Translations under genes and position numbers: made by a program
NCBI GenBank assembly: GCA_037447655.1
Contig: JBBHKE010001948.1
Coordinates: forward strand, 423,321 to 487,320
From: Zygnema cylindricum
Taxonomy: Eukaryota; Streptophyta; Zygnematophyceae; Zygnematales; Zygnemataceae
Reading direction: 5' to 3'
DNA length: 64,000 bases
The notes under the pieces: model-generated
What the model was told of the DNA's origin: nothing
Database searches by the model: none
What the model saw: only the letters and a program-made list of their open reading frames with translations
Shown here: piece after piece, positions 1 to 64,000 of the stretch
Layout of the letters: every line of letters starts with the position of its first letter
Numbering within the stretch: position 1 is the first letter of the stretch

Positions 1-206
1 GCAGCGTCCTCGTGACTGAGGCACTAAACTCCTAGCACTAAAGCGTTTGGACCTGTCGAGTATATCATGTGGCACTTAACAATTATCACAACTATTATTG
101 CTCTATCACTATCACTGTATTATCACTGTGATTATTCAATAATTCATGTGGAACTTAGCAATAATCGCATATCTTTAATGATCACATTTCTTTTTTAATC
201 GCAGTA
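1..206. other. AT-rich non-coding DNA
   Basis: This is AT-rich sequence with loosely repeated ATCACTAT-like words. I see no coding frame with recognisable content. It ends at the TA dinucleotide that flanks the first MITE. Confidence 0.6.
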
Positions 207-405
207 CACCGTGAATCGTTATTAGCCTTATGTACGCTATATCGGCACCCCAAAATTTTGACATTGATACCTTAAATATAATAAACTACACTATTTAAGG
301 GCGTGGACCATAATCTGCCACGTCTCCTAGCACTAAATAATAATGAATGACGCTAATTTTTTCTTTACACTAGTAATTTCTATACGCTAATAACGATTCA
401 AGGTG
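207..405. mobile_element. Short MITE of the CACCG family
   Basis: The left end reads CACCGTGAATCGTTATTAG and the right end, on the opposite strand, reads CACCTTGAATCGTTATTAG. That is one mismatch over 19 bp. Both ends are flanked by TA. There is no coding capacity. The terminal sequence is close to that of the complete pogo-like transposon at 1727-11392, so this is probably a non-autonomous derivative mobilised by that transposase. Confidence 0.7.
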
Positions 406-760
406 TACTTAATAACTTATTAGTGTCACTATTATGTCACTATCACTATCTCGTTATTATCAACACTATTAACAATTCACGGTGTACTATATGAGCTGTC
501 CAGGTTTGCGAAATCATGATCCTCAAATCACGGAGTCAGTGCTCCTGCGACGTACATCTTGTACGCGCTTTTCATTGGTCAAAAACTTTGAATTTCAGAC
601 TTAACGAAATTTTAGATTCCATGGTTTGATACTTCTTGAAATTTTTGGCGATGACCCTAAAAGCCAGGTTCACACGCGTGTAAAAATAGAATCTAGAGAT
701 ACTAAATGCGTGTAAAAATATACTAATATAGTATAATATACAATAGGGATTTATACTATA
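406..760. other. Non-coding DNA with an orphan CACCG-family end
   Basis: The stretch is AT-rich. Around 466-486 it holds a single inverted CACCG-type terminus reading TTCACGGTGTA with no obvious partner. The rest shows no supported coding content. Confidence 0.5.
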
Positions 761-1324
761 CACCGTCAATCGCTATTAGAGTATATAACGCCAATTCGGT
801 GCCCTTTTTTCAAAAAAAAAACCCGAAACACAATCCATAATTCTATTTTTTCAATTATTCTAATTAGGTTTTTTTTTAAATTAGCGTTTAAAACAGAAGG
901 ACACTGCGATGGAAATAGTGTGACGTACGGACAGGATGTTTTCGTACGAAATGGTACTTTTTGAATTACAAAGGCATAAAAAGACACTGAACATTATTGC
1001 GCACACATGTGAATGTGCACTGGAAGAAAGAGCCGCAAACTCGTCGAAAACAATCACGTTCTCATATGTTCGTCCGTCGACCGTGTGAACAGCACGACGG
1101 CGTACGAATTGTCAGATTTCGTACAAATGCACATATTACTGTAGACATCGAAAGGGCGGGTATTTATTATTCAGGTTAACCCAAATTACTGTTAGGGATT
1201 AATTAGTATATATATATATATATATATATTTTTTTTATTTTTTTTTTAAATCCCGATGAGTGTTAATAACACTAAATTTTATTTTACGCTATTTATTCCT
1301 TTACTCTAATAGCGATTGACGGTG
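761..1324. mobile_element. MITE, deletion derivative of the pogo-like transposon
   Basis: Perfect 23-bp terminal inverted repeats begin CACCGTCAATCGCTATTAG and are flanked by TA on both sides. Internal blocks resemble the first few hundred bases of the autonomous element at 1727: a T-rich stretch, then TAATTAG, then TTTAAAT/AATAGTGTG, then a GTACGGA segment, then a TTCTCATATGTTCGTCCGTC-like segment. This supports origin by internal deletion. The small open frames inside have no recognisable content. Confidence 0.85.
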
Positions 1325-1439
1325 TACTGTATTATATAGGATACATTATATACAATGGCATGCCAGGCATGACAATCCTTTACGTACTTTTGTACAAAAC
1401 AGAACAGGTGTACAATAGGAACCGTACGTTTATCGTCGT

Positions 1440-1700
1440 TAACTAGAGGGCCCGATATTTTTAGGTGAACCATCGCGATATATCGTTTTTTCATCGCGAT
1501 AATTCCGTAACCGATATACCAGACCAATATATCCTTTGTCAGAGGTTCGCAAACGGTCAACCGAAATCGTGACCGAGCGTTAACCGACCGCCCGCGTCGG
1601 ATCGGGAACGGATTCGGTTGCCAAATTTGGGGGGGGCGGGCGGATTCGGGCGGTTGATTCACAGAAAAAAAAAAAAATCTGTTACGGTCGGGTAAGCAAA
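1440..1700. repeat. Dispersed GATATATCG and CGGTCAACCG repeat block
   Basis: The block with CATCGCGATATATCG at about 1470-1490 recurs near 16110-16160. The following block with CGCAAACGGTCAACCG at about 1545-1670 recurs near 18010-18130. Both are non-coding dispersed repeats. This copy abuts the left end of the autonomous transposon. Confidence 0.7.
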
Positions 1701-1726
1701 AAACGAAAAAAAATGAAAATTTTGTA

Positions 1727-1749
1727 CACCGCGAATCGTAATTAGAGTA
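1727..1749 (+). repeat. Left terminal inverted repeat of pogo-like transposon
   Basis: This 23-bp repeat begins CACCGCGAATCGTAATTAG and is identical to the reverse complement of 11370-11392. It is preceded by TA at 1725-1726. It is the expected transposase binding and cleavage end. Confidence 0.9.
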
Positions 1750-3599
1750 GATTACTCTAATTCGGTCGCTCGAAATTTCGACTCTATCGCATCAAACAGA
1801 GTAATCGATTCTAATTTTTTCATTATTATAATTTAGGTTAGGTTTAATTAGCGTTTTTTTTTCTAATATAGGTTCGTTTTAAATAGTGTGGAGTACGGAT
1901 GTCGTGTGACTGTGTAATATTGCACTTTTTAAATAAAAACGTACAAATATCGATTTAATAAAACCGCGGTCGCACGTGGAGTCGCACTAAACAAAAAGAC
2001 CAAAACTCATCGAATAACATCCGTTCGCATATATTTTATCCGTCCACAGTATCGACGTCAGTGAGAACGTTAACCTTGAGTTACATGTTACAAGTTTATA
2101 GTATAACGACGAGAACATGTGTTTTCGTTCATTTGTGTAATAATTTGGTAACTGGTGTTCGGCGTTCCGCGGATTCAGTTATAATAGGAAATTTCGCAAC
2201 AATTACATTAAAACTGTATTCTAATTTAGGACCGCGTCTGTTTTAGCGTAAATATTAGTTATATGCCCCTTGAAAGGAGTAACTTTCTATGTAATATGGG
2301 TTTTTTAACACAATGGCACATGAAATAGAGAAAACATTCTAACAAAAATAGAATAAAATACAACATTTGGCGTGGGTGATATATGTCGTGAGGCAACCTT
2401 CTCATTCGGACAGACCTTATAAAATATAATCTTTTTGGACCAATCACAATTCACGCTTTCTGTGTCCAATCGCAATCGCTCATTCCCTTTTTTTTTTCCC
2501 CTGTGGAATCTGACGATTGTGCCGTCATCTTGTATGCTCCGCCATCTTGAAAAATCTCTTTGTTTTTCCAACAGCGATCTGTGAGAGACTCGCTTCCTCT
2601 TTCACCTCCATAGATTGCACGTCGCCCACGTCATCTCTCGCTTCCTCTTCCACCTCTATGGATTTTATGTCGCACAGGTCATTTTTAGGGTTTTGTTGTG
2701 CGAAAAGGCTAACATTTTCCTGCAAGCCAACACCGCCATTGATGACCAGGCAAGTGCGTATTCTCTTACCATTGGCTCTTTTGTGGTTTGCTCTTGTTTC
2801 CCTTGTTTCACCTTTTCCATTGACCAATTGATTTTAGTTGAATTTTAATGACGCTTATAAATATTGATGGTGAGGGTGCTAAGACAAATGCTCAATATAT
2901 TTGAAGGGGGAAGATGTATTCCTTTGTTATATTCAGTGTTAGATTTTTATAACAACAGTCGGATTTGTAATCTATACGATTGTCACACTTGCTATTCTCA
3001 ATGGATTCAAAAACATAAACATGTGCATTTGTTTAATTTTCGTTAAATATCATTAAACATTGAATTTTAGAAAAATAAGAATAAAAAAAATAAAAAAATG
3101 GGGAACTAATTTTTTTCCAGCTTAAACTACAATTTAATTAAAAAAGTATTACAAACTCCAAAAACCCATGAAAAATCCTTGGAACTTTCAACGGATTGAC
3201 AGTTTAATCTTAGTTTTTTTGTTTTTTTTCAGGTTGGGGACAACGCTTCTGATTTATTATCGACATCATGTTATTTGCGATTTTTTAGACGCACAACAGG
3301 ATAGTGAAATGATTACTTAAAATCTGAATTTATATAAGATAATAGATAGAAGATTCAAGAGAAAGTGGAAAGGTATCAAAAATTGTATGATTTCAGGGCC
3401 AATATTGAGTTACACAATTTGTACGATAGCAAAATTTGCGATTCATAATTGTATATTTTTGTCATGTGTACAATTTGTTATTACTATTTTTTGCACTCTA
3501 TATATCATTATCTTGTGTTTTGTACTAAATGATTATGTTTGTATATGTTTGCGTCCGCTATGGAATAATTTTTTCCTGTACTCATGGATTTTTACCAAC
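1750..3599. other. Left subterminal non-coding region of the transposon
   Basis: The region is AT-rich and downstream of the transposase on the minus strand. The first 300 bases are mirrored in the MITE at 761-1324. Short open frames at 2259-2848 have no recognisable domains and overlap each other on both strands, so I do not call genes here. Confidence 0.6.
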
Positions 3600-3884
3600 C
3601 AGCGACGAGACATTATCGTCGCTGGATTTTACATGAATGAAAAAATATTTTTTTTCATACTGTAATGGTTGTTGAAATACCAGCGACGAGACATTTTCGT
3701 CGTTGGATTACACATCTATGAAGTAGTTTGTTATTTTGTTCCTTTTGTCATGGATTCTGAACAACCAGCGACGAGACATTTTCGTCGCTGAGTTTTACAG
3801 CACTGGATTCAAGGAAATTTGTTTTTTTTTTTTCCCTTTTGTCATGTATTCTGAACTTCCAGCGACGAGAAATTATCGTCGCTG
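3600..3884. repeat. Palindrome cluster 1 (AGCGACGA...TCGTCGCT)
   Basis: Four copies of a 25-bp near-palindrome occur at 3600-3624, 3681-3705, 3766-3790 and 3860-3884. Arms are CAGCGACGA and TCGTCGCTG around a short A/T-rich loop. Spacing is 81 to 94 bp. Subterminal arrays of this kind can be transposase binding sites in plant DNA transposons, or hairpins in RNA. The function here is inferred only. Confidence 0.85.
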
Positions 3885-6339
3885 ATATTTATAAATATAA
3901 CCGTTTAAGCAAAAACACTAAATAAGTTTTGTCATCACTGAAAAATGCTTCGGTTATGAGGCAAAGTCGTCGGTGAAAAGCCCATATGCCATGATAATAT
4001 GACAATGATGATGAAATAACAGTGACATAATCCATGTTATTAGTTCGACAACAGCCAGCGATGTGGCGCGCTCATCGCCTAGGATGAATAACGTCAAAAA
4101 CAACAAGCTTGTGTATCAAAGCTAAAAAAAATAAAAAAAATTAACCAAGTATAACATAATGTTTCGCATAAATTAATTTTAAACACACAGTTTTACATTG
4201 ACCATGACAAACCACAGCTCTTACACATACTTGTATATTGCCAAAAGAATATCATGTATTACAAAAGGTTTGTGTTGTACATCGTTTTGGCATATATACT
4301 TCACAGTGAAGTAAGTTAAAAACTTGCAATAAAAGACCCACTATGCGACGTAATCCCCTTGCTATATTGTCTGGTAACTCGTACCACCTAAATCCGTACA
4401 CTATTATCACTTTTAAACCGGGTAATACAAGCCAAAGCAACAAAAGATACAAAACTATGACTCTTCTACGCTTTAGAATCCTGTATAAAGGAATACGAGG
4501 GAATACTAAGGCATTCCCAAGGGCTTAAAATTCGTCCCTTTCCGTGAATTGTTCGTCCGTAAACTCTTCTTCTTGAGTACCGACCTCGGCGTCATGAGAA
4601 TTTCCGCGGGATACCCGTGACCTTGGTAAGGGAGGTGGAACTTCTTCGCCATTGAAATGGTTTCGGTGTTTGTTGATGATGCATTGCAACTGATGTGTAA
4701 GCATTCCCTCCTCCCATGTCCCGTCCTTCAATGACAACCCACACTGAATCATTGTTTTTTGTGCATATCCCATCCCATCCTTGTCTTTCATGGAGTTGAC
4801 TTCTCGAATGGAGTCCCTTGCCAACTCGAGAAAATACCTTTTCCCTGGCCCTAATAATTTTCCGGACCAACCTCGGTTAGAGGGTTGTGACCACTGTTCA
4901 TTCCTAACCCCCGACATCTTCCAATTTTCCCACTTCCTACTCCAAACTTCTTTTATTTTTGATATTACAAACGAATCGGCCGGTTGCACCAAATGAGTAG
5001 CACTCGGTGGAAAGAAGTGTAACACCGTATTTTTTGCAACCAAAACGCGGTTAAGCTCCTCGGACATATTGTGTGCTCCACAATTATCGAGGAAGACTAT
5101 TTTTTGTCGACCATAGGGATCGGCTTGATACGACCTGCGATCCTCAAACCATTATTCCAACCCTTCGGACCTGTGCGATAGCACACACCTGTTTTTGGTT
5201 ACATGGAAAAAATAAAAATGGCATTAAATTAAATAACATTAAGGAGGGAAAAAAAGAGAATGGGGAATTGAAAATGATGAGGGGAGAAGAACAAGAGAGG
5301 GAAGAATCGAACAATTCAGGACAAACAATACAAACCAAGGGGATGTATACCTGGAATATCGCCGGGGAGATTGCGAATTGGGTAACTTCAATTACTGTTC
5401 GTGAGAATAAGGATAGGTGATTCAATTCGTGCATTCACCCCTCCGGTGAGACGCACCATCAAGGTCATGGATTCGCCTCCAAACCCTAAAAAACCCGCAA
5501 CGTCGGCATACTTCACGATTTTATTGCCACGGAAGCCTAATGTCTTGCCATTGTCCATATTTAAAATCAAATGGGTCTCATCCATATTCTCCACTAAATC
5601 TTCGTCAAGCTCACCTAGATCGCACATTAAAGATGACAACAATGAAACAAAAATCGGATCAAAATATTTATATTTTACCTTTGATAAATGCAACAACTTT
5701 GACACAAAAAAATAAATAACAACATCATTGATAGCATTCAAGCATAGGTCTCACCCGAAAGGAAACCCTTTTTTAAAATGCTCAAGTGATAAGCCACGGT
5801 TTTCTCAATGTGATCCTATTTTTCCGGACTACATTGTAATTTGCCTTTTTGGGCACGGATGACGAAGTTGTGTTTCTCGTAAAACCTTTGGATCCACCTT
5901 TTTGTAATTTTTGTAGTCCACTCACGTCCGAACTCGTCAAAGAACTCTGACGCGTGCTCCTCTTTCAAACGTATAATTATGTCGTACGCCATCCCTTGCA
6001 CAATTGACGTAGAAAGTTTCATACCCGCCTTTTTAAATCGATGAAAATCCTCGAGTAATCCTTCGTGAAGACGACTCACCCAAGGCATTTCTTTCTTTCC
6101 CCTACCCGGTAATGCTTTCATTACCGCCACATTTCGTTTCCCGAAGCCCGGCGTAGACAGCGTATTACTTGTATCTCTAATGCCTCGTACTATGGCCACC
6201 CTTTCAACCCACCATCTCCTTGCTTTTTGATACTCTGCAGATAAGGATAAGAAAAAAAAAAAACAAAAACAAAAAATGGTTAGTAAGTAAAATTAAGGAA
6301 AACTTTGAAAAAAAATGTGTTTGAATGTTTGTGCCATTT

Positions 6340-6644
6340 CAGCAACGATAATTTGTCGTCGCTGGTTCGGCTTCGACAATTTGTCATTGCCGAATCAGCG
6401 ACGACATTATGTCGTCGCTGAATAGCTGATGACAAACCATTGTCAGAAATTCAGCGACGAGAATTTATCGTCGCTGATTTGACTTGAAAATAATGTCATT
6501 TCCAAATTAGCGACGACATTATCTCGTCGCTGAATAAATGATGACAATTCGTCATCGGTAATTCAGCGACGATAATTTGTCGTCGTTGGTTCGGCTTCGA
6601 CAATATGTCATTGCCGAATCAGCGATGACATTATCTTGTCGCTG
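6340..6644. repeat. Palindrome cluster 2, six copies at 56-bp spacing
   Basis: Near-palindromes with AGCGACGA and TCGTCGCT arms start at 6340, 6396, 6452, 6509, 6564 and 6620. Spacing is 55 to 57 bp. Alternate copies share their spacers (GGTTCGGCTTCGACAAT recurs), giving an approximate 112-bp higher-order period. The array lies in transposase intron 1, between exon 2 and the accessory gene. Confidence 0.85.
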
Positions 6645-6896
6645 AATAAACAACGACAATATTACATATTAATATATGGCAATGTTATAATATTATTATT
6701 ACTATATAGATTATTAGTTTAGCAATCGTACAAATGTATACCAAAAATGTGTTTGGAAAGTTAGGCTTGGTGAAAGACTTACCTGCTCGACAAATACTTC
6801 ACCGACTCACCGGCTATGGTGAGTATCACTCCAAACTATTTTTTTTGTATTTTTTTCATCTCTCGAGTGAGGTTTGTCACCATTCGCCGAACATTT

Positions 6897-8892
6897 CTAA
6901 AATTGTTCTCGTTGCTCCGCAACTTCACGACTCAGCTCCATAACTAAGCGTGGAAGATCAACTACCTCCGGTGGGAATGGAGGAGGGTTCGCTGGTACCA
7001 CTCTCGGCACTTCCCATAAAAAAGCACGCCTAACTACAAGGTTGCGAAATTTGTGCAAAAGTTTATTGCGTGCCTTTCTCAACTCCTTTAGTTCGGGAGT
7101 TTTACGAGCATTTCGTAGGACGGTGTATAACCGAGGGTCCCATGGATGGTAATGTCGGAGTAATTCCGGTACATCGACGAAATAGCTATTATCTTCCCGC
7201 ACAATCCACGTGAATTGTTGGTCATCGGGTTGGAAATGTCGGATGTACCCGAAGTTCGATCCTCTTTCTTCTCCCGCTATGAAAAGCCAAGTAGGATGAG
7301 CCGGTACGTCGGGAGAAATATCCAACATTTCCGGGAAAGGGTTTTTCAATGGATCAATTGGCCGCGGTTCGCCGTACCTCCAATGCTCCGGCCATTCTTC
7401 CACAGGAATGTAATGGGCAGCGCTTGGACGGAAACTATCCATTTCCTCCTCCCCGGTGGGGGGTGGAAAATACCAATCCGGCTCCTCTACACGGTATGGA
7501 GCCGATTGAATGGGCCCCCCTTGTCCCGGAAGGGCCAAAACAAGTGCTCTTTCCCGGTTCGGTGAAGGAGGTTGCATGACAACCTCATCATCACTTACAA
7601 AATCGTTTTCTTTCTTTCTGTCGGAACTTTCCGAACTCTGATCATCCTCGGTTGAGGCTTCCCCCACGAACTTTGTCACCGGAATGTCGGTGGGATGAAT
7701 TTTTTCGGGCGATTTTTCGTCCTCGGTTGGCTCGCTTCCGTCCACGATACTTTCATCATCCCCGGACTCCGATGGGACATAATCCTCATCTTTTTCATCT
7801 TTAATTTTTTTTCCTTCTTGTACTATCTCTAATTGTATGTCATATCCTTGAGGGATGACACCACTCTACCCTTCTTTTTTACCTTACCTTTCCCTCGTAG
7901 CTTTAGTTCGCCATCATTTTCACTTCCCTCCTCTTCTGCTACCACACCCTCCTTTATACCCTCTTCCTCTATCACCATTTCCCCTCCAACCTTCTTTTTT
8001 AACCCATTATCACTTCCCTCCTCGCCCGAGTTCCCTTTTTCCTCTCCTACCTCACCCGGAAAAACACCTTCCTTTACGCCCTCTTCCTCTACGACCCTTT
8101 CTTCTCCTACCTCTTTTTCCAATCCTTTATCATTTCCATCAACATCCGGTTCGTGTTTTTCCTCTCCTACCACACTCGGGGAAACACCTTCCTTTACACC
8201 TTCTCCCTCCATCACCCTTTCTCTTACGACATCATGTTCGAATCCTTTATCGATTTCCTCCTCATTTGGTTCCCCTTTTTCCTCTCCCACCACATTCGTT
8301 ATATCCCCTTCTATTCCACCCTCACCGTCTATGAAACTTTCTCCTTCAACCTCCTTTTCTAACCCATTATCACTTCCCTCCTCACCCGATTCCCCTTGTT
8401 CCTTTCCTACCTCACCCGAAAAAACACCTTCTTTTAAACCCTCTCCCTCTATCACCATTTCTCCTACGACCTCTTTTTCTAATCCTTTTTCATTTTCCTC
8501 CTCATTTGATTCCTCTTTTTCCTCTCCTACAACGTCGTTAAAACCCCATCTTCTCCACCCACTTCCCCTGTTAACCTTTCTCCGTCAACCTCTTTTTTTC
8601 CACTTCCTTCGTCATTCGATACCCCTTTTTGGTCTTGTAACAACTTTGTTTCACCCTCACTTTCATCCCCTACCCTCATTAACTCTTCCCCCACCTCCCC
8701 TTCATGTGTTTGTACCTCTGCTTGTGACTCCTCCATTCTCTCCACGTTGGTTAATATGTCGACCCACTCTTCACTTGGCTGGCGATTTTCGAGTTGAGTG
8801 ATGTTTAAGGGAGGAAATCGATTGTATTGCAGTATATAGCTATGTGGTCGTTTAGTCGGTCGCTTGCCGAGATCCATGAAGTTGCTTTTCAC
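6897..8892 (-). CDS. Accessory protein of the pogo-like transposon, unknown family
   Basis: I do not recognise this family. The start is the ATG at 8892. The N-terminus is basic (GKRPTKRP) and may be a nuclear-localisation signal. A long acidic, low-complexity repeat region (8458-7829) follows, with imperfect units such as VGEEKGEPNEEEIDKGFE. A folded C-terminal domain (about 7745-6897) contains the block DVPELLRHYHPWDPRLY and ends in a Glu/Arg-rich helix. Two frame changes are needed, near 8500 and near 7835, so this copy is decayed or misassembled. The C-terminal domain is clearly homologous to the 3' gene of gypsy element B at 58564-59839, including WPE.WR, a HP.W.F segment and LLRHYHPWD. 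It lies wholly within the transposon and on the same strand as the transposase, so it is probably a passenger or helper protein. Confidence 0.65.
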
Positions 8893-9059
8893 GCAAGTGC
8901 AAAGAAATCAGAACGCAATTGCAAAATATTGCAGATTAACGGTAAAGAAAACAAATAATGGCGATAAAAAGACAATCTCAAAAAATCACTCCATTTGAGC
9001 GTCAGATTTGTTTTTTAATTATGTACAAATGGTTAAAATGTTTTCAACGACAAACCCTT

Positions 9060-9560
9060 GTTCGCCCAACGTTAACGGACGTTTCAATATTGCGGCGACA
9101 AATATACACATTTCGCCGTCAGGTTTATTCGAGAAGTCCAACAATAATCTGACCTAAAAAATCCGCGTCGAACGTCCATTAAACTCTGCTACACGGACGT
9201 TCCAACATTGCGGCGACGAAAAAACAAATTTCGCCGACATATAAATTTGAGAAGTTCAATATTTATCCGACGTCACTAAATCCGAATCGAATGTCCATTG
9301 AAAATTGTTATATCACGTTCCAACATTGCGAGGGCAAAACGCCGAACTTCACCCGTTGTACATCGTCCAAGAGTCCAACATTCAGGCGACGACAATAAGT
9401 CATCGCTGATGGTACAATACTCTCGTTTATACGGCGAAAAACATAATGTCGTCGTCGGTTAACTGAATTCGCGTTTGTCCACATTGAGGCGAAGACATCT
9501 TCTCATCGCCCTTTCATTGTATGATGTGTGGACATAAATGAAGCGACGACGCAATGTCGT
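9060..9560. repeat. Degenerate GCGACG repeats in transposase intron 1
   Basis: About three diverged units of about 120 bp share a GGACGTT/CACGTTCCAACATTGCGG core (9075, 9200, 9310). They are followed by scattered GCGACGA/TCGTCGC motifs to 9560. These resemble decayed members of the palindrome arrays at 3600 and 6340. The stretch shows no coding content. Confidence 0.6.
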
Positions 9561-10341
9561 CACCATCCGAAAGACGAACGACACAACCTTTTCCACCCCC
9601 CCCTTTTCATCACAATCAGGCAGATCGTTTTATCCTAATTAAATCCTAAATATATATATACACATGTAAAACAATACGTATAGCAACCAATAAATAACAC
9701 CCATGAGGAAAAGGGTTACAAGAGTAAAAGACTACATTTAATCTCATGTTATCTGCAACGGATTACACTCTAATAATTCGCATTAATATGTAAACAACAA
9801 CAAATTGTAGAAAGGAAATATACATTAATATAAACTGAAAAATGAGAGAATAAAACATTGTAGATGATTGAAAACCGCACAAAAATAGTATCGAGAGGTG
9901 GATTGATGAGGTAAAGGGAGAATAGTTGTAGAAAAAACTCACTACATCCTTTGCTTCCCGAAAATTGTTCGGGAACTTCTTGATAGTTTTGGGGATGAGA
10001 TGTCGGTATCCGTTCGCCCGCTCCTCAGCGATCATCCACGTGATTATCCGCAAACGGTCCCTTTTGGTTGTAACATGTTGTCTTTTCCGTCCGGACTGCG
10101 ACGAGTCAACAGCTGTAGGGTGACTCCCCAAATCTCCACCCGCGGTGTTGTCGTCTCCGCTCGAAGCTTCTTCCACGAGTGGCTCCACACGTGGCAATTC
10201 GGTTGCACCACTCGCCATTTCGGACCCCACACTGTTCATCTCTCCGATCACCTCCTCAACAACAGGTGCATGGATATGAGATATGCCGTTATATTTCCTC
10301 GCGTAGTTACCCCACATTCTTGTAAATCTCCACATATTCAA

Positions 10342-11369
10342 AGACTAAGCAACTATTCATAGGGGGAAAGTATAGGCAGGAACGAGAGAGTGATGTAAAA
10401 GTAAAGGCAAATAAAAAATAAAAATCGATAATGCCATTGTTTGTCCAAAGGTGCATATATATGAAAAAATTATAAAAGGGGGAGGTTAAAAAAACGCGGC
10501 AATCCATTGTGAAAAGAGGGTGGGTTCAAAATTTAAATTTTAATATTTTGTTTTAAATTTTAAAGATAACCTTTTTTAAAAACTCAAAAATGAAGCGTGA
10601 ATGTGTAAAATTTGCCGCCGATTTTTTTTACGAATGGACTGTGAAAAACGATGCAGGTTATTCAATATACAAAATTCTCCAGCAAAAGAGTCCAAGAGGA
10701 CAGATGGCTTGTGTATTTTCGTTGTTTTGCAGGGATGCGTTTCTACGGTCAATAAAATGGCCACGTGTAATTGTGGTCGTCCAATAATACATCGCGTTAC
10801 GTAGATTCGTGAAGTTATCTTCTAATTGCGACACATTTAGAGTTAAACTTAATTGTAATAAGTATTTGTTTTTCAACTTCCTCGTATGAAAGAAACGTAA
10901 TTAGAGTTAAGAGTCTTTATTAAAGTAAATTTACTCTAATATAAGCTCCAAAGCGCGACACTATTATAGCTTAAAAGTACACTTGTCATATGAAAATGAA
11001 AAATACATAACGGGAATACTATATACATACGAATTACATTGTTAAAACGTCGCTAATAACTATCGGTTATTAATTATGCATATGCGTATAATTTACATGG
11101 AACCATTGACGATTGTCAGACGGAACTGACATCCAACGCGACAAATTATACAATGTCACATTGACGTCGAAATATACGGACCGACAAATTTTGTACGTCT
11201 ACGTAAGTTAGTGTTGACAATTAGCGCGCAAGTAATTATCATCGACATAACCCAATATAGAATAATTAAAAAAATTAGAGTAAAGTTCATTGTTGAAAAA
11301 GGTCTATGACATCAATTAGCGTCCATTACTCTATTTATTTTTTTGGTTTTTTTACTCTAATTTTTTCAT
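10342..11369. other. Right subterminal region of the transposon
   Basis: The region is AT-rich non-coding DNA upstream of transposase exon 1. It should hold the transposase promoter, but I cannot point to a specific TATA box with confidence. TTACTCTAAT-like words near the end recur in the subterminal DNA of the related MITEs. Confidence 0.5.
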
Positions 11370-11392
11370 TACTCTAATTACGATTCGCGGTG
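11370..11392 (-). repeat. Right terminal inverted repeat of pogo-like transposon
   Basis: This is the exact reverse complement of 1727-1749 over 23 bp, followed by TA at 11393-11394. Confidence 0.9.
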
Positions 11393-11429
11393 TACTGTCC
11401 ATACAATCCAACATTATTGAACTTTGTAC

Positions 11430-11830
11430 TCTTGTTATCTTGGAAGGTATACGGGAGATGTACAACTATTTTTTTACTTATTCGGGTACGGGGCGGGTAC
11501 GGGTAGTCGCGAGAAATTGAGTTTCGGTTAAGTTTTATTTTCGTAAACGCGTTTCGGTTAACGGGTAGCAATTTTGGAGCGTGATATAACCCGGGTCGAG
11601 CGTCGGGTACTCAGATTTTGAAAAAAAAACGGTCGGTTTTGGTCATCTAAAATTTTGACTTTTGCGCCCTCTGTCCGTTGTCGGTGGGGTCGAACAAAGA
11701 TACATATTGAATGTCGGAAAATGGCTACCGATTCTAAACACTTAAAAAAAGGAAGATAATCCGTCGAGATAAGTCGAATTTCGAGCAAGCCCCATAACAT
11801 AATTTCATAGCCCTATGCCCTTATATAATA
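11430..11830. repeat. Dispersed repeat with GTACGGG and CGAACAAAGA blocks
   Basis: The block with GTCGCGAGAAATTGAGTTTCGG recurs at about 19230-19390. The block from GGTCGAACAAAGATACATATTG to the CCCTATGCCC segment recurs at 16190-16275 and continues at 17945-18000, where it is interrupted by another insertion. It is non-coding. Confidence 0.7.
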
Positions 11831-12902
11831 TCCGTAAATCCTACCCGGTATCCAAAACTACAGTACACCGTGTATCGTCATTAGTTCAGTGTTGTTTCAC
11901 CACTGTAGTTAGCTTTTCTCCGTGCACACTTTGCGGTTCATTAATCTGACGGTTGCAATGGAAAGTTAAGGATCTTACATTCAGATTGGTGGTCTCTTAT
12001 TAGGATTTTCGCACCGACGTTTTTTTTACGACCGCAACGACGGACATTCGAATAATTTACATTTTTATTCAATTTTTCATAAACATCGTCGGAATAACTT
12101 TTTGGAAAAAAGGCCCATAATAAAAAGTATAGTGAAAGCATAATTGTTCAAAACGCATTTTACGCACGATTCAAACGAGCGTACAATGCGTAGAAACTGA
12201 AGAGGTCGATTTGAAAAAATCGTAAAAATCGTTAATGAATTTCTGTCCGTATAATTCCGTACATATAAAAAATTGAATTGAACATGTGCCACAGTTTGGG
12301 CATTTTCCGTTCAACAAGCGGTAATTTTTTTTTATTATTTATATAACTATCACACCCAGTGCGTGAATCGGAACATCTACATCAGTTGTTTTCCGACGAC
12401 ATCTTCTTAGGTAGTGTCAGAATCTGGAAGACCACGTTCGAATCCTGGACAACGTTTCCTATTTGTCATAATAATATTGCCGTGGCGTCAGTAATGGCGT
12501 CTTCCTTCAAGATTCGCTTTCAAGTTTTCATGGCGGCTTCTTTTCAAAAATTTGAAGAAGATGTCCTTACACATTTTGAACTTACTGCGCGCAAATAGTG
12601 TGACGCCGCAACGTCTCTTTTTGAAATTGTCCGTAGATGTACGATAAAATACCGTACGTATCCGTGAATATTCTGTTCGGTTTACAAAACAGAAAGTACC
12701 GATACGTGCATTGTATCTTTTCGTCAACTTCCGTACAATTTACGTAAAAAACCGTACAAATACCGTAATTTGTCTATAGGTTTATGTAAATTTCCCGTTT
12801 CAGTTTACAGCAGACACTTTTTTGCGATTTTTTCAAAAGTCACGTACAATATGTAGAAAATTGAAAACTGAAAAATTCGCGCGATTTGAACAACTAGGTG
12901 TG

Positions 12903-13385
12903 AAAGTATCGTATAGTAAAATTACAGTGAAAGTATAGTGTAGTTAAAGAATATTGAAAGTATAGTATGGTAAAAGTATAGTGAAAGTATAGTATAGTAA
13001 AAGTATAGTGCAAGTGTAGTATAGTGAAAACATTGTATAGTAAAAGTATAGTGAAAGTATAGCGGAAGTATAGTAAAAGTATAGTGCAGTAAAAGTATAG
13101 TGAAAGTGTAGTGTAAGTAAAAGTATAGTGAAAGTATAGTATGGTAAACGTTATAGCGAAAGTATAGTATAGTAAAAGTATAGTGAAAGTATAGTATTGT
13201 AAAAGTATAGTGAAAGTATAGTGAAAGTATAGCATAGTAAAAGTATAGTGAATGTATAGTATAGTGAAAGTATAGTATGGTGAAAGTATAGTATAGTAAA
13301 ACTATAATGAAAGTATAGTATGGTAAAAGTATAGTATAGTAAAAGTATAGTGAAAGTATAGTATAGTAAAAGTATAATGAAAGAA
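12903..13385. repeat. TATAGT microsatellite array
   Basis: About 480 bp consists of imperfect AGTATAGTGAAAGTATAGT and AGTATAGTAAA units. On the minus strand it lies 3' of the open frame at 14050-13574, as a microsatellite tail would for a non-LTR retroelement. A shorter homologous array is at 19719-19917. The long open frame across it is a by-product of the repeat. Confidence 0.85.
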
Positions 13386-13573
13386 ATGAAAATTTATTTC
13401 AAAAAGTGCGATGGAAAAAACCATCAAGGTACAAAGGGGTTAAAAAAAAGGAAATAAGCGCTTAATGCTAAAAAAAAAAGCCAAAGAGACTAAAGTAAAG
13501 AAAACATGTGAAGACAACAAATCTAACTAGTATAGATGCCAAAACTAAGCAAATTTACTAAAGATGACACTAT

Positions 13574-14050
13574 TCAAAGGGAAAAACTACACGACCCTAA
13601 CATACTAAAGTCCACACCCCCGAAGATCGTGGAGGTGGACTGGATCCCTTGGTGGAAGATGTGGGAGGCCCCGCCTGTCATCCGCCACCGTGCTCTGCCG
13701 TGAAGGGTCGTGGCTTGCGCTCGTTGAAGAGCTACTGATACGCGTTGACGGTAAAACGCAACAAGAAGGCTCGGGGGAGGGCTCTCGGGACTCCGGGTTT
13801 TAAATGTTTTCTTCGCATAGTTTCGAAGAAAATCATCAAACGGCTTATCCAAAGTACCGAAAATTTCTGCGGCCAATGGCACAAACTGGTCCCCTAGGTC
13901 TCGGCGAGCGTAATCTCTTTCCTTATAAGTTGTTGCGTCCCGAGCCGCCACGCCCGTATGTACCGCCGCACGAGAAGAAACGTGGGTCCCAGTCAGACCC
14001 GTGAGGACCACATCACCCAAGGTCCTCCCAGCCCCATGGAGAAAAACCAA
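13574..14050 (-). CDS. Conserved open frame of the duplicated segment, copy 1
   Basis: The 158-codon frame begins MVFLHGAGRTLGDVV. It is conserved at the protein level with 20584-20198, including DQFVP.AAE.F.TLDK.FDDFL.NYAKKTF and VAFYRQRVSV.LQRAQA. Conservation across two diverged copies suggests past coding function. I do not recognise a domain with certainty. The style resembles the C-terminal tail of retroelement proteins in algal and plant genomes, and the adjacent microsatellite tail fits a non-LTR fragment. It is probably a remnant. Confidence 0.45.
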   Translation of the reverse strand: MVFLHGAGRTLGDVVLTGLTGTHVSSRAAVHTGVAARDATTYKERDYARRDLGDQFVPLAAEIFGTLDKPFDDFLRNYAKKTFKTRSPESPPPSLLVAFYRQRVSVALQRAQATTLHGRARWRMTGGASHIFHQGIQSTSTIFGGVDFSMLGSCSFSL

Positions 14051-14745
14051 GTCAATGGTAAAAGTTTAGTTTCGCGAAACAGGCCAACAATAACCCGAAA
14101 AGTTGACGTCGTTGGGGACGGCTCATTTATTTTTTCAATTATTTGTGAGAGACGTTGTCCTCTGAAAAAAAAAGAAACCAATAGAAATGCATTTCACATT
14201 TTTATTCCGTTTGAATTCCGTGGCTCTTGGTAAACGGGATGACGTCAATATCTACGAGTTGATGTAGACTTTAAAGTCCGGAGAGTCCGATGAACTTCGG
14301 TGTGCACGGTCTACATGTTTTGACGTTTTCAGGGAAGTTTTCCGAAACGGAAAAAAGTTAGATATTCCAATGTAAACAACCTATCCAAAGTCCAAACAAC
14401 AATCAGACATGTGTGCACAAAGAAAAGCTGATTACAATTTACTAGTGTGCTGTGCCTCTATTTTGTTTAACACAATTTGGAACTACATATAGAAACACTA
14501 TCGCGTTTGTTTAGTTCGCCACCTCCTATCTTCCAAACCCAATAATATAAAAAAAAAAATCTTTCCCTGCACGAAAGAAAGATGACGAGTTACCGGTGTT
14601 GGAAAAGAAAAACTTGTTTTGTAATGATTCAAAATTCATTCCATATATATAAATGATGACCCATTGACCACATCATTTGAAGCTCCGACGGATGTTCGTA
14701 GTGTCTGCTGACATCAACTATGTTATGTGGGGTGCACCCTTGTTT

Positions 14746-14753
14746 TGTATAGC
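14746..14753. repeat. Target-site duplication of the hAT-like MITE, left copy
   Basis: TGTATAGC here is repeated at 15100-15107. The uninterrupted site is preserved in the second copy of the duplicated segment, near 21279-21290. Confidence 0.9.
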
Positions 14754-15099
14754 TAGTGTTGGGTATCGAGGACCTATTGCCGATATTCGATATATATCGA
14801 ATTTTAGGTACCCGATAATCGATATATCGAGACCATGTACGGAGAAGCTAAATATCCAGATTTTTTTTTTCCGGATTTTTTTTTTTCAAAAAGCCCCCCC
14901 CCCCCCCCCCCCCCACCCTGCGTACGGTTAACCGTACGCTCCCTGTACGGTATCTGTACGGATACTCATTTCTTGCGATATATATCGCGATAATTTATGT
15001 TGGTCGCGGTACGATATATCGAGGACTTTGCTCGATCGATATTCGATATATCGAATATCGAAATTATCGCGATATGAAACTACCCGATACCCAACACTA
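14754..15099. mobile_element. hAT-like MITE with poly-C core
   Basis: Terminal inverted repeats TAGTGTTGGGTATCG are flanked by an 8-bp duplication (TGTATAGC), as in the hAT superfamily. The interior has repeated GATATATCGA/TCGATATATC words that can fold back and a run of 21 C residues (14894-14914). There is no coding frame. It is absent from the paralogous segment at 19410-21729, so it inserted after that duplication. A second family member is at 28509-28951. Confidence 0.9.
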
Positions 15100-15109
15100 T
15101 GTATAGCTA

Positions 15110-15330
15110 TATGGGATCGAGTACACCCCCCATCGTTATTCCAGTTAATCACTCTAAATCAAGGCAGCGTTAATTTGACCCAAAATCGTAAATTAGCGTT
15201 GACACGCTGCTTAAGTGCCCCAAAATAAGCCGCGTTGCAAAACATAATTTAGTGTAGTTCGCTCTTATACAGGATTAACGCTAATCATCCACAAACTCTA
15301 ATAGCGGTGAGCACCGTACATTGCCTTTTT
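15110..15330. repeat. Short repeat with TACACC-like ends
   Basis: GTACACCCCCCATCGTTATT at about 15121 and TAATAGCGGTGAGCACCGTAC at about 15300 bracket roughly 200 bp. The same unit is at about 21303-21503 in the other segment copy. The ends loosely resemble the CACCG MITE family, but the terminal repeats are imperfect. Confidence 0.45.
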
Positions 15331-15548
15331 TTGTTTGGATTTGCAATAGTTGACCAGCCGGGCAAAGGCAAGGAAATTGAAACGAGGGGGAGGGGTAGGG
15401 GGAGGGAAAATGACGAATGGACAAAACAAAAAACCGTAACCAAGAAAACCACAATTAATCAAAATCAAAACCACAATTAATCAAAATCAGACAAACTAAC
15501 CTAAGACTTAAACAGACGACAATGTCAGCAGTTAGGAACCCAACAGTA

Positions 15549-16086
15549 CACCGCCAATCGCTATTAGCGTGTAGGTTTCATTAGCGTATACAAATAATTA
15601 CCGTGGTGTACGCTATTTAAGAATTTGAAAATTTTGGAAAAAATCATACATTCTAATTGTTTGATTATGGTAGTTTGGATCTTTGAAAAAAAAAATGTCG
15701 GTCGCAAACATGCTTACACTAATATAAGTTTCCGTACAAAATATGACAAATCGTACACAAATCGTACATTCACACGGTCGAAACGCGGCTGTCGGACGAA
15801 TATGTGCGAGCGGGATTTTTTACGACCTGGTTTTTTTTCCTTTTTAGAACGCACATTCTCATGCGTTCGCGGTTACTAAAACTAATTTATTGTACTTTTT
15901 AACTTAAAAAGGGACATTATGTACGGTCTGACACTGACCGTACACCACTCTATTTAAGAGACAACGTACTGAAAATAACCCTAAATAGAATAAAGAAAAA
16001 AAATAGAATGAACTACACTAATGGAGAATAAAAAAAAAAAAGCGGGACGGAATTAGCGTACACAACGCTAATAACGATTGGCAGTG
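15549..16086. mobile_element. MITE of the CACCG family
   Basis: The left end is CACCGCCAATCGCTATTAGCG-like and the right end, read in reverse, is CACTGCCAATCGTTATTAG, both flanked by TA. The interior contains the T-rich and GTACGGTC blocks seen in the MITE at 761-1324. There are no genes. Confidence 0.8.
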
Positions 16087-16710
16087 TAGCGGGCCCGATA
16101 TCTTTAGGTGAACCATCGCGATATATCGTTTTTTCATCGCGACAATTCTGTAACCGATATCACATACCAATATATCCGTTGTCGGTGGGTCGAACAAAGA
16201 CACATATTGAATATTGGAAAATGGCTACCGATACAAAACACTTAAAAAAAGGAAGATAATACGTCGAGATAAGGCATGTTCTCCATTAGGCGCTCCCAGT
16301 AAACATGCGAAGACGTCTATTTCTAGTGTTTACTGGCATGGCGTTCCATTATGTCGTGCCAGTAAACATCGTTTCTCAATTATGATTGGCGCCACGTATG
16401 CTAGTTTTGAGATTCTTTAAATCTAAAAATATTCTTCAAATTGAAAATCTGTACATAATATTTGTACGACCGGAGGTAGCTAATGATTAGTACAAAAATT
16501 TTGCGACCAAATTTTAATTTTGAAATTGAAAATCAAAATTTCGAAACGGAATAGCAAAAAGGCGCCGCAAACTTTGAAGGTCAGCGGATGTCAGAAGGAG
16601 CGTGCGAGGATATATCGGTCGACCTACATACACCGTGGCAGAAGGCATATGGCGTGTACGACGTGTTCGTTTCTCATCGCCTGTTCGTGGTGGATAATTT
16701 TTTAACATCT
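16087..16710. other. Non-coding dispersed repeat fragments
   Basis: The stretch holds the GATATATCG repeat block (16090-16180) and the CGAACAAAGA block (16190-16275). The latter breaks off at AAGGCATG and resumes at about 17945, so 16273-17950 looks like a composite insertion. Copies of AGTAAACAT at about 16300-16370 form inverted pairs. No gene is supported. Confidence 0.5.
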
Positions 16711-16715
16711 CACGT

Positions 16716-17684
16716 TGTAACAGTAATAGCGGGTCGAACTTGTTTATAAAGGGGTATTTAGGTGTTATGATTATAGAGTACTAAATTTGGTAGACGTCCG
16801 CGAAATAATCACGCTATTTGGAGTTATATTTTAAAAGTTATAGCGATGGGTGAATTTAGGTGACAGCATGGGGTCTAAATAACAAATGGGTATCATTGAA
16901 ACGGGTTAAGGGTCAAATTAGTATCGAAATTAAGCGTGTACGTTTCATAAAGTTCTAATGAAACGTTTAGTATGCACGGTGGTTCGTTTCGTACAAATTT
17001 TAGTACGAAACGTCACTTTCACTTAAGGGAATTTCGTAGGAAGTTTCGCGAGCGAAATTTGTTACGCACGATCGTGCGAAGTCGCGTTTCGTTTGGCGCG
17101 CACTTTTGCACGTAAATGTTACGTAGTGAAACGTAACGTTTGATTGGTTAGTAAAGTGCTAAGTAGTTAGTAAGAAATTTCGCACGTTTTTGCATTGGTC
17201 AGTCTGAGTCCTTGCTGATCAATGATTGGCCCAGATAAAAGCTTGTTAAAACGGAGCGTTGACTATGGCCTGGTTAGTCCAGGCGATGATGGATAAATAG
17301 TGAAGTGTAAGAGGAGAGTTGACATCTTTTCCTTTGGGAAAAGTTTGTGGAAATTCCGGCTGATCTTGGTCCTGAGCGATTAATACCAAATTGGAGAAAA
17401 GGCATTTTTGCATTGAAATCTCTTACTAACTAAATAGTGTTTTAGTAGTTAAGAGATAGAATTATTAAGAGTGGAGAGTAGTGGAAAACACTTTAATAAG
17501 AAGGGTTGAGCCACGAGGGCAAGAGACCAAGCTAATGTTATGTGGACAGAAGCTTCTTCTAATTTAAAGTTTATCCTTATGTGAGTGTGGTCCAATGTGG
17601 ATGTGTATTTTCCAATGTGTGGAATGTGTGGTTGGGATTGTTTGTAGTAATGGGATTTTCTGAGAGGTAGGAGATCGTGTTACA
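16716..17684 (+). mobile_element. Solo LTR of the gypsy E family
   Basis: The 969-bp sequence starts TGTAACAG and ends TGTTACA. It is flanked by a perfect 5-bp duplication CACGT (16711-16715 and 17685-17689). It is highly similar over its whole length to the 969-bp LTR at 29980-30948. No internal retrotransposon sequence is attached, so this is the product of LTR-LTR recombination. Confidence 0.9.
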
Positions 17685-17689
17685 CACGT

Positions 17690-18380
17690 GTACTAATGGT
17701 ACGCGACTAGTGTGAAGAAACTCTCCTCGCGAGGAGAGTCTCTTCACACTGGTCGATGTGCGCGATTGCTTCGCGAATCTAAAAAAGTGAAGAATCTAAC
17801 GGTTGAAACTTACGCCTACAATATTGGAGCCATCCAATTAACATGTTTCGTCATGTTTTGTCTGACAAAAAAAAAAATATGGTACGAATCTGTACGATAT
17901 CGTACGGCGTCCAGTAAACTACCCCCCTTTCCTCTAATGGAAGTTCACCCTAAGCCGAATTTCGAGCAAGCCCCATAACAAAATTTCAGAGCCCTATGCC
18001 CCTATTAGAGGTCGCAAACGGTCAACCGAAACCGTGATCGGCCGCTAACTGACCGCCCGCGCCGGATCCAGAACGAATTCGGTTGCCAAATTTTGGGGGT
18101 CAAACGGTCGCGATTGGTTAATTCACCAAAAAACAAAAAGTCCGTTACGGTCGGTCAAGCAAAAAAACGAAAAAAAATGAAAAAAATTGTACTGTTTATA
18201 CAATCCAACATTATTGTACTTTGTACTCTTTGGTATCGTGGAATTACGTGGCATCATGATTAGAATCGCAAATCTGACACGGTAGTAACACTTCATTTCG
18301 CAAATCTGAGGGAACGCGACAAATCGTAATTATTGGCTTATTCATACGTCGTGAAAAACCATAGATCTGTCATGCGCATA
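17690..18380. other. Non-coding repeat fragments
   Basis: The stretch includes CTCTCCTCGCGAGGAGAG, an inverted repeat at about 17721-17738. It continues with the resumed CGAACAAAGA-family repeat (17945-18000) and the CGGTCAACCG block (18005-18180). No coding content is seen. Confidence 0.5.
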
Positions 18381-19200
18381 CAACGCACGCATGAAACCCC
18401 CCAAAAATAACGAATATGCGCACGGAACAGAATTCAAAATCTTTTCGAATGCGTTGACCGACTTTGACTTCATACTAAAAGTTTTTAGGGTAGACTTTCG
18501 TGCATTCCGTATATTTTGGTACAACTGCCTTACATTTTCCGTACATTTACGTACAGTGTTCATAATATTCCGTACTTCTTAGGGTTTTTTTTTAGGGTTT
18601 TAAGGGTAATTCCGTACATTCCCTTAAACTTCAATACAGTCTCGTTTATTTTTTGTACATTTGCGTTCAATGGCCGTACATTTTTGTACCTTCTATGATT
18701 TTTAAGCGAGGGATTTCAGGGTTTTTAGGGTACATTCTCGTACATTTCCGTATATTTCAGTATAATTGCCCTAAACTTTCCGTAATTTTAAGGTTTTAGG
18801 GTACACATTCCGTATAATGTCGTACATTTCCGTATATTTTTCGCTATTTTTCAGATTTTTTAAGGATTTTCTTTCGGTCACATTTCCCGTAAATTTTACT
18901 ACATTTCCGTTCATTTTCGTACAGCAAAAACTGTAAGAAGTTTACGAAAAGTATGAAATCGACGAATACTACGCAGTTTTCGTAAACAAAATCGTAATCC
19001 GTACGAATTGGACAACTATGGACGAGAAACTTTCTTTCCGGGCGGAATTGAAGCAACGTCTCTTTTTTGGAGTTTTCCGTACATTTTATCCGTACGCAAA
19101 TAATACGCATTTTATGAAAGATTAAAAAACTAGAAAAAATAATTCCATAAAAATGTCAAAATTCGTACGAATGAGACATCTATGTGAAAAACTAAGATTT
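18381..19200. repeat. CGTACATTT-rich degenerate repeat region
   Basis: Words such as CGTACATTTCCGT and TTTTAGGGT recur every few tens of bases. The same style, in reverse complement, fills about 28970-29450, and shorter patches lie at 12600-12850. Open frames in it have no recognisable content. Confidence 0.6.
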
Positions 19201-19718
19201 TTTTTTGTACTTTTTTGGTTACGGGCGGGTACGGTTAGTCGCGAGAAATTGAGTTTCGGTTAACTTTTATTTTCGTAAACGCCGGTCGGTTAACGGTTAA
19301 CAATTTTGGAGCGTGACATAACCCGGTCGGGCGTCGATTACTCAGATTTTGAAGAAAAAAAAACGGTCGGTTTCGGTAATGTAAAATTTTGACTTTTGCG
19401 ACCTCTGGCCCCTATATAACATCCGTAAATCCTGCCCAATATCCAAAACTACCGTACACCGTGTATCATCATTAGGTCAGTGTTGTTTCGCCACTGTAGT
19501 TAGCTTTTCTCCATGCACACTTTGCGGTTCATTAATCCGACGGTTGCGATAGAAAGTTAAGGATCCTACATTCAGATTGGCGGTCTCTTATTAGGTTTTT
19601 CGCACCAACGTTTTTTTGACGACCGCAACGGACGGACGTTCGAGTAATTTACAATTTTCATGCTCCAAATGTTTTTCATAAACTTCGTCGGAACAACTTT
19701 TTGGAAAAAAGGCCCATA

Positions 19719-19917
19719 CAGTAAAAGTATAGTGAAAGTAAAATTATAGTGAAAGTATAGTATAGTAAAAGTATAATGAAAGTATTGTGTAGTAAAAGTA
19801 TAGCGAACGTATAGTATAGTAAAAGTATAGTGAAAGTATAGTATAGTAAAAGTATAGTGAAAGTATAGTATGGTAAAAGTATAGTGAAAGTATAGTATAG
19901 TAAAAGTATGGTGAAAG
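19719..19917. repeat. TATAGT microsatellite array, short copy
   Basis: About 200 bp of AGTATAGTGAAAGTATAGTATAGTAAA-like units correspond to the 480-bp array at 12903-13385. Array length therefore differs more than twofold between the copies. Confidence 0.85.
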
Positions 19918-20197
19918 AAATGAAAATTTATTTCAAAAAGTGCGATGGAAAAAACAATCAAGGTACAAAGGGATCCAAAAAAGGGAAATAAGCGCTTAAT
20001 GCTAAAAAAAAAGCCAAGGGAGACTAAAGTAAAGAAAACATGTGAAGACAGCAAATCAAACTAGAATAACTGCCAGAACTAAGCAAATTTACTAAAGATG
20101 ACACTATTCAAAGGGAAAAACTACACAACCCTAACAAACTAAAGTCCACACCCCCGAAGCTCGTGGAGGTGGACTCGATCCCTTGGTGGAAGATCTG

Positions 20198-20584
20198 TCA
20201 TCCCCGCCTGTCATCCGCCACCGTGCTCCGCCGTAGAAGGGCCGCGGCTTGCGCTCGTTGAAGAGTCACTGATACGCGTTGACGGTAAAACGCAACGAGA
20301 GGGCTTGGGGGAGGGCTCCTAGGACCCTTGGTTTCAAATGTTTTCTTTGCATAGTTTCCGAGAAAATCATCAAACGACTTGTCCAAAGTATCGAAAAATT
20401 CTGCGGCAAATGGCACAAACTGGTCCGCAGCGTCTCGGTGAGCGTAATTTCTTTCCTTAGAAGTTGCTGCGTCTCGAGCCGCCACACTCGTATGTACCGC
20501 CGCACGAGAAGAAACGTAGGTCCCAGTCGGATCCGTGAGGACCACATCACCCAAGGTCCTCCCAGCCCCATGGAGGAAAACCAA
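20198..20584 (-). CDS. Conserved open frame of the duplicated segment, copy 2
   Basis: The 128-codon frame is homologous to 14050-13574. It shares the MVFLHGAGRTLGDVVLT start and the central DQFVP.AAE block. It ends earlier because of divergence after LQRAQAAALL. The family is unknown and this is probably a repeat-element remnant. Confidence 0.4.
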   Translation of the reverse strand: MVFLHGAGRTLGDVVLTDPTGTYVSSRAAVHTSVAARDAATSKERNYAHRDAADQFVPFAAEFFDTLDKSFDDFLGNYAKKTFETKGPRSPPPSPLVAFYRQRVSVTLQRAQAAALLRRSTVADDRRG

Positions 20585-21729
20585 GTCAATGGTAAAAGTT
20601 TAGTTTCGCGAAACTGGCCAACGGTAACCCGAAAAGTTGACGTCGTTGGGGACCGCCCGTTTATTTTTTCAATTGTTTGTGAGAGACGTTGTCCTCTGAA
20701 AAAAAAAAGAAACCAATAGAAATGCATTTCACATTTTTATTCCGTTTGAATTCCGTGACCCTTGGTAAAAGGGATGACGTCAGTATCTACGAGTTGACGT
20801 AGACATTTTAAAGTCCGCAAAGTCCGATGAACTTCGGTGTGCACGGTCTACATGTTTTGACGTTTTCAGGGAAGTTAGCCGAAACGGAAAAAAGTTAGAT
20901 ATTCCAATGTAAACAACCTATACAAACACCAATCAGACATGTGTGCACAAAAAAAAGCTGATTACAATTTACTGGTGTACTGTGCCTCCATTTCGTTTGA
21001 CACAATTTAGAACTGCATATAGAAACACTTTCGTGTTTGTTTAGTTCGCCACCTCCCATCTTCCAAACCCAGTGATATAAAAAATTAATTATTTCCCTGC
21101 ACGAAAGAAAGATGACGAGTTGCCAGTGTTGGAACAGAAAAACTCGTTTTGTAATGATTCAAAATCCATTCCATATGTATAAATGATGAAGAACCACCCA
21201 TTGACCACATCATTTGAAGCTCCGACGGATGTTCGTAGTTTCTACTAACATCAACTATATTATGTGGGGTGCACCCTTGTTTTGTATAGCTATATGGGAT
21301 CGAGTACACCCGCCATCGTTATTCCAGTTAATCACTCTAAATCAAGGTAGCGTTAATTTGACTCAAAATCGTAAATTAGCGTTAACACACTGCTTAAGTG
21401 CCCCAAAATAAGCCACGTTGCAAAACATAATTTAGTGTAGTTCGCTCTAATATAGGATTAACACTAGTCATCCACAAACTCTAATAGCGGTGAGCAGCGT
21501 ACATTGCCTTTTTTTGTTTGGATTTGCAATAGTTAACCAACCGGGCAAAGGCAAGGAAATTAAAACGAGGGGGAGGGGTAGGGCGAGGGAAAATGACGAA
21601 TGGACAAAACAAAAAACCTTAATCAAAAAAACCACAATCAATCAAAATCAAAACCACAATTAATCAAAATCAGACAAACTAACCTAAGACTTAAACAGAC
21701 GACAATGTCACCAGTTAGGAACCCAACAG

Positions 21730-22249
21730 AATCATCAACCTCTAACCCCGTCACGCCCAATAAAGGAATTACCATGGACAAATATGAAATAAGAATCGTT
21801 TGTGACAAAGATGACGGAGGAATTTCAAGAGCAATGTTGAGTTTTAAACATTAAGATAACAATATGGTCCTATTTGTCTTAGGTTAATGCAGTAATCACA
21901 TTAAAGATTGAACAAATGATAGTACAAATAGGTAATTGCCAGAAAAACTAACTTAAGAGAGATAAAAAACATAACGTTCTTTCCTACGAAATGTCGAGCT
22001 CGCTATCTATCTCGACAACGTTATTTAATTTAAACTTTTTGTACTTTGTACCTTCGAGTTGTCGCATGTACACTCTAATAAGCCAATAAAAAAAGACAAA
22101 TGTTTCATACGCACAAAAATGTTAAACAACCGGAAACAATAAAACATAATTGAAAAACGCAACTAAAAACTTAATTACAAGCATAATTATAAACATAATC
22201 ACAAACATAAATCGTGAATGGAATTATATAATATAATTACACTCACAAA
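21730..22249. other. AT-rich non-coding DNA 3' of the glycosyltransferase
   Basis: This is the downstream flank of the minus-strand gene at 26427-22250 and probably holds its 3' untranslated region. I could not single out a polyadenylation signal. The plus-strand frame at 21600-21854 is short and has no recognisable domain. Confidence 0.5.
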
Positions 22250-25200
22250 CTATCGATAGAAAAATTCACTAGCGGTACAAAAAGGGGGCCGACAACCGGT
22301 TAACGCTATCAAGGAAATAACAACCAATAATAGTCCTTGGGCCGTCGGAAGAATAGTAAAAATCCAAATCCACCATTCTCCCTTTGGATACAAATTTTGG
22401 GGAAGCGTATCAGGAATGTGACTTTCGTCGAAAACGAGAAACTTGTCGCGATTTTCGGCCTGGCGATAATGAGACGAAAAAAGGAGGAAGAGGAGAGGGA
22501 GAGCCATGGCTTGGACCGATACGAGGATAAAGCTCGAATAAAAAAGTACGGGGACAAGCTGAAGGAAAAGGTTAAAAAAAAAGAAAAGTAATTAGTCACA
22601 GAAAATAGAAAATAAAAAGTGGACAGTTGGAGGTTTGAGGGGGGGGGGGGGTAGAGGGTAGGAGTTAGGAAGAGAGGGAGAAGAGGGAGAAAGATTGGAA
22701 CCCTAGAAAAATAGGGAGGGGAAAAAGATAGGAGAGAGCGAGAGATAAACCATAAGCGTCAAAGAGGACAAAGCACTAAAGAAATGGGAGTGTGTGTGAG
22801 ATTTTTTCTTTTTTTTTTCTTTTTACCTTTTCACAATCGTTGATGGAGAGTTTTCGAAACTTATCAATCACAACAAACAGTGCCGTACATATGTACGCCA
22901 GGTGTACGAATAGGAGTATGCCAAACGTGACTATCCATCTTGGTTGTCGTTTAGTGTCGTTGCTCGATGGTAGTCGTTTGTTTACAAATGGATTGAAAAA
23001 GCACAAAATTGCGTACCAATAGAAGGGCGATAACCAGTACCAGGCCTGTCAGTTGCTCCAGGACAAAAAAACACACACAAAGAAACAACAAAAAAAAGTT
23101 TTAGAAAAAGACAAATAAAGTATAATCATAATTTTGTGTACGGTTTTGTAATACCTTGCTTGTCCGTTGTTCCATGACAAATAAGAACACACACCGAAAG
23201 AAAGAAACAAAAAAAATCGTTAAGGGACAAATAAGTGTAATCAAATTTTGCGTAAAATAGTATCTTGCCAACAGCAAAAGAAAAAAAAAAAAAAAGAGAT
23301 AGCCAAAAAAAATTTGAAAAGAGACAAATAAATTGTAATCATAATTTTGTTGTACGGTACAACAGTTCCTTGCCTCGGTTGTTCCATAACAGAAAAAACA
23401 AAACTCCCAAAGGAACAACAAAATAAAATCTGAAGAACAGACAAACTAAGTTTCGCTTGTACTTCACTGCCATAAAGTTAACACACTAATTCCGTTGCGA
23501 CTTTTAATTGGCCGAAAATCATGAAAGCGTGTGAACAACACTATTTAGGGGAGATATTGTAATTGTGGTAAGAAATGATTGTACACTCTAATAGAGGTCT
23601 ATGAGGGACGATTCTACATCCTAATAGAGGTGAAATAAACTAGGATTGACAGAAAGACAAGCAAAACAGTTAAGAAAAAAAAAAAAAGGTTGGAAAAAAG
23701 AAAAAAAAAAAAAACAAAAAGACAACAAAAAAAACCAGCAAAAATAAGTAAATAACTCAACGAACGATGAGCAGTATACGAATGATTGCCTGTGACTAAA
23801 CGACAAGAAAATGGTTCCTTGCAAGTTAGCATAATGAATGACTCAATTTGCTGGAAATCCGTATTCAATAAATAGTGCTTACCAAACTAGAGCGAATCGC
23901 GGCCGAGAAAGCTCCCGGGATTCCCGCCCACACGCTCGAAGAGAGCAGAATTTTGGAAAAAGAAAAAAGAGTGAGCGTCACAAAGAACACTTTGTTCACA
24001 AACGGAGGATACGACAAAACTACTTCGACGTTCAGTCCGAGGGCGATCAACGGAATCACTAAAATCGGCAACACTATTAGCGGTTGCACAAGGTACCATG
24101 AACCTGGACAGCCACGTTCAGACCCCACACGTGCAAACCCCACACGTGCAAACATTAGACATTAGACCTTCAAAAGTATGAGAAAAAGTACGAGTAAAGT
24201 ACACCGCATTTTCCACGTGTACCATCCTTTTTTGCGACAGAAAGAATCGATAATGATGTCGCTAATCCAGAAACAGTACTAATGATGTCACTTATCCAGA
24301 AACAGTACTAATAATGTCACTTATCCAGAAACAGTACTAATAATGTCACTTATCCAGAAACAGTACAAATGATGTCACTTATCCAGAAACATTACTAATG
24401 AAGTAATGATGTCACTTATCCAGAAACAGTACTAATAATGTCACTTATCCAGAAACAGTACTATAATGTCACTTATCCAGAAACAGTACTTGATGTCACT
24501 TATCCAGAAACAGTACTATGATGTCACTTATCCAGAAACAGTACTAGCTGTCATTTATCCAGAAACAGTACTAATGATGTCACTTATCCAGAAACAGTAC
24601 TAGATGTCACTTATCCAGAAACAGTACTCTGCCGCGTTATGGTCCGTACCATTGGCCCAACACGTCAGCCGCCCGTAGATTCCCAAGGAGCTCTCGCAGT
24701 TCCACAACTCGCCCGCCCCCCCTCCAAAATGTACTTCCAGGGCGCCAAGTGTACGGCTCTGACACTCCGTCACGTGACCCTCCACCGTCCACGAGGCCAA
24801 TCCGGCCTGCAGCCTCTGCATCTCCCACGTGGCACACGCGCTCCACGCGTCAGTATTATAACAAAGCACGCGACAACATACAAAAATTCGTAAGAAATTG
24901 CGTCACGTCACTTATGTCTTCCCTCTTTTGTCTCACCTTGGCCGTATAGGCGGTAAGCGCCCCCCCCGAGTGTAGTTTTAGGGCAGTGGGGGGAGCCCAT
25001 CCCTGCACCCCTCCCACTACCCCCCCCGCATCTTGCAGAGCGCGCCGCCGTACAACTGCCCCCGAGGGTAAAATGGGGACCAATCCGCGTGCGTCCCTGA
25101 AAAAAAGATCAAAAAGCAAATTGTTAGATTCACACACCATTTAAAAAAAAAAACACAAACGGCGTATACATGCATGCGGAGTCTTAGGGGCGGGTTTCCG

Positions 25201-26427
25201 TTAGGAGGAACATATTGGAATCTGTACTCACCTGTACGGCAGGACGAGGTCGTACAGATCCTGTTGCGAGAAGTTGAGCGGGTCGCCAGGTGGCAAGTTG
25301 TAATAGGCCAAAGGGCACTGGACCACGACAACCTCCTCCGCCGTGAAATGCGGCACCAACTCCGCTAAAAAGTTTCGAGTTGCGATCATGTCGGCCGTCA
25401 AAATCGCTACCAAGTCTCCACCGGTAAGACGGAGCGCCCAGTTAATATTTTCAGCGTCAAAAAATTTCGAAACTGGGCGGGAAAATAGGGATGACAATTT
25501 TTTCGTGCGATCCGGAAAAGCCGGATTGGACGACACCTGGCGCACGTATTTAATGCGCCCGCCGCCCTCCGCCCCCTCTCCTTCGACCCAAGTTTTCAAA
25601 TTTTCGTCGCCTTTCTCCGAATTGTCCAAAATAAAGATATTATATCGATCTCTGGGATAGTTTTGGAACAGTGCGGCTTGTACGGAATCTTGTACGACCA
25701 CCAGCGGCTCATTGGAGCAGCAAATAAAAAAACTTACCAACGGGCAGATTGGAAAAAATGTTTTAGAACTCGAACCTGTGTCGGTCAATTCCTTATCCTT
25801 CGAATTTTTTTGTTTCCCCGTTTTGTCGTTTCCTTCGTCGATTTCCGATTTCCCCGCCTTTTTGTCCGTACTTGTGTTTTTCCCGCTTTCACTCATAATA
25901 TTCAAATCCGGCCGAATTTTCGCCGGCCGTCCTAATTCGATCGCTAGCGGTACGGTCGTGCTGAAAAAAAGTAAAAGTTCGGCGATTAAAACGTACATAG
26001 ATAAAAAATCGGCCGCGTACCTCCCTATGATCGGCTGGGGAGGCGGAGTTCCTCCCGAACCTAACGCCATTCCTAAAGAAACCACTTGAAAAATCATAAG
26101 TGTCCTCCAGTGAAAATAAAGTACGCCCATTCCCAAAGATACGAACGAAATTATTCTTAAAAATAAGTACCCCACAAGTTTCCCCGGGCTGCCCGTCCCC
26201 CAATAGCGTGTCGGCGGGACAGGTGGAGGAGGAGAAGGGGGAATCGACGGTTTGGGAAAATTTTCGTCGGCTGCCCGTTTCGCCGGGGGGTTTATTTTTA
26301 ATTTTCGCATGCTGCCCGTCATCTGTGGGAGAGGGAGAGGGAGAGAGGTCGAACTGGAGGCCATTTGTTGCAAAGAAAAGTTGCGTATCTCTTTACCCCC
26401 TTTGGGTCCCGGCTTGAGTTTTTCCAT
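22250..26427 (-). CDS. Family-2 glycosyltransferase, cellulose-synthase-like, degenerate catalytic motifs
   Basis: The six inferred exons are 26427-25232, 25096-24937, 24806-24650, 24103-23883, 23045-22827 and 22459-22250. Introns are GT-AG and the exons total exactly 721 codons, which supports the model. Residues 84-122 and 138-164 are membrane segments. The cytosolic domain follows from about residue 230, with SNEPLVVVQDSVQAAL, ILDN (267), AENINWAL and GDLVAILTAD (337-346). Then come SGAVVRR (410) and the region equivalent to QxxRW (CQSRTLGALEV). About five C-terminal membrane helices follow (SWYLVQPLIVLP onward). In active relatives the second motif is DxD, the third TED and the fourth QxxRW. 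Here they read TAD, WAPP and QSRT. The product may therefore be an inactive paralogue of a plasma-membrane or Golgi polysaccharide synthase. An AG just before the ATG leaves room for an upstream exon. Confidence 0.8.
24250..24629. repeat. Minisatellite in intron 3 of the glycosyltransferase
   Basis: About 13 head-to-tail copies of a 27-30-bp unit read roughly TGTCACTTATCCAGAAACAG plus ACTAATGA. Copy length varies by a few bases and one copy has an extra AATGAAGT. It begins 21 bases after the inferred exon 3 donor. Confidence 0.9.
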
Positions 26428-28508
26428 AGCTGCCCGAAAATGAAGAAGGGGGAAAAAAAAATGTAATTTATTGAATTTGGAAACGTGTTATTTTAACTTT
26501 TTGATCCTTTTTGAAAAAAAAAATATCTATTTTTTTTTCTCTCTTTGGAGGAATCTCAAATCGGTGTATCTCTCGTGTCGACAAAAACAGGACATCTGTC
26601 ACATGGGAAAGAGTGGAGGAGAGGGAGAGAGACGGAGGGAGAGAGGCGGGGGGAGAGAGAGCGAGAGGGAAAGATAGAGGAGGAGAGAGATGGAGAGAGA
26701 GAGAGTGGAGAAAAAATCAGTTTCGGGATTTCAGCAGTATCGTAAAAAGGGAAAAAAGTAATCCCGAAAAGAAATCTCTCGGTATTTTTTTTTTGTTTTT
26801 TTCGAGAACCCAATGTCCCATTTTGCAGCAGATTGACAGCTGGAAAGAAAGTTTCACTATCTTTCTTCCCTCCATCCCCATTTTCCCTCTACCCTTCATC
26901 CGCTTTTTCCCTCTATCCCCATTTCCCTATTTCCTCTATCCCCATTTTAATCTTCCCTCTATCCCCATTTCCCTCTCTCTCTATCCCCATTTCCCTCTTC
27001 CCTCTATCCCCATTTCCCTCTTCCCTCTATCCCATTTCCCTCTTCCCACCATCCCCATTTCCCTCTTCCATCCATCCCCGTTTTCCTCTCTATCCCCATT
27101 TTCCCTCTATCACCCTTCTATCCCTTCCTCCCCTTTATTTCGTCAGCTCCTCTATTCTTTACTACTCCTGCCACTCCTGCTCCTTCCCTATCTTCCCTTC
27201 TCCTTCCTTCCCCTCCCTGTCCTGACCCCTCATTCCCTCCCCTCCCTTCTCCTCCCCTTTCCGTCCCTCTCCTTTCCTCTCCGTCCCAATCCTTCGCTTT
27301 CTTTCCCTCTCCTTCCCTTTCCTTCCCTCTCCTTCCCTATCCTCCCCTCCCCTTCCCTCCCCTTCCCTCCCCTTCCCTCCCCTTCCCTCTCCTTCCCTCT
27401 CCTTCCTTATCCTTCCTCCTCATCCCTATATTTCCCTCTCCTTCATTTCTTCTCCCTGATTTTCCACTGTTCCCTCTTCTCCCTCTCCCTCTTCGACTTC
27501 CACTCTATATCCTCTCCCTCTCCTCCTCCCTCCCTAACACTTCATAGTTTTAAGTCATCCAGGATTCCCGCCAATCCCAGAGATTCTCTCACTTACCTGA
27601 GAAAGAAAAAGAAGAGAGAGGTGGTGAGGGAGGGAGGGAGGGACGGAGGGAGAGAGAGTGACAGGGAGGAAGGGAAGGCGAGAAAGGAGAGGAAGAGGGC
27701 GGGAGGAAAGGGAGGGATGGAGAGAAAGGACAGGTCGAGGGTGGGAGGGATGCAGGGAGAGAGAGAGAGAGAGAGGGCGAGGTGGAGGGAGAGCGAGGAG
27801 AGGACGAGCCACCGGGGAACGCGGGCGGAGGAGCGAAAGCGACACGTGGGTAGAGTACACATTAAATGGCTGTTAGAGAGAGTGAATTATTAGCGTTGAA
27901 GAGGATTTACTACTCTGTACTAATTCTATTTTGCTTACGTGGCTTATTTTGAACCACTTACTGCTAAACAGTACCGCAAACTCTATTTTTAGGTTTTGGA
28001 TCCGAAAATCATGCACCTGATTTAGAGTGTTTACTTAATAGCGATGGGCAGTGAATGCACGGAGGCGCACAGCGTGACGTCACAATGTCGGTGGAGACTG
28101 AGTGATTATTGTCGGTGGAGTGAACAATGCGCGCGAGCGTTCTAAACCAACGAGTCTGCAGGGATGTCACACGTCCGTGAAAGTCGTCAAAACTAAATAC
28201 CTCAGTAAATTGTGTGGTGTTAGAGTTCTTTCCGAATCCCGTTCCGTGTTACTGCGCTATATACAGTTGTGTTTTGTATAGGTATGTTTACCATCGCGGT
28301 AATTTCGGAAACAACAGAACTGCAAAGTGTCCGACACGTTGCGGCGTACTGGTTATCGCCAAGCATAGTTGTTCAATTCGTGCGAATTTTCACTTTTTCC
28401 CGATTTTTACGTAGTATTCGTCTATTCTATACTTTTCGTAAATTTCGTTTAGTTTTCACTGTACGGCATACAAAAATGTACGAAAATTGTCCCCTTAACC
28501 CTAAAAAT
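26428..28508. repeat. Purine/pyrimidine tracts upstream of the glycosyltransferase
   Basis: On the plus strand a GAGAGAGG-rich tract (about 26600-26720) is followed by a CCCTCTATCCCCATTT and CCTTCCCTCT tract (26860-27540). A second GGAGGGAGAG tract follows (27600-27830). The long open frame across the region is low-complexity and not a gene. The remaining 27900-28508 is non-coding. Any promoter of the minus-strand glycosyltransferase would lie at the left edge of this region. Confidence 0.7.
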
Positions 28509-28743
28509 TAGTGTTGGGTATCGGGTAGTTTCATATCGCGATAATTTCGATATTCGATATATCGAATATCGATCGAGCAGATTCCTCGATATATCGTACC
28601 GGGACCAACATAAATTATCGCGATATATATCGCAAAAATTGCATATCCGTACAGTCAGAGTACGGAAAACCGTACGAAAAAGAGTACGGAGAATCGTACG
28701 AAAAAATCGTACGGATATTTTGCCCCCCCTCCCCCACTAAGCG

Positions 28744-28783
<40 letters not shown>

Positions 28784-28951
28784 TGAAAAAAAATTGTAAA
28801 ATTTCATTTTCGATATATCGTCGATACGATATATCGGCGATATATCGCGATAATTTGAAATTCGATATATCGAAGCGATATATCGAATATCGGGTACATG
28901 AAATTCGATATATGTCGAATATCGGCAATGGGTCCTCGATACCCAACACTA
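28509..28951. mobile_element. hAT-like MITE with poly-G core
   Basis: Terminal inverted repeats TAGTGTTGGGTATCG are flanked by the perfect 8-bp duplication CTAAAAAT (28501-28508 and 28952-28959). The interior has ATATCGA palindromic words, four GTACGG(A)-like units and a run of 37 G residues (28745-28781). It belongs to the same family as 14754-15099. Confidence 0.9.
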
Positions 28952-29979
28952 CTAAAAATTCTTAAAAAATCCTAAAACGTACGAAAAATATACGGAAATA
29001 TACGAAAGTATACGAAAATGGTACACTGAAAATCCTAAAAATATGTAAAATGTAGGGCAGCTGTAATGATATGTACGGTATTGTACATAATGAACAAAAA
29101 TGTATCCTTAAAACTGTATAATCCGCCGTTAAATAAACCTAAAAGGTACATAAATATACGGGCATGTACGGAGACTATAATGCAGTACAACAGAAGTATA
29201 CGTAAATGTACGAAAATGTACCCTAAAAGCCTTAAAATCATAACCGTCAAAAGTACGAACTTATACGGACACTGTACCCAAATGTACAAAAAATAGACGA
29301 CAGTTGTCTTGAAATATATGCAAATGTACGAGATACCCTAAATCCCTAAAATCCCCCCTTAAATAACCCTAAATGTACTAATATATGACGTACACACTAC
29401 GTAAATGAACAAAAATGTACGGGTGCATAGTCGGTTACGCATTTTATCAATTTTCGAAAATCGTTAAATGCGAATCGTACGTAGTATTCGAGCGTTCGTT
29501 TCGTGTCTAATATGCGATTTGAACAACTGTGTCACCAAGTTATATATTTTATTTCTATACAGTATGGGTATTAAACAAGCCTATGGGTATCGAACAACCG
29601 CCCATACAAATGTGGGACCTTCGGCACCTCGCGGCACCTCGCGCCAACATTTCAACACCTCGCGTCGACATTCGGCACCTCTAGGGATTGGGTACGAGAA
29701 ATAGGGTTTCGGGTTAAGGGTTATTTTTTTAAATAAATAAAAAAAAAGCGAAAAAAAAAAACCCTAAACGAGCGGTCGCGCGGATAATTCGACGCGACAT
29801 GGACGCCTTCGGCACCCTGAAGGGCCAAAAATTTGCAAGATTCAGTACAGTATTGTACGTTTATTAGCTATGTAGACCAAAATTTTATAGAAATTATTTG
29901 TTGGGAATTGCTAATCCCAGAGACGATTTTTGCTGCGCGCAAATAGTTGTCAGAAATTGTACATTTGAAGTACAGTTTC
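28952..29979. repeat. GTACGAAAAT-rich degenerate repeat region
   Basis: Words such as AAATGTACGAAAATGTACC and CCCTAAAA recur to about 29450. They are the reverse-complement counterpart of the 18381-19200 region. A short CGGCACCTCG tandem lies at about 29618-29680. No genes are supported. Confidence 0.6.
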
Positions 29980-30948
29980 TGTAACAGCAATAGCGGATCG
30001 AACTTGTTTATAAAGGGGTATTTAGGTATTATGATTATAGAGTACTAAATTTGGTAGACGTCCGCGAAAGAATCACGCTATTTGGAGTTATATTTTAAAA
30101 GTTATAGCGATGGGTGTATTTAGGTGATAGCGTGGGGTCTTAATAACAAGTGGGTATCATTGAAACGGGTTAAGGGTCAAATTAGTACCAAAATTACGCG
30201 TATACGTTTCATAAAGTTCTAATGAAACGTTTAGTATGCACGATGGTTCGTTTCGTACAAATTTTAATACGAAACGTCACTTTTACTTAAGGGAATTTCG
30301 TTGGAAGTTTCGCGTGCAAAATTTGTTACGCACGATCGTGCGAAGTTGCGTTTCGTTTGGCGCGCACTTTTCCATGTAAATGTTACGTAGTGAAACGTAA
30401 CGTTTGATTGGTTAATAAAGTGCTAAGTAGTTAGTAAGAGATTTCGCACGTTTTTGCATTGGTCAGTCTGAGTCTTTGCTGATCAATGATTGGCCCTGGT
30501 AAAAGCCTGTTAAAACGAAGCGTTGACTCTGGCCTGGCGAGTCCAGGGCGATGATGGATAAATAGTGAAGTGTAAGAGGAGAGTAGACATCTTTTCCTTT
30601 GGAAAAGTTTGTGGAAATTCCGGCTGATCTTGGTCCTGAGCGATTAATACCAAATTGGAGAAAAGGCATTTTTGCATTGAAAATCTCTTACTAACTAAAT
30701 AGTGTTTTAGTAGTTAAGAGATAGAATTATTAAGAGTGGAGAGTAGAGGAAACACTTTAATTTGAAGGGTTGAGCCACAAGGGCTAGAGACCAAGCTAAT
30801 GTTATGTGGACAGAAGCTTCTTCTAATTTAAAGTTTATCCTTATGTGAGTGTTTTCCAATGTGGATGTGTATTTTACAATGTGTGGAATGTGTGGTTGAA
30901 ATTGTTTGTAGTAATGGGATTTTCAGAATGGTAGGAAATCCTGTTACA
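29980..30948 (+). repeat. 5' LTR of gypsy E
   Basis: The LTR is 969 bp, starts TGTAACAG and ends CTGTTACA. It matches the solo LTR at 16716-17684 along its length. The bases after it (ATCGCATCGGAGCTTGG) only weakly resemble a tRNA-Met primer-binding site. Confidence 0.85.
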
Positions 30949-31717
30949 TATCGCATCGGAGCTTGGTTAAAAGCCAAACAGAAGCTTGCTCACCCTAAAA
31001 TCGACTGCCGTGACTGGTGAGGTTGCTATGACCCGGGTTGGTTGAACCACAATCTGAGTGGTAGGGGATTGGAGGGAAACTAAGTGACCACACTGCCAAC
31101 GGCCGCTGGTTAGATGTGGGGCGTGCTTAGGTCCTCAGGAATAAGGCGGGGTGGGCAGTATAGCCACCGCTGAAGCTCACTCGAATTACCTAGAGGCCAA
31201 ACAAACTTGCCTTCTCTTAGCAATGATTCATGTGTAGAGGGAGGGCTTGAAGCCATGAAGGGTGAGGATGTGAGGATTAGAGAGTAAAGATCCTGATTTA
31301 GTGGGAAGTGGGAAAATTTGCTAATGGAGGAGAAGGAAAGTGGAGTACTTTACTTATTCAAAAGCAAACGAGTCCAGAAATGACTCAAAACTTTTTAAAC
31401 CCTAAATTGTTACTTTTGATTGATTTCAATTTTGCTGTTGCAAAATTTATGGTTTAATCTTACTTTTGAGAGCTTTCAATTTTGCTATTGCAAAATTTAT
31501 GGGGAAATTTTTACCTTCTGTTTGAATGTTGTGAAATTGAAAATTTGAATTTGTATTAACTTACTGTCAATGTCTTTTTAATTTCTCAGATCTTGATCTT
31601 TTTAAAGGATTTGTTAAGGAGAAGAAGTCTTGGATTGGAGCAATCTGAGGACTTCAAATTTGCATCAAACTTCATTGGGAAATTATACTCTATCTTTCTT
31701 TTGCTTGATTTCATTGT
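30949..31717 (+). other. Untranslated leader of gypsy E
   Basis: About 770 bp lie between the LTR and gag, without a supported coding frame. TTTTGCTATTGCAAAATTTATGG-like words are repeated near 31430 and 31480. Confidence 0.5.
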
Positions 31718-32458
31718 GTGATAATAGCAAATTCTGCATGGAAACGTGAAATGGAGAATGCGTTGAATGTGTTGAAGAAGAGGACTGTGAAAGTGGTCAA
31801 AAGATTTAATAATCATGCTGCCGCTGTGGATGAAACCATTTCCGAATTGAAAAGTGAATTAAAAGTTGTGAAAGAAAATGGAAATGTTTCAAATGAGAAA
31901 TTAGATGAACTTATTAACTTAATTCAGACCAAGAATGATATGAATGACCAAAAGGGTGAGAGTAGTAAAAGGAATGACAGTTTTAGGGAGGATGATCATG
32001 ATAGACCTAAAAAGATAAGGGATCTGAAATTGTCTATTAGTGAGGCACCATCGTTTGATGGTAAGAGAATTGATGAGTTGGATGCTTGGATTTTTCATAT
32101 GGAATATTATTTGGAGTCTAGAATTTGCGATCGTGATGATTACACTTCTTTTGCTGTTAACTGTCTGAAAGGCGATGCTCAGATTTGGTATTATACTCAG
32201 AGAAGGTCTAAATTGATTCCTGATAATGCTGATTGGGAAAATTTTAAAACCGCGATCAAATCGCCTTTCTTGTCTGTCACTTTTAAATCCAGAAAGGAAG
32301 AAAAGTGGCTGAATTGTAAGGAGACTGGATCTATGAAGGATTATATTGTGGAATTTGACTCATCTAGCATTCATGTCATAGGTTTGACTGATCAAATGAC
32401 TAAATTGGATTTCTTGAACTATTTGAATCCTATACTGAAATTAGAGCTAAAACATTAA
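31718..32458 (+). pseudogene. gag of gypsy E
   Basis: The 246-codon frame has an N-terminal coiled-coil-like segment and a retrotransposon gag capsid domain. Markers are APSFDGKRIDELDAWIFHMEYYL, LKGDAQIWY and VEFDSS. These are typical of the Ty3/gypsy gag family. The protein would form the particle shell. It ends in a stop soon after the capsid domain, and related sequence resumes at 32471, so the frame is broken relative to a full gag. Confidence 0.75.
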
Positions 32459-32470
32459 AATTTTAATAAT

Positions 32471-34023
32471 TTGAACGAATTACAAGATAAGTCATTGGAA
32501 TTAGATGATCAGTTGGGGTATAATCGGGAAAATCGATCACTCAGGGGTAATTTAAATGAAGTATCACAGTGGGATGAGGAGGAATTTGTTGAAGATGGTC
32601 TAAATGCTGGTCTGGTGAATAGGCAAAATATCTTCAAGGGAAATCAAAAGGGTTGACATAGTGTTAATGCAGGAAATAAATTTAATAATAGAGGGGGGTA
32701 CATTAAAAGTCCTAAACCAAACATTAATGCCCTGAAGCCTAATCTGACCATCCCTACATGCACTATTTGTCAGAAAAAGGGTCATAGTGCATTTGAGTGT
32801 GCACAACTAAAAAAGATTAACTGTTATAACTGTGGAGAGGAGGGACATTTTAGTAGAGACTGCATAAAACCTAAAAAGAAAGTCAATTGTTTCAAATGCG
32901 GAGGTCTAGATCATTACGCTAAAGACTGTACAGATAAATATTCTCTCAAAATAGCCGAAGTAAATGAAGGTCTTCAAGAGGATATTGCATTATACCTAGC
33001 TGAGCAGAAAGCCCAAGAGGTGGGAAACGGAAAAGTCTAACTGAAAGTCCACAGTTGAGTCAACCGGATCCAAAAGTTAAAGAGTTAACTTTGGAGGGCA
33101 AATTAATGAATGGAAAAGTTAGGATTAGCTGAATTTATTATGATTCTCACTACACTGCATAGTTTAAAGAATCCTTGTGATGAAATTCTCAACAACAGAC
33201 CTATGTTAGGACAGTTACGTAATGATGACACCAGACACAGTTTGATTACATTCGAGTCATTAGTGGAAGGAAAACTGTTGAGAGTAATGGTTGATCCAGT
33301 TGCCACACATAATTTTATTTCATATAAGTTTGCAGAGGAAAATAAAATTCCTACTGTCATAAGGGAAAAGCCTTTATATGTGCAAGTGGCAAATTGTAAT
33401 AAGTCCACATTAGACTTACAAACTGACACGATAGAAGTTGATATCCAAGGTCATAAAATAAAAGTTGTGTGTGAAATAATGAATTTGGGAAGTGACGAAC
33501 TAATTTTGGGAAAGCCTTGGTTAACTGAACACAATCCTCAAATCAATTGGGAAATTAACACCTTGAAAGTGAAGCCTGAAAACGGTTGGAAGGTTTTGCA
33601 TTCATTATCTTCTAAGAAATTGCATAGGAATCATATAAATAACATAACCAGATTGGGAGTGGAAGGTTTGATATCTGCTAAACAATTTAAAAAACACTTA
33701 AAAGATAAAACAAATGATCCTTTCTTGTTATTAGTAACTGAGGCAGTTACTGATGAAAGAGGGGGAGAAAACACTAACATTGATGTCATCACTAAATCAG
33801 ACACCACTAAAACTTTCGAAAAACTAAAATCTGATTTTGTAACTGACATTAATACATCTGATGTTGCTGTTAAGGATTTGATTTTTGAATTTCAAGATGT
33901 TTTCCCAAGTGATTTACCCTCGGGAAGGCCACCTTCCCGAGATGTAGAACATGTTATTAACCTTGAACGTGGATGTAATCCTCTTGTCACAGGAATTTAT
34001 AAACACAGTTTCTTTGAGCAGTA
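32471..34023 (+). pseudogene. Nucleocapsid and protease region of gypsy E
   Basis: Three CCHC zinc knuckles lie in tandem at about 32760-32935: CTICQKKGHSAFEC, CYNCGEEGHFSRDC and CFKCGGLDHYAKDC. They sit outside any single long frame, which shows frame damage near 32656 and 33040. A retropepsin-like domain follows (33110-34024), with ELILGKPWL retained. The active-site motif, normally DSGA, reads DPVA, so the protease is probably dead. The tail LPSGRPPSRDVEHVI leads into RT. Confidence 0.75.
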
Positions 34024-34787
34024 GGAGTTAAAGAAACAGATCAAAGAACTCTTAAAGAAAAGACATATTCAGCCCAGCAAATCAGCGTACGGAGCACCCG
34101 TTCTCTTCGTCAAAAAGAAAGAGGGAACGTTGAGAATGTTTGTCGATTATCGTAGTCTGAATAAGATTACGGTGAAAGATAAGTATCCGTTACCTTTAAT
34201 TTCTGATTTGATAGATCGTTTAAAAGGTGCTAAAGTATTTTCGTTGATTGACCTACGCAGTGGCTTTAATCAGGGTAACAATTAGAATTGAAGATGTTGA
34301 TAAAACTGCTTTCAGGACTAGGGTGGGTCATTTCGAATGGATAGTGATGCCATTCGGCTTAACGAATGCACCGCCTACTTACCAAAGATTAATGAACCAA
34401 ACCTTTTCAGATTACATAGATGAGTTTGTCCAAGTGTTTATAGATGATATTTTAGTTTACACTGAATCTAAATAACAACATATAATTCATTTAAAAAAAG
34501 TTTTGGAAAGGTTAAGAGAAAGAAAATTATATGGACAATTGTCAAAATCTAGTTTTCTTAAAAGTGAACAATTATTTTTGGGACACATAGTTAGTGAGGA
34601 AGGTGTTAAAACAGATCCATCCAAAATTTTAGCAATCCAAAATTGGAAACAACTTACTAATGTCACAAAAGATCATTTTTGGGATTGGTCACTTATTACA
34701 GGAAATTTATTAGGAATTTCAGTATGATCGCCGCACCTTTGACGAATTTACTTCGGGAGAAGGAGACGTTTGTGTGGGGAGCTGATT
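34024..34787 (+). pseudogene. Reverse transcriptase of gypsy E, truncated
   Basis: RT motifs appear in several short frames. [32 protein letters not shown] lies near 34085-34165, [11 protein letters not shown] near 34360, the catalytic [11 protein letters not shown] near 34440 and LFLGHIVSEEGVKTD near 34575. Stops at 34284 and 34475 and frame changes break it. Sequence homology ends at VWGAD, where the unrelated 270-bp repeat starts. Confidence 0.8.
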
Positions 34788-35053
34788 GTCGAGCATGCTG
34801 GAAACATCAAAGGAGGGCCCACTGCCCGGGTAATTGGCATTGGAGTTCTGCAAACACCCTTCCCCAGAATGCGAATGCTCCCCACAACCATGCTTGTGTT
34901 CAATGCTGCCCATCTTGTTCCTGTGAGCATGCATGCAAAGGTAGGGATGAGTGCTTGGGGAAGGAGAAAGATATCCCCTCCCCCCCCTCTCCTTTCTCCT
35001 CCTGGCCCGGGGAAGGGAGGGAATCCTTAGAGGTGGAGCCGGGTCCTTGATTT
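34788..35053 (+). repeat. 270-bp direct repeat, copy 1
   Basis: It starts TGTCGAGCATGCTGGAAACATC and ends near GGAGCCGGGTCCTTGATTT. It is closely similar to 36257-36523 in the same orientation. It abuts the broken end of gypsy E. It could be a short terminal repeat of a small LTR-type element or part of gypsy A's 3' LTR. Confidence 0.75.
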
Positions 35054-36256
35054 TGTGACTATCTGTTGGAAGCCTAACAAAAATCCTCTCAAAATCCACT
35101 ATTCTGGTACAAAAGATTCTAGTAATCGACCCAGGAAGAAACCCGACTAGAGCCCTAAAAAGGACTACCAAAGAGAGAACCCAGATGCTTCCACTCAGAA
35201 AAAATAAAAGGATAGAAATTTAAAAATGCTGTCTCAGAATTAACAATATCACCTTGCCCTTAGAAAATAGAGATATAAAGTTAGAATGTGGAATAATAGC
35301 AAGCGAGCTCAACCTACCCCCAAAACGTAACGTGGACAACCAAAAGGAGACGAAATCTCCCACTGAAAACCCCGGAACAGGTAGGGCCTCCTTAACTCCT
35401 CGGTTTCCGCGACCCGGAACCGGCAAGACCCTTCTTAGTTTCCAACAAACACTATTCCCCAAACTGCCCAAAACATGAAAGACAGTGCCAACCACCCAAC
35501 CGGACTACGATTTCTACAAAGGACGAATGCAAACCAAGATGGCAATAGGGTCACAATCGCAAGCAAGACAAAATTTCTCCACAAGAAAGTTTGCTGGAAT
35601 TTCTAGGGTTTTTCTCAGGAGACAGTACTGAAACACCAACCTGTCTCCTTTCAGCCCGAAGAGCCTTATACAAGCCAAGTTTGTCCTACCGATAGTACCA
35701 AAGTCAAAGCAATACTAGGAGCCTATCACCGGCCAAGAATTGTTATCGTACGGACATAAGACAAAACAAGTTGTACCACACTCGGGGCAAAAAGTTAGGC
35801 GACTATCTCCGGCTAGATTAGAAGCCACGTGGTTTTCTATGACACAATCCTGAGCAACAAAGTTCTAAATTGACGTGAAACGCCTAACTTTGACTCACAT
35901 TAATAAATGCTCTATTCCGCTGGTGGACCTGAACTAACGTCCCACTGATAGCCAACAACAAAATCTACCAGACTATCCCAAAATTTACGTGGCGTTCCAC
36001 AATGTAGCCCCCAATGGGACAGTTGGCAACTAGTCACATGTAACAAGATGGAAATTTTTGGAACGGAGTAACTTTGTCGTCCGGCCTCCGTTAGGCGCGA
36101 AATAAAGTACGTTCCGTTCAGTTAGGAAGATAGAAGAATCTGGTTCAGCTGAGTGCGCTCCTTTCCCCGTACTTTAAGGACCGTACAGAGGAAAAAGGGC
36201 CCGGGAATCCTTGGTAAGATAAAAGGGGTGCTTGTGAAGCACATGAGCTTGACAGC
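35054..36256. other. DNA between two direct repeats
   Basis: About 1.2 kb has no recognisable coding domain on either strand. It is either the internal part of a 1.74-kb TRIM-like element or LTR sequence of gypsy A. No primer-binding site or target duplication could be confirmed. Confidence 0.5.
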
Positions 36257-36523
36257 TGTCGAGCGTGCCGGAAACATCAGAGGAGGGCCCACTGCCCGGG
36301 TAATTGGCATTGGAGTCCTGCAAACACCCTTCCCCAGAATGCGAATGCTCCCCACAACCATGCTTGTGTTTAATGCTGCCCATCTTGTACTTGTGAGTAT
36401 GCATGCAAAGGTGGGGATGAGTGCTTGGGGAGGGAGAAAGATATCCCCTCCCCCCCTCTCCTTTCCCCTCCTGGCCGGGGGGAAGGTAGGGAATCCTTAG
36501 AGGTGGAGCCGGGTTCTTGATTT
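36257..36523 (+). repeat. 270-bp direct repeat, copy 2
   Basis: It matches 34788-35053. On the minus strand it begins directly after a purine tract (AGAGGGGGGGAAA) that follows the gypsy A coding region. That position suits the start of A's 3' LTR, although it lacks the usual TG start. Confidence 0.7.
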
Positions 36524-36546
36524 CCCCCCCTCTTAGTCAACTTTGA

Positions 36547-37176
36547 CTAAGACTGTTGAATAATTACCCCCCCAATTCGCAGTTCCTGCACAACCAGAGA
36601 GCAGATGGGTTTAGGACGAGGGTCCCAAGAGGAGGGGAGACAAGATTGATGCCAACACTGGTCGCATCGATCACAAACCAGTACAGAATTCTGGGAGGGT
36701 GATGAGAGGCATTCGGAGGAGCACAAAGGGGGATCAGCAAAATAGGTAAGGTGGAAAGTAGGTTCGTCTTCCAATCCCCGGAGGTGACAAGGAGCCACAT
36801 TGATCTGATTTTCTTTGATCCTCCGCCCATCCTTCCCTTCAAGTGTCAAGACCCCCTTATTGGAGACTTCCACTACCTTCAAAATCACCCTTCCCGCTGA
36901 ATTGTCGAGAGTGTCGTTTTTTTGTTGCATCCGATACACGAAGTCCTTGGGTAGAAATGCTGTTCCCGTGGGACAAAATTCCCACTCCGGCGTTGTGAAT
37001 ACCAGAGTTGATCTCGGTGCTGAGCTGCTTGTAGATTCCCCCTGGCCAGAGGCATTTCCCGGTGAAATACCTTGGCTCTGTCGGCAATCAATTTTTCGAT
37101 TGTTCCTTTGCTGTCCATCTCCGGAAGGACCACTGCTTGGGCCGATGCAGCGACGGGAGGATGGGATGTCGTCCAA
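36547..37176 (-). pseudogene. Integrase C-terminal region with PHD-type zinc finger, gypsy A
   Basis: The frame follows the integrase core and contains a beta-rich segment (GRVILKVVEVSNKGVLTLEG). It then has a zinc-finger motif: CSSEC at residues 152-156 and CDRCDQCWHQSC at 168-179, with C-x2-C-x4-H-x2-C spacing. The last cysteine pair (WLCRNC, about 36580-36600) lies in the neighbouring frame, so a frameshift near 36620 splits the finger. PHD fingers read histone H3 tails. At the integrase C-terminus this one would be expected to guide insertion to particular chromatin, as a chromodomain does in chromoviruses. The targeting role is inferred. Confidence 0.7.
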
Positions 37177-37742
37177 ACAAAATGAAATGCACTGTAGGAG
37201 TGGAGGGATGCTTGCCGGCTATGGCGATCCTAGGCACCCTTCTATCCAACTCTCCTAGATCCTCTTCCATGGCATATTTACGCAGTGACCACTTCACTTT
37301 CTGCACGCACCTTTCGGCCAAACCGTCGGCTTGTTGGTGGTCTCGGCTGGTCAACCAGTGGTCGATGAGACACAATTCCAACAAGTTGGAGAATTCTCGC
37401 GCAAATTCGGAGCCCTAGTCGGTCAGAACTTCGGCTGGGGCCCCAAAATTGGGAAAGCATTCTCTGCAAAAATGCGTCCGCAATAGCTTTAGACTCCTTC
37501 CTGGGTAAGACCATCAATTCGATCCACTTGGAAAAATGCTATATCATTACCAACACAAAGCGGTTCCCTCGTCTGCTAGTGGGGAGAGGACCCAGGAGAT
37601 CCAAAGACCACCGATAAAACATCCCCCTGATAGGAAGGGAATGAAGCTGAGCACCTCCCTTTTTGATGAAAGCTGCTTTGACTCGGTCACAGGAGGAACA
37701 CGTTTGCACAATCCGATTGACTTGGGTCAGCAACCCGTGCCA
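37088..37742 (-). pseudogene. Integrase core of gypsy A, frameshifted
   Basis: The HHCC zinc region begins in the preceding frame (FHQQCGDFRHKR near 37760) and continues as CSSCDR near 37690. The first catalytic Asp is in WSLDLLGPLP. The second lies in a shifted frame (37517-37278). The glutamate region reads QQADGLAERCVQKVKWSLRKYA, equivalent to DGQTERVNR in gypsy integrases. At least two frame changes break the domain. Confidence 0.75.
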
Positions 37743-38576
37743 CTAGTACGATATGGTGACCAAGGAGGTGGTCCGTTTGTGCCTAAAATCGCCACACTGC
37801 TGGTGAAAGTTAAAAATAAGAGTCTCCCGGTCGGCCAAGGGAGGAACCACTTTCCTCGTCCCATCTGCCCACTTCCGGATTAAGATGCCCCTTTCCCACT
37901 CGTATGCCGCCATTCGTGTTTGCACCCGAGATAACTGCACTCCTGACAAATGCGGAAGAGGGAAACCTTGTTGGACAGATTGGAGTGCATCGGGATCTTT
38001 CCAAATATCTTTTCGTCCGGCCCCTATTGGCGCTTGCCCCTCCACGTCTTTAGAGAAAGTAGACATTTCCCCCCCAAATTGAGGAAGCCAAATAAAGGCA
38101 GATGAAGCTCGAATGAGTCCCAAACTGATTTCAGGATCCTCATCATGGCGGGCCCCGGTGGAATCTCTAGTGGAAGGGTCAGGATTTCTGCTAAGTCCGT
38201 CATCATTCCCATGAATCTCTCCGGCCCGGTGGATTATGTCAAAGTCATATTTCTGCAGTATTAACACCCACCTGGGGAGCCTGCCAGTGAGCTTGCTGTT
38301 TTCTATAATCCACTTAAGAGGTTGGTGATCCGTGATCAGAGTGAAATGGACTCCGTATAGGTATGATCTCAAATGTTGGATGGCCCATACCGCCGCCAGT
38401 AATTCCCCGTGATAACTGCTGTAATTCCCCTCCGCTCGGTTATTACTCCTACTGGCGTAAGCTACCACATATTCGGCACCAGCATCATCCAGTTGGGCTA
38501 AAACAGCTCCCAATCCAAACTGGATCGAATCAGTGTAAACGAGGAACGGTCTTTGAGGATCAGGCATTCGGAGCAC
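37743..38576 (-). CDS. RNase H and integrase zinc region of gypsy A
   Basis: The 277-codon frame starts with the connection to RT and the RNase H motif PFLVYTDSIQFGLGAVLAQ. AYASRSNNRAEGNYSSYHGELLAAVWA, LITDHQPLKWI and the DGLSRNPDP end follow. These are diagnostic of Ty3/gypsy RNase H. It degrades the RNA strand during reverse transcription. The end of the frame enters the HHCC domain of integrase. It is separated from RT by a frame break between 38830 and 38577. Confidence 0.85.
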   Translation of the reverse strand: MLRMPDPQRPFLVYTDSIQFGLGAVLAQLDDAGAEYVVAYASRSNNRAEGNYSSYHGELLAAVWAIQHLRSYLYGVHFTLITDHQPLKWIIENSKLTGRLPRWVLILQKYDFDIIHRAGEIHGNDDGLSRNPDPSTRDSTGARHDEDPEISLGLIRASSAFIWLPQFGGEMSTFSKDVEGQAPIGAGRKDIWKDPDALQSVQQGFPLPHLSGVQLSRVQTRMAAYEWERGILIRKWADGTRKVVPPLADRETLIFNFHQQCGDFRHKRTTSLVTISY

Positions 38577-38830
38577 TAGGTGTTGCTTCAGGGAATCCTT
38601 GAGGAACTGGAAGGCAATCTAATGCTCCTCCGTCCACTACCACTGCTGGTCTTTTCTGCAGCAACTGGTTCAGAGGCTGAGTGTGGCTGCTAATTCAGGG
38701 ATGAATCTCCGATAATAGTTAGCCAAGCCTAAAAATGTGCGGAGTGCAGAGACATCCTGAGGAGGGGGTAGGGCATCAAGGCTGCAACTTTGACCATATG
38801 GGGACCCACTGTCCCGGGTGTAACTTCGTG

Positions 38831-39619
38831 TCATAGGTAAATAATTTTCTGCACCCCAAAAATTCCCTTACCCGGGTGACATTTCCAGCCCGCTGCTTGG
38901 AGAGCTCGGAGTACAATCTGTATGTGCTCGAGGTGTTCCTCGAAGGTATTCGACAAGATAATAACATCGTCGATATAGCACCATGCACAATCAATCCCCG
39001 GGAGTGCCTCGTCCATGGCACGTTGGAATTTGGCAGGCGCATTTTTGAGCCCGAATGGCATGTAGAGCCATTCATACAACTTGGACCCTGCCCAAAAAGC
39101 TGTCCTTTCCTGGTGCTTTCGCTCCATCGCGATCTGGTGGAACCCATTCTTCATGTCTAATGTGGAGTAAATGGTGGCCCCGGCCAGCAAGTCAAAAATC
39201 TCTTCCGGGGTAGGCATTGGGTATCGATCAGGTACAGTTGCCGTGTTAAGCATTTGGTAATCTCCACACATCCGAAAGTCTACCGTTTTCCCAGATGAGT
39301 CCTTCTTGGGTGGGAGAACAGTTGGAGACGCAAATCCATGGAGTCTGGTACTTTCTTGAACCAATCCTGCTTCTACCAGAGTTTGTACCTTTGCAGTGAT
39401 GAACTCCTTTTCCTTAAAACTGAGAGGGTACTGCTTCTGCCAAACAGTAGACGTCTCGTCTATTAAATCGATTCGAAAAGGGGTTCCTTTGTAGATGCCT
39501 ACGTCGGTATCTGACCAAGAGAACACTTGTTTGTTCTTCTCCAACAGGTCGGAGAGCTGGGCCTTTTGCTGAGGGTCCAACTGCTCCCCTAAGGTCGAAT
39601 CCATCTTTCCGGGTTCCAC
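38831..39619 (-). CDS. Reverse transcriptase of gypsy A
   Basis: The 262-codon frame contains fingers and palm motifs of a gypsy RT: SPTVLPPKKDSSGKTVDFRMC, YPMPTPEEIFDLLAGATIYSTLDMKNGFHQI and MPFGLKNAPAKFQ. The catalytic box is CYIDDVIILS, with both aspartates intact. It is in the same frame as the upstream methyltransferase segment and separated from it only by one TAG (39626-39628). RT and methyltransferase were therefore probably one polyprotein. It copies the element's RNA into DNA in cytoplasmic particles. Confidence 0.9.
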   Translation of the reverse strand: MEPGKMDSTLGEQLDPQQKAQLSDLLEKNKQVFSWSDTDVGIYKGTPFRIDLIDETSTVWQKQYPLSFKEKEFITAKVQTLVEAGLVQESTRLHGFASPTVLPPKKDSSGKTVDFRMCGDYQMLNTATVPDRYPMPTPEEIFDLLAGATIYSTLDMKNGFHQIAMERKHQERTAFWAGSKLYEWLYMPFGLKNAPAKFQRAMDEALPGIDCAWCYIDDVIILSNTFEEHLEHIQIVLRALQAAGWKCHPGKGIFGVQKIIYL

Positions 39620-39625
39620 CGCTGC

Positions 39626-40785
39626 CTACGCCTCTGGGGGTCTACCCCAGCGAGAGATATCGAATTCCATCCCTACCTGCGGGTCTACCTCAGCTCCTCC
39701 CGTTAGAATGCTGCTGCTAACAACGTCCGCTAAGCTGTCTCTCTCCGAGCCTCCGCTCCCCCCCACTGAGGAATCCCTTAATTTCGGTAAAATGCTGGGA
39801 CTGGAAAATTTTGATGATAAAAACTGTTTTCTCGCCTCCCTCCCCCCCTCAAGCTGCAAGTGGGCCTGCACCGCTAACAACTTCGGAGCTTGAAGGTAAC
39901 GATCCCTTGATTGCGGAGACTGTAGGCTAGAGAAGGCCAGAGAATGTGTTATCACCCATGTTATTACATTTAGATCCATGCTTTGTCCGAGTAGGCTGCA
40001 CCTCTGGGGGTCTGATATACCTGGTGCCGCCGTACTGGCTGGTTGGAATCCCATGGCTTGTTCTCGTTCTTCCACCGTTGGCGTTGTCCAAACTCCACTT
40101 TTGCTGTCAAATATCATTCCTACCGCTCCCTTTCGATATGCATGGCTATTAGGGAAGGAAACCAATGTTGGCGTTGCTCGCCGTGGTGCTCCTGGTTGGT
40201 TGCACTGGAAGAATGGAGGACGATCAGCCTTAGTTACGGGAGTAGCCATCGGCCCTGTCCCTAAAATTTGTTGCAGGGTAATCTGGGGATCTGTTTTGTG
40301 GTTTTGTAAGAGCTTGTTCAGGACTAACAGAGGTATCAAATTGGTCCAGTACGCCCGAACTCTGTGAGCTCTGGATCCCAGTTGCGCCGCATCGAAAACA
40401 AGTGGAGCTCCTAGAATCTGCTTGACTTTATTCCAGCTATTTGCGACTTGTTTTCTCTTATCATCTACCGGGTGGACATTCTCCAAAACGTACCCCACTG
40501 GTTGGTCTTGGGATTGTTGCACCCAGGAAAGTAATTTGATCATCTGGAAGAAGGTTTGACTTCTGTTATCCTGATGTCCCTCGCCTTTTTCAGCTAGAGA
40601 GTATCATTGACATGGCCATCATGCAATCACCAAATCTACCCGCTCCAACATAGCGAGATATGGCTTAAGGATATTGTCTATATTTTGCGGGACACTTCGG
40701 TGTGATCTGCAGATGGCGGATACCGGAAGTTGCTGGGGGTACAATTGGTGGAGTTGTTGGAGTCGGTATTCACTGACATCCCGAG
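39626..40785 (-). pseudogene. DNA cytosine-5 methyltransferase domain of gypsy A, motifs IV-X
   Basis: Motif IV is present as the catalytic PCQ (40607-40615), with its Cys codon TGT intact and VDLVIA just before it. Motif VI is VLENVHPV. Motif VIII is QLGSRAHRVRAYWTN. Motif IX is TPTVEEREQAMGF, and motif X is LLGQSMDLNVI. The order is canonical, not rearranged as in plant DRM proteins. The FDAAQLGSRAHR.RAYWTNL block resembles the DNMT3/DRM class. Two TGA codons flank PCQ (40619-40621 and 40604-40606), each where Gly is expected, so this copy is inactive. A linker of about 100 residues joins to RT. The enzyme would methylate cytosines in DNA, perhaps the element's own cDNA (inferred). Motifs I-II are at 60395-60510. 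Confidence 0.85.
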
Positions 40786-41278
40786 TGTAACATGGTTACA
40801 GAATTGGGTACTTAGTGGCTAGGGCTAGGCTGCTATAGTTGCGATTCTATAGCAGCGCAGCTGCGATTCCAGACCAGCGCAGCATAGCAGCATAACAACA
40901 TAGCAACTTAGCGGCGTAGCAACTTAGTAGCGCAGCAGCGTAGCAGCGCAGCATAGCAACGCCGCAGAATGTAGATTGAGCTGTATAGTTCTAGAAGGAA
41001 GTTTTGGATAGATCTCAGTTGACGGTGAAGGTCCACGTGTACAGCTGTATAGTACTAGGTTGACTAGCAGTTAGTTAGTTTAAATAGTCGAGTAAGACCT
41101 AGTGAATGACACCTCAAGTAGACCTACACAGTAAGCGCAACCTTGTACTCTCTTTCAAGTAATAAAGCGCAACCTTGTCTGTGAGTTCTGTGTGCTCCTG
41201 CTGTTGCTACGGGAAGATCCTTGGTGTTTTCCGCTGTGCACTGTGACGTGTTGTGGTGTATTGTTGCCTCTTTTTACA
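40786..41278 (+). repeat. 5' LTR of gypsy B
   Basis: The LTR runs from TGTAACATGG to CTTTTTACA. It contains a dense array of GCAGCGCAGCATAGCAACTTAG-like words (about 40850-40965). A similar array is in the 3' LTR. Confidence 0.9.
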
Positions 41279-41279
41279 C

Positions 41280-41291
41280 TGGTATCGGAGC
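41280..41291 (+). promoter_or_regulatory. Primer-binding site of gypsy B
   Basis: TGGTATCGGAGC lies one base after the LTR. It matches the usual plant retrotransposon site complementary to the 3' end of initiator tRNA-Met (TGGTATCAGAGC) with one change. Confidence 0.88.
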
Positions 41292-41312
41292 TGTTACCCG
41301 TGACTCGACAGC

Positions 41313-42952
41313 ATGGATGAACACGGCGTATCCACTACAGAAATGTTGGCGCAAGTTCTCAGGGAGTTGGAAAGTGTGAGATTACAGAACGCGCATCTAA
41401 GTAACACCGTTGCAGCCTTGGAGTCTCGTATAGGGGAGCGACTCCATGGAGGCATAGAGAGAGACTCCAGGAGACCGAAATTAAGGCTTCCCGATGAGTT
41501 TGACCCTGCAAGAAACAAGAACCTTGACTCATGGCTATTCTCCGTGGCGAACTATCTCGAGAATTTTCCTAGCCTATCGGATCATGAGAAGATTCACTAC
41601 GCGGGTGGTCTTCTTAAAGGGGCAGCGGGGGGCTTGGTGGAGAACATTGGTAGTGGACGATGAGTTACCAACCGTCTGGGCGCTTTTCGTTAACTCCTTC
41701 GTGACACTTGGCAGCGCGTCAACACGATGAAGGCGACGAGAGATAAGATCGCAATATTGAAGCAACGAACTTCAGTGATGGAGTTTACGCAGCGGTTCTT
41801 GGAGTGTAAAGTTCAAATACCTATGATGACGGAGGATGAAGCCGTGGATCGCTTCGTGAGGGGGCTTAAGTTGTCTATTCGTAGAGATGTGGAACAATGG
41901 CTTGCTCGGGAAAGCACGACTCCTCCTCTCTTAGCAATCATCTAGTTTTCGGAGCGGACCGATCGGTCGAGTTTAACCTCCGAAGACCTTATCACTATGG
42001 GTCGAGCAGTAGCGGAAGAAACTGACGAGACGACGGTCCAACCCCCGTGGAGCTCTGCGCAATTAATGAGGATAAGGAAGTGGTCAATGTCCTGCGGAGA
42101 ATGAAGAAACCTACCAAGACCAAGACCAATGACTTATCCCCCGAGGAAATCCAGCAGAGGAGGCAAAATGGCCTATGCTTCCAGTGCGGTTCTCCAGATC
42201 ATATGGCTCGAGAGTGTCCAAAACGGAAAGGTCCCAAAAAGGGAAAACTTACCTTTATGAGGTTAGCCGGTGAAAGAGGAGACCCTTTGATATTTCGGGG
42301 TCAAATAGAAGTAAGTGCAGCTAACTTCATGGTGGACTCCAGAGCATCGGGGAACTTCATTAACGAGGCGACGGTGAAAAGGTTGAAACTTCCTCTTGTG
42401 GTACTAAATGATCATCAGTCGGTACAATTGGCGGACTGAAGTTCCTTATCCATTACCCATCGTACCCCGAGGTTACGCATCGGCATTGGGAAATTCCGAT
42501 GGTACGACACGCTTCATGTATTACCTCTTGGGGACCATGAGGTAATCTTGGGGAAGCCGTGAATGCAAAAATGGAATTCGACAATTGATTGGAGAAGTGG
42601 CGCCATGAGACTGAAGAAAGGTGAAGAAGAGTTCGAGATAAAAGCGGGAGCGGATGGTAATGGAGCGGAAGAGGGACGCCTGCTTTCGGCCTTACAACTT
42701 AAGAAGGCACTCAAGAAAGGGGAAACGATTGGTATGGCGGTTGTCCAGCCAATGGAGGAGGCGAAGGAGGAGATCCTGGAAGAATGGAAGAAGAAGGACC
42801 CCGACTTCGACTCCCAAGAAAGTGACGACTTTGGAAAGACTTCCGAAGAGGCCCCGAAAGTCGTGACAAAACTTCTCGAGGAGTACGCAGATGTATTTCC
42901 CCCGAAGCTCCCCGAAAGATTACCTCCGAAGCGCGAAGTAGACCATTGGATA
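41313..42952 (+). pseudogene. gag, zinc knuckle and protease of gypsy B
   Basis: The ATG at 41313 opens a coiled-coil-like N-terminus (LRELESVRLQNAHLSNTVAALESR) followed by the capsid domain (LRLPDEFDPARNKNLDSWLFSVANYL). The frame changes at about 41650 and 41945. A CCHC knuckle, CFQCGSPDHMAREC, is near 42180. The protease active site reads FMVDSRASGNFI where DSGAS is expected. HEVILGKP near 42535 ends the protease. The tail PPKLPERLPPKREVDHW runs directly into the copia C insertion at 42953 and resumes in RT at 48788. Confidence 0.8.
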
Positions 42953-43738
42953 TGTTGTCTTTTTGGAAAGCTTTCAGTCTTAGAGCAGCGCAGCAGCTTT
43001 ACAGAAAAAGCAGCGCAGCTGCTATACAGACAGAGCAGCGCAGGTGCTTTACAACAGAGCAACACAGCTGCTATACAGCAGAGCAGCTGCTATACAGCAG
43101 AGCAGCTGCTATACAGCAGAGCAGCGCAGCAGCAGAGCAGCGCAGCAGCGAAGCTACAACACAGACAGGACAAGGCAACCACGATTATATTTGATATGGT
43201 CTGTACGGACAACGCAACGTCTGATATTCTTAATGTGATTCTGTACTGGATAGAGCAACTGCGATAGATACGATTCTAGTCAACTTAGTGGGAACTCAGT
43301 GGTAACTTAGTGGGTAGCTCAGTGGTAGCTCAATGGTAGCTTAGTGGTAGCTCAGTGGTAGCTTAGTATTAGCTTGGCAGCTTGACGTACCTCTCAAGTA
43401 CACTGGTATTGCCGGTACAACACTAGTATAAGACTTAGGACTCAGAACACATGATGTATCCAGACTTCCAAGTAGTAAAACTGCAGACAGTTTTTGGGAA
43501 ATTTCTGAGTATTATATCTTGAGTGTTGTCAGGTCAATTGTGCTATAACTTTGGGAGTTGTCAGTGTTTATGCTCTCTATATTCGATAGAGTTTTGTGAG
43601 GTTTGGATGCTTATAAGAATTGGTGAGCACTTAAGAACAGCTGTTTGGTAGGATTCTTGATAGCTTCTGAGATTGTATCATGTCTACTTCTACTACTACT
43701 GCTGCTCCTCCACCCGCACCGGTGGTTGTAGAACAACA
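42953..43738 (+). repeat. 5' LTR of copia C
   Basis: The LTR is 786 bp and begins TGTTGTCTTTTTGG. It contains AGCAGCTGCTATACAGCAG tandem units (about 42985-43150) and GGTAGCTTAGTGGTAGCTCA units (43300-43370). An ATG at 43680 opens a Ser/Thr/Pro-rich leader that continues in frame through the primer-binding site into gag. Confidence 0.9.
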
Positions 43739-44475
43739 GGTTATGGGCCTGTTATCAAGAATTCCTATATTTTCCTGGGATAAGTATGTTTATTGGGCGG
43801 ATATGGTGGAAACACATTTTGAAAATGTCAATCTTTTGGATATATTGGATGGTTCGCTTGATGAATCTGATCCGTCATGGCCTAAGAAAAATACTCAAGC
43901 TCGGTCTATTCTGAAATTTTGTATATCTGAGGACTTAGCTATGTCTCGGATAAAAATGAAAAAAGGAATTGATATCCAGAAATCTCTTAAAAGTGATTGT
44001 GAAAAGGCCAATGTCTAGGAAGAGCTTCTATTGGCTGGAAAAATTTGGGACTATAAGTACACTGGCGGTACAATGGATGAATATTCTAACAAATTTCGTA
44101 TCGTTGTAGAGATGCACATGCTTGTGCAGGTGGGGTGTTTCCTCCTTTTCAACAGGCGACATTGCTCATAAGGGGTCTCCCTCGTAGTATGAAACGAGCA
44201 TCTGACATGCTCAAACAGAAAGATAAAACTAGTTAGACTTTACAGTTAGCCATCAATATTTTACTAGAAGAGGAAGCTACATCTAATATTCTCAATGTTG
44301 AGCAAGTAGAGGCTTTTAATTCAGACTTTGAGAGAAAAGGACAGTTTAATCAGCAAAAGAATCAGTTTAATCAATTCAGACATTTTAATCAAAGTGGAAA
44401 TAGACAATCCAACAATGCATGCTTTTATTGTAGTGAGAGAGGTCATGGATACAAATTTTGTCCTAAGCTTAAAAA
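43680..44475 (+). pseudogene. gag of copia C
   Basis: The frame starts [14 protein letters not shown] within the LTR, passes VMG in the primer site and enters the copia gag domain (RIPIFSWDKYVYWADMVETHFE). It stops at 44018 and continues in other frames. A CCHC knuckle, CFYCSERGHGYKFC, lies at about 44420-44461. It is homologous to the gag of copia D. Confidence 0.8.
43739..43749 (+). promoter_or_regulatory. Primer-binding site of copia C
   Basis: GGTTATGGGCC directly follows the LTR. It is complementary to the anticodon stem-loop of plant-type initiator tRNA-Met, so priming by a cleaved half-tRNA is inferred. It contains an ATG in the gag frame. Confidence 0.75.
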
Positions 44476-44639
44476 AGATAACGATACAGGTTCATACCGG
44501 TCGGGATGGCAACAAAGCCAGTTTTACAAAGGCTTCACGGGGACTACGCCTTGTGGAAATGCACTATTTTCAACATCTTCGTCTCTCCAAGACGAGACTT
44601 TGACGGTTTCTACGGAGGACGATACGGATCTATTCGCTA

Positions 44640-45690
44640 TGGCGGCTGCAATGGAGGGCGCCAAGGACCCCAAATGAATAATGGATACAGGAGCGTCAGC
44701 CCACATGTGCTGAAACAAGACCATCTTCAAAAATCTGAAAGCAACTCCGGAGAAAAATATTTATTTTGCTTGTGGAATGAGTGTCCAAACTCGTGCTGTG
44801 GGTGATGTGTCCTTACTAGTTGATGTAGAAGGAAAAGCAATTGAAAGGACTTTTCACAATGTCTTATTTGTGCCTGACTTTAAGAAAAATCTGTTTTCTA
44901 CGTCGTTGGTAGAGAGTAAAGGCCTTGAGGTTAATTTGAAAAATGGTCGGCAGATTGTTAGCAAAAATGGCAAGGTTGCGGTTACAAGTACTAGAGATAG
45001 TAACAAGATGTATCGCATGGATATGGCTAATACAAAGGAGAATGATGTTTTGTACACCGGTGTTTTGCACTCAGATGAGTTGTGGCATAAAAGATTAAGC
45101 CATGTTAATTATGATAGTTTGAGGAAAATGGTCATTGCAGGGAAAAATAGAGGGTGTATCAATCACAGATGGGCCGGTCAAAACTTGCGATGGTTTCGCT
45201 TTAGGCAAAATCCACAGATTGCCATTTCCTAAGGAGTCTGAGCATCAGTCAACGAAACTTTTACAACAAATTCATTCGGATGTCTTTGGTCCGGCGAAGG
45301 TTCCATCTGCCGGAGGGATGAAATATATGGTCACCTTCACAGAAGATTTCTCCAGGTTTACAAAAGTTTACTTCATGAAGGAGAAGAGTGAAGTGTTGTT
45401 CATTTCAAACACTATAAAGCATGGGCTGAAAAACTTCATAATTCATCTATTTTGCTGCTCAGATCGGACAATGGTGGTGAATATACATCGAAAGAATTTG
45501 AAACCTTTTTACTCGAGGAAGGCATTAGTCATCTATTGAACTATTCCATATTCACCGGAACAAAATGGGGTGTTGGAAAGACTGAATATAACTCTCACTC
45601 CTCTAGGTCGATGCTCGCAAACAAAAATGTGGATCCGTAATTCTGGGCTGAGGCTCTAAATTGTGCAGTTTATCTTAAAAATAGGATAGG
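44640..45690 (+). pseudogene. Protease and integrase of copia C
   Basis: The protease active site MDTGASAHMC lies at about 44681-44710 and is intact. VLFVPDFKKNLFSTS follows. The integrase zinc region begins ELWHKRLSHVNYDSLRKM (45078) and continues in another frame as KIHRLPFPKE. Core motifs are IHSDVFGPAKVPS, LRSDNGGEYTSKEFE (45456) and a degraded E region. At least four frame changes are needed. Confidence 0.75.
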
Positions 45691-45701
45691 ATCAAGATCG
45701 G

Positions 45702-47870
45702 TTGAAACAACTCCGGACAGGTAGCAAACCAGATGTTAGCCATTTCAAGGTCTTTGGTAGTCAATGCTTTATATTGGATACCTTAACATATAGATGGAAA
45801 ATGGAACCGAAGGGATTAACGGGTATTCTGTTAGGATATGACGATAACACAAAAGGTTATAGAGTCTTTGTGTTTCAAAGGCAGAAAATAGTTGTAGCTA
45901 GAAATATCATTGTTAAAGATGAACTAGACTACATAGATTTATTTCAAATGACAGAGCAGCAAAAGCAACAAAAAGTACAGGAGTATGTCATCTTAGATTG
46001 CATGCAAGAAATTGTCCCGCAGATTCCACAAACTCCGGTAATGACTCCAGAGTCAGACTCTCACCAAGTTCCTCACCAATTTCAGGTCCAGACGGACCAA
46101 CAGCGCAATCAGGAACACACGGATCGCAACGAACGCAATCAGCAAGACACGGATCGCAACCAACGCAATCAGCGCAATGCGCGGCATCCAACGATCTCAG
46201 CCTCAGAATTTCCGGGGGGAAGAAGATCAAGCAGCCGCCTGCAAGCAAGCTCTCACTTTGCCTTCTCGGCGGTCTCGAGGGGAGCCCTTGACCATCCAAG
46301 AGGACTTCTCATCACTTGAGCGGAATCACTGGATTGAGGCGGCAAACGACGAAATGAAGTCGATCATGGAGGCTCAAACATGGGAGCTTGTGGACCTTCC
46401 TCCGGACCGAAAAGCAATCGGCAGCAAATGGGTATTCAAGGTGAAGTTAAATCCCGATAACACCATTGAACGTTATAAGGCCAGACTTGTGGCGAAGGGA
46501 TACAATCAAAAGGAAGGAATCGATTTTGAAGAAACATTTTCTCCGGTTGTAAGATTTCCAACAGTTAGGATTTTGCTCTCCCTAGCTGCTATAGAAGATA
46601 TGGAAATCCATCAGATGGATGTAAAAACGGCCTTTTTGCATGGAGAACTAGAAGAGACCATTTACATGCAGCAGCCTGAAAAGTATGTGGAACCAGGAAA
46701 AGAGCACTTAGTATGCAAGTTGCTAAAATCTTTGTACAGCCTAAAAAAGGCCCCCGGACAGTGGAATATAAAGCTTGATGAATTCTTGACTAGCCTAGGA
46801 TTTCAAAAGATAAGTTCTGATCACTCTGTCTACGTTCTAAAGGGTGAAAATGGGATAGTGTATATAGCAATATATGTAGATGATTTGCTATTAATTAGCA
46901 AATCAATGGCTGAAATTAAAAATATCAAAACTGCTCTAAACTCACGGTTCGAGATGAAAGACCTCGGTGAGGCAAAATATATTTTGGGTATCCAGGTAGA
47001 GAGGGACAGAAATAAGAAAAAAATAAAATTGACTCAAAAAGAGGCTATTGGAAACATGTTAGATGAGTATGGAATGCGGGGGGCAAAAGGATGTTTAACT
47101 CCAATGGAGTTTCGACAGAAATTAGAGGGAGAAGAGACAGAACCAGGTGTCATTGTTAGAGAGTATTTAGAGTCAGGGGAGAATGATCCTATGACAATAA
47201 TACCTTATAGACAGATAGTGGGAAGCTTAATATATTTCATGAACTGTACCCGTCCTGACATTGCTGCAGCAGTCGAGGTACTGAGCAGGAGTCTAGAAAA
47301 TCCGAGAAAATCTGATCTTGATGCAGCAAAGAGAGTCTTAAGATATTTGGCAGGTACTAAAGATCTCAAACTCACTCTAGGGGGAGGAGAAGTTAAGCTG
47401 CAAACATGGAGTGATGCAAGCTATGGCGATATGCCAAGCCAAAAATCCACCACGGGATTCGTTCTACAAATTGGGAACGGTACTTGCTGCTGGAGCAGCA
47501 AACTTCAAAAGGTTACAGCACAGTCGACAATGGATTCAGAATATATGGCAGCAAGCTCGACCATCAAAGAACTTTTATAGGTAAAATCCATATTACAAGA
47601 ACTAGGATACATGCAAGTTGGTCCACAAGTGATCTGCTGTGATAACCAGGCTGCCATTGCCATTGCTTCGAACCCCAGTCATCACTTCAAAAGTAAGCAC
47701 ATGGATGTATGATTACACTTCGTAAGAGAAAAAGTGTTCTCTAGAGTGCTTAAATTATGTTATTTGCTTGATGCAAAAATAATTGCTGATATGCTCACTA
47801 AAGCCCTTCTTGCTCCGAAGTTGAAGTATTGTAGGGACGCAGTGGGATTAAATGAATAGTTGAATTGCTG
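45702..47870 (+). pseudogene. Reverse transcriptase and RNase H of copia C
   Basis: The integrase tail KPDVSHFKVFGSQCFILD gives way to a low-complexity TDRNQRNQ region. The RT frame from 46177 follows with KWVFKVKLNPDNTIERYKA, VRFPTVRILLSLAA, TAFLHGELEE and the intact catalytic box IYVDDLLLIS. RNase H follows with TWSDASYGDMPSQKSTTG and MDSEYMAAS. A TAG at 47578-47580 interrupts it, and homology runs on to about 47860 (CDNQAAIAIASNPSHH). A purine tract AGGGGAG precedes the 3' LTR. Confidence 0.85.
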
Positions 47871-48019
47871 CACTGCTATACTGCCACTCTGCGATAAATC
47901 CACCATTATGAGGTACTAGGACTGGGTGACTTGCTAATTGCTATAATGCTATGCTGCGATGCTGCGCTAGTTTATCACCGCAGCTGCGCCGGGATACTCA
48001 GTCTAAAGCTTTAGGGGAG

Positions 48020-48782
48020 TGTTGTATTTTTGGAAAGCTTTCAGTCTCAGAGCAGCGAAGCTGCTTTACAGACAAAGTAGGGCAGCTGCTATACAGACAC
48101 AGCAGCGCAGCTGCTATACAACAGAGCAACGCAGCTGCTATACTGCAGAGCAGCTGCTATACAACAGAGCAGCTGGTACACAGCAGAGCAGCGCAGCAGC
48201 GAAGCTGCAACACAGACAGGACAAGGCAACCACGATAATATTTGATATGGTCCGTACAGACAACGCAACGTCTGATATTCTTAATGTGATTCTGTACAGG
48301 ATAGAGCAACTGCGATGGATAGAATTCTAGTCAACTTAGTGGGTAGCTCAGTGGTAGCTAAATGGTAGCTTAGTGGTAGCTCAGTGGTAGCTCAGTGGTA
48401 GCTTAGTATTAGCTTGGCAACTTGACGTACCTCTCAGGTACACTGGTATTGCCGGTACAACACTAGTATAAGACTTAGGACTCAGAACACATAATGTATC
48501 CAGACTTCCAAGTAGTAAAACTGCAGACAGTTTTTGTGAAACTTCTAAGTATTATATCTTGAGTGTTGTCTGGTCAATTGTGCTATAACTTTGGGAGTTA
48601 TTAGTGTTTACGCTACTCTATATTCTGATAGAGTTTTGTGAAGTTTTGATATTTGTATAAGAATTGGTGAGCACTTAAGAATAGCTGTTTGGTAGGATTC
48701 TTGATAGCTTCTGAGAGTGTATCATGTCTACTTCTACTACTACTGCTGCTCCTCCACCTGCACCGGTTGATGTACAACAACA
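48020..48782 (+). repeat. 3' LTR of copia C
   Basis: The LTR is 763 bp and collinear with 42953-43738, with fewer copies of the CAGAGCAGC unit. It ends GTACAACAACA. It is preceded by the polypurine tract TTAGGGGAG. Confidence 0.9.
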
Positions 48783-49293
48783 GAATAGAGCTTGTTCCTG
48801 GAGCGGTACCCCCGGCTAATCGGATGTACAATATGAGCTACACCGAGTTGAACGAATTGAAAAAGCAACTCGCGGAGTTGGTCGAAGCCGGAGCAATCGA
48901 ACCAAGCAAGTCACCGTATGGAGCCCCCGTTCTCTTTGTGAACAAGAAAGATGGAGGTTTCCGTATGTGTGTAGACTACCGAGCGCTGAACAAATTAACG
49001 GTGAAGAATGCGTACCCCCTACCGAGGATAGACGAATTGTTGGATCGACTTCGAGGTGCCAAATATTTTTTGAAAATAGACTTGCGGAGCGGGTACCACC
49101 AGATAAGAATTATGGAGGAGGATGTGGAGAAGACGGCGTTCAGAACTCGATACAGTCATTTCCAATTTCGGGTAATGCCGTTCGGGTTGACTAACGCACC
49201 GGCAACCTTTATGCATTTAATGAATTCCATCTTTCGGCAATATTTGGACGCATTTGTGATCGTCTTCCTAGACCACATACTGGTGTATAGCCG
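48783..49293 (+). pseudogene. Reverse transcriptase of gypsy B, N-terminal part
   Basis: The segment resumes gypsy B after copia C. RT motifs are [48 protein letters not shown] and [13 protein letters not shown]. The catalytic box reads FLDH, not FLDD, so one metal-binding aspartate is lost. The frame is cut at 49293 by copia D and continues at 55740. Confidence 0.9.
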
Positions 49294-50340
49294 TGTAGAA
49301 ACTAATGGTTTTATTAGTATTTTCTAGGTCTGAAAAGAAATATAGAAGTCGAGGCAGTCTATCTCTAACTTCTCTCTCCAACTCTCAAACTTGTCGCAGT
49401 CACTGAGAAATTGGAGAGGAAGCTAGAGCCATGGCTACCTTGGCTATCCTGAGATTTACGGGAATTTTATATTAGGGTTTATATATTTAATTAAAATGTA
49501 TGTGCCGGCGGCAGGATTTGATCCTTGTACCTGCGGCCGGCAGACACGAAGTAGCTGGTAGCCTTAGCCGTTTCATCTAGCGGTAGTGTTATCTAGCTTA
49601 TAGTTTGATAATTATTTAGATATGTATACAAGCGATAAACCATTTAACTGAAATTAATTACGGGATACATAGATCCAGTAATATATAATGTACGACTTAC
49701 GGTACGGACAAAAATCAGTACCGCGCATTTGTTTCGTAAATGAAACAAATACCGCGCATGTATTTATTACGGCTACGATTAAAGCCGAATTTAATCGGAC
49801 GGCCGGGATTAGCGCCGAGATCGCGGAGGAAGATTTCGGCGGTTTGTGGCCATCGCCACATCGGATGACGCGTGGCGAAATTCCGTTGGATTGTGGAATC
49901 TCCGGAGATTATGGCACCGAATCCGGATTTGACATGTGTCGACATTTTGCCATGTCGTACAATGTCCGTACATAAAGTACACCGGCAGCTGTACTTTTGC
50001 GTACGGAACTCAATTCTGATTGGTTCCGTACATCAGTAGATAGAGTCTGTGAGAGAGATAGGACTTAGAAAAATTAGAAGATAGGACCCCCTCTCCCAGA
50101 GAGCTTCAGTACAAAAGGTCAACTTTGACCCTCCATAACTTACTGCTCAGGGGAGCAAATTCAGAGATTCTTTTTGCTATCGACTCAGGGGAGTCTTTTC
50201 TTCACCGGGGAGAAGTTGGTCAGAGTTTTTGTCTGCCAGGGTGGCAGTTATTTTTGCTTAAACACAAAGGGGTCAGGATTATCCTAGAGGCTTCTTGGAA
50301 GCTGTCCACTCTGAGGACTTATGGAGGTCTCAGAGTTTCA
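49294..50340 (+). repeat. 5' LTR of copia D
   Basis: It starts TGTAGAAACT and ends GAGTTTCA. It carries a strong hairpin at about 49502-49541 (TGCCGGCGGCAGG and CCTGCGGCCGGCA). Its last 20 bases encode the first residues (MEVSEFQ) of one possible gag start. Confidence 0.95.
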
Positions 50341-52363
50341 GGTTATGGGCCCACCCTCTAGGGTACCAATCTTTAATGGAACTAGCTTCATATACTGGGA
50401 AAGTATGATGATAGGAGCTCTATGCGAAAAAAGGTTTTGGGGGATAGTGAGTGGACGATTGGGGCGTCCATCAAGTCTTGGAATTCCTCCAGGGTTTAAA
50501 GGAAGCAGATTCACCAGGAAAGAGGATTCATCTTCAACGGAGGAAACAAAGGAAGGAGAGGTGGTGGACAAAGGAAAGGAGAAGGAGGCAACCACACCAA
50601 TAGCAACCGGTTTAGCATTCATGTCACCGATTCCGAGGAACGAGGAGAATGATACTGAAACCTGGGACTTCAACAATATGGCGGCAAAGCACTTCATCCT
50701 ACGCCATCTCACTCAAGGACTTGCATGTCCTCATTTGCAGGTAGAGAGGGCATCCGATCTTTGGATGGCTCTCATAGAGATGTACCGAAGTGGTACGATT
50801 CAGCAACAACAGTTGGCTGATCAAAAAGTTAAGGAGTATGTATACAAAGGGGGAAATATGTTGGATTTTTGCAATGAGCTTGCTACACTCTTCATGGAGC
50901 TAGAGAGTGCGGGTAAAGTTTTTAGTGAAAAAGAAAAAGTTAACTGTTTACTAATGAAGTTACCTGATGAGTTCGAGAACATAGTCAACCGTGTGCAGGA
51001 CTTGCCGGACTCAAGGTGGATATGGAACTCAGTGGTAGGGATGATTCTCGTTCGAGAGAATACGATTGAGATCCGAAGGGGAGGAAAGAGTGGCCAAGCC
51101 TTGGCAACAGCGACCGATAGGAGGAACAAGGATTCCCGGAAACCAGTCGGAAACTATGGGGGTAGGGAGCAGAAAAAACAGGTTGGCGAGTTCGAACCAA
51201 GGGCTCCCAAAGGTTTATGTCATTTTTGTAAGAAACCGGGGCACTATATGGCAGAGTGCACCAAGCTAACCGAGCTTCGGTTAAAGGAGGGGCAGACCGG
51301 TGGTACCCCGAGAGGAAAGAAAAAGGCCCTTGTCACACAGGTACTTGAGGCGGAATCCGAGGACGAGGACGATGAGCTCCTTTTGGATGAGGAGTTGGAG
51401 GCGAAAACTGAGGTTGAAATTCCACGAAGGCAGAAATGTGCTTACGGTGGATTGAAAGGTGAAGCAGGCTGGATTATAGATTCAGGTGCCTCAATGCACA
51501 TGTGTAAGGATAGACACCTGTTCACTAAGATAAGAAAGATTCCCACCGTAGAGATAGAGTACGGGGATGGGAGGATAGTCACCACTACTCTTGTAGGATC
51601 GGTAGATCTGAAAGTGTTAGTAGAAGGAAAGACATCCATATTAACATTCTCCGATGTATTGTATATTCCGGAGCTGAACAAAAACCTTATCTCTACATCA
51701 GTATTAGATGATAAGGGTTTTTTCACTAGCACTAGGGAAGGAGTCTTTACTGCTAGTTTTGAGGAGGATGTCTATTTCATTGCTGAGAAAGGTAGCCATG
51801 GGATGTTTAGGCTGATCTTAAGTAATGAAACGAAGAAACTTTATTATGCTGGTGTTCATGATATTATGATGTGGCATAAGAGGCTTGGGCATGTGAATCT
51901 AGATAAGTTAAGAGAGATGAAAAAGATGGGAGTGGTGGAAGGGATTCAGTTCAGTGAGAGTGATGATATAAGTGATTGTAGTGGGTGTGCTCAAGGTAAA
52001 GCACACAGATTACCCTTTCCAAAAACAGCCACCTACAAGGGAGAAAAACTTCTAGATCTAGTACACACAGATATTTGGGGACCGGCTAGAGTGCCCTCAC
52101 CGGGGGGGAAGAGATTTATGATGACTATAACTGATGATTGGTCTCGGTATTCCCGAGTATATTTTTTGAAAAACAAGTCAGAAGCTGAGGACTGTTTTAG
52201 ACAATATAAAGCATGGAGCGAAAAACTCCATGAAACTCCAATCAAGAGAGTAAGGAGTGACAATGGTGGAGAGTATACTTCTAACCAGTTTGAGGATTTT
52301 TTGAGGGAAGATGGGGTTCAACACCAAAAGACAGTGCCAGAAAATCCTGAACAGAATGGGTAG
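50321..52363 (+). CDS. gag-protease-integrase of copia D
   Basis: The 680-codon frame contains the copia gag domain (residues 10-230), a CCHC knuckle CHFCKKPGHYMAEC near residue 300 and an acidic spacer. The protease active site is IIDSGASMHMC. The integrase zinc region is MMWHKRLGHVN through CSGCAQGKAHRLPFPK. The core aspartates are in LVHTDIWGP and RVRSDNGGEYTS. The frame ends at NG-stop just before the glutamate helix (VAERLNRT) because one G appears to be missing from a G run at about 52358. Translation could start at 50321 in the LTR or at the ATG within the primer site (50345). Confidence 0.9.
   Translation: MEVSEFQVMGPPSRVPIFNGTSFIYWESMMIGALCEKRFWGIVSGRLGRPSSLGIPPGFKGSRFTRKEDSSSTEETKEGEVVDKGKEKEATTPIATGLAFMSPIPRNEENDTETWDFNNMAAKHFILRHLTQGLACPHLQVERASDLWMALIEMYRSGTIQQQQLADQKVKEYVYKGGNMLDFCNELATLFMELESAGKVFSEKEKVNCLLMKLPDEFENIVNRVQDLPDSRWIWNSVVGMILVRENTIEIRRGGKSGQALATATDRRNKDSRKPVGNYGGREQKKQVGEFEPRAPKGLCHFCKKPGHYMAECTKLTELRLKEGQTGGTPRGKKKALVTQVLEAESEDEDDELLLDEELEAKTEVEIPRRQKCAYGGLKGEAGWIIDSGASMHMCKDRHLFTKIRKIPTVEIEYGDGRIVTTTLVGSVDLKVLVEGKTSILTFSDVLYIPELNKNLISTSVLDDKGFFTSTREGVFTASFEEDVYFIAEKGSHGMFRLILSNETKKLYYAGVHDIMMWHKRLGHVNLDKLREMKKMGVVEGIQFSESDDISDCSGCAQGKAHRLPFPKTATYKGEKLLDLVHTDIWGPARVPSPGGKRFMMTITDDWSRYSRVYFLKNKSEAEDCFRQYKAWSEKLHETPIKRVRSDNGGEYTSNQFEDFLREDGVQHQKTVPENPEQNG
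50341..50355 (+). promoter_or_regulatory. Primer-binding site of copia D
   Basis: GGTTATGGGCCCACC immediately follows the LTR. It is the complement of the anticodon stem-loop of plant initiator tRNA-Met, as I recall that tRNA. This implies a half-tRNA primer, as in Drosophila copia. The ATG inside is in frame with gag. Confidence 0.85.
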
Positions 52364-52404
52364 CTGAAAGGTTAAATAGAACACTAAGTGATAGTGCTAG
52401 AAGT

Positions 52405-54678
52405 ATGTTGTCGGATAAGAAGATAGGAAAAAGGTTTTGGGCAGAAGCAATGAACTGTGCTAATTACCTCAAAAATAGAGTTCTTACTTCAGCTATAAAA
52501 GATCAAACACCTTATGAGAGATGGACAGGCCGGAAACCAGACTTATCTCATTTAAAGGTTTTCGGCAGTCAAGTATTCAGTCTAGATACTGATCGGTCCA
52601 ATTGGAAGCTAGATCCTAAAGGAAAACCGGGATACTTATTAGGATATGATGAGGATGTTAAAGGATATAGAGTTTATGATCTAAAAAGAGAAGATATAAT
52701 CTTAGTAAAGCATCTAGTAGTTATGGATGAAGGAAAGTCTGTGGATCCCTTCAAATATACAAAGTCAGTAAAAATCAGATTTGAGTCAGAAAATTCTGAT
52801 GACTTTGAGCTTCCTAACTATCCAGGTTTTAGAGACGATGACATTCTTGCAGGAACAAATCAGACCGAAAAGGACTCGGCTGTGGAAACTCCAGTGACAA
52901 CTATACTCGAAGCGGAAGACGTGGTGGAAATTGATTCGGAATCAAGGGATAGGGGAGAAGCCGAGTTTGTTCGAAAGAATCCACGAGAACCATCTATTCC
53001 GGCCTCAGATTTTGAGGGAGGGAGGAGAAGTAGCAAAAGACTGCAAGAAAAACAGGTTAATAACAAGGTAACTAAACTATCTCATCAAGATGAACCTCAA
53101 ACTTATCGAGAGGCGATGACTTGTCCAGAAAGAAACCGGTGGAAGACAGCCATCAATGAGGAGATGGCTTCAATCATGGCAGCCGATACTTGGGAGCTGG
53201 TGGACTGTCCACCTAACCGAAAACCAATCGGTTGTAAGTGGGTTTTCAAACTAAAACCGAACCCAGATAACACAATCGAGCGCTACAAGGCCAGATTAGT
53301 GGCAAAGGGATTTACACAAAAGGAAGGAATTGACTACGAGGAAACCTTTGCCCCGGTGGTCAGATTTCCCTCCGTCCGCATACTTCTCAGTTTAGCAGCG
53401 GCGGAAGACATGGAAGTGCACCAGATGGACATCAAAACCGCCTTTTTGCATGGAGAATTAGAAGAGGAGATCTTCATGCGACAACCCGAAGGGTTTGTGG
53501 AAGAAGGAGAGGAGAGTAAGGTATGCCGGCTGATTAAATCTCTTTATGGTTTGAAACAGGCGCCCCGACAGTGGAATAAGAAACTTGATGAGTTTCTTAC
53601 CGGTCTAGGATATATTCGGATCAGTTCAGATCACTCAATCTATGTTTTCGAAGATGAGGAAGGTTTTATATTTATTGCAATTTATGTTGATGATTTGCTT
53701 GTTTTAAGTAAATCAATGAAAAAAAATAATAAACTGAAAACCGATCTTAAGGGGAGATTTGAAATGAAGGATATGGGGGAAGCAAAATATATTTTGGGAA
53801 TTCAAGTAGAGAGAGACCGAAAAAGAAAGATTATAAGATTGACTCAAAAGGAAGCAATAGGGAACATGCTTGAAAAATTTCAAATGGATAAAGCTAATAG
53901 TTGTACAACTCCAATGGAATTGAAGAAGGGAAGTGAGGGGAGTGAGGAAGAAGGAGTCATAGTCTTAGACGAGGAATTATCTCCTGAAGAACAGAAGTTC
54001 ATGCAGACTATTCCTTACAGGCAAGTAGTGGGAAGTCTAATCTATTTTATGAATTGTACCCGGCCGGATTTAGCTGCAGCTGTAGGAGTGTTGAGTAGAA
54101 GTCTAAATGCTCCCCCTAAGAAGGATTGGGAGGCAGCTAAGAGAGTCCTTAGATACTTGGTAGGAACTAGAGATCTATGGTTGCATTTGGGTGGGGAGAA
54201 TACTGACATCACTACTTGGAGTGATGCCAGTTATGGTGATGCTCCGATGAGGAGATGTACTTCTGGATATGTATTATATGTGGGTGATGGGGCTTGCTGT
54301 TGGAGTAGCAAACAGCAAAAGGTTATTGCTCAGTCCACCATGGAGGCTGAGTATATGGCCTCTTGCTCTGCTGTAAAAGAATTGATGTGGGTCAAGTCTT
54401 TGCTTGGTGAGCTTGGTCACCTTAAGAGTGGTGTGCAGAAAATATTTTGTGATAATCAGGCAGCAATCGCTATTTCTGCCAATCCTAAACACCATTTTAA
54501 AGCCAAACTCATGGACATCAGACTTAGCTTTGTTAGAGAGAAAGTAGAAAACAAAATAATCAGTTTAGAGTACAGACCAGATAGTGAGATGGTAGCAGAT
54601 ATGATGACCAAACCTGTGCCTTCCCCTAAGCTAAATTTTTGCAGGGAGAAGTGTGGTCTCAAATTAAAGATTGACTAG
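52405..54678 (+). CDS. Integrase tail, reverse transcriptase and RNase H of copia D
   Basis: The 757-codon frame holds the rest of integrase (AEAMNCANYLKNRV, the GKPDLSHLKVFGSQVF-like block and an acidic tail). RT follows with RETDxx-type entry, KWVFKLKPNPDNTIERYKARLVA-like motif, TAFLHGELEEEIFM and the catalytic IYVDDLLVLS. RNase H has ITTWSDASYGDAPMRRCTSG, MEAEYMAS and CDNQAAIAIS. It ends at a TAG close to the polypurine tract AATAAGGGGAG (54681-54691). All RT and RNase H catalytic residues appear intact. Together with the upstream frame it is a normal-length copia polyprotein split by one frameshift. Confidence 0.92.
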   Translation: MLSDKKIGKRFWAEAMNCANYLKNRVLTSAIKDQTPYERWTGRKPDLSHLKVFGSQVFSLDTDRSNWKLDPKGKPGYLLGYDEDVKGYRVYDLKREDIILVKHLVVMDEGKSVDPFKYTKSVKIRFESENSDDFELPNYPGFRDDDILAGTNQTEKDSAVETPVTTILEAEDVVEIDSESRDRGEAEFVRKNPREPSIPASDFEGGRRSSKRLQEKQVNNKVTKLSHQDEPQTYREAMTCPERNRWKTAINEEMASIMAADTWELVDCPPNRKPIGCKWVFKLKPNPDNTIERYKARLVAKGFTQKEGIDYEETFAPVVRFPSVRILLSLAAAEDMEVHQMDIKTAFLHGELEEEIFMRQPEGFVEEGEESKVCRLIKSLYGLKQAPRQWNKKLDEFLTGLGYIRISSDHSIYVFEDEEGFIFIAIYVDDLLVLSKSMKKNNKLKTDLKGRFEMKDMGEAKYILGIQVERDRKRKIIRLTQKEAIGNMLEKFQMDKANSCTTPMELKKGSEGSEEEGVIVLDEELSPEEQKFMQTIPYRQVVGSLIYFMNCTRPDLAAAVGVLSRSLNAPPKKDWEAAKRVLRYLVGTRDLWLHLGGENTDITTWSDASYGDAPMRRCTSGYVLYVGDGACCWSSKQQKVIAQSTMEAEYMASCSAVKELMWVKSLLGELGHLKSGVQKIFCDNQAAIAISANPKHHFKAKLMDIRLSFVREKVENKIISLEYRPDSEMVADMMTKPVPSPKLNFCREKCGLKLKID

Positions 54679-54691
54679 AAAATAAGGGGAG

Positions 54692-55739
54692 TGTAGAAAC
54701 TAATGGTTTTATTAGTATTTTCTAGGTCTGAAAAGAATTATAGAAGTCGAGGCAGTCTATCTCTAACTTCTCTCTCCAACTCTCAAACTTGTCGCAGTCA
54801 CTGAGAAATTGGAGAGGAAGCTAGAGCCATGGCTACCTTGGCTATCCTGAGATTTACGGGAATTTTATATTAAGGTTTATATATTTAATTAAAATCTATG
54901 TGCCGGCGGCAGGATTTGATCCTTGTACCTGCCGGCCGGCAGACACGAAGTAGCCGGTAGCCTTAGCCGTTTCATCTAGCGGTAGTGTTATCTAGCTTAT
55001 AGTTTGATAATTATTTAGATATGTATACAAGCGATAAACCATTTAACTGAAATTAATTACGGGATACATAGATCCAGTAATATATAATGTTTGACTTACT
55101 GTACGGACAAAAATCAGTACCGCGCATTTGTTTCGTAAATGAAACAAATACCGCGCATGTATTTATTACGGCTACGATTAAAGCCGAATTTAATCGGACG
55201 GCCGGGATTAGCGCCGAGATCGCGGAGGAAGATTTCAGCGGTTTGTGGCCATCGCCACATCGGATGACGCGTGGCAAAATTCCGTTGGATTGTGGAAACT
55301 CCGGAGATTATGGCACCGAATCCGGATTTGACATGTGTCGACATTTTGGCCATGTCGTACAATGTCCGTACATAAAGTACACCGGCAACTGTACTTTTGC
55401 GTACGGAACTCAATTCTGATTGGTTCCGTACATCAGTAGATAGAGTCTGTGAGAGAGATAGGACTTAGAAAAATTAGAAGATAGGACCCCCTCTCCCAGA
55501 GAGCTTCTGTACAAAAGGTCAACTTTGACCCTCCATAACTTACTGCTCAGGGAGCAAATTCAGAGATTCTTTTTGCTATCGACTCAGGGGAGTCTTGTCT
55601 TCACAGGGGTGAAGTTGGTGAGAGTTTTTGTCTGCCAGGGTGGCAGTTATTTTTGCTTAAACACAAAGGGGTCAGGATTATCCTAGAGGCTTCTTGGAAG
55701 CTGTCCACTCTGAGGACTTATGGAGGTCTCAGAGTTTCA
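54692..55739 (+). repeat. 3' LTR of copia D
   Basis: The LTR is 1048 bp and about 98% identical to the 5' LTR. The GGCCGGC hairpin is kept and slightly strengthened. It is followed by AGCCG. Confidence 0.95.
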
Positions 55740-56600
55740 AGCCGAACGCAGGAAGAGCATATAAAGCACTTACGGACGGTCCTCCAAGTCCTTTGGGAGC
55801 ATAAGTTATACGCAAAAAGAAGTAAATGCGACTTGTTCAAGGAGAAGATTGATTTTTTAGGCCATGTGGTGAGCCGGGACGGAATCGCAGTGGATCAAAA
55901 CAAGACAAAGGCCGTTAAAGAGTGGCCGCAGCCGACAAATATCACAGAGTTACGAAGCTTTCTAGGACTATGCTCCTATTATCGACGTTTTGTCAAAGGT
56001 TTCGCAAAAATCGCTGCACCGCTTACGGAGTTGCTCAAAAATGATGTGCCCTATGATTGGAAAGCGGCGCAAGGGGCAGCCTTTAACACGCTAAAAGAGC
56101 GGTTGGTTACCGCCCCTGTGTTAGCTGTTCCCGATCCGGACTTACCTTGGACGATAATTACCGACGCTAGCGATACGGTTATTGGAGCGATCCTTATGCA
56201 GGATCAAAGAAAAGGCCTTCAACCCATCGCCTACGACAGTTGAAAACTAAAGGCAGCAGAGCTGAACTGGGCCACCCATGAGAAAGAGACAATAGCTATC
56301 ATCAATGCGCTGGAGGTTTGGAAGTGTTACGTTCAGGGGAAACGGATCACGGTTATCACGGATCACCACGCCTTAGAATATCTCCAAACCCAACCGAAGT
56401 TGTCCAAGAAACAAGTGCGCTGGATGACGTTTCTGCAAACCTTCGGTTCGGAACTTGTTATAGAATATAAGCCGGGCAAAACGAACCCGGCGGATGCGCT
56501 GTCAAGAAGACCCGACGTCGCTGCGCCGGCAGCGGAGCAACGACCACAAGCATCGCCGCAAGGGAACGGAGACTCTGTGAAAGAGAACACCGCAGCGTCG
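55740..56600 (+). pseudogene. Reverse transcriptase C-terminus and RNase H of gypsy B
   Basis: RT resumes with EEHIKHLRTVLQVLWEHKLYAKRSKC, IDFLGHVVSRDGIAVD and LRSFLGLCSYYRRFVKGFAKIAAPL. RNase H has WTIITDASDTVIGAILMQ, then a TGA at about 56241. ELNWATHEKETIAIINALEVWKCY, VITDHHALEYL and ADALSRRPDV follow. A low-complexity Ala/Gln linker comes next. Confidence 0.88.
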
Positions 56601-56639
56601 ACTGCAGCGCAAGATCCGAAACTCAGCGCAGTCACCAGT

Positions 56640-57873
56640 ACGGTGCAGGTGGACGAACAGTGGTTAAGTCGGATAAAGGCCGCCTACGACGACGATGATG
56701 CACTAAAGGAACTCATCAAACGGAAGGTACTCGTTCGACCGTTAATAGTATGTGGCGGTAGAGACCGAGTAAGACAACATGGCTTTATGTGCCAACAAAT
56801 ACGGAACTTCGTCACACGATTCTTAAAATGAGTCACGACGAGCCGCTTAGTGGACATTTTGGGCGGGATAAATCAACCGCACATGTCGCTGAGGCGTATT
56901 ACTGGCCAAACATGACTCGAGACATTGCAGAATATGTCCGGACGTGTGACTCGTGTAATAGGAACAAATCGGATTTAGGGCAACAAGGTCTGCTACAACC
57001 CCTTCCAATACCATCTATTCCTTGGGAGGCGATCTCAATGGATTTCATCGTGGCCCTTCCCCGGACGAAGGAGGGCTACGACTCAATCTTCGTTGTCGTG
57101 GACTACCTGACGAAAATGGCACATTTTCTCCCTACGTCCACCACAGCTACTACACGAGATATCGCAAACTTATTCTTTCGGGAGATATTTCGCCATCACG
57201 GACTTCCAAAAAGGATCGTTAGCGACCGGGATCGTAAATTCGTGAGCCACTTTTGAAAAAATCTATTTGCGTTATGTGGCACGCAGCTGGCCATGTCCAC
57301 AGCCTACCACCCTCAAACTGATGGTCAGACTGAAAGGGTGAATCGAACTTGGAGGAAGCGTTGCGGGCTTATGTCTCGGTGCACCGAACGGATTGGGTGG
57401 ACCATTTAACAACGATTGAGGTAGCATATAACAGTGCACTGCACTCTTCGACGAATGCTACGCCATTCTCCCTCAATGGACGACAACCCACTCTTCCCCA
57501 AAACTTATTGGTAGCGGACTGCCAAACACCGACAGCTCTGGACTTTGCCAAAACGCTGCAAGAAAACTTGGAAAAGGCGGCCAAGGCGCTCTAAATGGCA
57601 AAGGATCGTCAAAAGTCGCAGGCCGACGCTCATCGGAAGGACATCATCTTTAGCGTGGGGGACAAGGTTCGCCTTGATATGGCAAACCTCTCCTTGCCGG
57701 GTGCCCCCTCGAAGAAGTTGGCCCCGAAGTTCACGCGCCCGTTCACCATTCTTTCCCGTGTGGGCGCCATGGCGTATAAATTCAATATCCCGACGGACTG
57801 GCATATCCACAACGTTTTTCATGTTTCCCTTCTTAAACCATTCCGCGATCCTGATTCAATGTTCCCTCATTGA
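56640..57873 (+). pseudogene. Integrase of gypsy B
   Basis: The zinc region has HDEPLSGHFGRDKST and CDSCNRNK. The core has ISMDFIVALPRTKEGYDSIFVVVD and IVSDRDRKFVSHF. A TGA at about 57254 follows. [15 protein letters not shown] carries the catalytic Glu, then a frame change. [25 protein letters not shown] and the GPY-type C-terminus (FTILSRVGAMAYKFNIP, NVFHVSLLKPF) complete the domain. One more stop is near 57593. Confidence 0.88.
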
Positions 57874-58090
57874 CGACGGATTACTCCTTTACCACCCGTT
57901 CGAGGAACCTCGGACGAGTATGAGGTGGAATAGATCCTTAAGTCACCCCTCTCTCGGAATTCCAACTCCACCCAATACTTGGTGCGTTGGAAGGGTTACG
58001 GTGTTTAGGACGACTCTTGGGTGGACGGGAGGGATATACATTCCTCAGAGTTGCTGCGCCGGTTTCAGCGGAGTGAGGCCACTCAGCTTT
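57874..58090 (+). pseudogene. Chromodomain of gypsy B integrase
   Basis: In the same frame after a stop at 57871-57873, the sequence reads DEYEVE, a TAG, then TQYLVRWKGYGV, a TAG, then DDSWVDGRDIHSSELLRRF. YLVRWKGY...SWV is the chromodomain signature, with the aromatic-cage Tyr and Trp positions kept. This places B among the chromoviruses. Chromodomains bind methylated histone H3 and direct integration. Two nonsense codons disrupt this copy. Confidence 0.85.
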
Positions 58091-58563
58091 ACCGGAGGGG
58101 CAATCGCATCGGCCGCACCAAAGGAGCGAATTGCAGTGTCGCAACCATCGCAATCATGTTGGGGACGCGCCAAAGGACAGCAGCGGCGATGTTACCACAC
58201 CGCAGCGCTGTAGCAGCGCAGCCACCGCAGCGCAACATGATTACAATGACGTCAGAGGATCGCAGCACCACCGCTGCGCTGACAAGAAAGCCCAACGGCG
58301 CAATTGTGTTTAACTATGTGGGTAACGACGAACCCTCAGTTTCGCCGCAGCAGCGCAGTTTTATAAATGATGGACGCTGCGATACCCTCGCACGCTGCGA
58401 CGCTTCGCAAAGTCCAAAAGTGAAACCCTCAACCCCTGTGAATAAAGCCGCCATCCGTCCTCACGACCAACCCAGTCTCGGCAGCTTGGAAATTGCTTCT
58501 CTCCACACAATCAGTTTACCTTCGCTTCTGGAATTACCGGAATTGTTTGGTTCAGCAGTGTCT
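58091..58563 (+). other. GCAGCG-rich spacer of gypsy B
   Basis: The spacer lies between the chromodomain and the accessory gene and has repeated CAGCGCAGC and CGCTGCG words, similar to those in the LTRs of B and C. A continuous frame crosses it, but the composition looks repeat-driven. Confidence 0.55.
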
Positions 58564-59839
58564 ATGGCGTCGTCGTCCTCTCCACCACCAAAAAAGAGGA
58601 GACTGGTACGGGTGGGACAAGGAGATCCGAACTGTCTCGAGAGATTGTTAAGGGCAGCGGAGGCCATGGTGGAAGCAAGCAGGCGAAGAGAAGTAGAAGT
58701 GGAGCCGGAACCTGAGGAAAGCGCCAGTAGCAAGGCAAGACCGGCAGAGACCAGTGGAGGGGAGGGTCAGAAAACTCACAGGACCATGAATACACCCCAG
58801 CCCGGGAAGGTGATCAGGAATTTAAAGAAGATCATGAGCTATCGGTGGCGGAGGAACCGGAACGAGAACCAACGCCTTCGCCAATTGAAGAGCGCGCCTC
58901 AGATCTAGAGGTGATGCGGGACCCAAACAAGGAGAGTACCGCGGACGAGCAGTCGTCTGAAAGCGCGAAAAAGAAGGCAGAGGCACAATACCCCAGTGGC
59001 GACGAGATGTTCCTCCTGCGAGGGAACCGAAGAGATCCGGAGGAGGAAAGCGAACAGGGAGAGGAAATTCGCGACTACCTCTTCCCACTAGCAGTCGACA
59101 CCCACCATCCGGACCTCGCCTTCAGCTTCGCCAAAAGGTTTTATTGGAACCCCTCGGAGTGGCCCGAGGAATGGCGTGTAGGGAAGCTTGGAGATCCTAT
59201 ACGTATTCCTGCCGACGTTTTCCGTCACACCCAGCGTGGAATTTCATGCGGACAAAAGACCTGGGAAATAATCATAAGGGTTATATGCAGCTAAACCCTC
59301 ACGTCTTACCGTTCGTGGAAGTGGTAGAGGACAACTACAGGTACAAGATTGATGTTCCCGGGTTACTCCGTCATTATCACCCGTGGGATGTGCGCCTCCA
59401 CGACATCACCTTTAGAGCGGAGGTAACCCTTGAGGTGCGGGTACTCAAGTTGGCTCGAAAGAATGCTTTGCAACAGGCTCGAGCTGCAAGGAAACACATG
59501 TCCTTTAAATTACGGAAGGTACCTCGGTGGGAACCGGCGGACGAAGAAGCGGAGGAAGTTTCCCCAGTGGCCGATTCTGAAGAACCCCGGATTCCAACAC
59601 CTGAGGAGCCTGCACCGGCGGACATTCCGCCGCGACCCGAAGTACCCGAGGTTGAGGAAGGGGAAGATCTGGTTCGGGAACGAATCACTCGGCGGCGGTT
59701 GGCAGTTGCAGATCATCACATCGCGTTACTGGAGACCCGATGTGAACAGCTCCAAAATCAACTCGACGCCCTTCGCCAGGAGTTTAAAGAGTATCGCAAG
59801 GAAACATATGACATACTCCGGCAATTACAGTTTCCCTGA
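58564..59839 (+). CDS. 3' accessory protein of gypsy B, unknown family
   Basis: The ATG at 58564 starts MASSSSPPPKKRRLVRVG, a probable nuclear-localisation signal. A helical charged region and an acidic Ser/Glu-rich region follow. A folded domain then has WPEEWR, a HPAWNFM segment and VEDNYRYKIDVPGLLRHYHPWDVRLHD. The C-terminus is a coiled coil (HIALLETRCEQLQNQLDALRQEFKEYRKE) ending at 59839, just before the polypurine tract. Frame changes near 58800 and 59190 break it. The folded domain is homologous to the accessory protein of the pogo-like transposon (8892-6897). The domain order is also alike: basic N-terminus, acidic middle, HYHPWD domain, C-terminal helix. I know no name for this family. 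The position resembles that of env-like or extra ORFs, but no membrane segment is seen. Confidence 0.7.
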
Positions 59840-59873
59840 GTCGATCAAAGTTCAGCGGGACGCTAAACCCTTA

Positions 59874-59882
59874 GTGGGAGGC
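59874..59882 (+). promoter_or_regulatory. Polypurine tract of gypsy B
   Basis: GTGGGAGGC lies just 5' of the 3' LTR, where plus-strand DNA synthesis primes in LTR retrotransposons. Confidence 0.6.
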
Positions 59883-59884
59883 AC

Positions 59885-60394
59885 TCTAACAGGGTTACAG
59901 AATTAGGTACTTAGTGGCTGGAGCTAGGCTGCTATTGTTGCGATTTCAGAGCAGCGCAGTTGCGATTCCAGAGCTGCGCAGCTGCGATTCTAGCCCAACG
60001 CAGCATAGCAGCATAGCAACTTGGTAGCGCAGCAGCGCAGCATAGCAACTCAGTAGCGCAGCAGCGCAGCATAGCAAAACCGCAGAATGTAGTTGGAACT
60101 GTATAGTTCTAGAAGGAAGTTTTGGATAGATCTCGGTTGGCCGCGAAGGCCCACGTGTAGAGCTGTATAGTACTAGGTTGACTAGTAGTTAGCTAGTTTA
60201 AATAGGCAAGTAGACCGAGTGAATGACACCTGGAGTAGACCTACACAGCTAGCGCAACCTTGTACTCTCTCTCAAGTAAAAAAGCTCAACCTTGTCTGTG
60301 AGTTCTGTGTATTCCTGCTGTTGCTACGGGAAGATCCTTAGTGTTTTCCGCTGTGCACTGTAACGTGTTGTGGTGTATTGTTGCCTCTTTTACA
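59885..60394 (+). repeat. 3' LTR of gypsy B
   Basis: It is about 510 bp, collinear with 40786-41278, and ends CTCTTTTACA followed by the CCGAG duplication. The first bases read TCTAAC instead of TGTAAC. GCAGCGCAGC arrays are at about 59950-60080. Confidence 0.9.
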
Positions 60395-60781
60395 CCGAGC
60401 ATCCGGTGAAATTTCCACGGCCACATATGACTCCACTTTATGCCCAGCCTTGAAGAGCGCTTCGAGGTGCGAGCTAATTCTAGAAAATAAGGATAATATC
60501 CGGAGTCGAGAATCCGGGATAGATAAGACACCACTTGTCGATTGAATTTTTGATTTTCGGGCGGAACTTCCGAAGATTCCAACCGAGGTTCTTTTTCCTT
60601 CACAAAAACAGCTGTGAAGGACTTGTCCACTTCCTGCCGAAGTTTTGTTATTTGTAACAATCTGTTCTGGTATCCTTCTTCCCACCGCTTGGAAATAGGG
60701 AATTGCTATATTATGTCTGCGATATCGGTGGCGCTGGCGAGTAGTTCCATGGGTGTGTGAGAAGCATAGACAGGATAACAT
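60395..60781 (-). pseudogene. DNA cytosine-5 methyltransferase of gypsy A, motifs I-II
   Basis: The segment RLRILSLFSRISSHLEALFK carries motif I, the S-adenosylmethionine-binding loop, at about 60499-60450. SYVAVEISPDAR, motif II with its acidic residue, runs to 60395. The glycines usual in motif I (FSGIGG) read FSRISS, so cofactor binding would be impaired. The frame continues in the segment starting at 40780 as DVSEYRLQQLHQLYP. Upstream, LLQITKLRQEVDKSF lies in another frame (60660-60560), which points to a frameshift near 60550. Confidence 0.8.
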
Positions 60782-60855
60782 CCTGCGACGGGAGCATTAT
60801 CTTTCCCCCTATTCCATAGATCCGGAGGAAGCACCACCTTGACTCCTTCGGGATC

Positions 60856-61269
60856 CTAACGATCTCGAACAGTAAACTGCTCCTTCCACACACTTAATCC
60901 CATATTCACCCTTGTCCAGGTGGCCATTCCTAATAAAATCTCAAACTGCTTACCTTCCACCACCAAGAAGGGAAGCTGAATTCGGACCTTCTTACCTGCG
61001 TCGTCAGCGAACTCTATTAACATAGCTTTGATTATTCCGTGTACCGGTTGGCTCCCACTGCTAACAGTACTTAGACAGATGTCACTGGGGAAGATTTCTA
61101 GTCGAAGTTCTTCAAGCATTTGCTGCAGAGCCGATGTGGTGATTAGATTTCGGAGTGCACATGTATCTACCACTGCGTGTTGATACCCGCCGTATCCGTT
61201 GAGTTTGAAATTCCGCGTCCGGTTGAGAATTAGAGCCACAAATAACGTTTTGTAGTCCCTATCCATCAT
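60856..61269 (-). CDS. Retropepsin-like protease of gypsy A
   Basis: The 137-codon frame has the core HAVVDTCALRNLITTSALQQ (catalytic Asp present; the usual Gly of DTGA is Cys). The flap region follows and FEILLGMATWTRVNMGLS closes the fold, as in gypsy retropepsins (ILLGMDWL). It would process the polyprotein. The Gly to Cys change probably weakens or abolishes activity. Confidence 0.8.
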   Translation of the reverse strand: MMDRDYKTLFVALILNRTRNFKLNGYGGYQHAVVDTCALRNLITTSALQQMLEELRLEIFPSDICLSTVSSGSQPVHGIIKAMLIEFADDAGKKVRIQLPFLVVEGKQFEILLGMATWTRVNMGLSVWKEQFTVRDR

Positions 61270-61347
61270 AGGGGTCTTTGGGTCTGCCGACCAAAAAACG
61301 GATCTGGCTTGATCGGCCCGGTGTTTCTCCCCTCCTGAATGGATTTC

Positions 61348-61992
61348 TTATTCGAGGGCCTGGATGAGAACTTCCTCCGGCAAGTTATTGGAAGAGGCCA
61401 GTGTTTTCACGTGAGTGAGAGCGTAGGGCATTAGATGCCTTACTAACATCACTGCTGGTTTGGAGGAAGGAGGTTGCATTTTCGGCGACGAACTAGAGGA
61501 ATCTGTTGGTTCCATCGGTTGATTCTTCTCCCCCACCGGTTGATTCTTCTCCCCCCCCCCTGCTTCCTCAATTTCTTGGTCAGATTCTGGCGCGGGCGGC
61601 GTTTCTGGTGTGTTATCCGCCGGGCGTTCCGCCAAATATTTTTCGAACCAGTCTTGGTGGTCACGCGTCTCTTCCTGATTTTCTTGTTCCTCCATGTTCC
61701 TTGTTTTGGTTTTCCTGTAATTTTCGAATCCCGGAGGCAGTTTCGTTGCGGCTGGTGGAGGTGGGTTTGTAGATTTGATTCCGAGACCTATGTCGTTGTT
61801 CAGGATGACGGCCCTGGGGGTGAAGGACAGAGGTCCAGTAACGTTCCTGTTGTGGTCTCGTGGGGCGAGCTTTTGCCTGTCCCTTTGTTGCGCCAAGGTT
61901 GAGTTGCAAAGCTGCCTGCGATTGTCCCCCACACCGTCATTCCAGGCTCCCGAAATGAAGGTTTGTGCGTGATGTGCTCTCGGAGGTTCCAT
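61348..61992 (-). CDS. Linker between gag and protease, gypsy A
   Basis: The 214-codon frame is rich in Pro, Glu, Asn and Gln, with repeated VGEKNQP units. The C-terminal part has KPAVMLVRHLMPYALTHVKTL. I recognise no catalytic domain. It is collinear with gag and protease on the same strand. Confidence 0.55.
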   Translation of the reverse strand: MEPPRAHHAQTFISGAWNDGVGDNRRQLCNSTLAQQRDRQKLAPRDHNRNVTGPLSFTPRAVILNNDIGLGIKSTNPPPPAATKLPPGFENYRKTKTRNMEEQENQEETRDHQDWFEKYLAERPADNTPETPPAPESDQEIEEAGGGEKNQPVGEKNQPMEPTDSSSSSPKMQPPSSKPAVMLVRHLMPYALTHVKTLASSNNLPEEVLIQALE

Positions 61993-61995
61993 GTC

Positions 61996-62880
61996 TCATC
62001 CCATCACTTCTTCATCGTCTTCGCCCGCTGCGGTTTCCTGTTCAAGTTTCGCCAGCTTCTGTTGTAATTCTTGCTTTCTCCAGTGGAGTTTCAGGGCGGC
62101 CGTCAGAGCGGGAGTCCTGGAGGGCGATCCTAATCGCAGCGCTGCCAATTCTGCAGTCATGGCTGCCATTAGCTGGCTCTGCTGTTGGATGATAACCTCC
62201 AGTGTTAATTGGGCTTGACTTGTTGGTTGTCGTTCTGAGTTCTCTGGGGTGCGGCATCCCCAAGGGTAAAGAAGCTGCAGCGGGAGAGGATTCACGACCG
62301 TTTCACCTTCTCCAATGAACAGTGCATATTGCATCATCTCTTTAGGAACTCCATTCTTTCGGAAGCAGTGCCCTTCCTTGTGACCCATGAAACCGCAAGC
62401 CTCACACTTGGAGCATTTGATGGTATATTTGCCCCGCAATTCATTTGAGATTTGCGCGTCATCAAATTTTGGAAGTTTTATCTGTCGCAATTAGGCTTGC
62501 GACATCTTTGCAGTCTCAGATCGTGGCGTCGGCCGGTAATTGTCTTTGTTACAGGTGTTTTATCGTCTGACCCTCCTCCTTGCTTCCTTTCTTGCTGCCT
62601 CTTTGATCTTTCAGCTCTCTCCTTCTCCCATTCCTTCTGCTTAAGAGCTAATTCCGGTTTGAGCTTCCGGGGGCATCGCTTCAATCCATGACCTGTTTGT
62701 TGACAGTTTAAACAGTTATAGAAGAAGACACGGTCATCGGCCCCCATGGCAGGTTCGGATCCACTATCCACCACCTGTTTCCCTTGAGGTTCCGCAAGGC
62801 TAAGAGTTCAGCCGACTCTTCATGTTCATGAGGCATTTCTCCAGCAAATCCTGCAAAATTCCCTCGGGTTTTCCCGATTA
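61996..62880 (-). pseudogene. Nucleocapsid region of gypsy A gag
   Basis: Two CCHC zinc knuckles, CLNCQQTGHGLKRC (about 62725) and CEACGFMGHKEGHC (about 62400), bracket a basic Lys/Arg/Gln-rich segment. A Gln/Leu-rich helix ends in EQETAAGEDDEEVMG. The frame is broken near 62490. It binds genomic RNA in the particle. Confidence 0.75.
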
Positions 62881-63977
62881 CTGATTTTTCCTAGGCCTCG
62901 CGGTGGACAAAGTGATCATAAAGTTTCATGGCGGCCAGAGAGATTTCTTTGGCGGTTGGATTGACGTCTTAAATGGCCTGTCCAGCAATCCAATAATCTA
63001 GGGCTGCCTGCCCCGTCGGTCCGAACAAATTTCGGACACCGATAAAATATTTGGTTGCCATGGCCGGAAGATCAATGGTTGAGAGTTTGGTCTTTTGATA
63101 GAGGCTCGACAATCTGTTAAAAAGAGTTTGGGGTGTTTCACTCTTTTGGCAACGGAATTCCGTAAACTACTTCATAGCAGATTCATTCCTCTCGGTGTAA
63201 AGGAGTTTCCACGCATTCAAAAGAGTGGTACAGGGGGGTTGGGTTTGCAACCATCCGAGTGGCTGCCCTGGCCTCCTGGATGGCCTGAAGATGAGCGACG
63301 TAGGCTCGTCCTTGTGCCTGCAGTTTCATAACCTTTGTGAAGAGGGCTGTGACAGGAGGGGCTGCAGCGGCAGCCAAGTCTGCTTTCGCTTGCAAGACTG
63401 CCTCATCAAGGATAGGGTCTGATATTTTGATGCTGGGAGCCATCAGAAGAGGTTGTCGCTCCTTTTAGTTTGCTAAAGCTCCACCAGCAAGATAGTTCAC
63501 CATCATGGGAAAAAGCGTGGTCTCGAAGTCATCCGAAATGGCTCCGCCCCTGTATTTGTTGATTTCAGATTGGGTGAACGACTTCCACACCAATTCGAAT
63601 TCAGAGAAAGCGATTCCCGAGTTATCTCATGTAAAGATCCTCGCGTCCCCCATTTCTTTTTCCTCCTCTGCAAGGTTGGTGAACCGAGAAGAGGCTGATC
63701 CGGTGGGGCTGACAAACTGAACCGGTGAAATTACCTTGAGATCCGCGTTGGGTGGCTCAGAGCCTCCTCCTTCTCCAGTAGAAGGAGCTGCTTGACGAGA
63801 ATTGGCACTCCCCCCCACTGAGGAAGCTCCGGTTACTGGTGGGATAGTGAGATGACCTGTATCTCCCTGGAGTTGGCCCTTGGGAAATGAGGAGCTTATC
63901 ACCTTGGGAAAAGCGGCCCGAAGTCCTGCTCCTCTATACCCAGGAGAGGCCCGTTCCTCTCGGCGAACTGTTTCCAC
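62881..63977 (-). pseudogene. Capsid part of gypsy A gag
   Basis: Frames at 63977-63627 (METVRREERASPGYRG), 63443-63183 (DPILDEAVLQAKADLAAAA) and about 63070-62890 (TKYFIGVRNLFGPTGQAALDYWI) make up the gag N-terminus and capsid. The last block is typical of retrotransposon capsid. Several stops divide the frames. The true start may lie beyond the window. Confidence 0.6.
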
Positions 63978-64000
63978 CGAGGGAATGTGGAGAATAGGTT

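Follow-up and report, generated by a model that had tools for sequence, protein, structure and literature searches.

Transposons are, as a rule, on the receiving end of DNA methylation. Chromoviruses are gypsy elements with a chromodomain on the integrase, and DNMT3 enzymes couple an H3K4me0-reading ADD domain to their catalytic domain. The capture of a methyltransferase by a charophyte gypsy element has already been published (PMC5890265), the acquisition of KnitGypsy-Dnmt3 being described in the Klebsormidium nitens lineage (de Mendoza et al. 2018, PMC5890265); its enzyme gave no methylation in a yeast test that the authors deem inconclusive. De novo CG activity in yeast is reported there for SymbioDIRS-Dnmt3 of Symbiodinium (PMC5890265). 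In this work we analysed a stretch of 64,000 nucleotides from Zygnema cylindricum (the window), and we find that it holds a dead copy from a Ty3/gypsy lineage with a Dnmt3-type methyltransferase in Pol and a PHD finger behind the integrase; our findings lean towards a reading in which the PHD would steer insertion and the methyltransferase would mark.

Extent and parts of the window copy

The Ty3/gypsy element lies on the minus strand from about 34.8 kb to beyond the window end (64000), since alignment with a paralogue, L013, reaches the final base. The initial annotation had taken 36547..64000 as one element, a claim refuted by a plus-strand nest at 40786-60394 within the methyltransferase; its start was also set too late, as the element's 3' repeats occupy 34787-36523. 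These comprise the outer repeat B2 of a set of split direct repeats (34787..35053, 94% to 36257-36523, end ...CTCGACA), the A2 region between B1 and B2 (35054..36256, placed by position and junction, starting GC|TGTC after B1) and, immediately 3' of the pol frame, B1 (36257..36523, by repeat comparison), all on the minus strand, as are the element's coding parts. The PHD finger has its N-terminal part in frame at 36598..36729 (PF00628 E 0.001, below cut-off; family PHD profile E 5e-6), and its WLCRNC tail, with the last ligand pair, is in a different frame. The annotated integrase (37091..37868, zinc-binding part and core, frameshifted) is weak by Pfam (rve E 0.21, one piece only) and clear by family profile pieces (best 3e-22). 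The annotated RNase H (38235..38618, PF17917 4e-35) and reverse transcriptase (RT; 38673..39556, RVT_1 8e-25, with a single frame break near the end) were borne out.

The methyltransferase follows in three parts: 39920..40603, with ENV, motif VIII and later motifs (profile positions 100-325; family profile 2.8e-89); 40604..40785, the middle, which holds WPCQ and stops at the insertion point (positions 39-93 at 40622-40795); and, across the nest, the N-terminal motif I region at 60368..60514 (positions 4-41). The annotated motif order appears right, because family profiles place 4-41, 39-93 and 100-325 of 327 positions in sequence. The best PDB matches of the window methyltransferase piece are DNMT3A/B, at a weak E of 0.06, and PF00145 reaches E 0.02, below cut-off. 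The protease (60856..61347) agrees with the annotation through PF13650 at E 0.0015, like the PHD below the Pfam cut-off, and was unmatched by our own family protease profile. For gag, inspection by eye showed CCHC-like zinc knuckles in the frames at 61996..63464, and Pfam gag found no match in the one window frame tested; across this region L013 aligns over 64000-61736 at 72%.

The 19.6-kb nest (40786..60394, plus strand) that interrupts the methyltransferase is not the element's own; by its ends and domains it is a gypsy element, with ends about 83% similar, enclosing copia elements, whose inner LTR pieces at 49293/54691 are 99% alike. Three paralogues (L038, L039 and L041) represent the empty site: each matches both flanks without a break, and the flanks overlap by 5 bases, the target duplication of the nested insertion. 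A single uninterrupted 27-kb element is thereby ruled out. Judged from its sequence, the window copy is dead, because of the nested insertion, frame breaks in the methyltransferase, the RT end, the integrase and the PHD, two in-frame stops flanking WPCQ, and the replacement by Arg of the motif I Gly, which is invariant in 90/90 rows.

Intact copies, distribution and trees

Other copies in this genome keep the domains in one frame, as the initial annotation had proposed to check, and the combination is therefore not a chance one. In locus L009, one frame of 2395 aa runs through gag, protease, methyltransferase, RT, RNase H and integrase to the PHD, and L012 and L013 have frames of 1525 and 1520 aa spanning methyltransferase to PHD; these copies support the central claim of a gypsy element predicted to encode a PHD finger together with a methyltransferase of the Dnmt3 type. 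The Ty3/gypsy order of protease, RT, RNase H and integrase is whole in L009, and RT-RNase H-integrase is seen in L012 and L013, the methyltransferase being additional. Methyltransferase sequence stands upstream in all eight loci closest by RT (including the window and L013), one of them with the last part only, and upstream of RT in 19/19 other fetched loci with both matches, which were picked by their methyltransferase. Genome-wide, 63/123 methyltransferase and 63/145 RT matches were paired (one partial match, on C1728, of 124 methyltransferase matches being left out), figures that are no test of absence because both lists hold best-scored candidates only.

A protein search with the methyltransferase yielded 20 proteins that also have RT, RNase H and integrase, 16 of them with a PHD, and an integrase-PHD search gave 44 further such proteins, 41 with a methyltransferase. 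The proteins P0052, P0053 and P0071 have a PHD without a methyltransferase, the type 1 elements P0029 and P0035 are without a PHD, and P0042 has a PF00385 chromodomain and a PHD together. In 37 of 45 new retroelement matches a second order was found, with the methyltransferase between RNase H and integrase and the PHD behind. Intact relatives without a methyltransferase between protease and RT, which the initial annotation had held would speak against it, thus exist in part: 3/44 are without the domain and 37/45 have the second order, whereas the eight RT-closest loci all carry it upstream. Family members occur also in other green algae and environmental samples, and the nearest named relatives with the window family's domain order are streptophytes (Closterium, Klebsormidium), which points to a streptophyte host; a search for the large subunit of RuBisCO gave no match. 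The predicted methyltransferase-PHD pairing recurs across a broad lineage.

The tree of the methyltransferase, built from 100/120 rows (those with at least 230 profile positions and, in addition, the window piece), agrees with that of RT (86/99 rows). The two domain orders need one switch on each, counted on 80/100 and 81/86 rows, respectively, with the genome's own copies set as type 1, an order checked in the 19/19 loci with both matches; on the integrase tree three such switches are needed, one of them forced by branches with good support. On the RT tree, P0053 and P0071 fall inside type 2.

Domains, decay and repeat structure

By profile and predicted fold, the methyltransferase is Dnmt3-type, with unpermuted motif order, and closest to DNMT3A/B among the structures compared. 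The family profile matched DNMT3A in the PDB at 2.5e-23, DRM2 at 2e-8 (confined to profile positions 2-131) and HhaI at 3e-8, and a DRM-type enzyme was rejected on this basis. All 50 PDB matches listed for the predicted structure (pLDDT 79.7, pTM 0.83) were DNMT3 entries; the fold also resembles enzymes of phages and giant viruses (best 3e-13, TM 0.6), and therefore fold alone cannot settle origin. Scanning viral contigs with the methyltransferase alignment gave 19 loci, whose best segments were 27-43% identical, inside residues 1-159 of 327. Over 99 rows, the catalytic Cys is kept in 98 and the ENV Glu and motif VIII Arg in all, and the motif IV Pro is replaced by Glu in 52. The dN/dS values of 0.10-0.58 (14 pairs; only pairs with dS 0.05-1.5 were used) indicate that some constraint acts on the methyltransferase, weaker than on RT (medians 0.38 vs 0.04 in clade A, 0.23 vs 0.11 in clade B).

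The eight C4HC3 zinc ligands of the PHD are all invariant in eight aligned copies of clades A and B. Clade A PHDs score above the Pfam threshold, and their matches are to chromatin PHDs of solved structure (best 5e-14), the matches including PHF12, KDM5, BAZ2B, PHF21A and ATXR5; those of clade B are weak (Pfam 2e-4 and 4e-3, below cut-off), with dN/dS of 0.47-1.17 (3 pairs, 51 codons). Several of the nearest solved relatives bind H3 tails with unmethylated H3K4, and the PHD may read histones. A model of the integrase tail and PHD (pLDDT 54) was too poor for use.

In clade B, pooled transitions amounted to 51/1276 CG, 67/1753 CHG, 83/4641 CHH and 76/7974 A/T sites, in six of 15 projected loci (>80% identical to the reference). 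The pooled order does not hold in every single locus, and some changes may be counted twice, since loci have 60-mers in common (L008/L022 23/55; L001/L002 18/59). This decay fits methylation of the copies, and it can stem from host enzymes alone. The CG observed/expected ratio is 0.58-0.69 in clade B loci, and for clade A four measured loci gave 0.88-1.05, hardly any depletion; therefore, the footprint is not general.

Among seven contigs examined, three complete copies have split repeats in the arrangement A1 - B1 A2 B2 in place of an identical full LTR at each end, and all three show a 4-bp target duplication (TTGG, CCTT, AGGG) and TG...CA ends. Partial repeat sets occur in C1407 and in the window, whose A2 had no A1 partner up to C1462:492220. 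A G-rich polypurine tract adjoins B1, and where B1, GC and A2 meet the sequence forms the palindrome GACAGCTGTC. No tyrosine recombinase was matched by Pfam at E 0.1 in L009, L012 and L013, which have a DDE integrase instead. The split repeats and the DDE-type footprint pose the question by what route such cDNA arises and integrates. One possible, still doubtful, answer sees a single old gypsy lineage across green algae and early land plants, coupling a writer to a reader of unmodified H3 in parallel to DNMT3-ADD and independently of it; its integrated form would be the product of reverse transcription, circularly permuted, and the DDE integrase would open a circular two-LTR intermediate at the palindrome. 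Integration via such an intermediate was long discussed, and rejected for retroviruses.

Readings of the domain pairing and known systems

We hypothesize that the protease frees the domains, or that the polyprotein works inside the particle, and that the PHD would dock the integrase on H3 tails, most likely those with unmethylated H3K4. Such docking could steer insertion to silent chromatin, as the chromodomain does for chromoviruses; the methyltransferase would then methylate either the cDNA or the freshly inserted copy with the DNA around it, and the outcome would be quiet, long-lived insertions tolerated by the host. The scheme would parallel DNMT3 with its ADD domain. The functions of both domains are put forward here from sequence comparison. 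It is rather unlikely that the methyltransferase instead serves as counter-defence, by acting on the DNA of the host or on competing elements or by disturbing host methylation, with the PHD merely steering integration. The retention of the PHD in P0053 and P0071, the faster evolution of the methyltransferase relative to RT and the little CG depletion of clade A would suit that role, but the CG and CHG decay of clade B goes against it, and clade B copies are therefore not shielded from methylation.

We regard as similarly improbable that the PHD reads no histones and serves the integrase tail as a structural zinc finger, helping it to fold or to contact nucleic acids or proteins. The weak Pfam scores of clade B, where three pairs give no clear constraint, and the two type 1 elements without the finger agree with it, whereas the clade A matches to chromatin PHDs, the invariant ligands and the presence of a PHD in 16/20 complete proteins found without it as query speak against it. 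That two host genes, one for a methyltransferase and one for a PHD protein, came by chance to lie between pieces of unrelated retroelements is extremely improbable: the region is indeed a nest of several elements, but the one-frame copies elsewhere refute this account, and the empty-site paralogues and matching methyltransferase and RT trees tell against it. The same copies and trees exclude the lone host gene flanked by chance, which the initial annotation had allowed for.

On the favoured reading, with insertion steered by the PHD and marking by the methyltransferase, a parasite may have assembled its own epigenetic toolkit. That a large lineage keeps a Dnmt3-type enzyme alongside a chromatin-type finger suggests that silencing itself, or targeting where it lands, can serve a parasite as a lasting strategy, and natural variants for testing exist, without methyltransferase, without PHD, with switched domain order or with motif IV Pro replaced by Glu. 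In our literature searches, neither the PHD pairing nor the second domain order nor the integration footprint turned up. KnitGypsy-Dnmt3 and the window family are alike in having an unrearranged Dnmt3-type methyltransferase in the gypsy Pol ORF, under constraint, and a DIRS-like repeat arrangement, and the main text on KnitGypsy-Dnmt3 makes no mention of a PHD (PMC5890265). The K. nitens protein P0039 has the domain order of the window family, and it is partial, its sequence stopping 109 aa past the integrase. That paper describes an acquisition in the K. nitens lineage (PMC5890265); our trees, and the hosts that are named, indicate a lineage far broader than that, with a second domain order. 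SymbioDIRS-Dnmt3 is likewise a retroelement with a Dnmt3-type methyltransferase and A-coding-B-A-B repeats (PMC5890265), but it is described with a tyrosine recombinase and a DIRS RT, whereas the family reported here is marked by a DDE integrase, by a target duplication of 4 bp and by ends of the TG...CA form. As in chromoviruses, a chromatin-reading type of domain stands at the integrase C-terminus, although here a PHD takes the chromodomain's place and a methyltransferase is added; no chromodomain, and no ADD or PWWP, was matched at E 0.1 in L009, L012 and L013. With DNMT3A/B the family has in common the type of catalytic domain and, in one polypeptide, a PHD-like finger, in DNMT3A/B the H3-reading ADD and here a putative reader, which, unlike theirs, lies behind an integrase on a retroelement polyprotein.

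An interrupted copy in the window

On its minus strand the window carries a degenerate gypsy-type element. It encodes a protease, a methyltransferase in two halves, RT, RNase H and integrase, and ends in the N-terminal portion of a PHD finger. The initial annotation treated 36547..64000 as one element; its identification as a minus-strand gypsy-type element with methyltransferase and PHD stands, but its continuity does not, since a nest of plus-strand elements (40786-60394) interrupts it. Three loci of the same genome (L038, L039 and L041; 92-96% identical) match 37.3 kb-40785 and 60395-60739 in a single run, with a 5-base overlap, so both halves of the methyltransferase are parts of one domain into which the nest was inserted afterwards. 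This nest is a gypsy element, its ends about 83% similar, enclosing copia elements, including a young one at 49293-55739 with LTR pieces 98-99% identical and two long overlapping frames. The 3' repeats of the interrupted element lie at 34787-36523. Judged from its sequence, this copy, a member of clade B (one of two groups of copies in this genome), is inactive, as indicated by the nest inserted into it, breaks in its frames, two stop codons next to WPCQ and a Gly to Arg change in motif I. Elsewhere in the window, a frame of glycosyltransferase family 2 with weak similarity to cellulose synthase (25231-26487) is probably a host gene, and minisatellite-like arrays occur at 3569-3909 and 6338-6659, with a CAGCGACGA-type core, and at 12841-13362 and 19679-19966.

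Relatives and their domains in Z. cylindricum

When the genome (353 Mb, 2689 contigs) was searched with Pfam, at least 123 methyltransferase matches were scored out of 782 candidates. Of these loci, 20 were fetched for their long open frames, hence as a non-random sample. The initial annotation had proposed checking that the domains share one frame in intact copies, and they do: a single 2395-aa frame in locus L009 holds CCHC, protease (weak), methyltransferase, RT, RNase H, integrase and PHD, and frames of 1525 aa (L012) and 1520 aa (L013) run from methyltransferase to PHD. PHD was found in 15 of these 20 loci, chosen for long frames, and the methyltransferase lay upstream of RT in all 19 with both matches. 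The genome copies form two clades; the motif is mostly WECQ in clade A and WPCQ in clade B.

The methyltransferase is closest to DNMT3. Its profile matched the solved structure of DNMT3A (2.5e-23) well above DRM2 (2e-8) and HhaI (3e-8), and the best 50 PDB matches listed for the model fold were all DNMT3 entries; phage and giant-virus enzymes also match this fold in a viral library (best 3e-13, TM 0.6). In the 99 domain rows compared, conservation is near-complete for the catalytic Cys (98/99) and complete for the ENV Glu and the motif VIII Arg (both 99/99). The Pro of the motif IV PCQ is near-universal; here the position before the catalytic Cys holds Glu in 52 of the 99 rows and Pro in 44, with 12 changes on the tree. 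Pairwise dN/dS of the methyltransferase was 0.10-0.58 (14 pairs), with medians of 0.38 in clade A and 0.23 in clade B, a weaker constraint than that of RT (medians 0.04 and 0.11).

All eight zinc ligands of the PHD are invariant in eight aligned copies, and Pfam scores are above the cut-off in clade A (1.5e-9, 2.2e-10) and below it in clade B (2e-4, 4e-3). The solved structures nearest to clade A PHDs include PHF12, KDM5, BAZ2B, PHF21A and ATXR5, several of which read unmodified H3K4. With 3 pairs compared in each clade, PHD dN/dS was 0.07-0.13 over 49 codons for clade A and 0.47-1.17 over 51 codons for clade B, codons too few for a claim. Any function of the methyltransferase-PHD pairing in the element is putative.

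A methylation footprint was sought in six near clade B copies, some of them not independent, at bases on which L012 and L013 agree. Transitions affected 51/1276 CG, 67/1753 CHG, 83/4641 CHH and 76/7974 A/T sites, varying between single loci, with 22, 17, 41 and 75 transversions, respectively. CG observed/expected was 0.58-0.69 in six clade B loci and, in clade A, 0.88-1.05 (four loci); the figure for window 1-25000 was 1.28. Such decay at CG and CHG sites is consistent with clade B copies being methylated; it is not family-wide and is compatible with any source of the enzyme.

The wider lineage and its two domain orders

The finding is real and wider than first described. The L012 methyltransferase retrieved 43 proteins, and the integrase-PHD part of L009 retrieved 68 (4 seen before, 45 new retroelement and 19 host PHD proteins); named sources include Closterium sp. 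NIES-53, Klebsormidium nitens, Haematococcus lacustris, Pseudoscourfieldia marina and Marchantia polymorpha, as well as the EukProt entry Chrzof1, which we take to be Chromochloris zofingiensis. Four M. polymorpha proteins (P0008, P0011, P0019 and P0024) are protease-methyltransferase ORFs that have a CCHC motif and lack RT; the methyltransferase family of this gypsy lineage is present in a land plant.

Two orders were found, methyltransferase-RT-RNase H-integrase(-PHD) in type 1 and RT-RNase H-methyltransferase-integrase-PHD in type 2. When only proteins that have RT, RNase H and a near-full integrase are counted, PHD occurred in 16 of 20 from the methyltransferase search, and methyltransferase in 41 of 44 new ones from the integrase-PHD search. 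The four lacking a PHD call were P0029, P0035, the partial P0039 and P0006, whose tail looks by eye like a diverged PHD; P0052, P0053 and P0071 keep the PHD with no methyltransferase match. The RT tree places P0053 and P0071 inside type 2, which suggests secondary loss of their methyltransferase. On quick trees, built without bootstrap, with few methyltransferase-free gypsy outgroups and with host Dnmt3 genes left out, the methyltransferase and RT trees each require a single change of order; on the integrase tree three are needed, one forced by supported branches. The simplest reading is a single association, co-inherited with one relocation, and module exchange is a possible alternative to it. 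Separately, the type 2 element P0042 carries both a chromodomain and a PHD. The methyltransferase of P0002 is nested within type 2 gypsy enzymes and preceded by an RNase H-like stretch that has no Pfam match and that we take, by eye, to be of DIRS type; here the module was possibly exchanged between retroelement classes.

Split repeats, ends and comparison with known elements

Repeat structure was inspected in seven contigs. C1344, C829 and C1915 show the order A1-coding-B1-A2-B2, in which the split direct repeats are 99.5-100% (A) and 99.5-99.6% (B) identical, with a G-rich tract immediately before B1. Their outer ends, placed by eye, read TGTC...GACA and are flanked by 4-bp duplications (TTGG, CCTT and AGGG). 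C1407 has B1-A2-B2; the full set was not found in C2577, C544 or C1374, the last having one repeat pair. In the window copy B1 and B2 are present and the junction is again GACAGCTGTC; its A1 was not found in the flanking sequence covered. The inserted element is, by inference, a two-LTR form that has been permuted.

The only direct precedent found in searches of the open-access PMC literature was de Mendoza et al. (2018; PMC5890265), whose main text does not mention a PHD. The methyltransferase-bearing gypsy lineage is already known; the frequent PHD pairing, the second domain order and the DDE-type footprint on split repeats appear unreported in the open-access literature searched. According to a figure legend of the same article, the K. 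nitens gypsy element has DIRS-like repeats, and in this the elements described here are alike, while their 4-bp duplication and ends appear new relative to that article.
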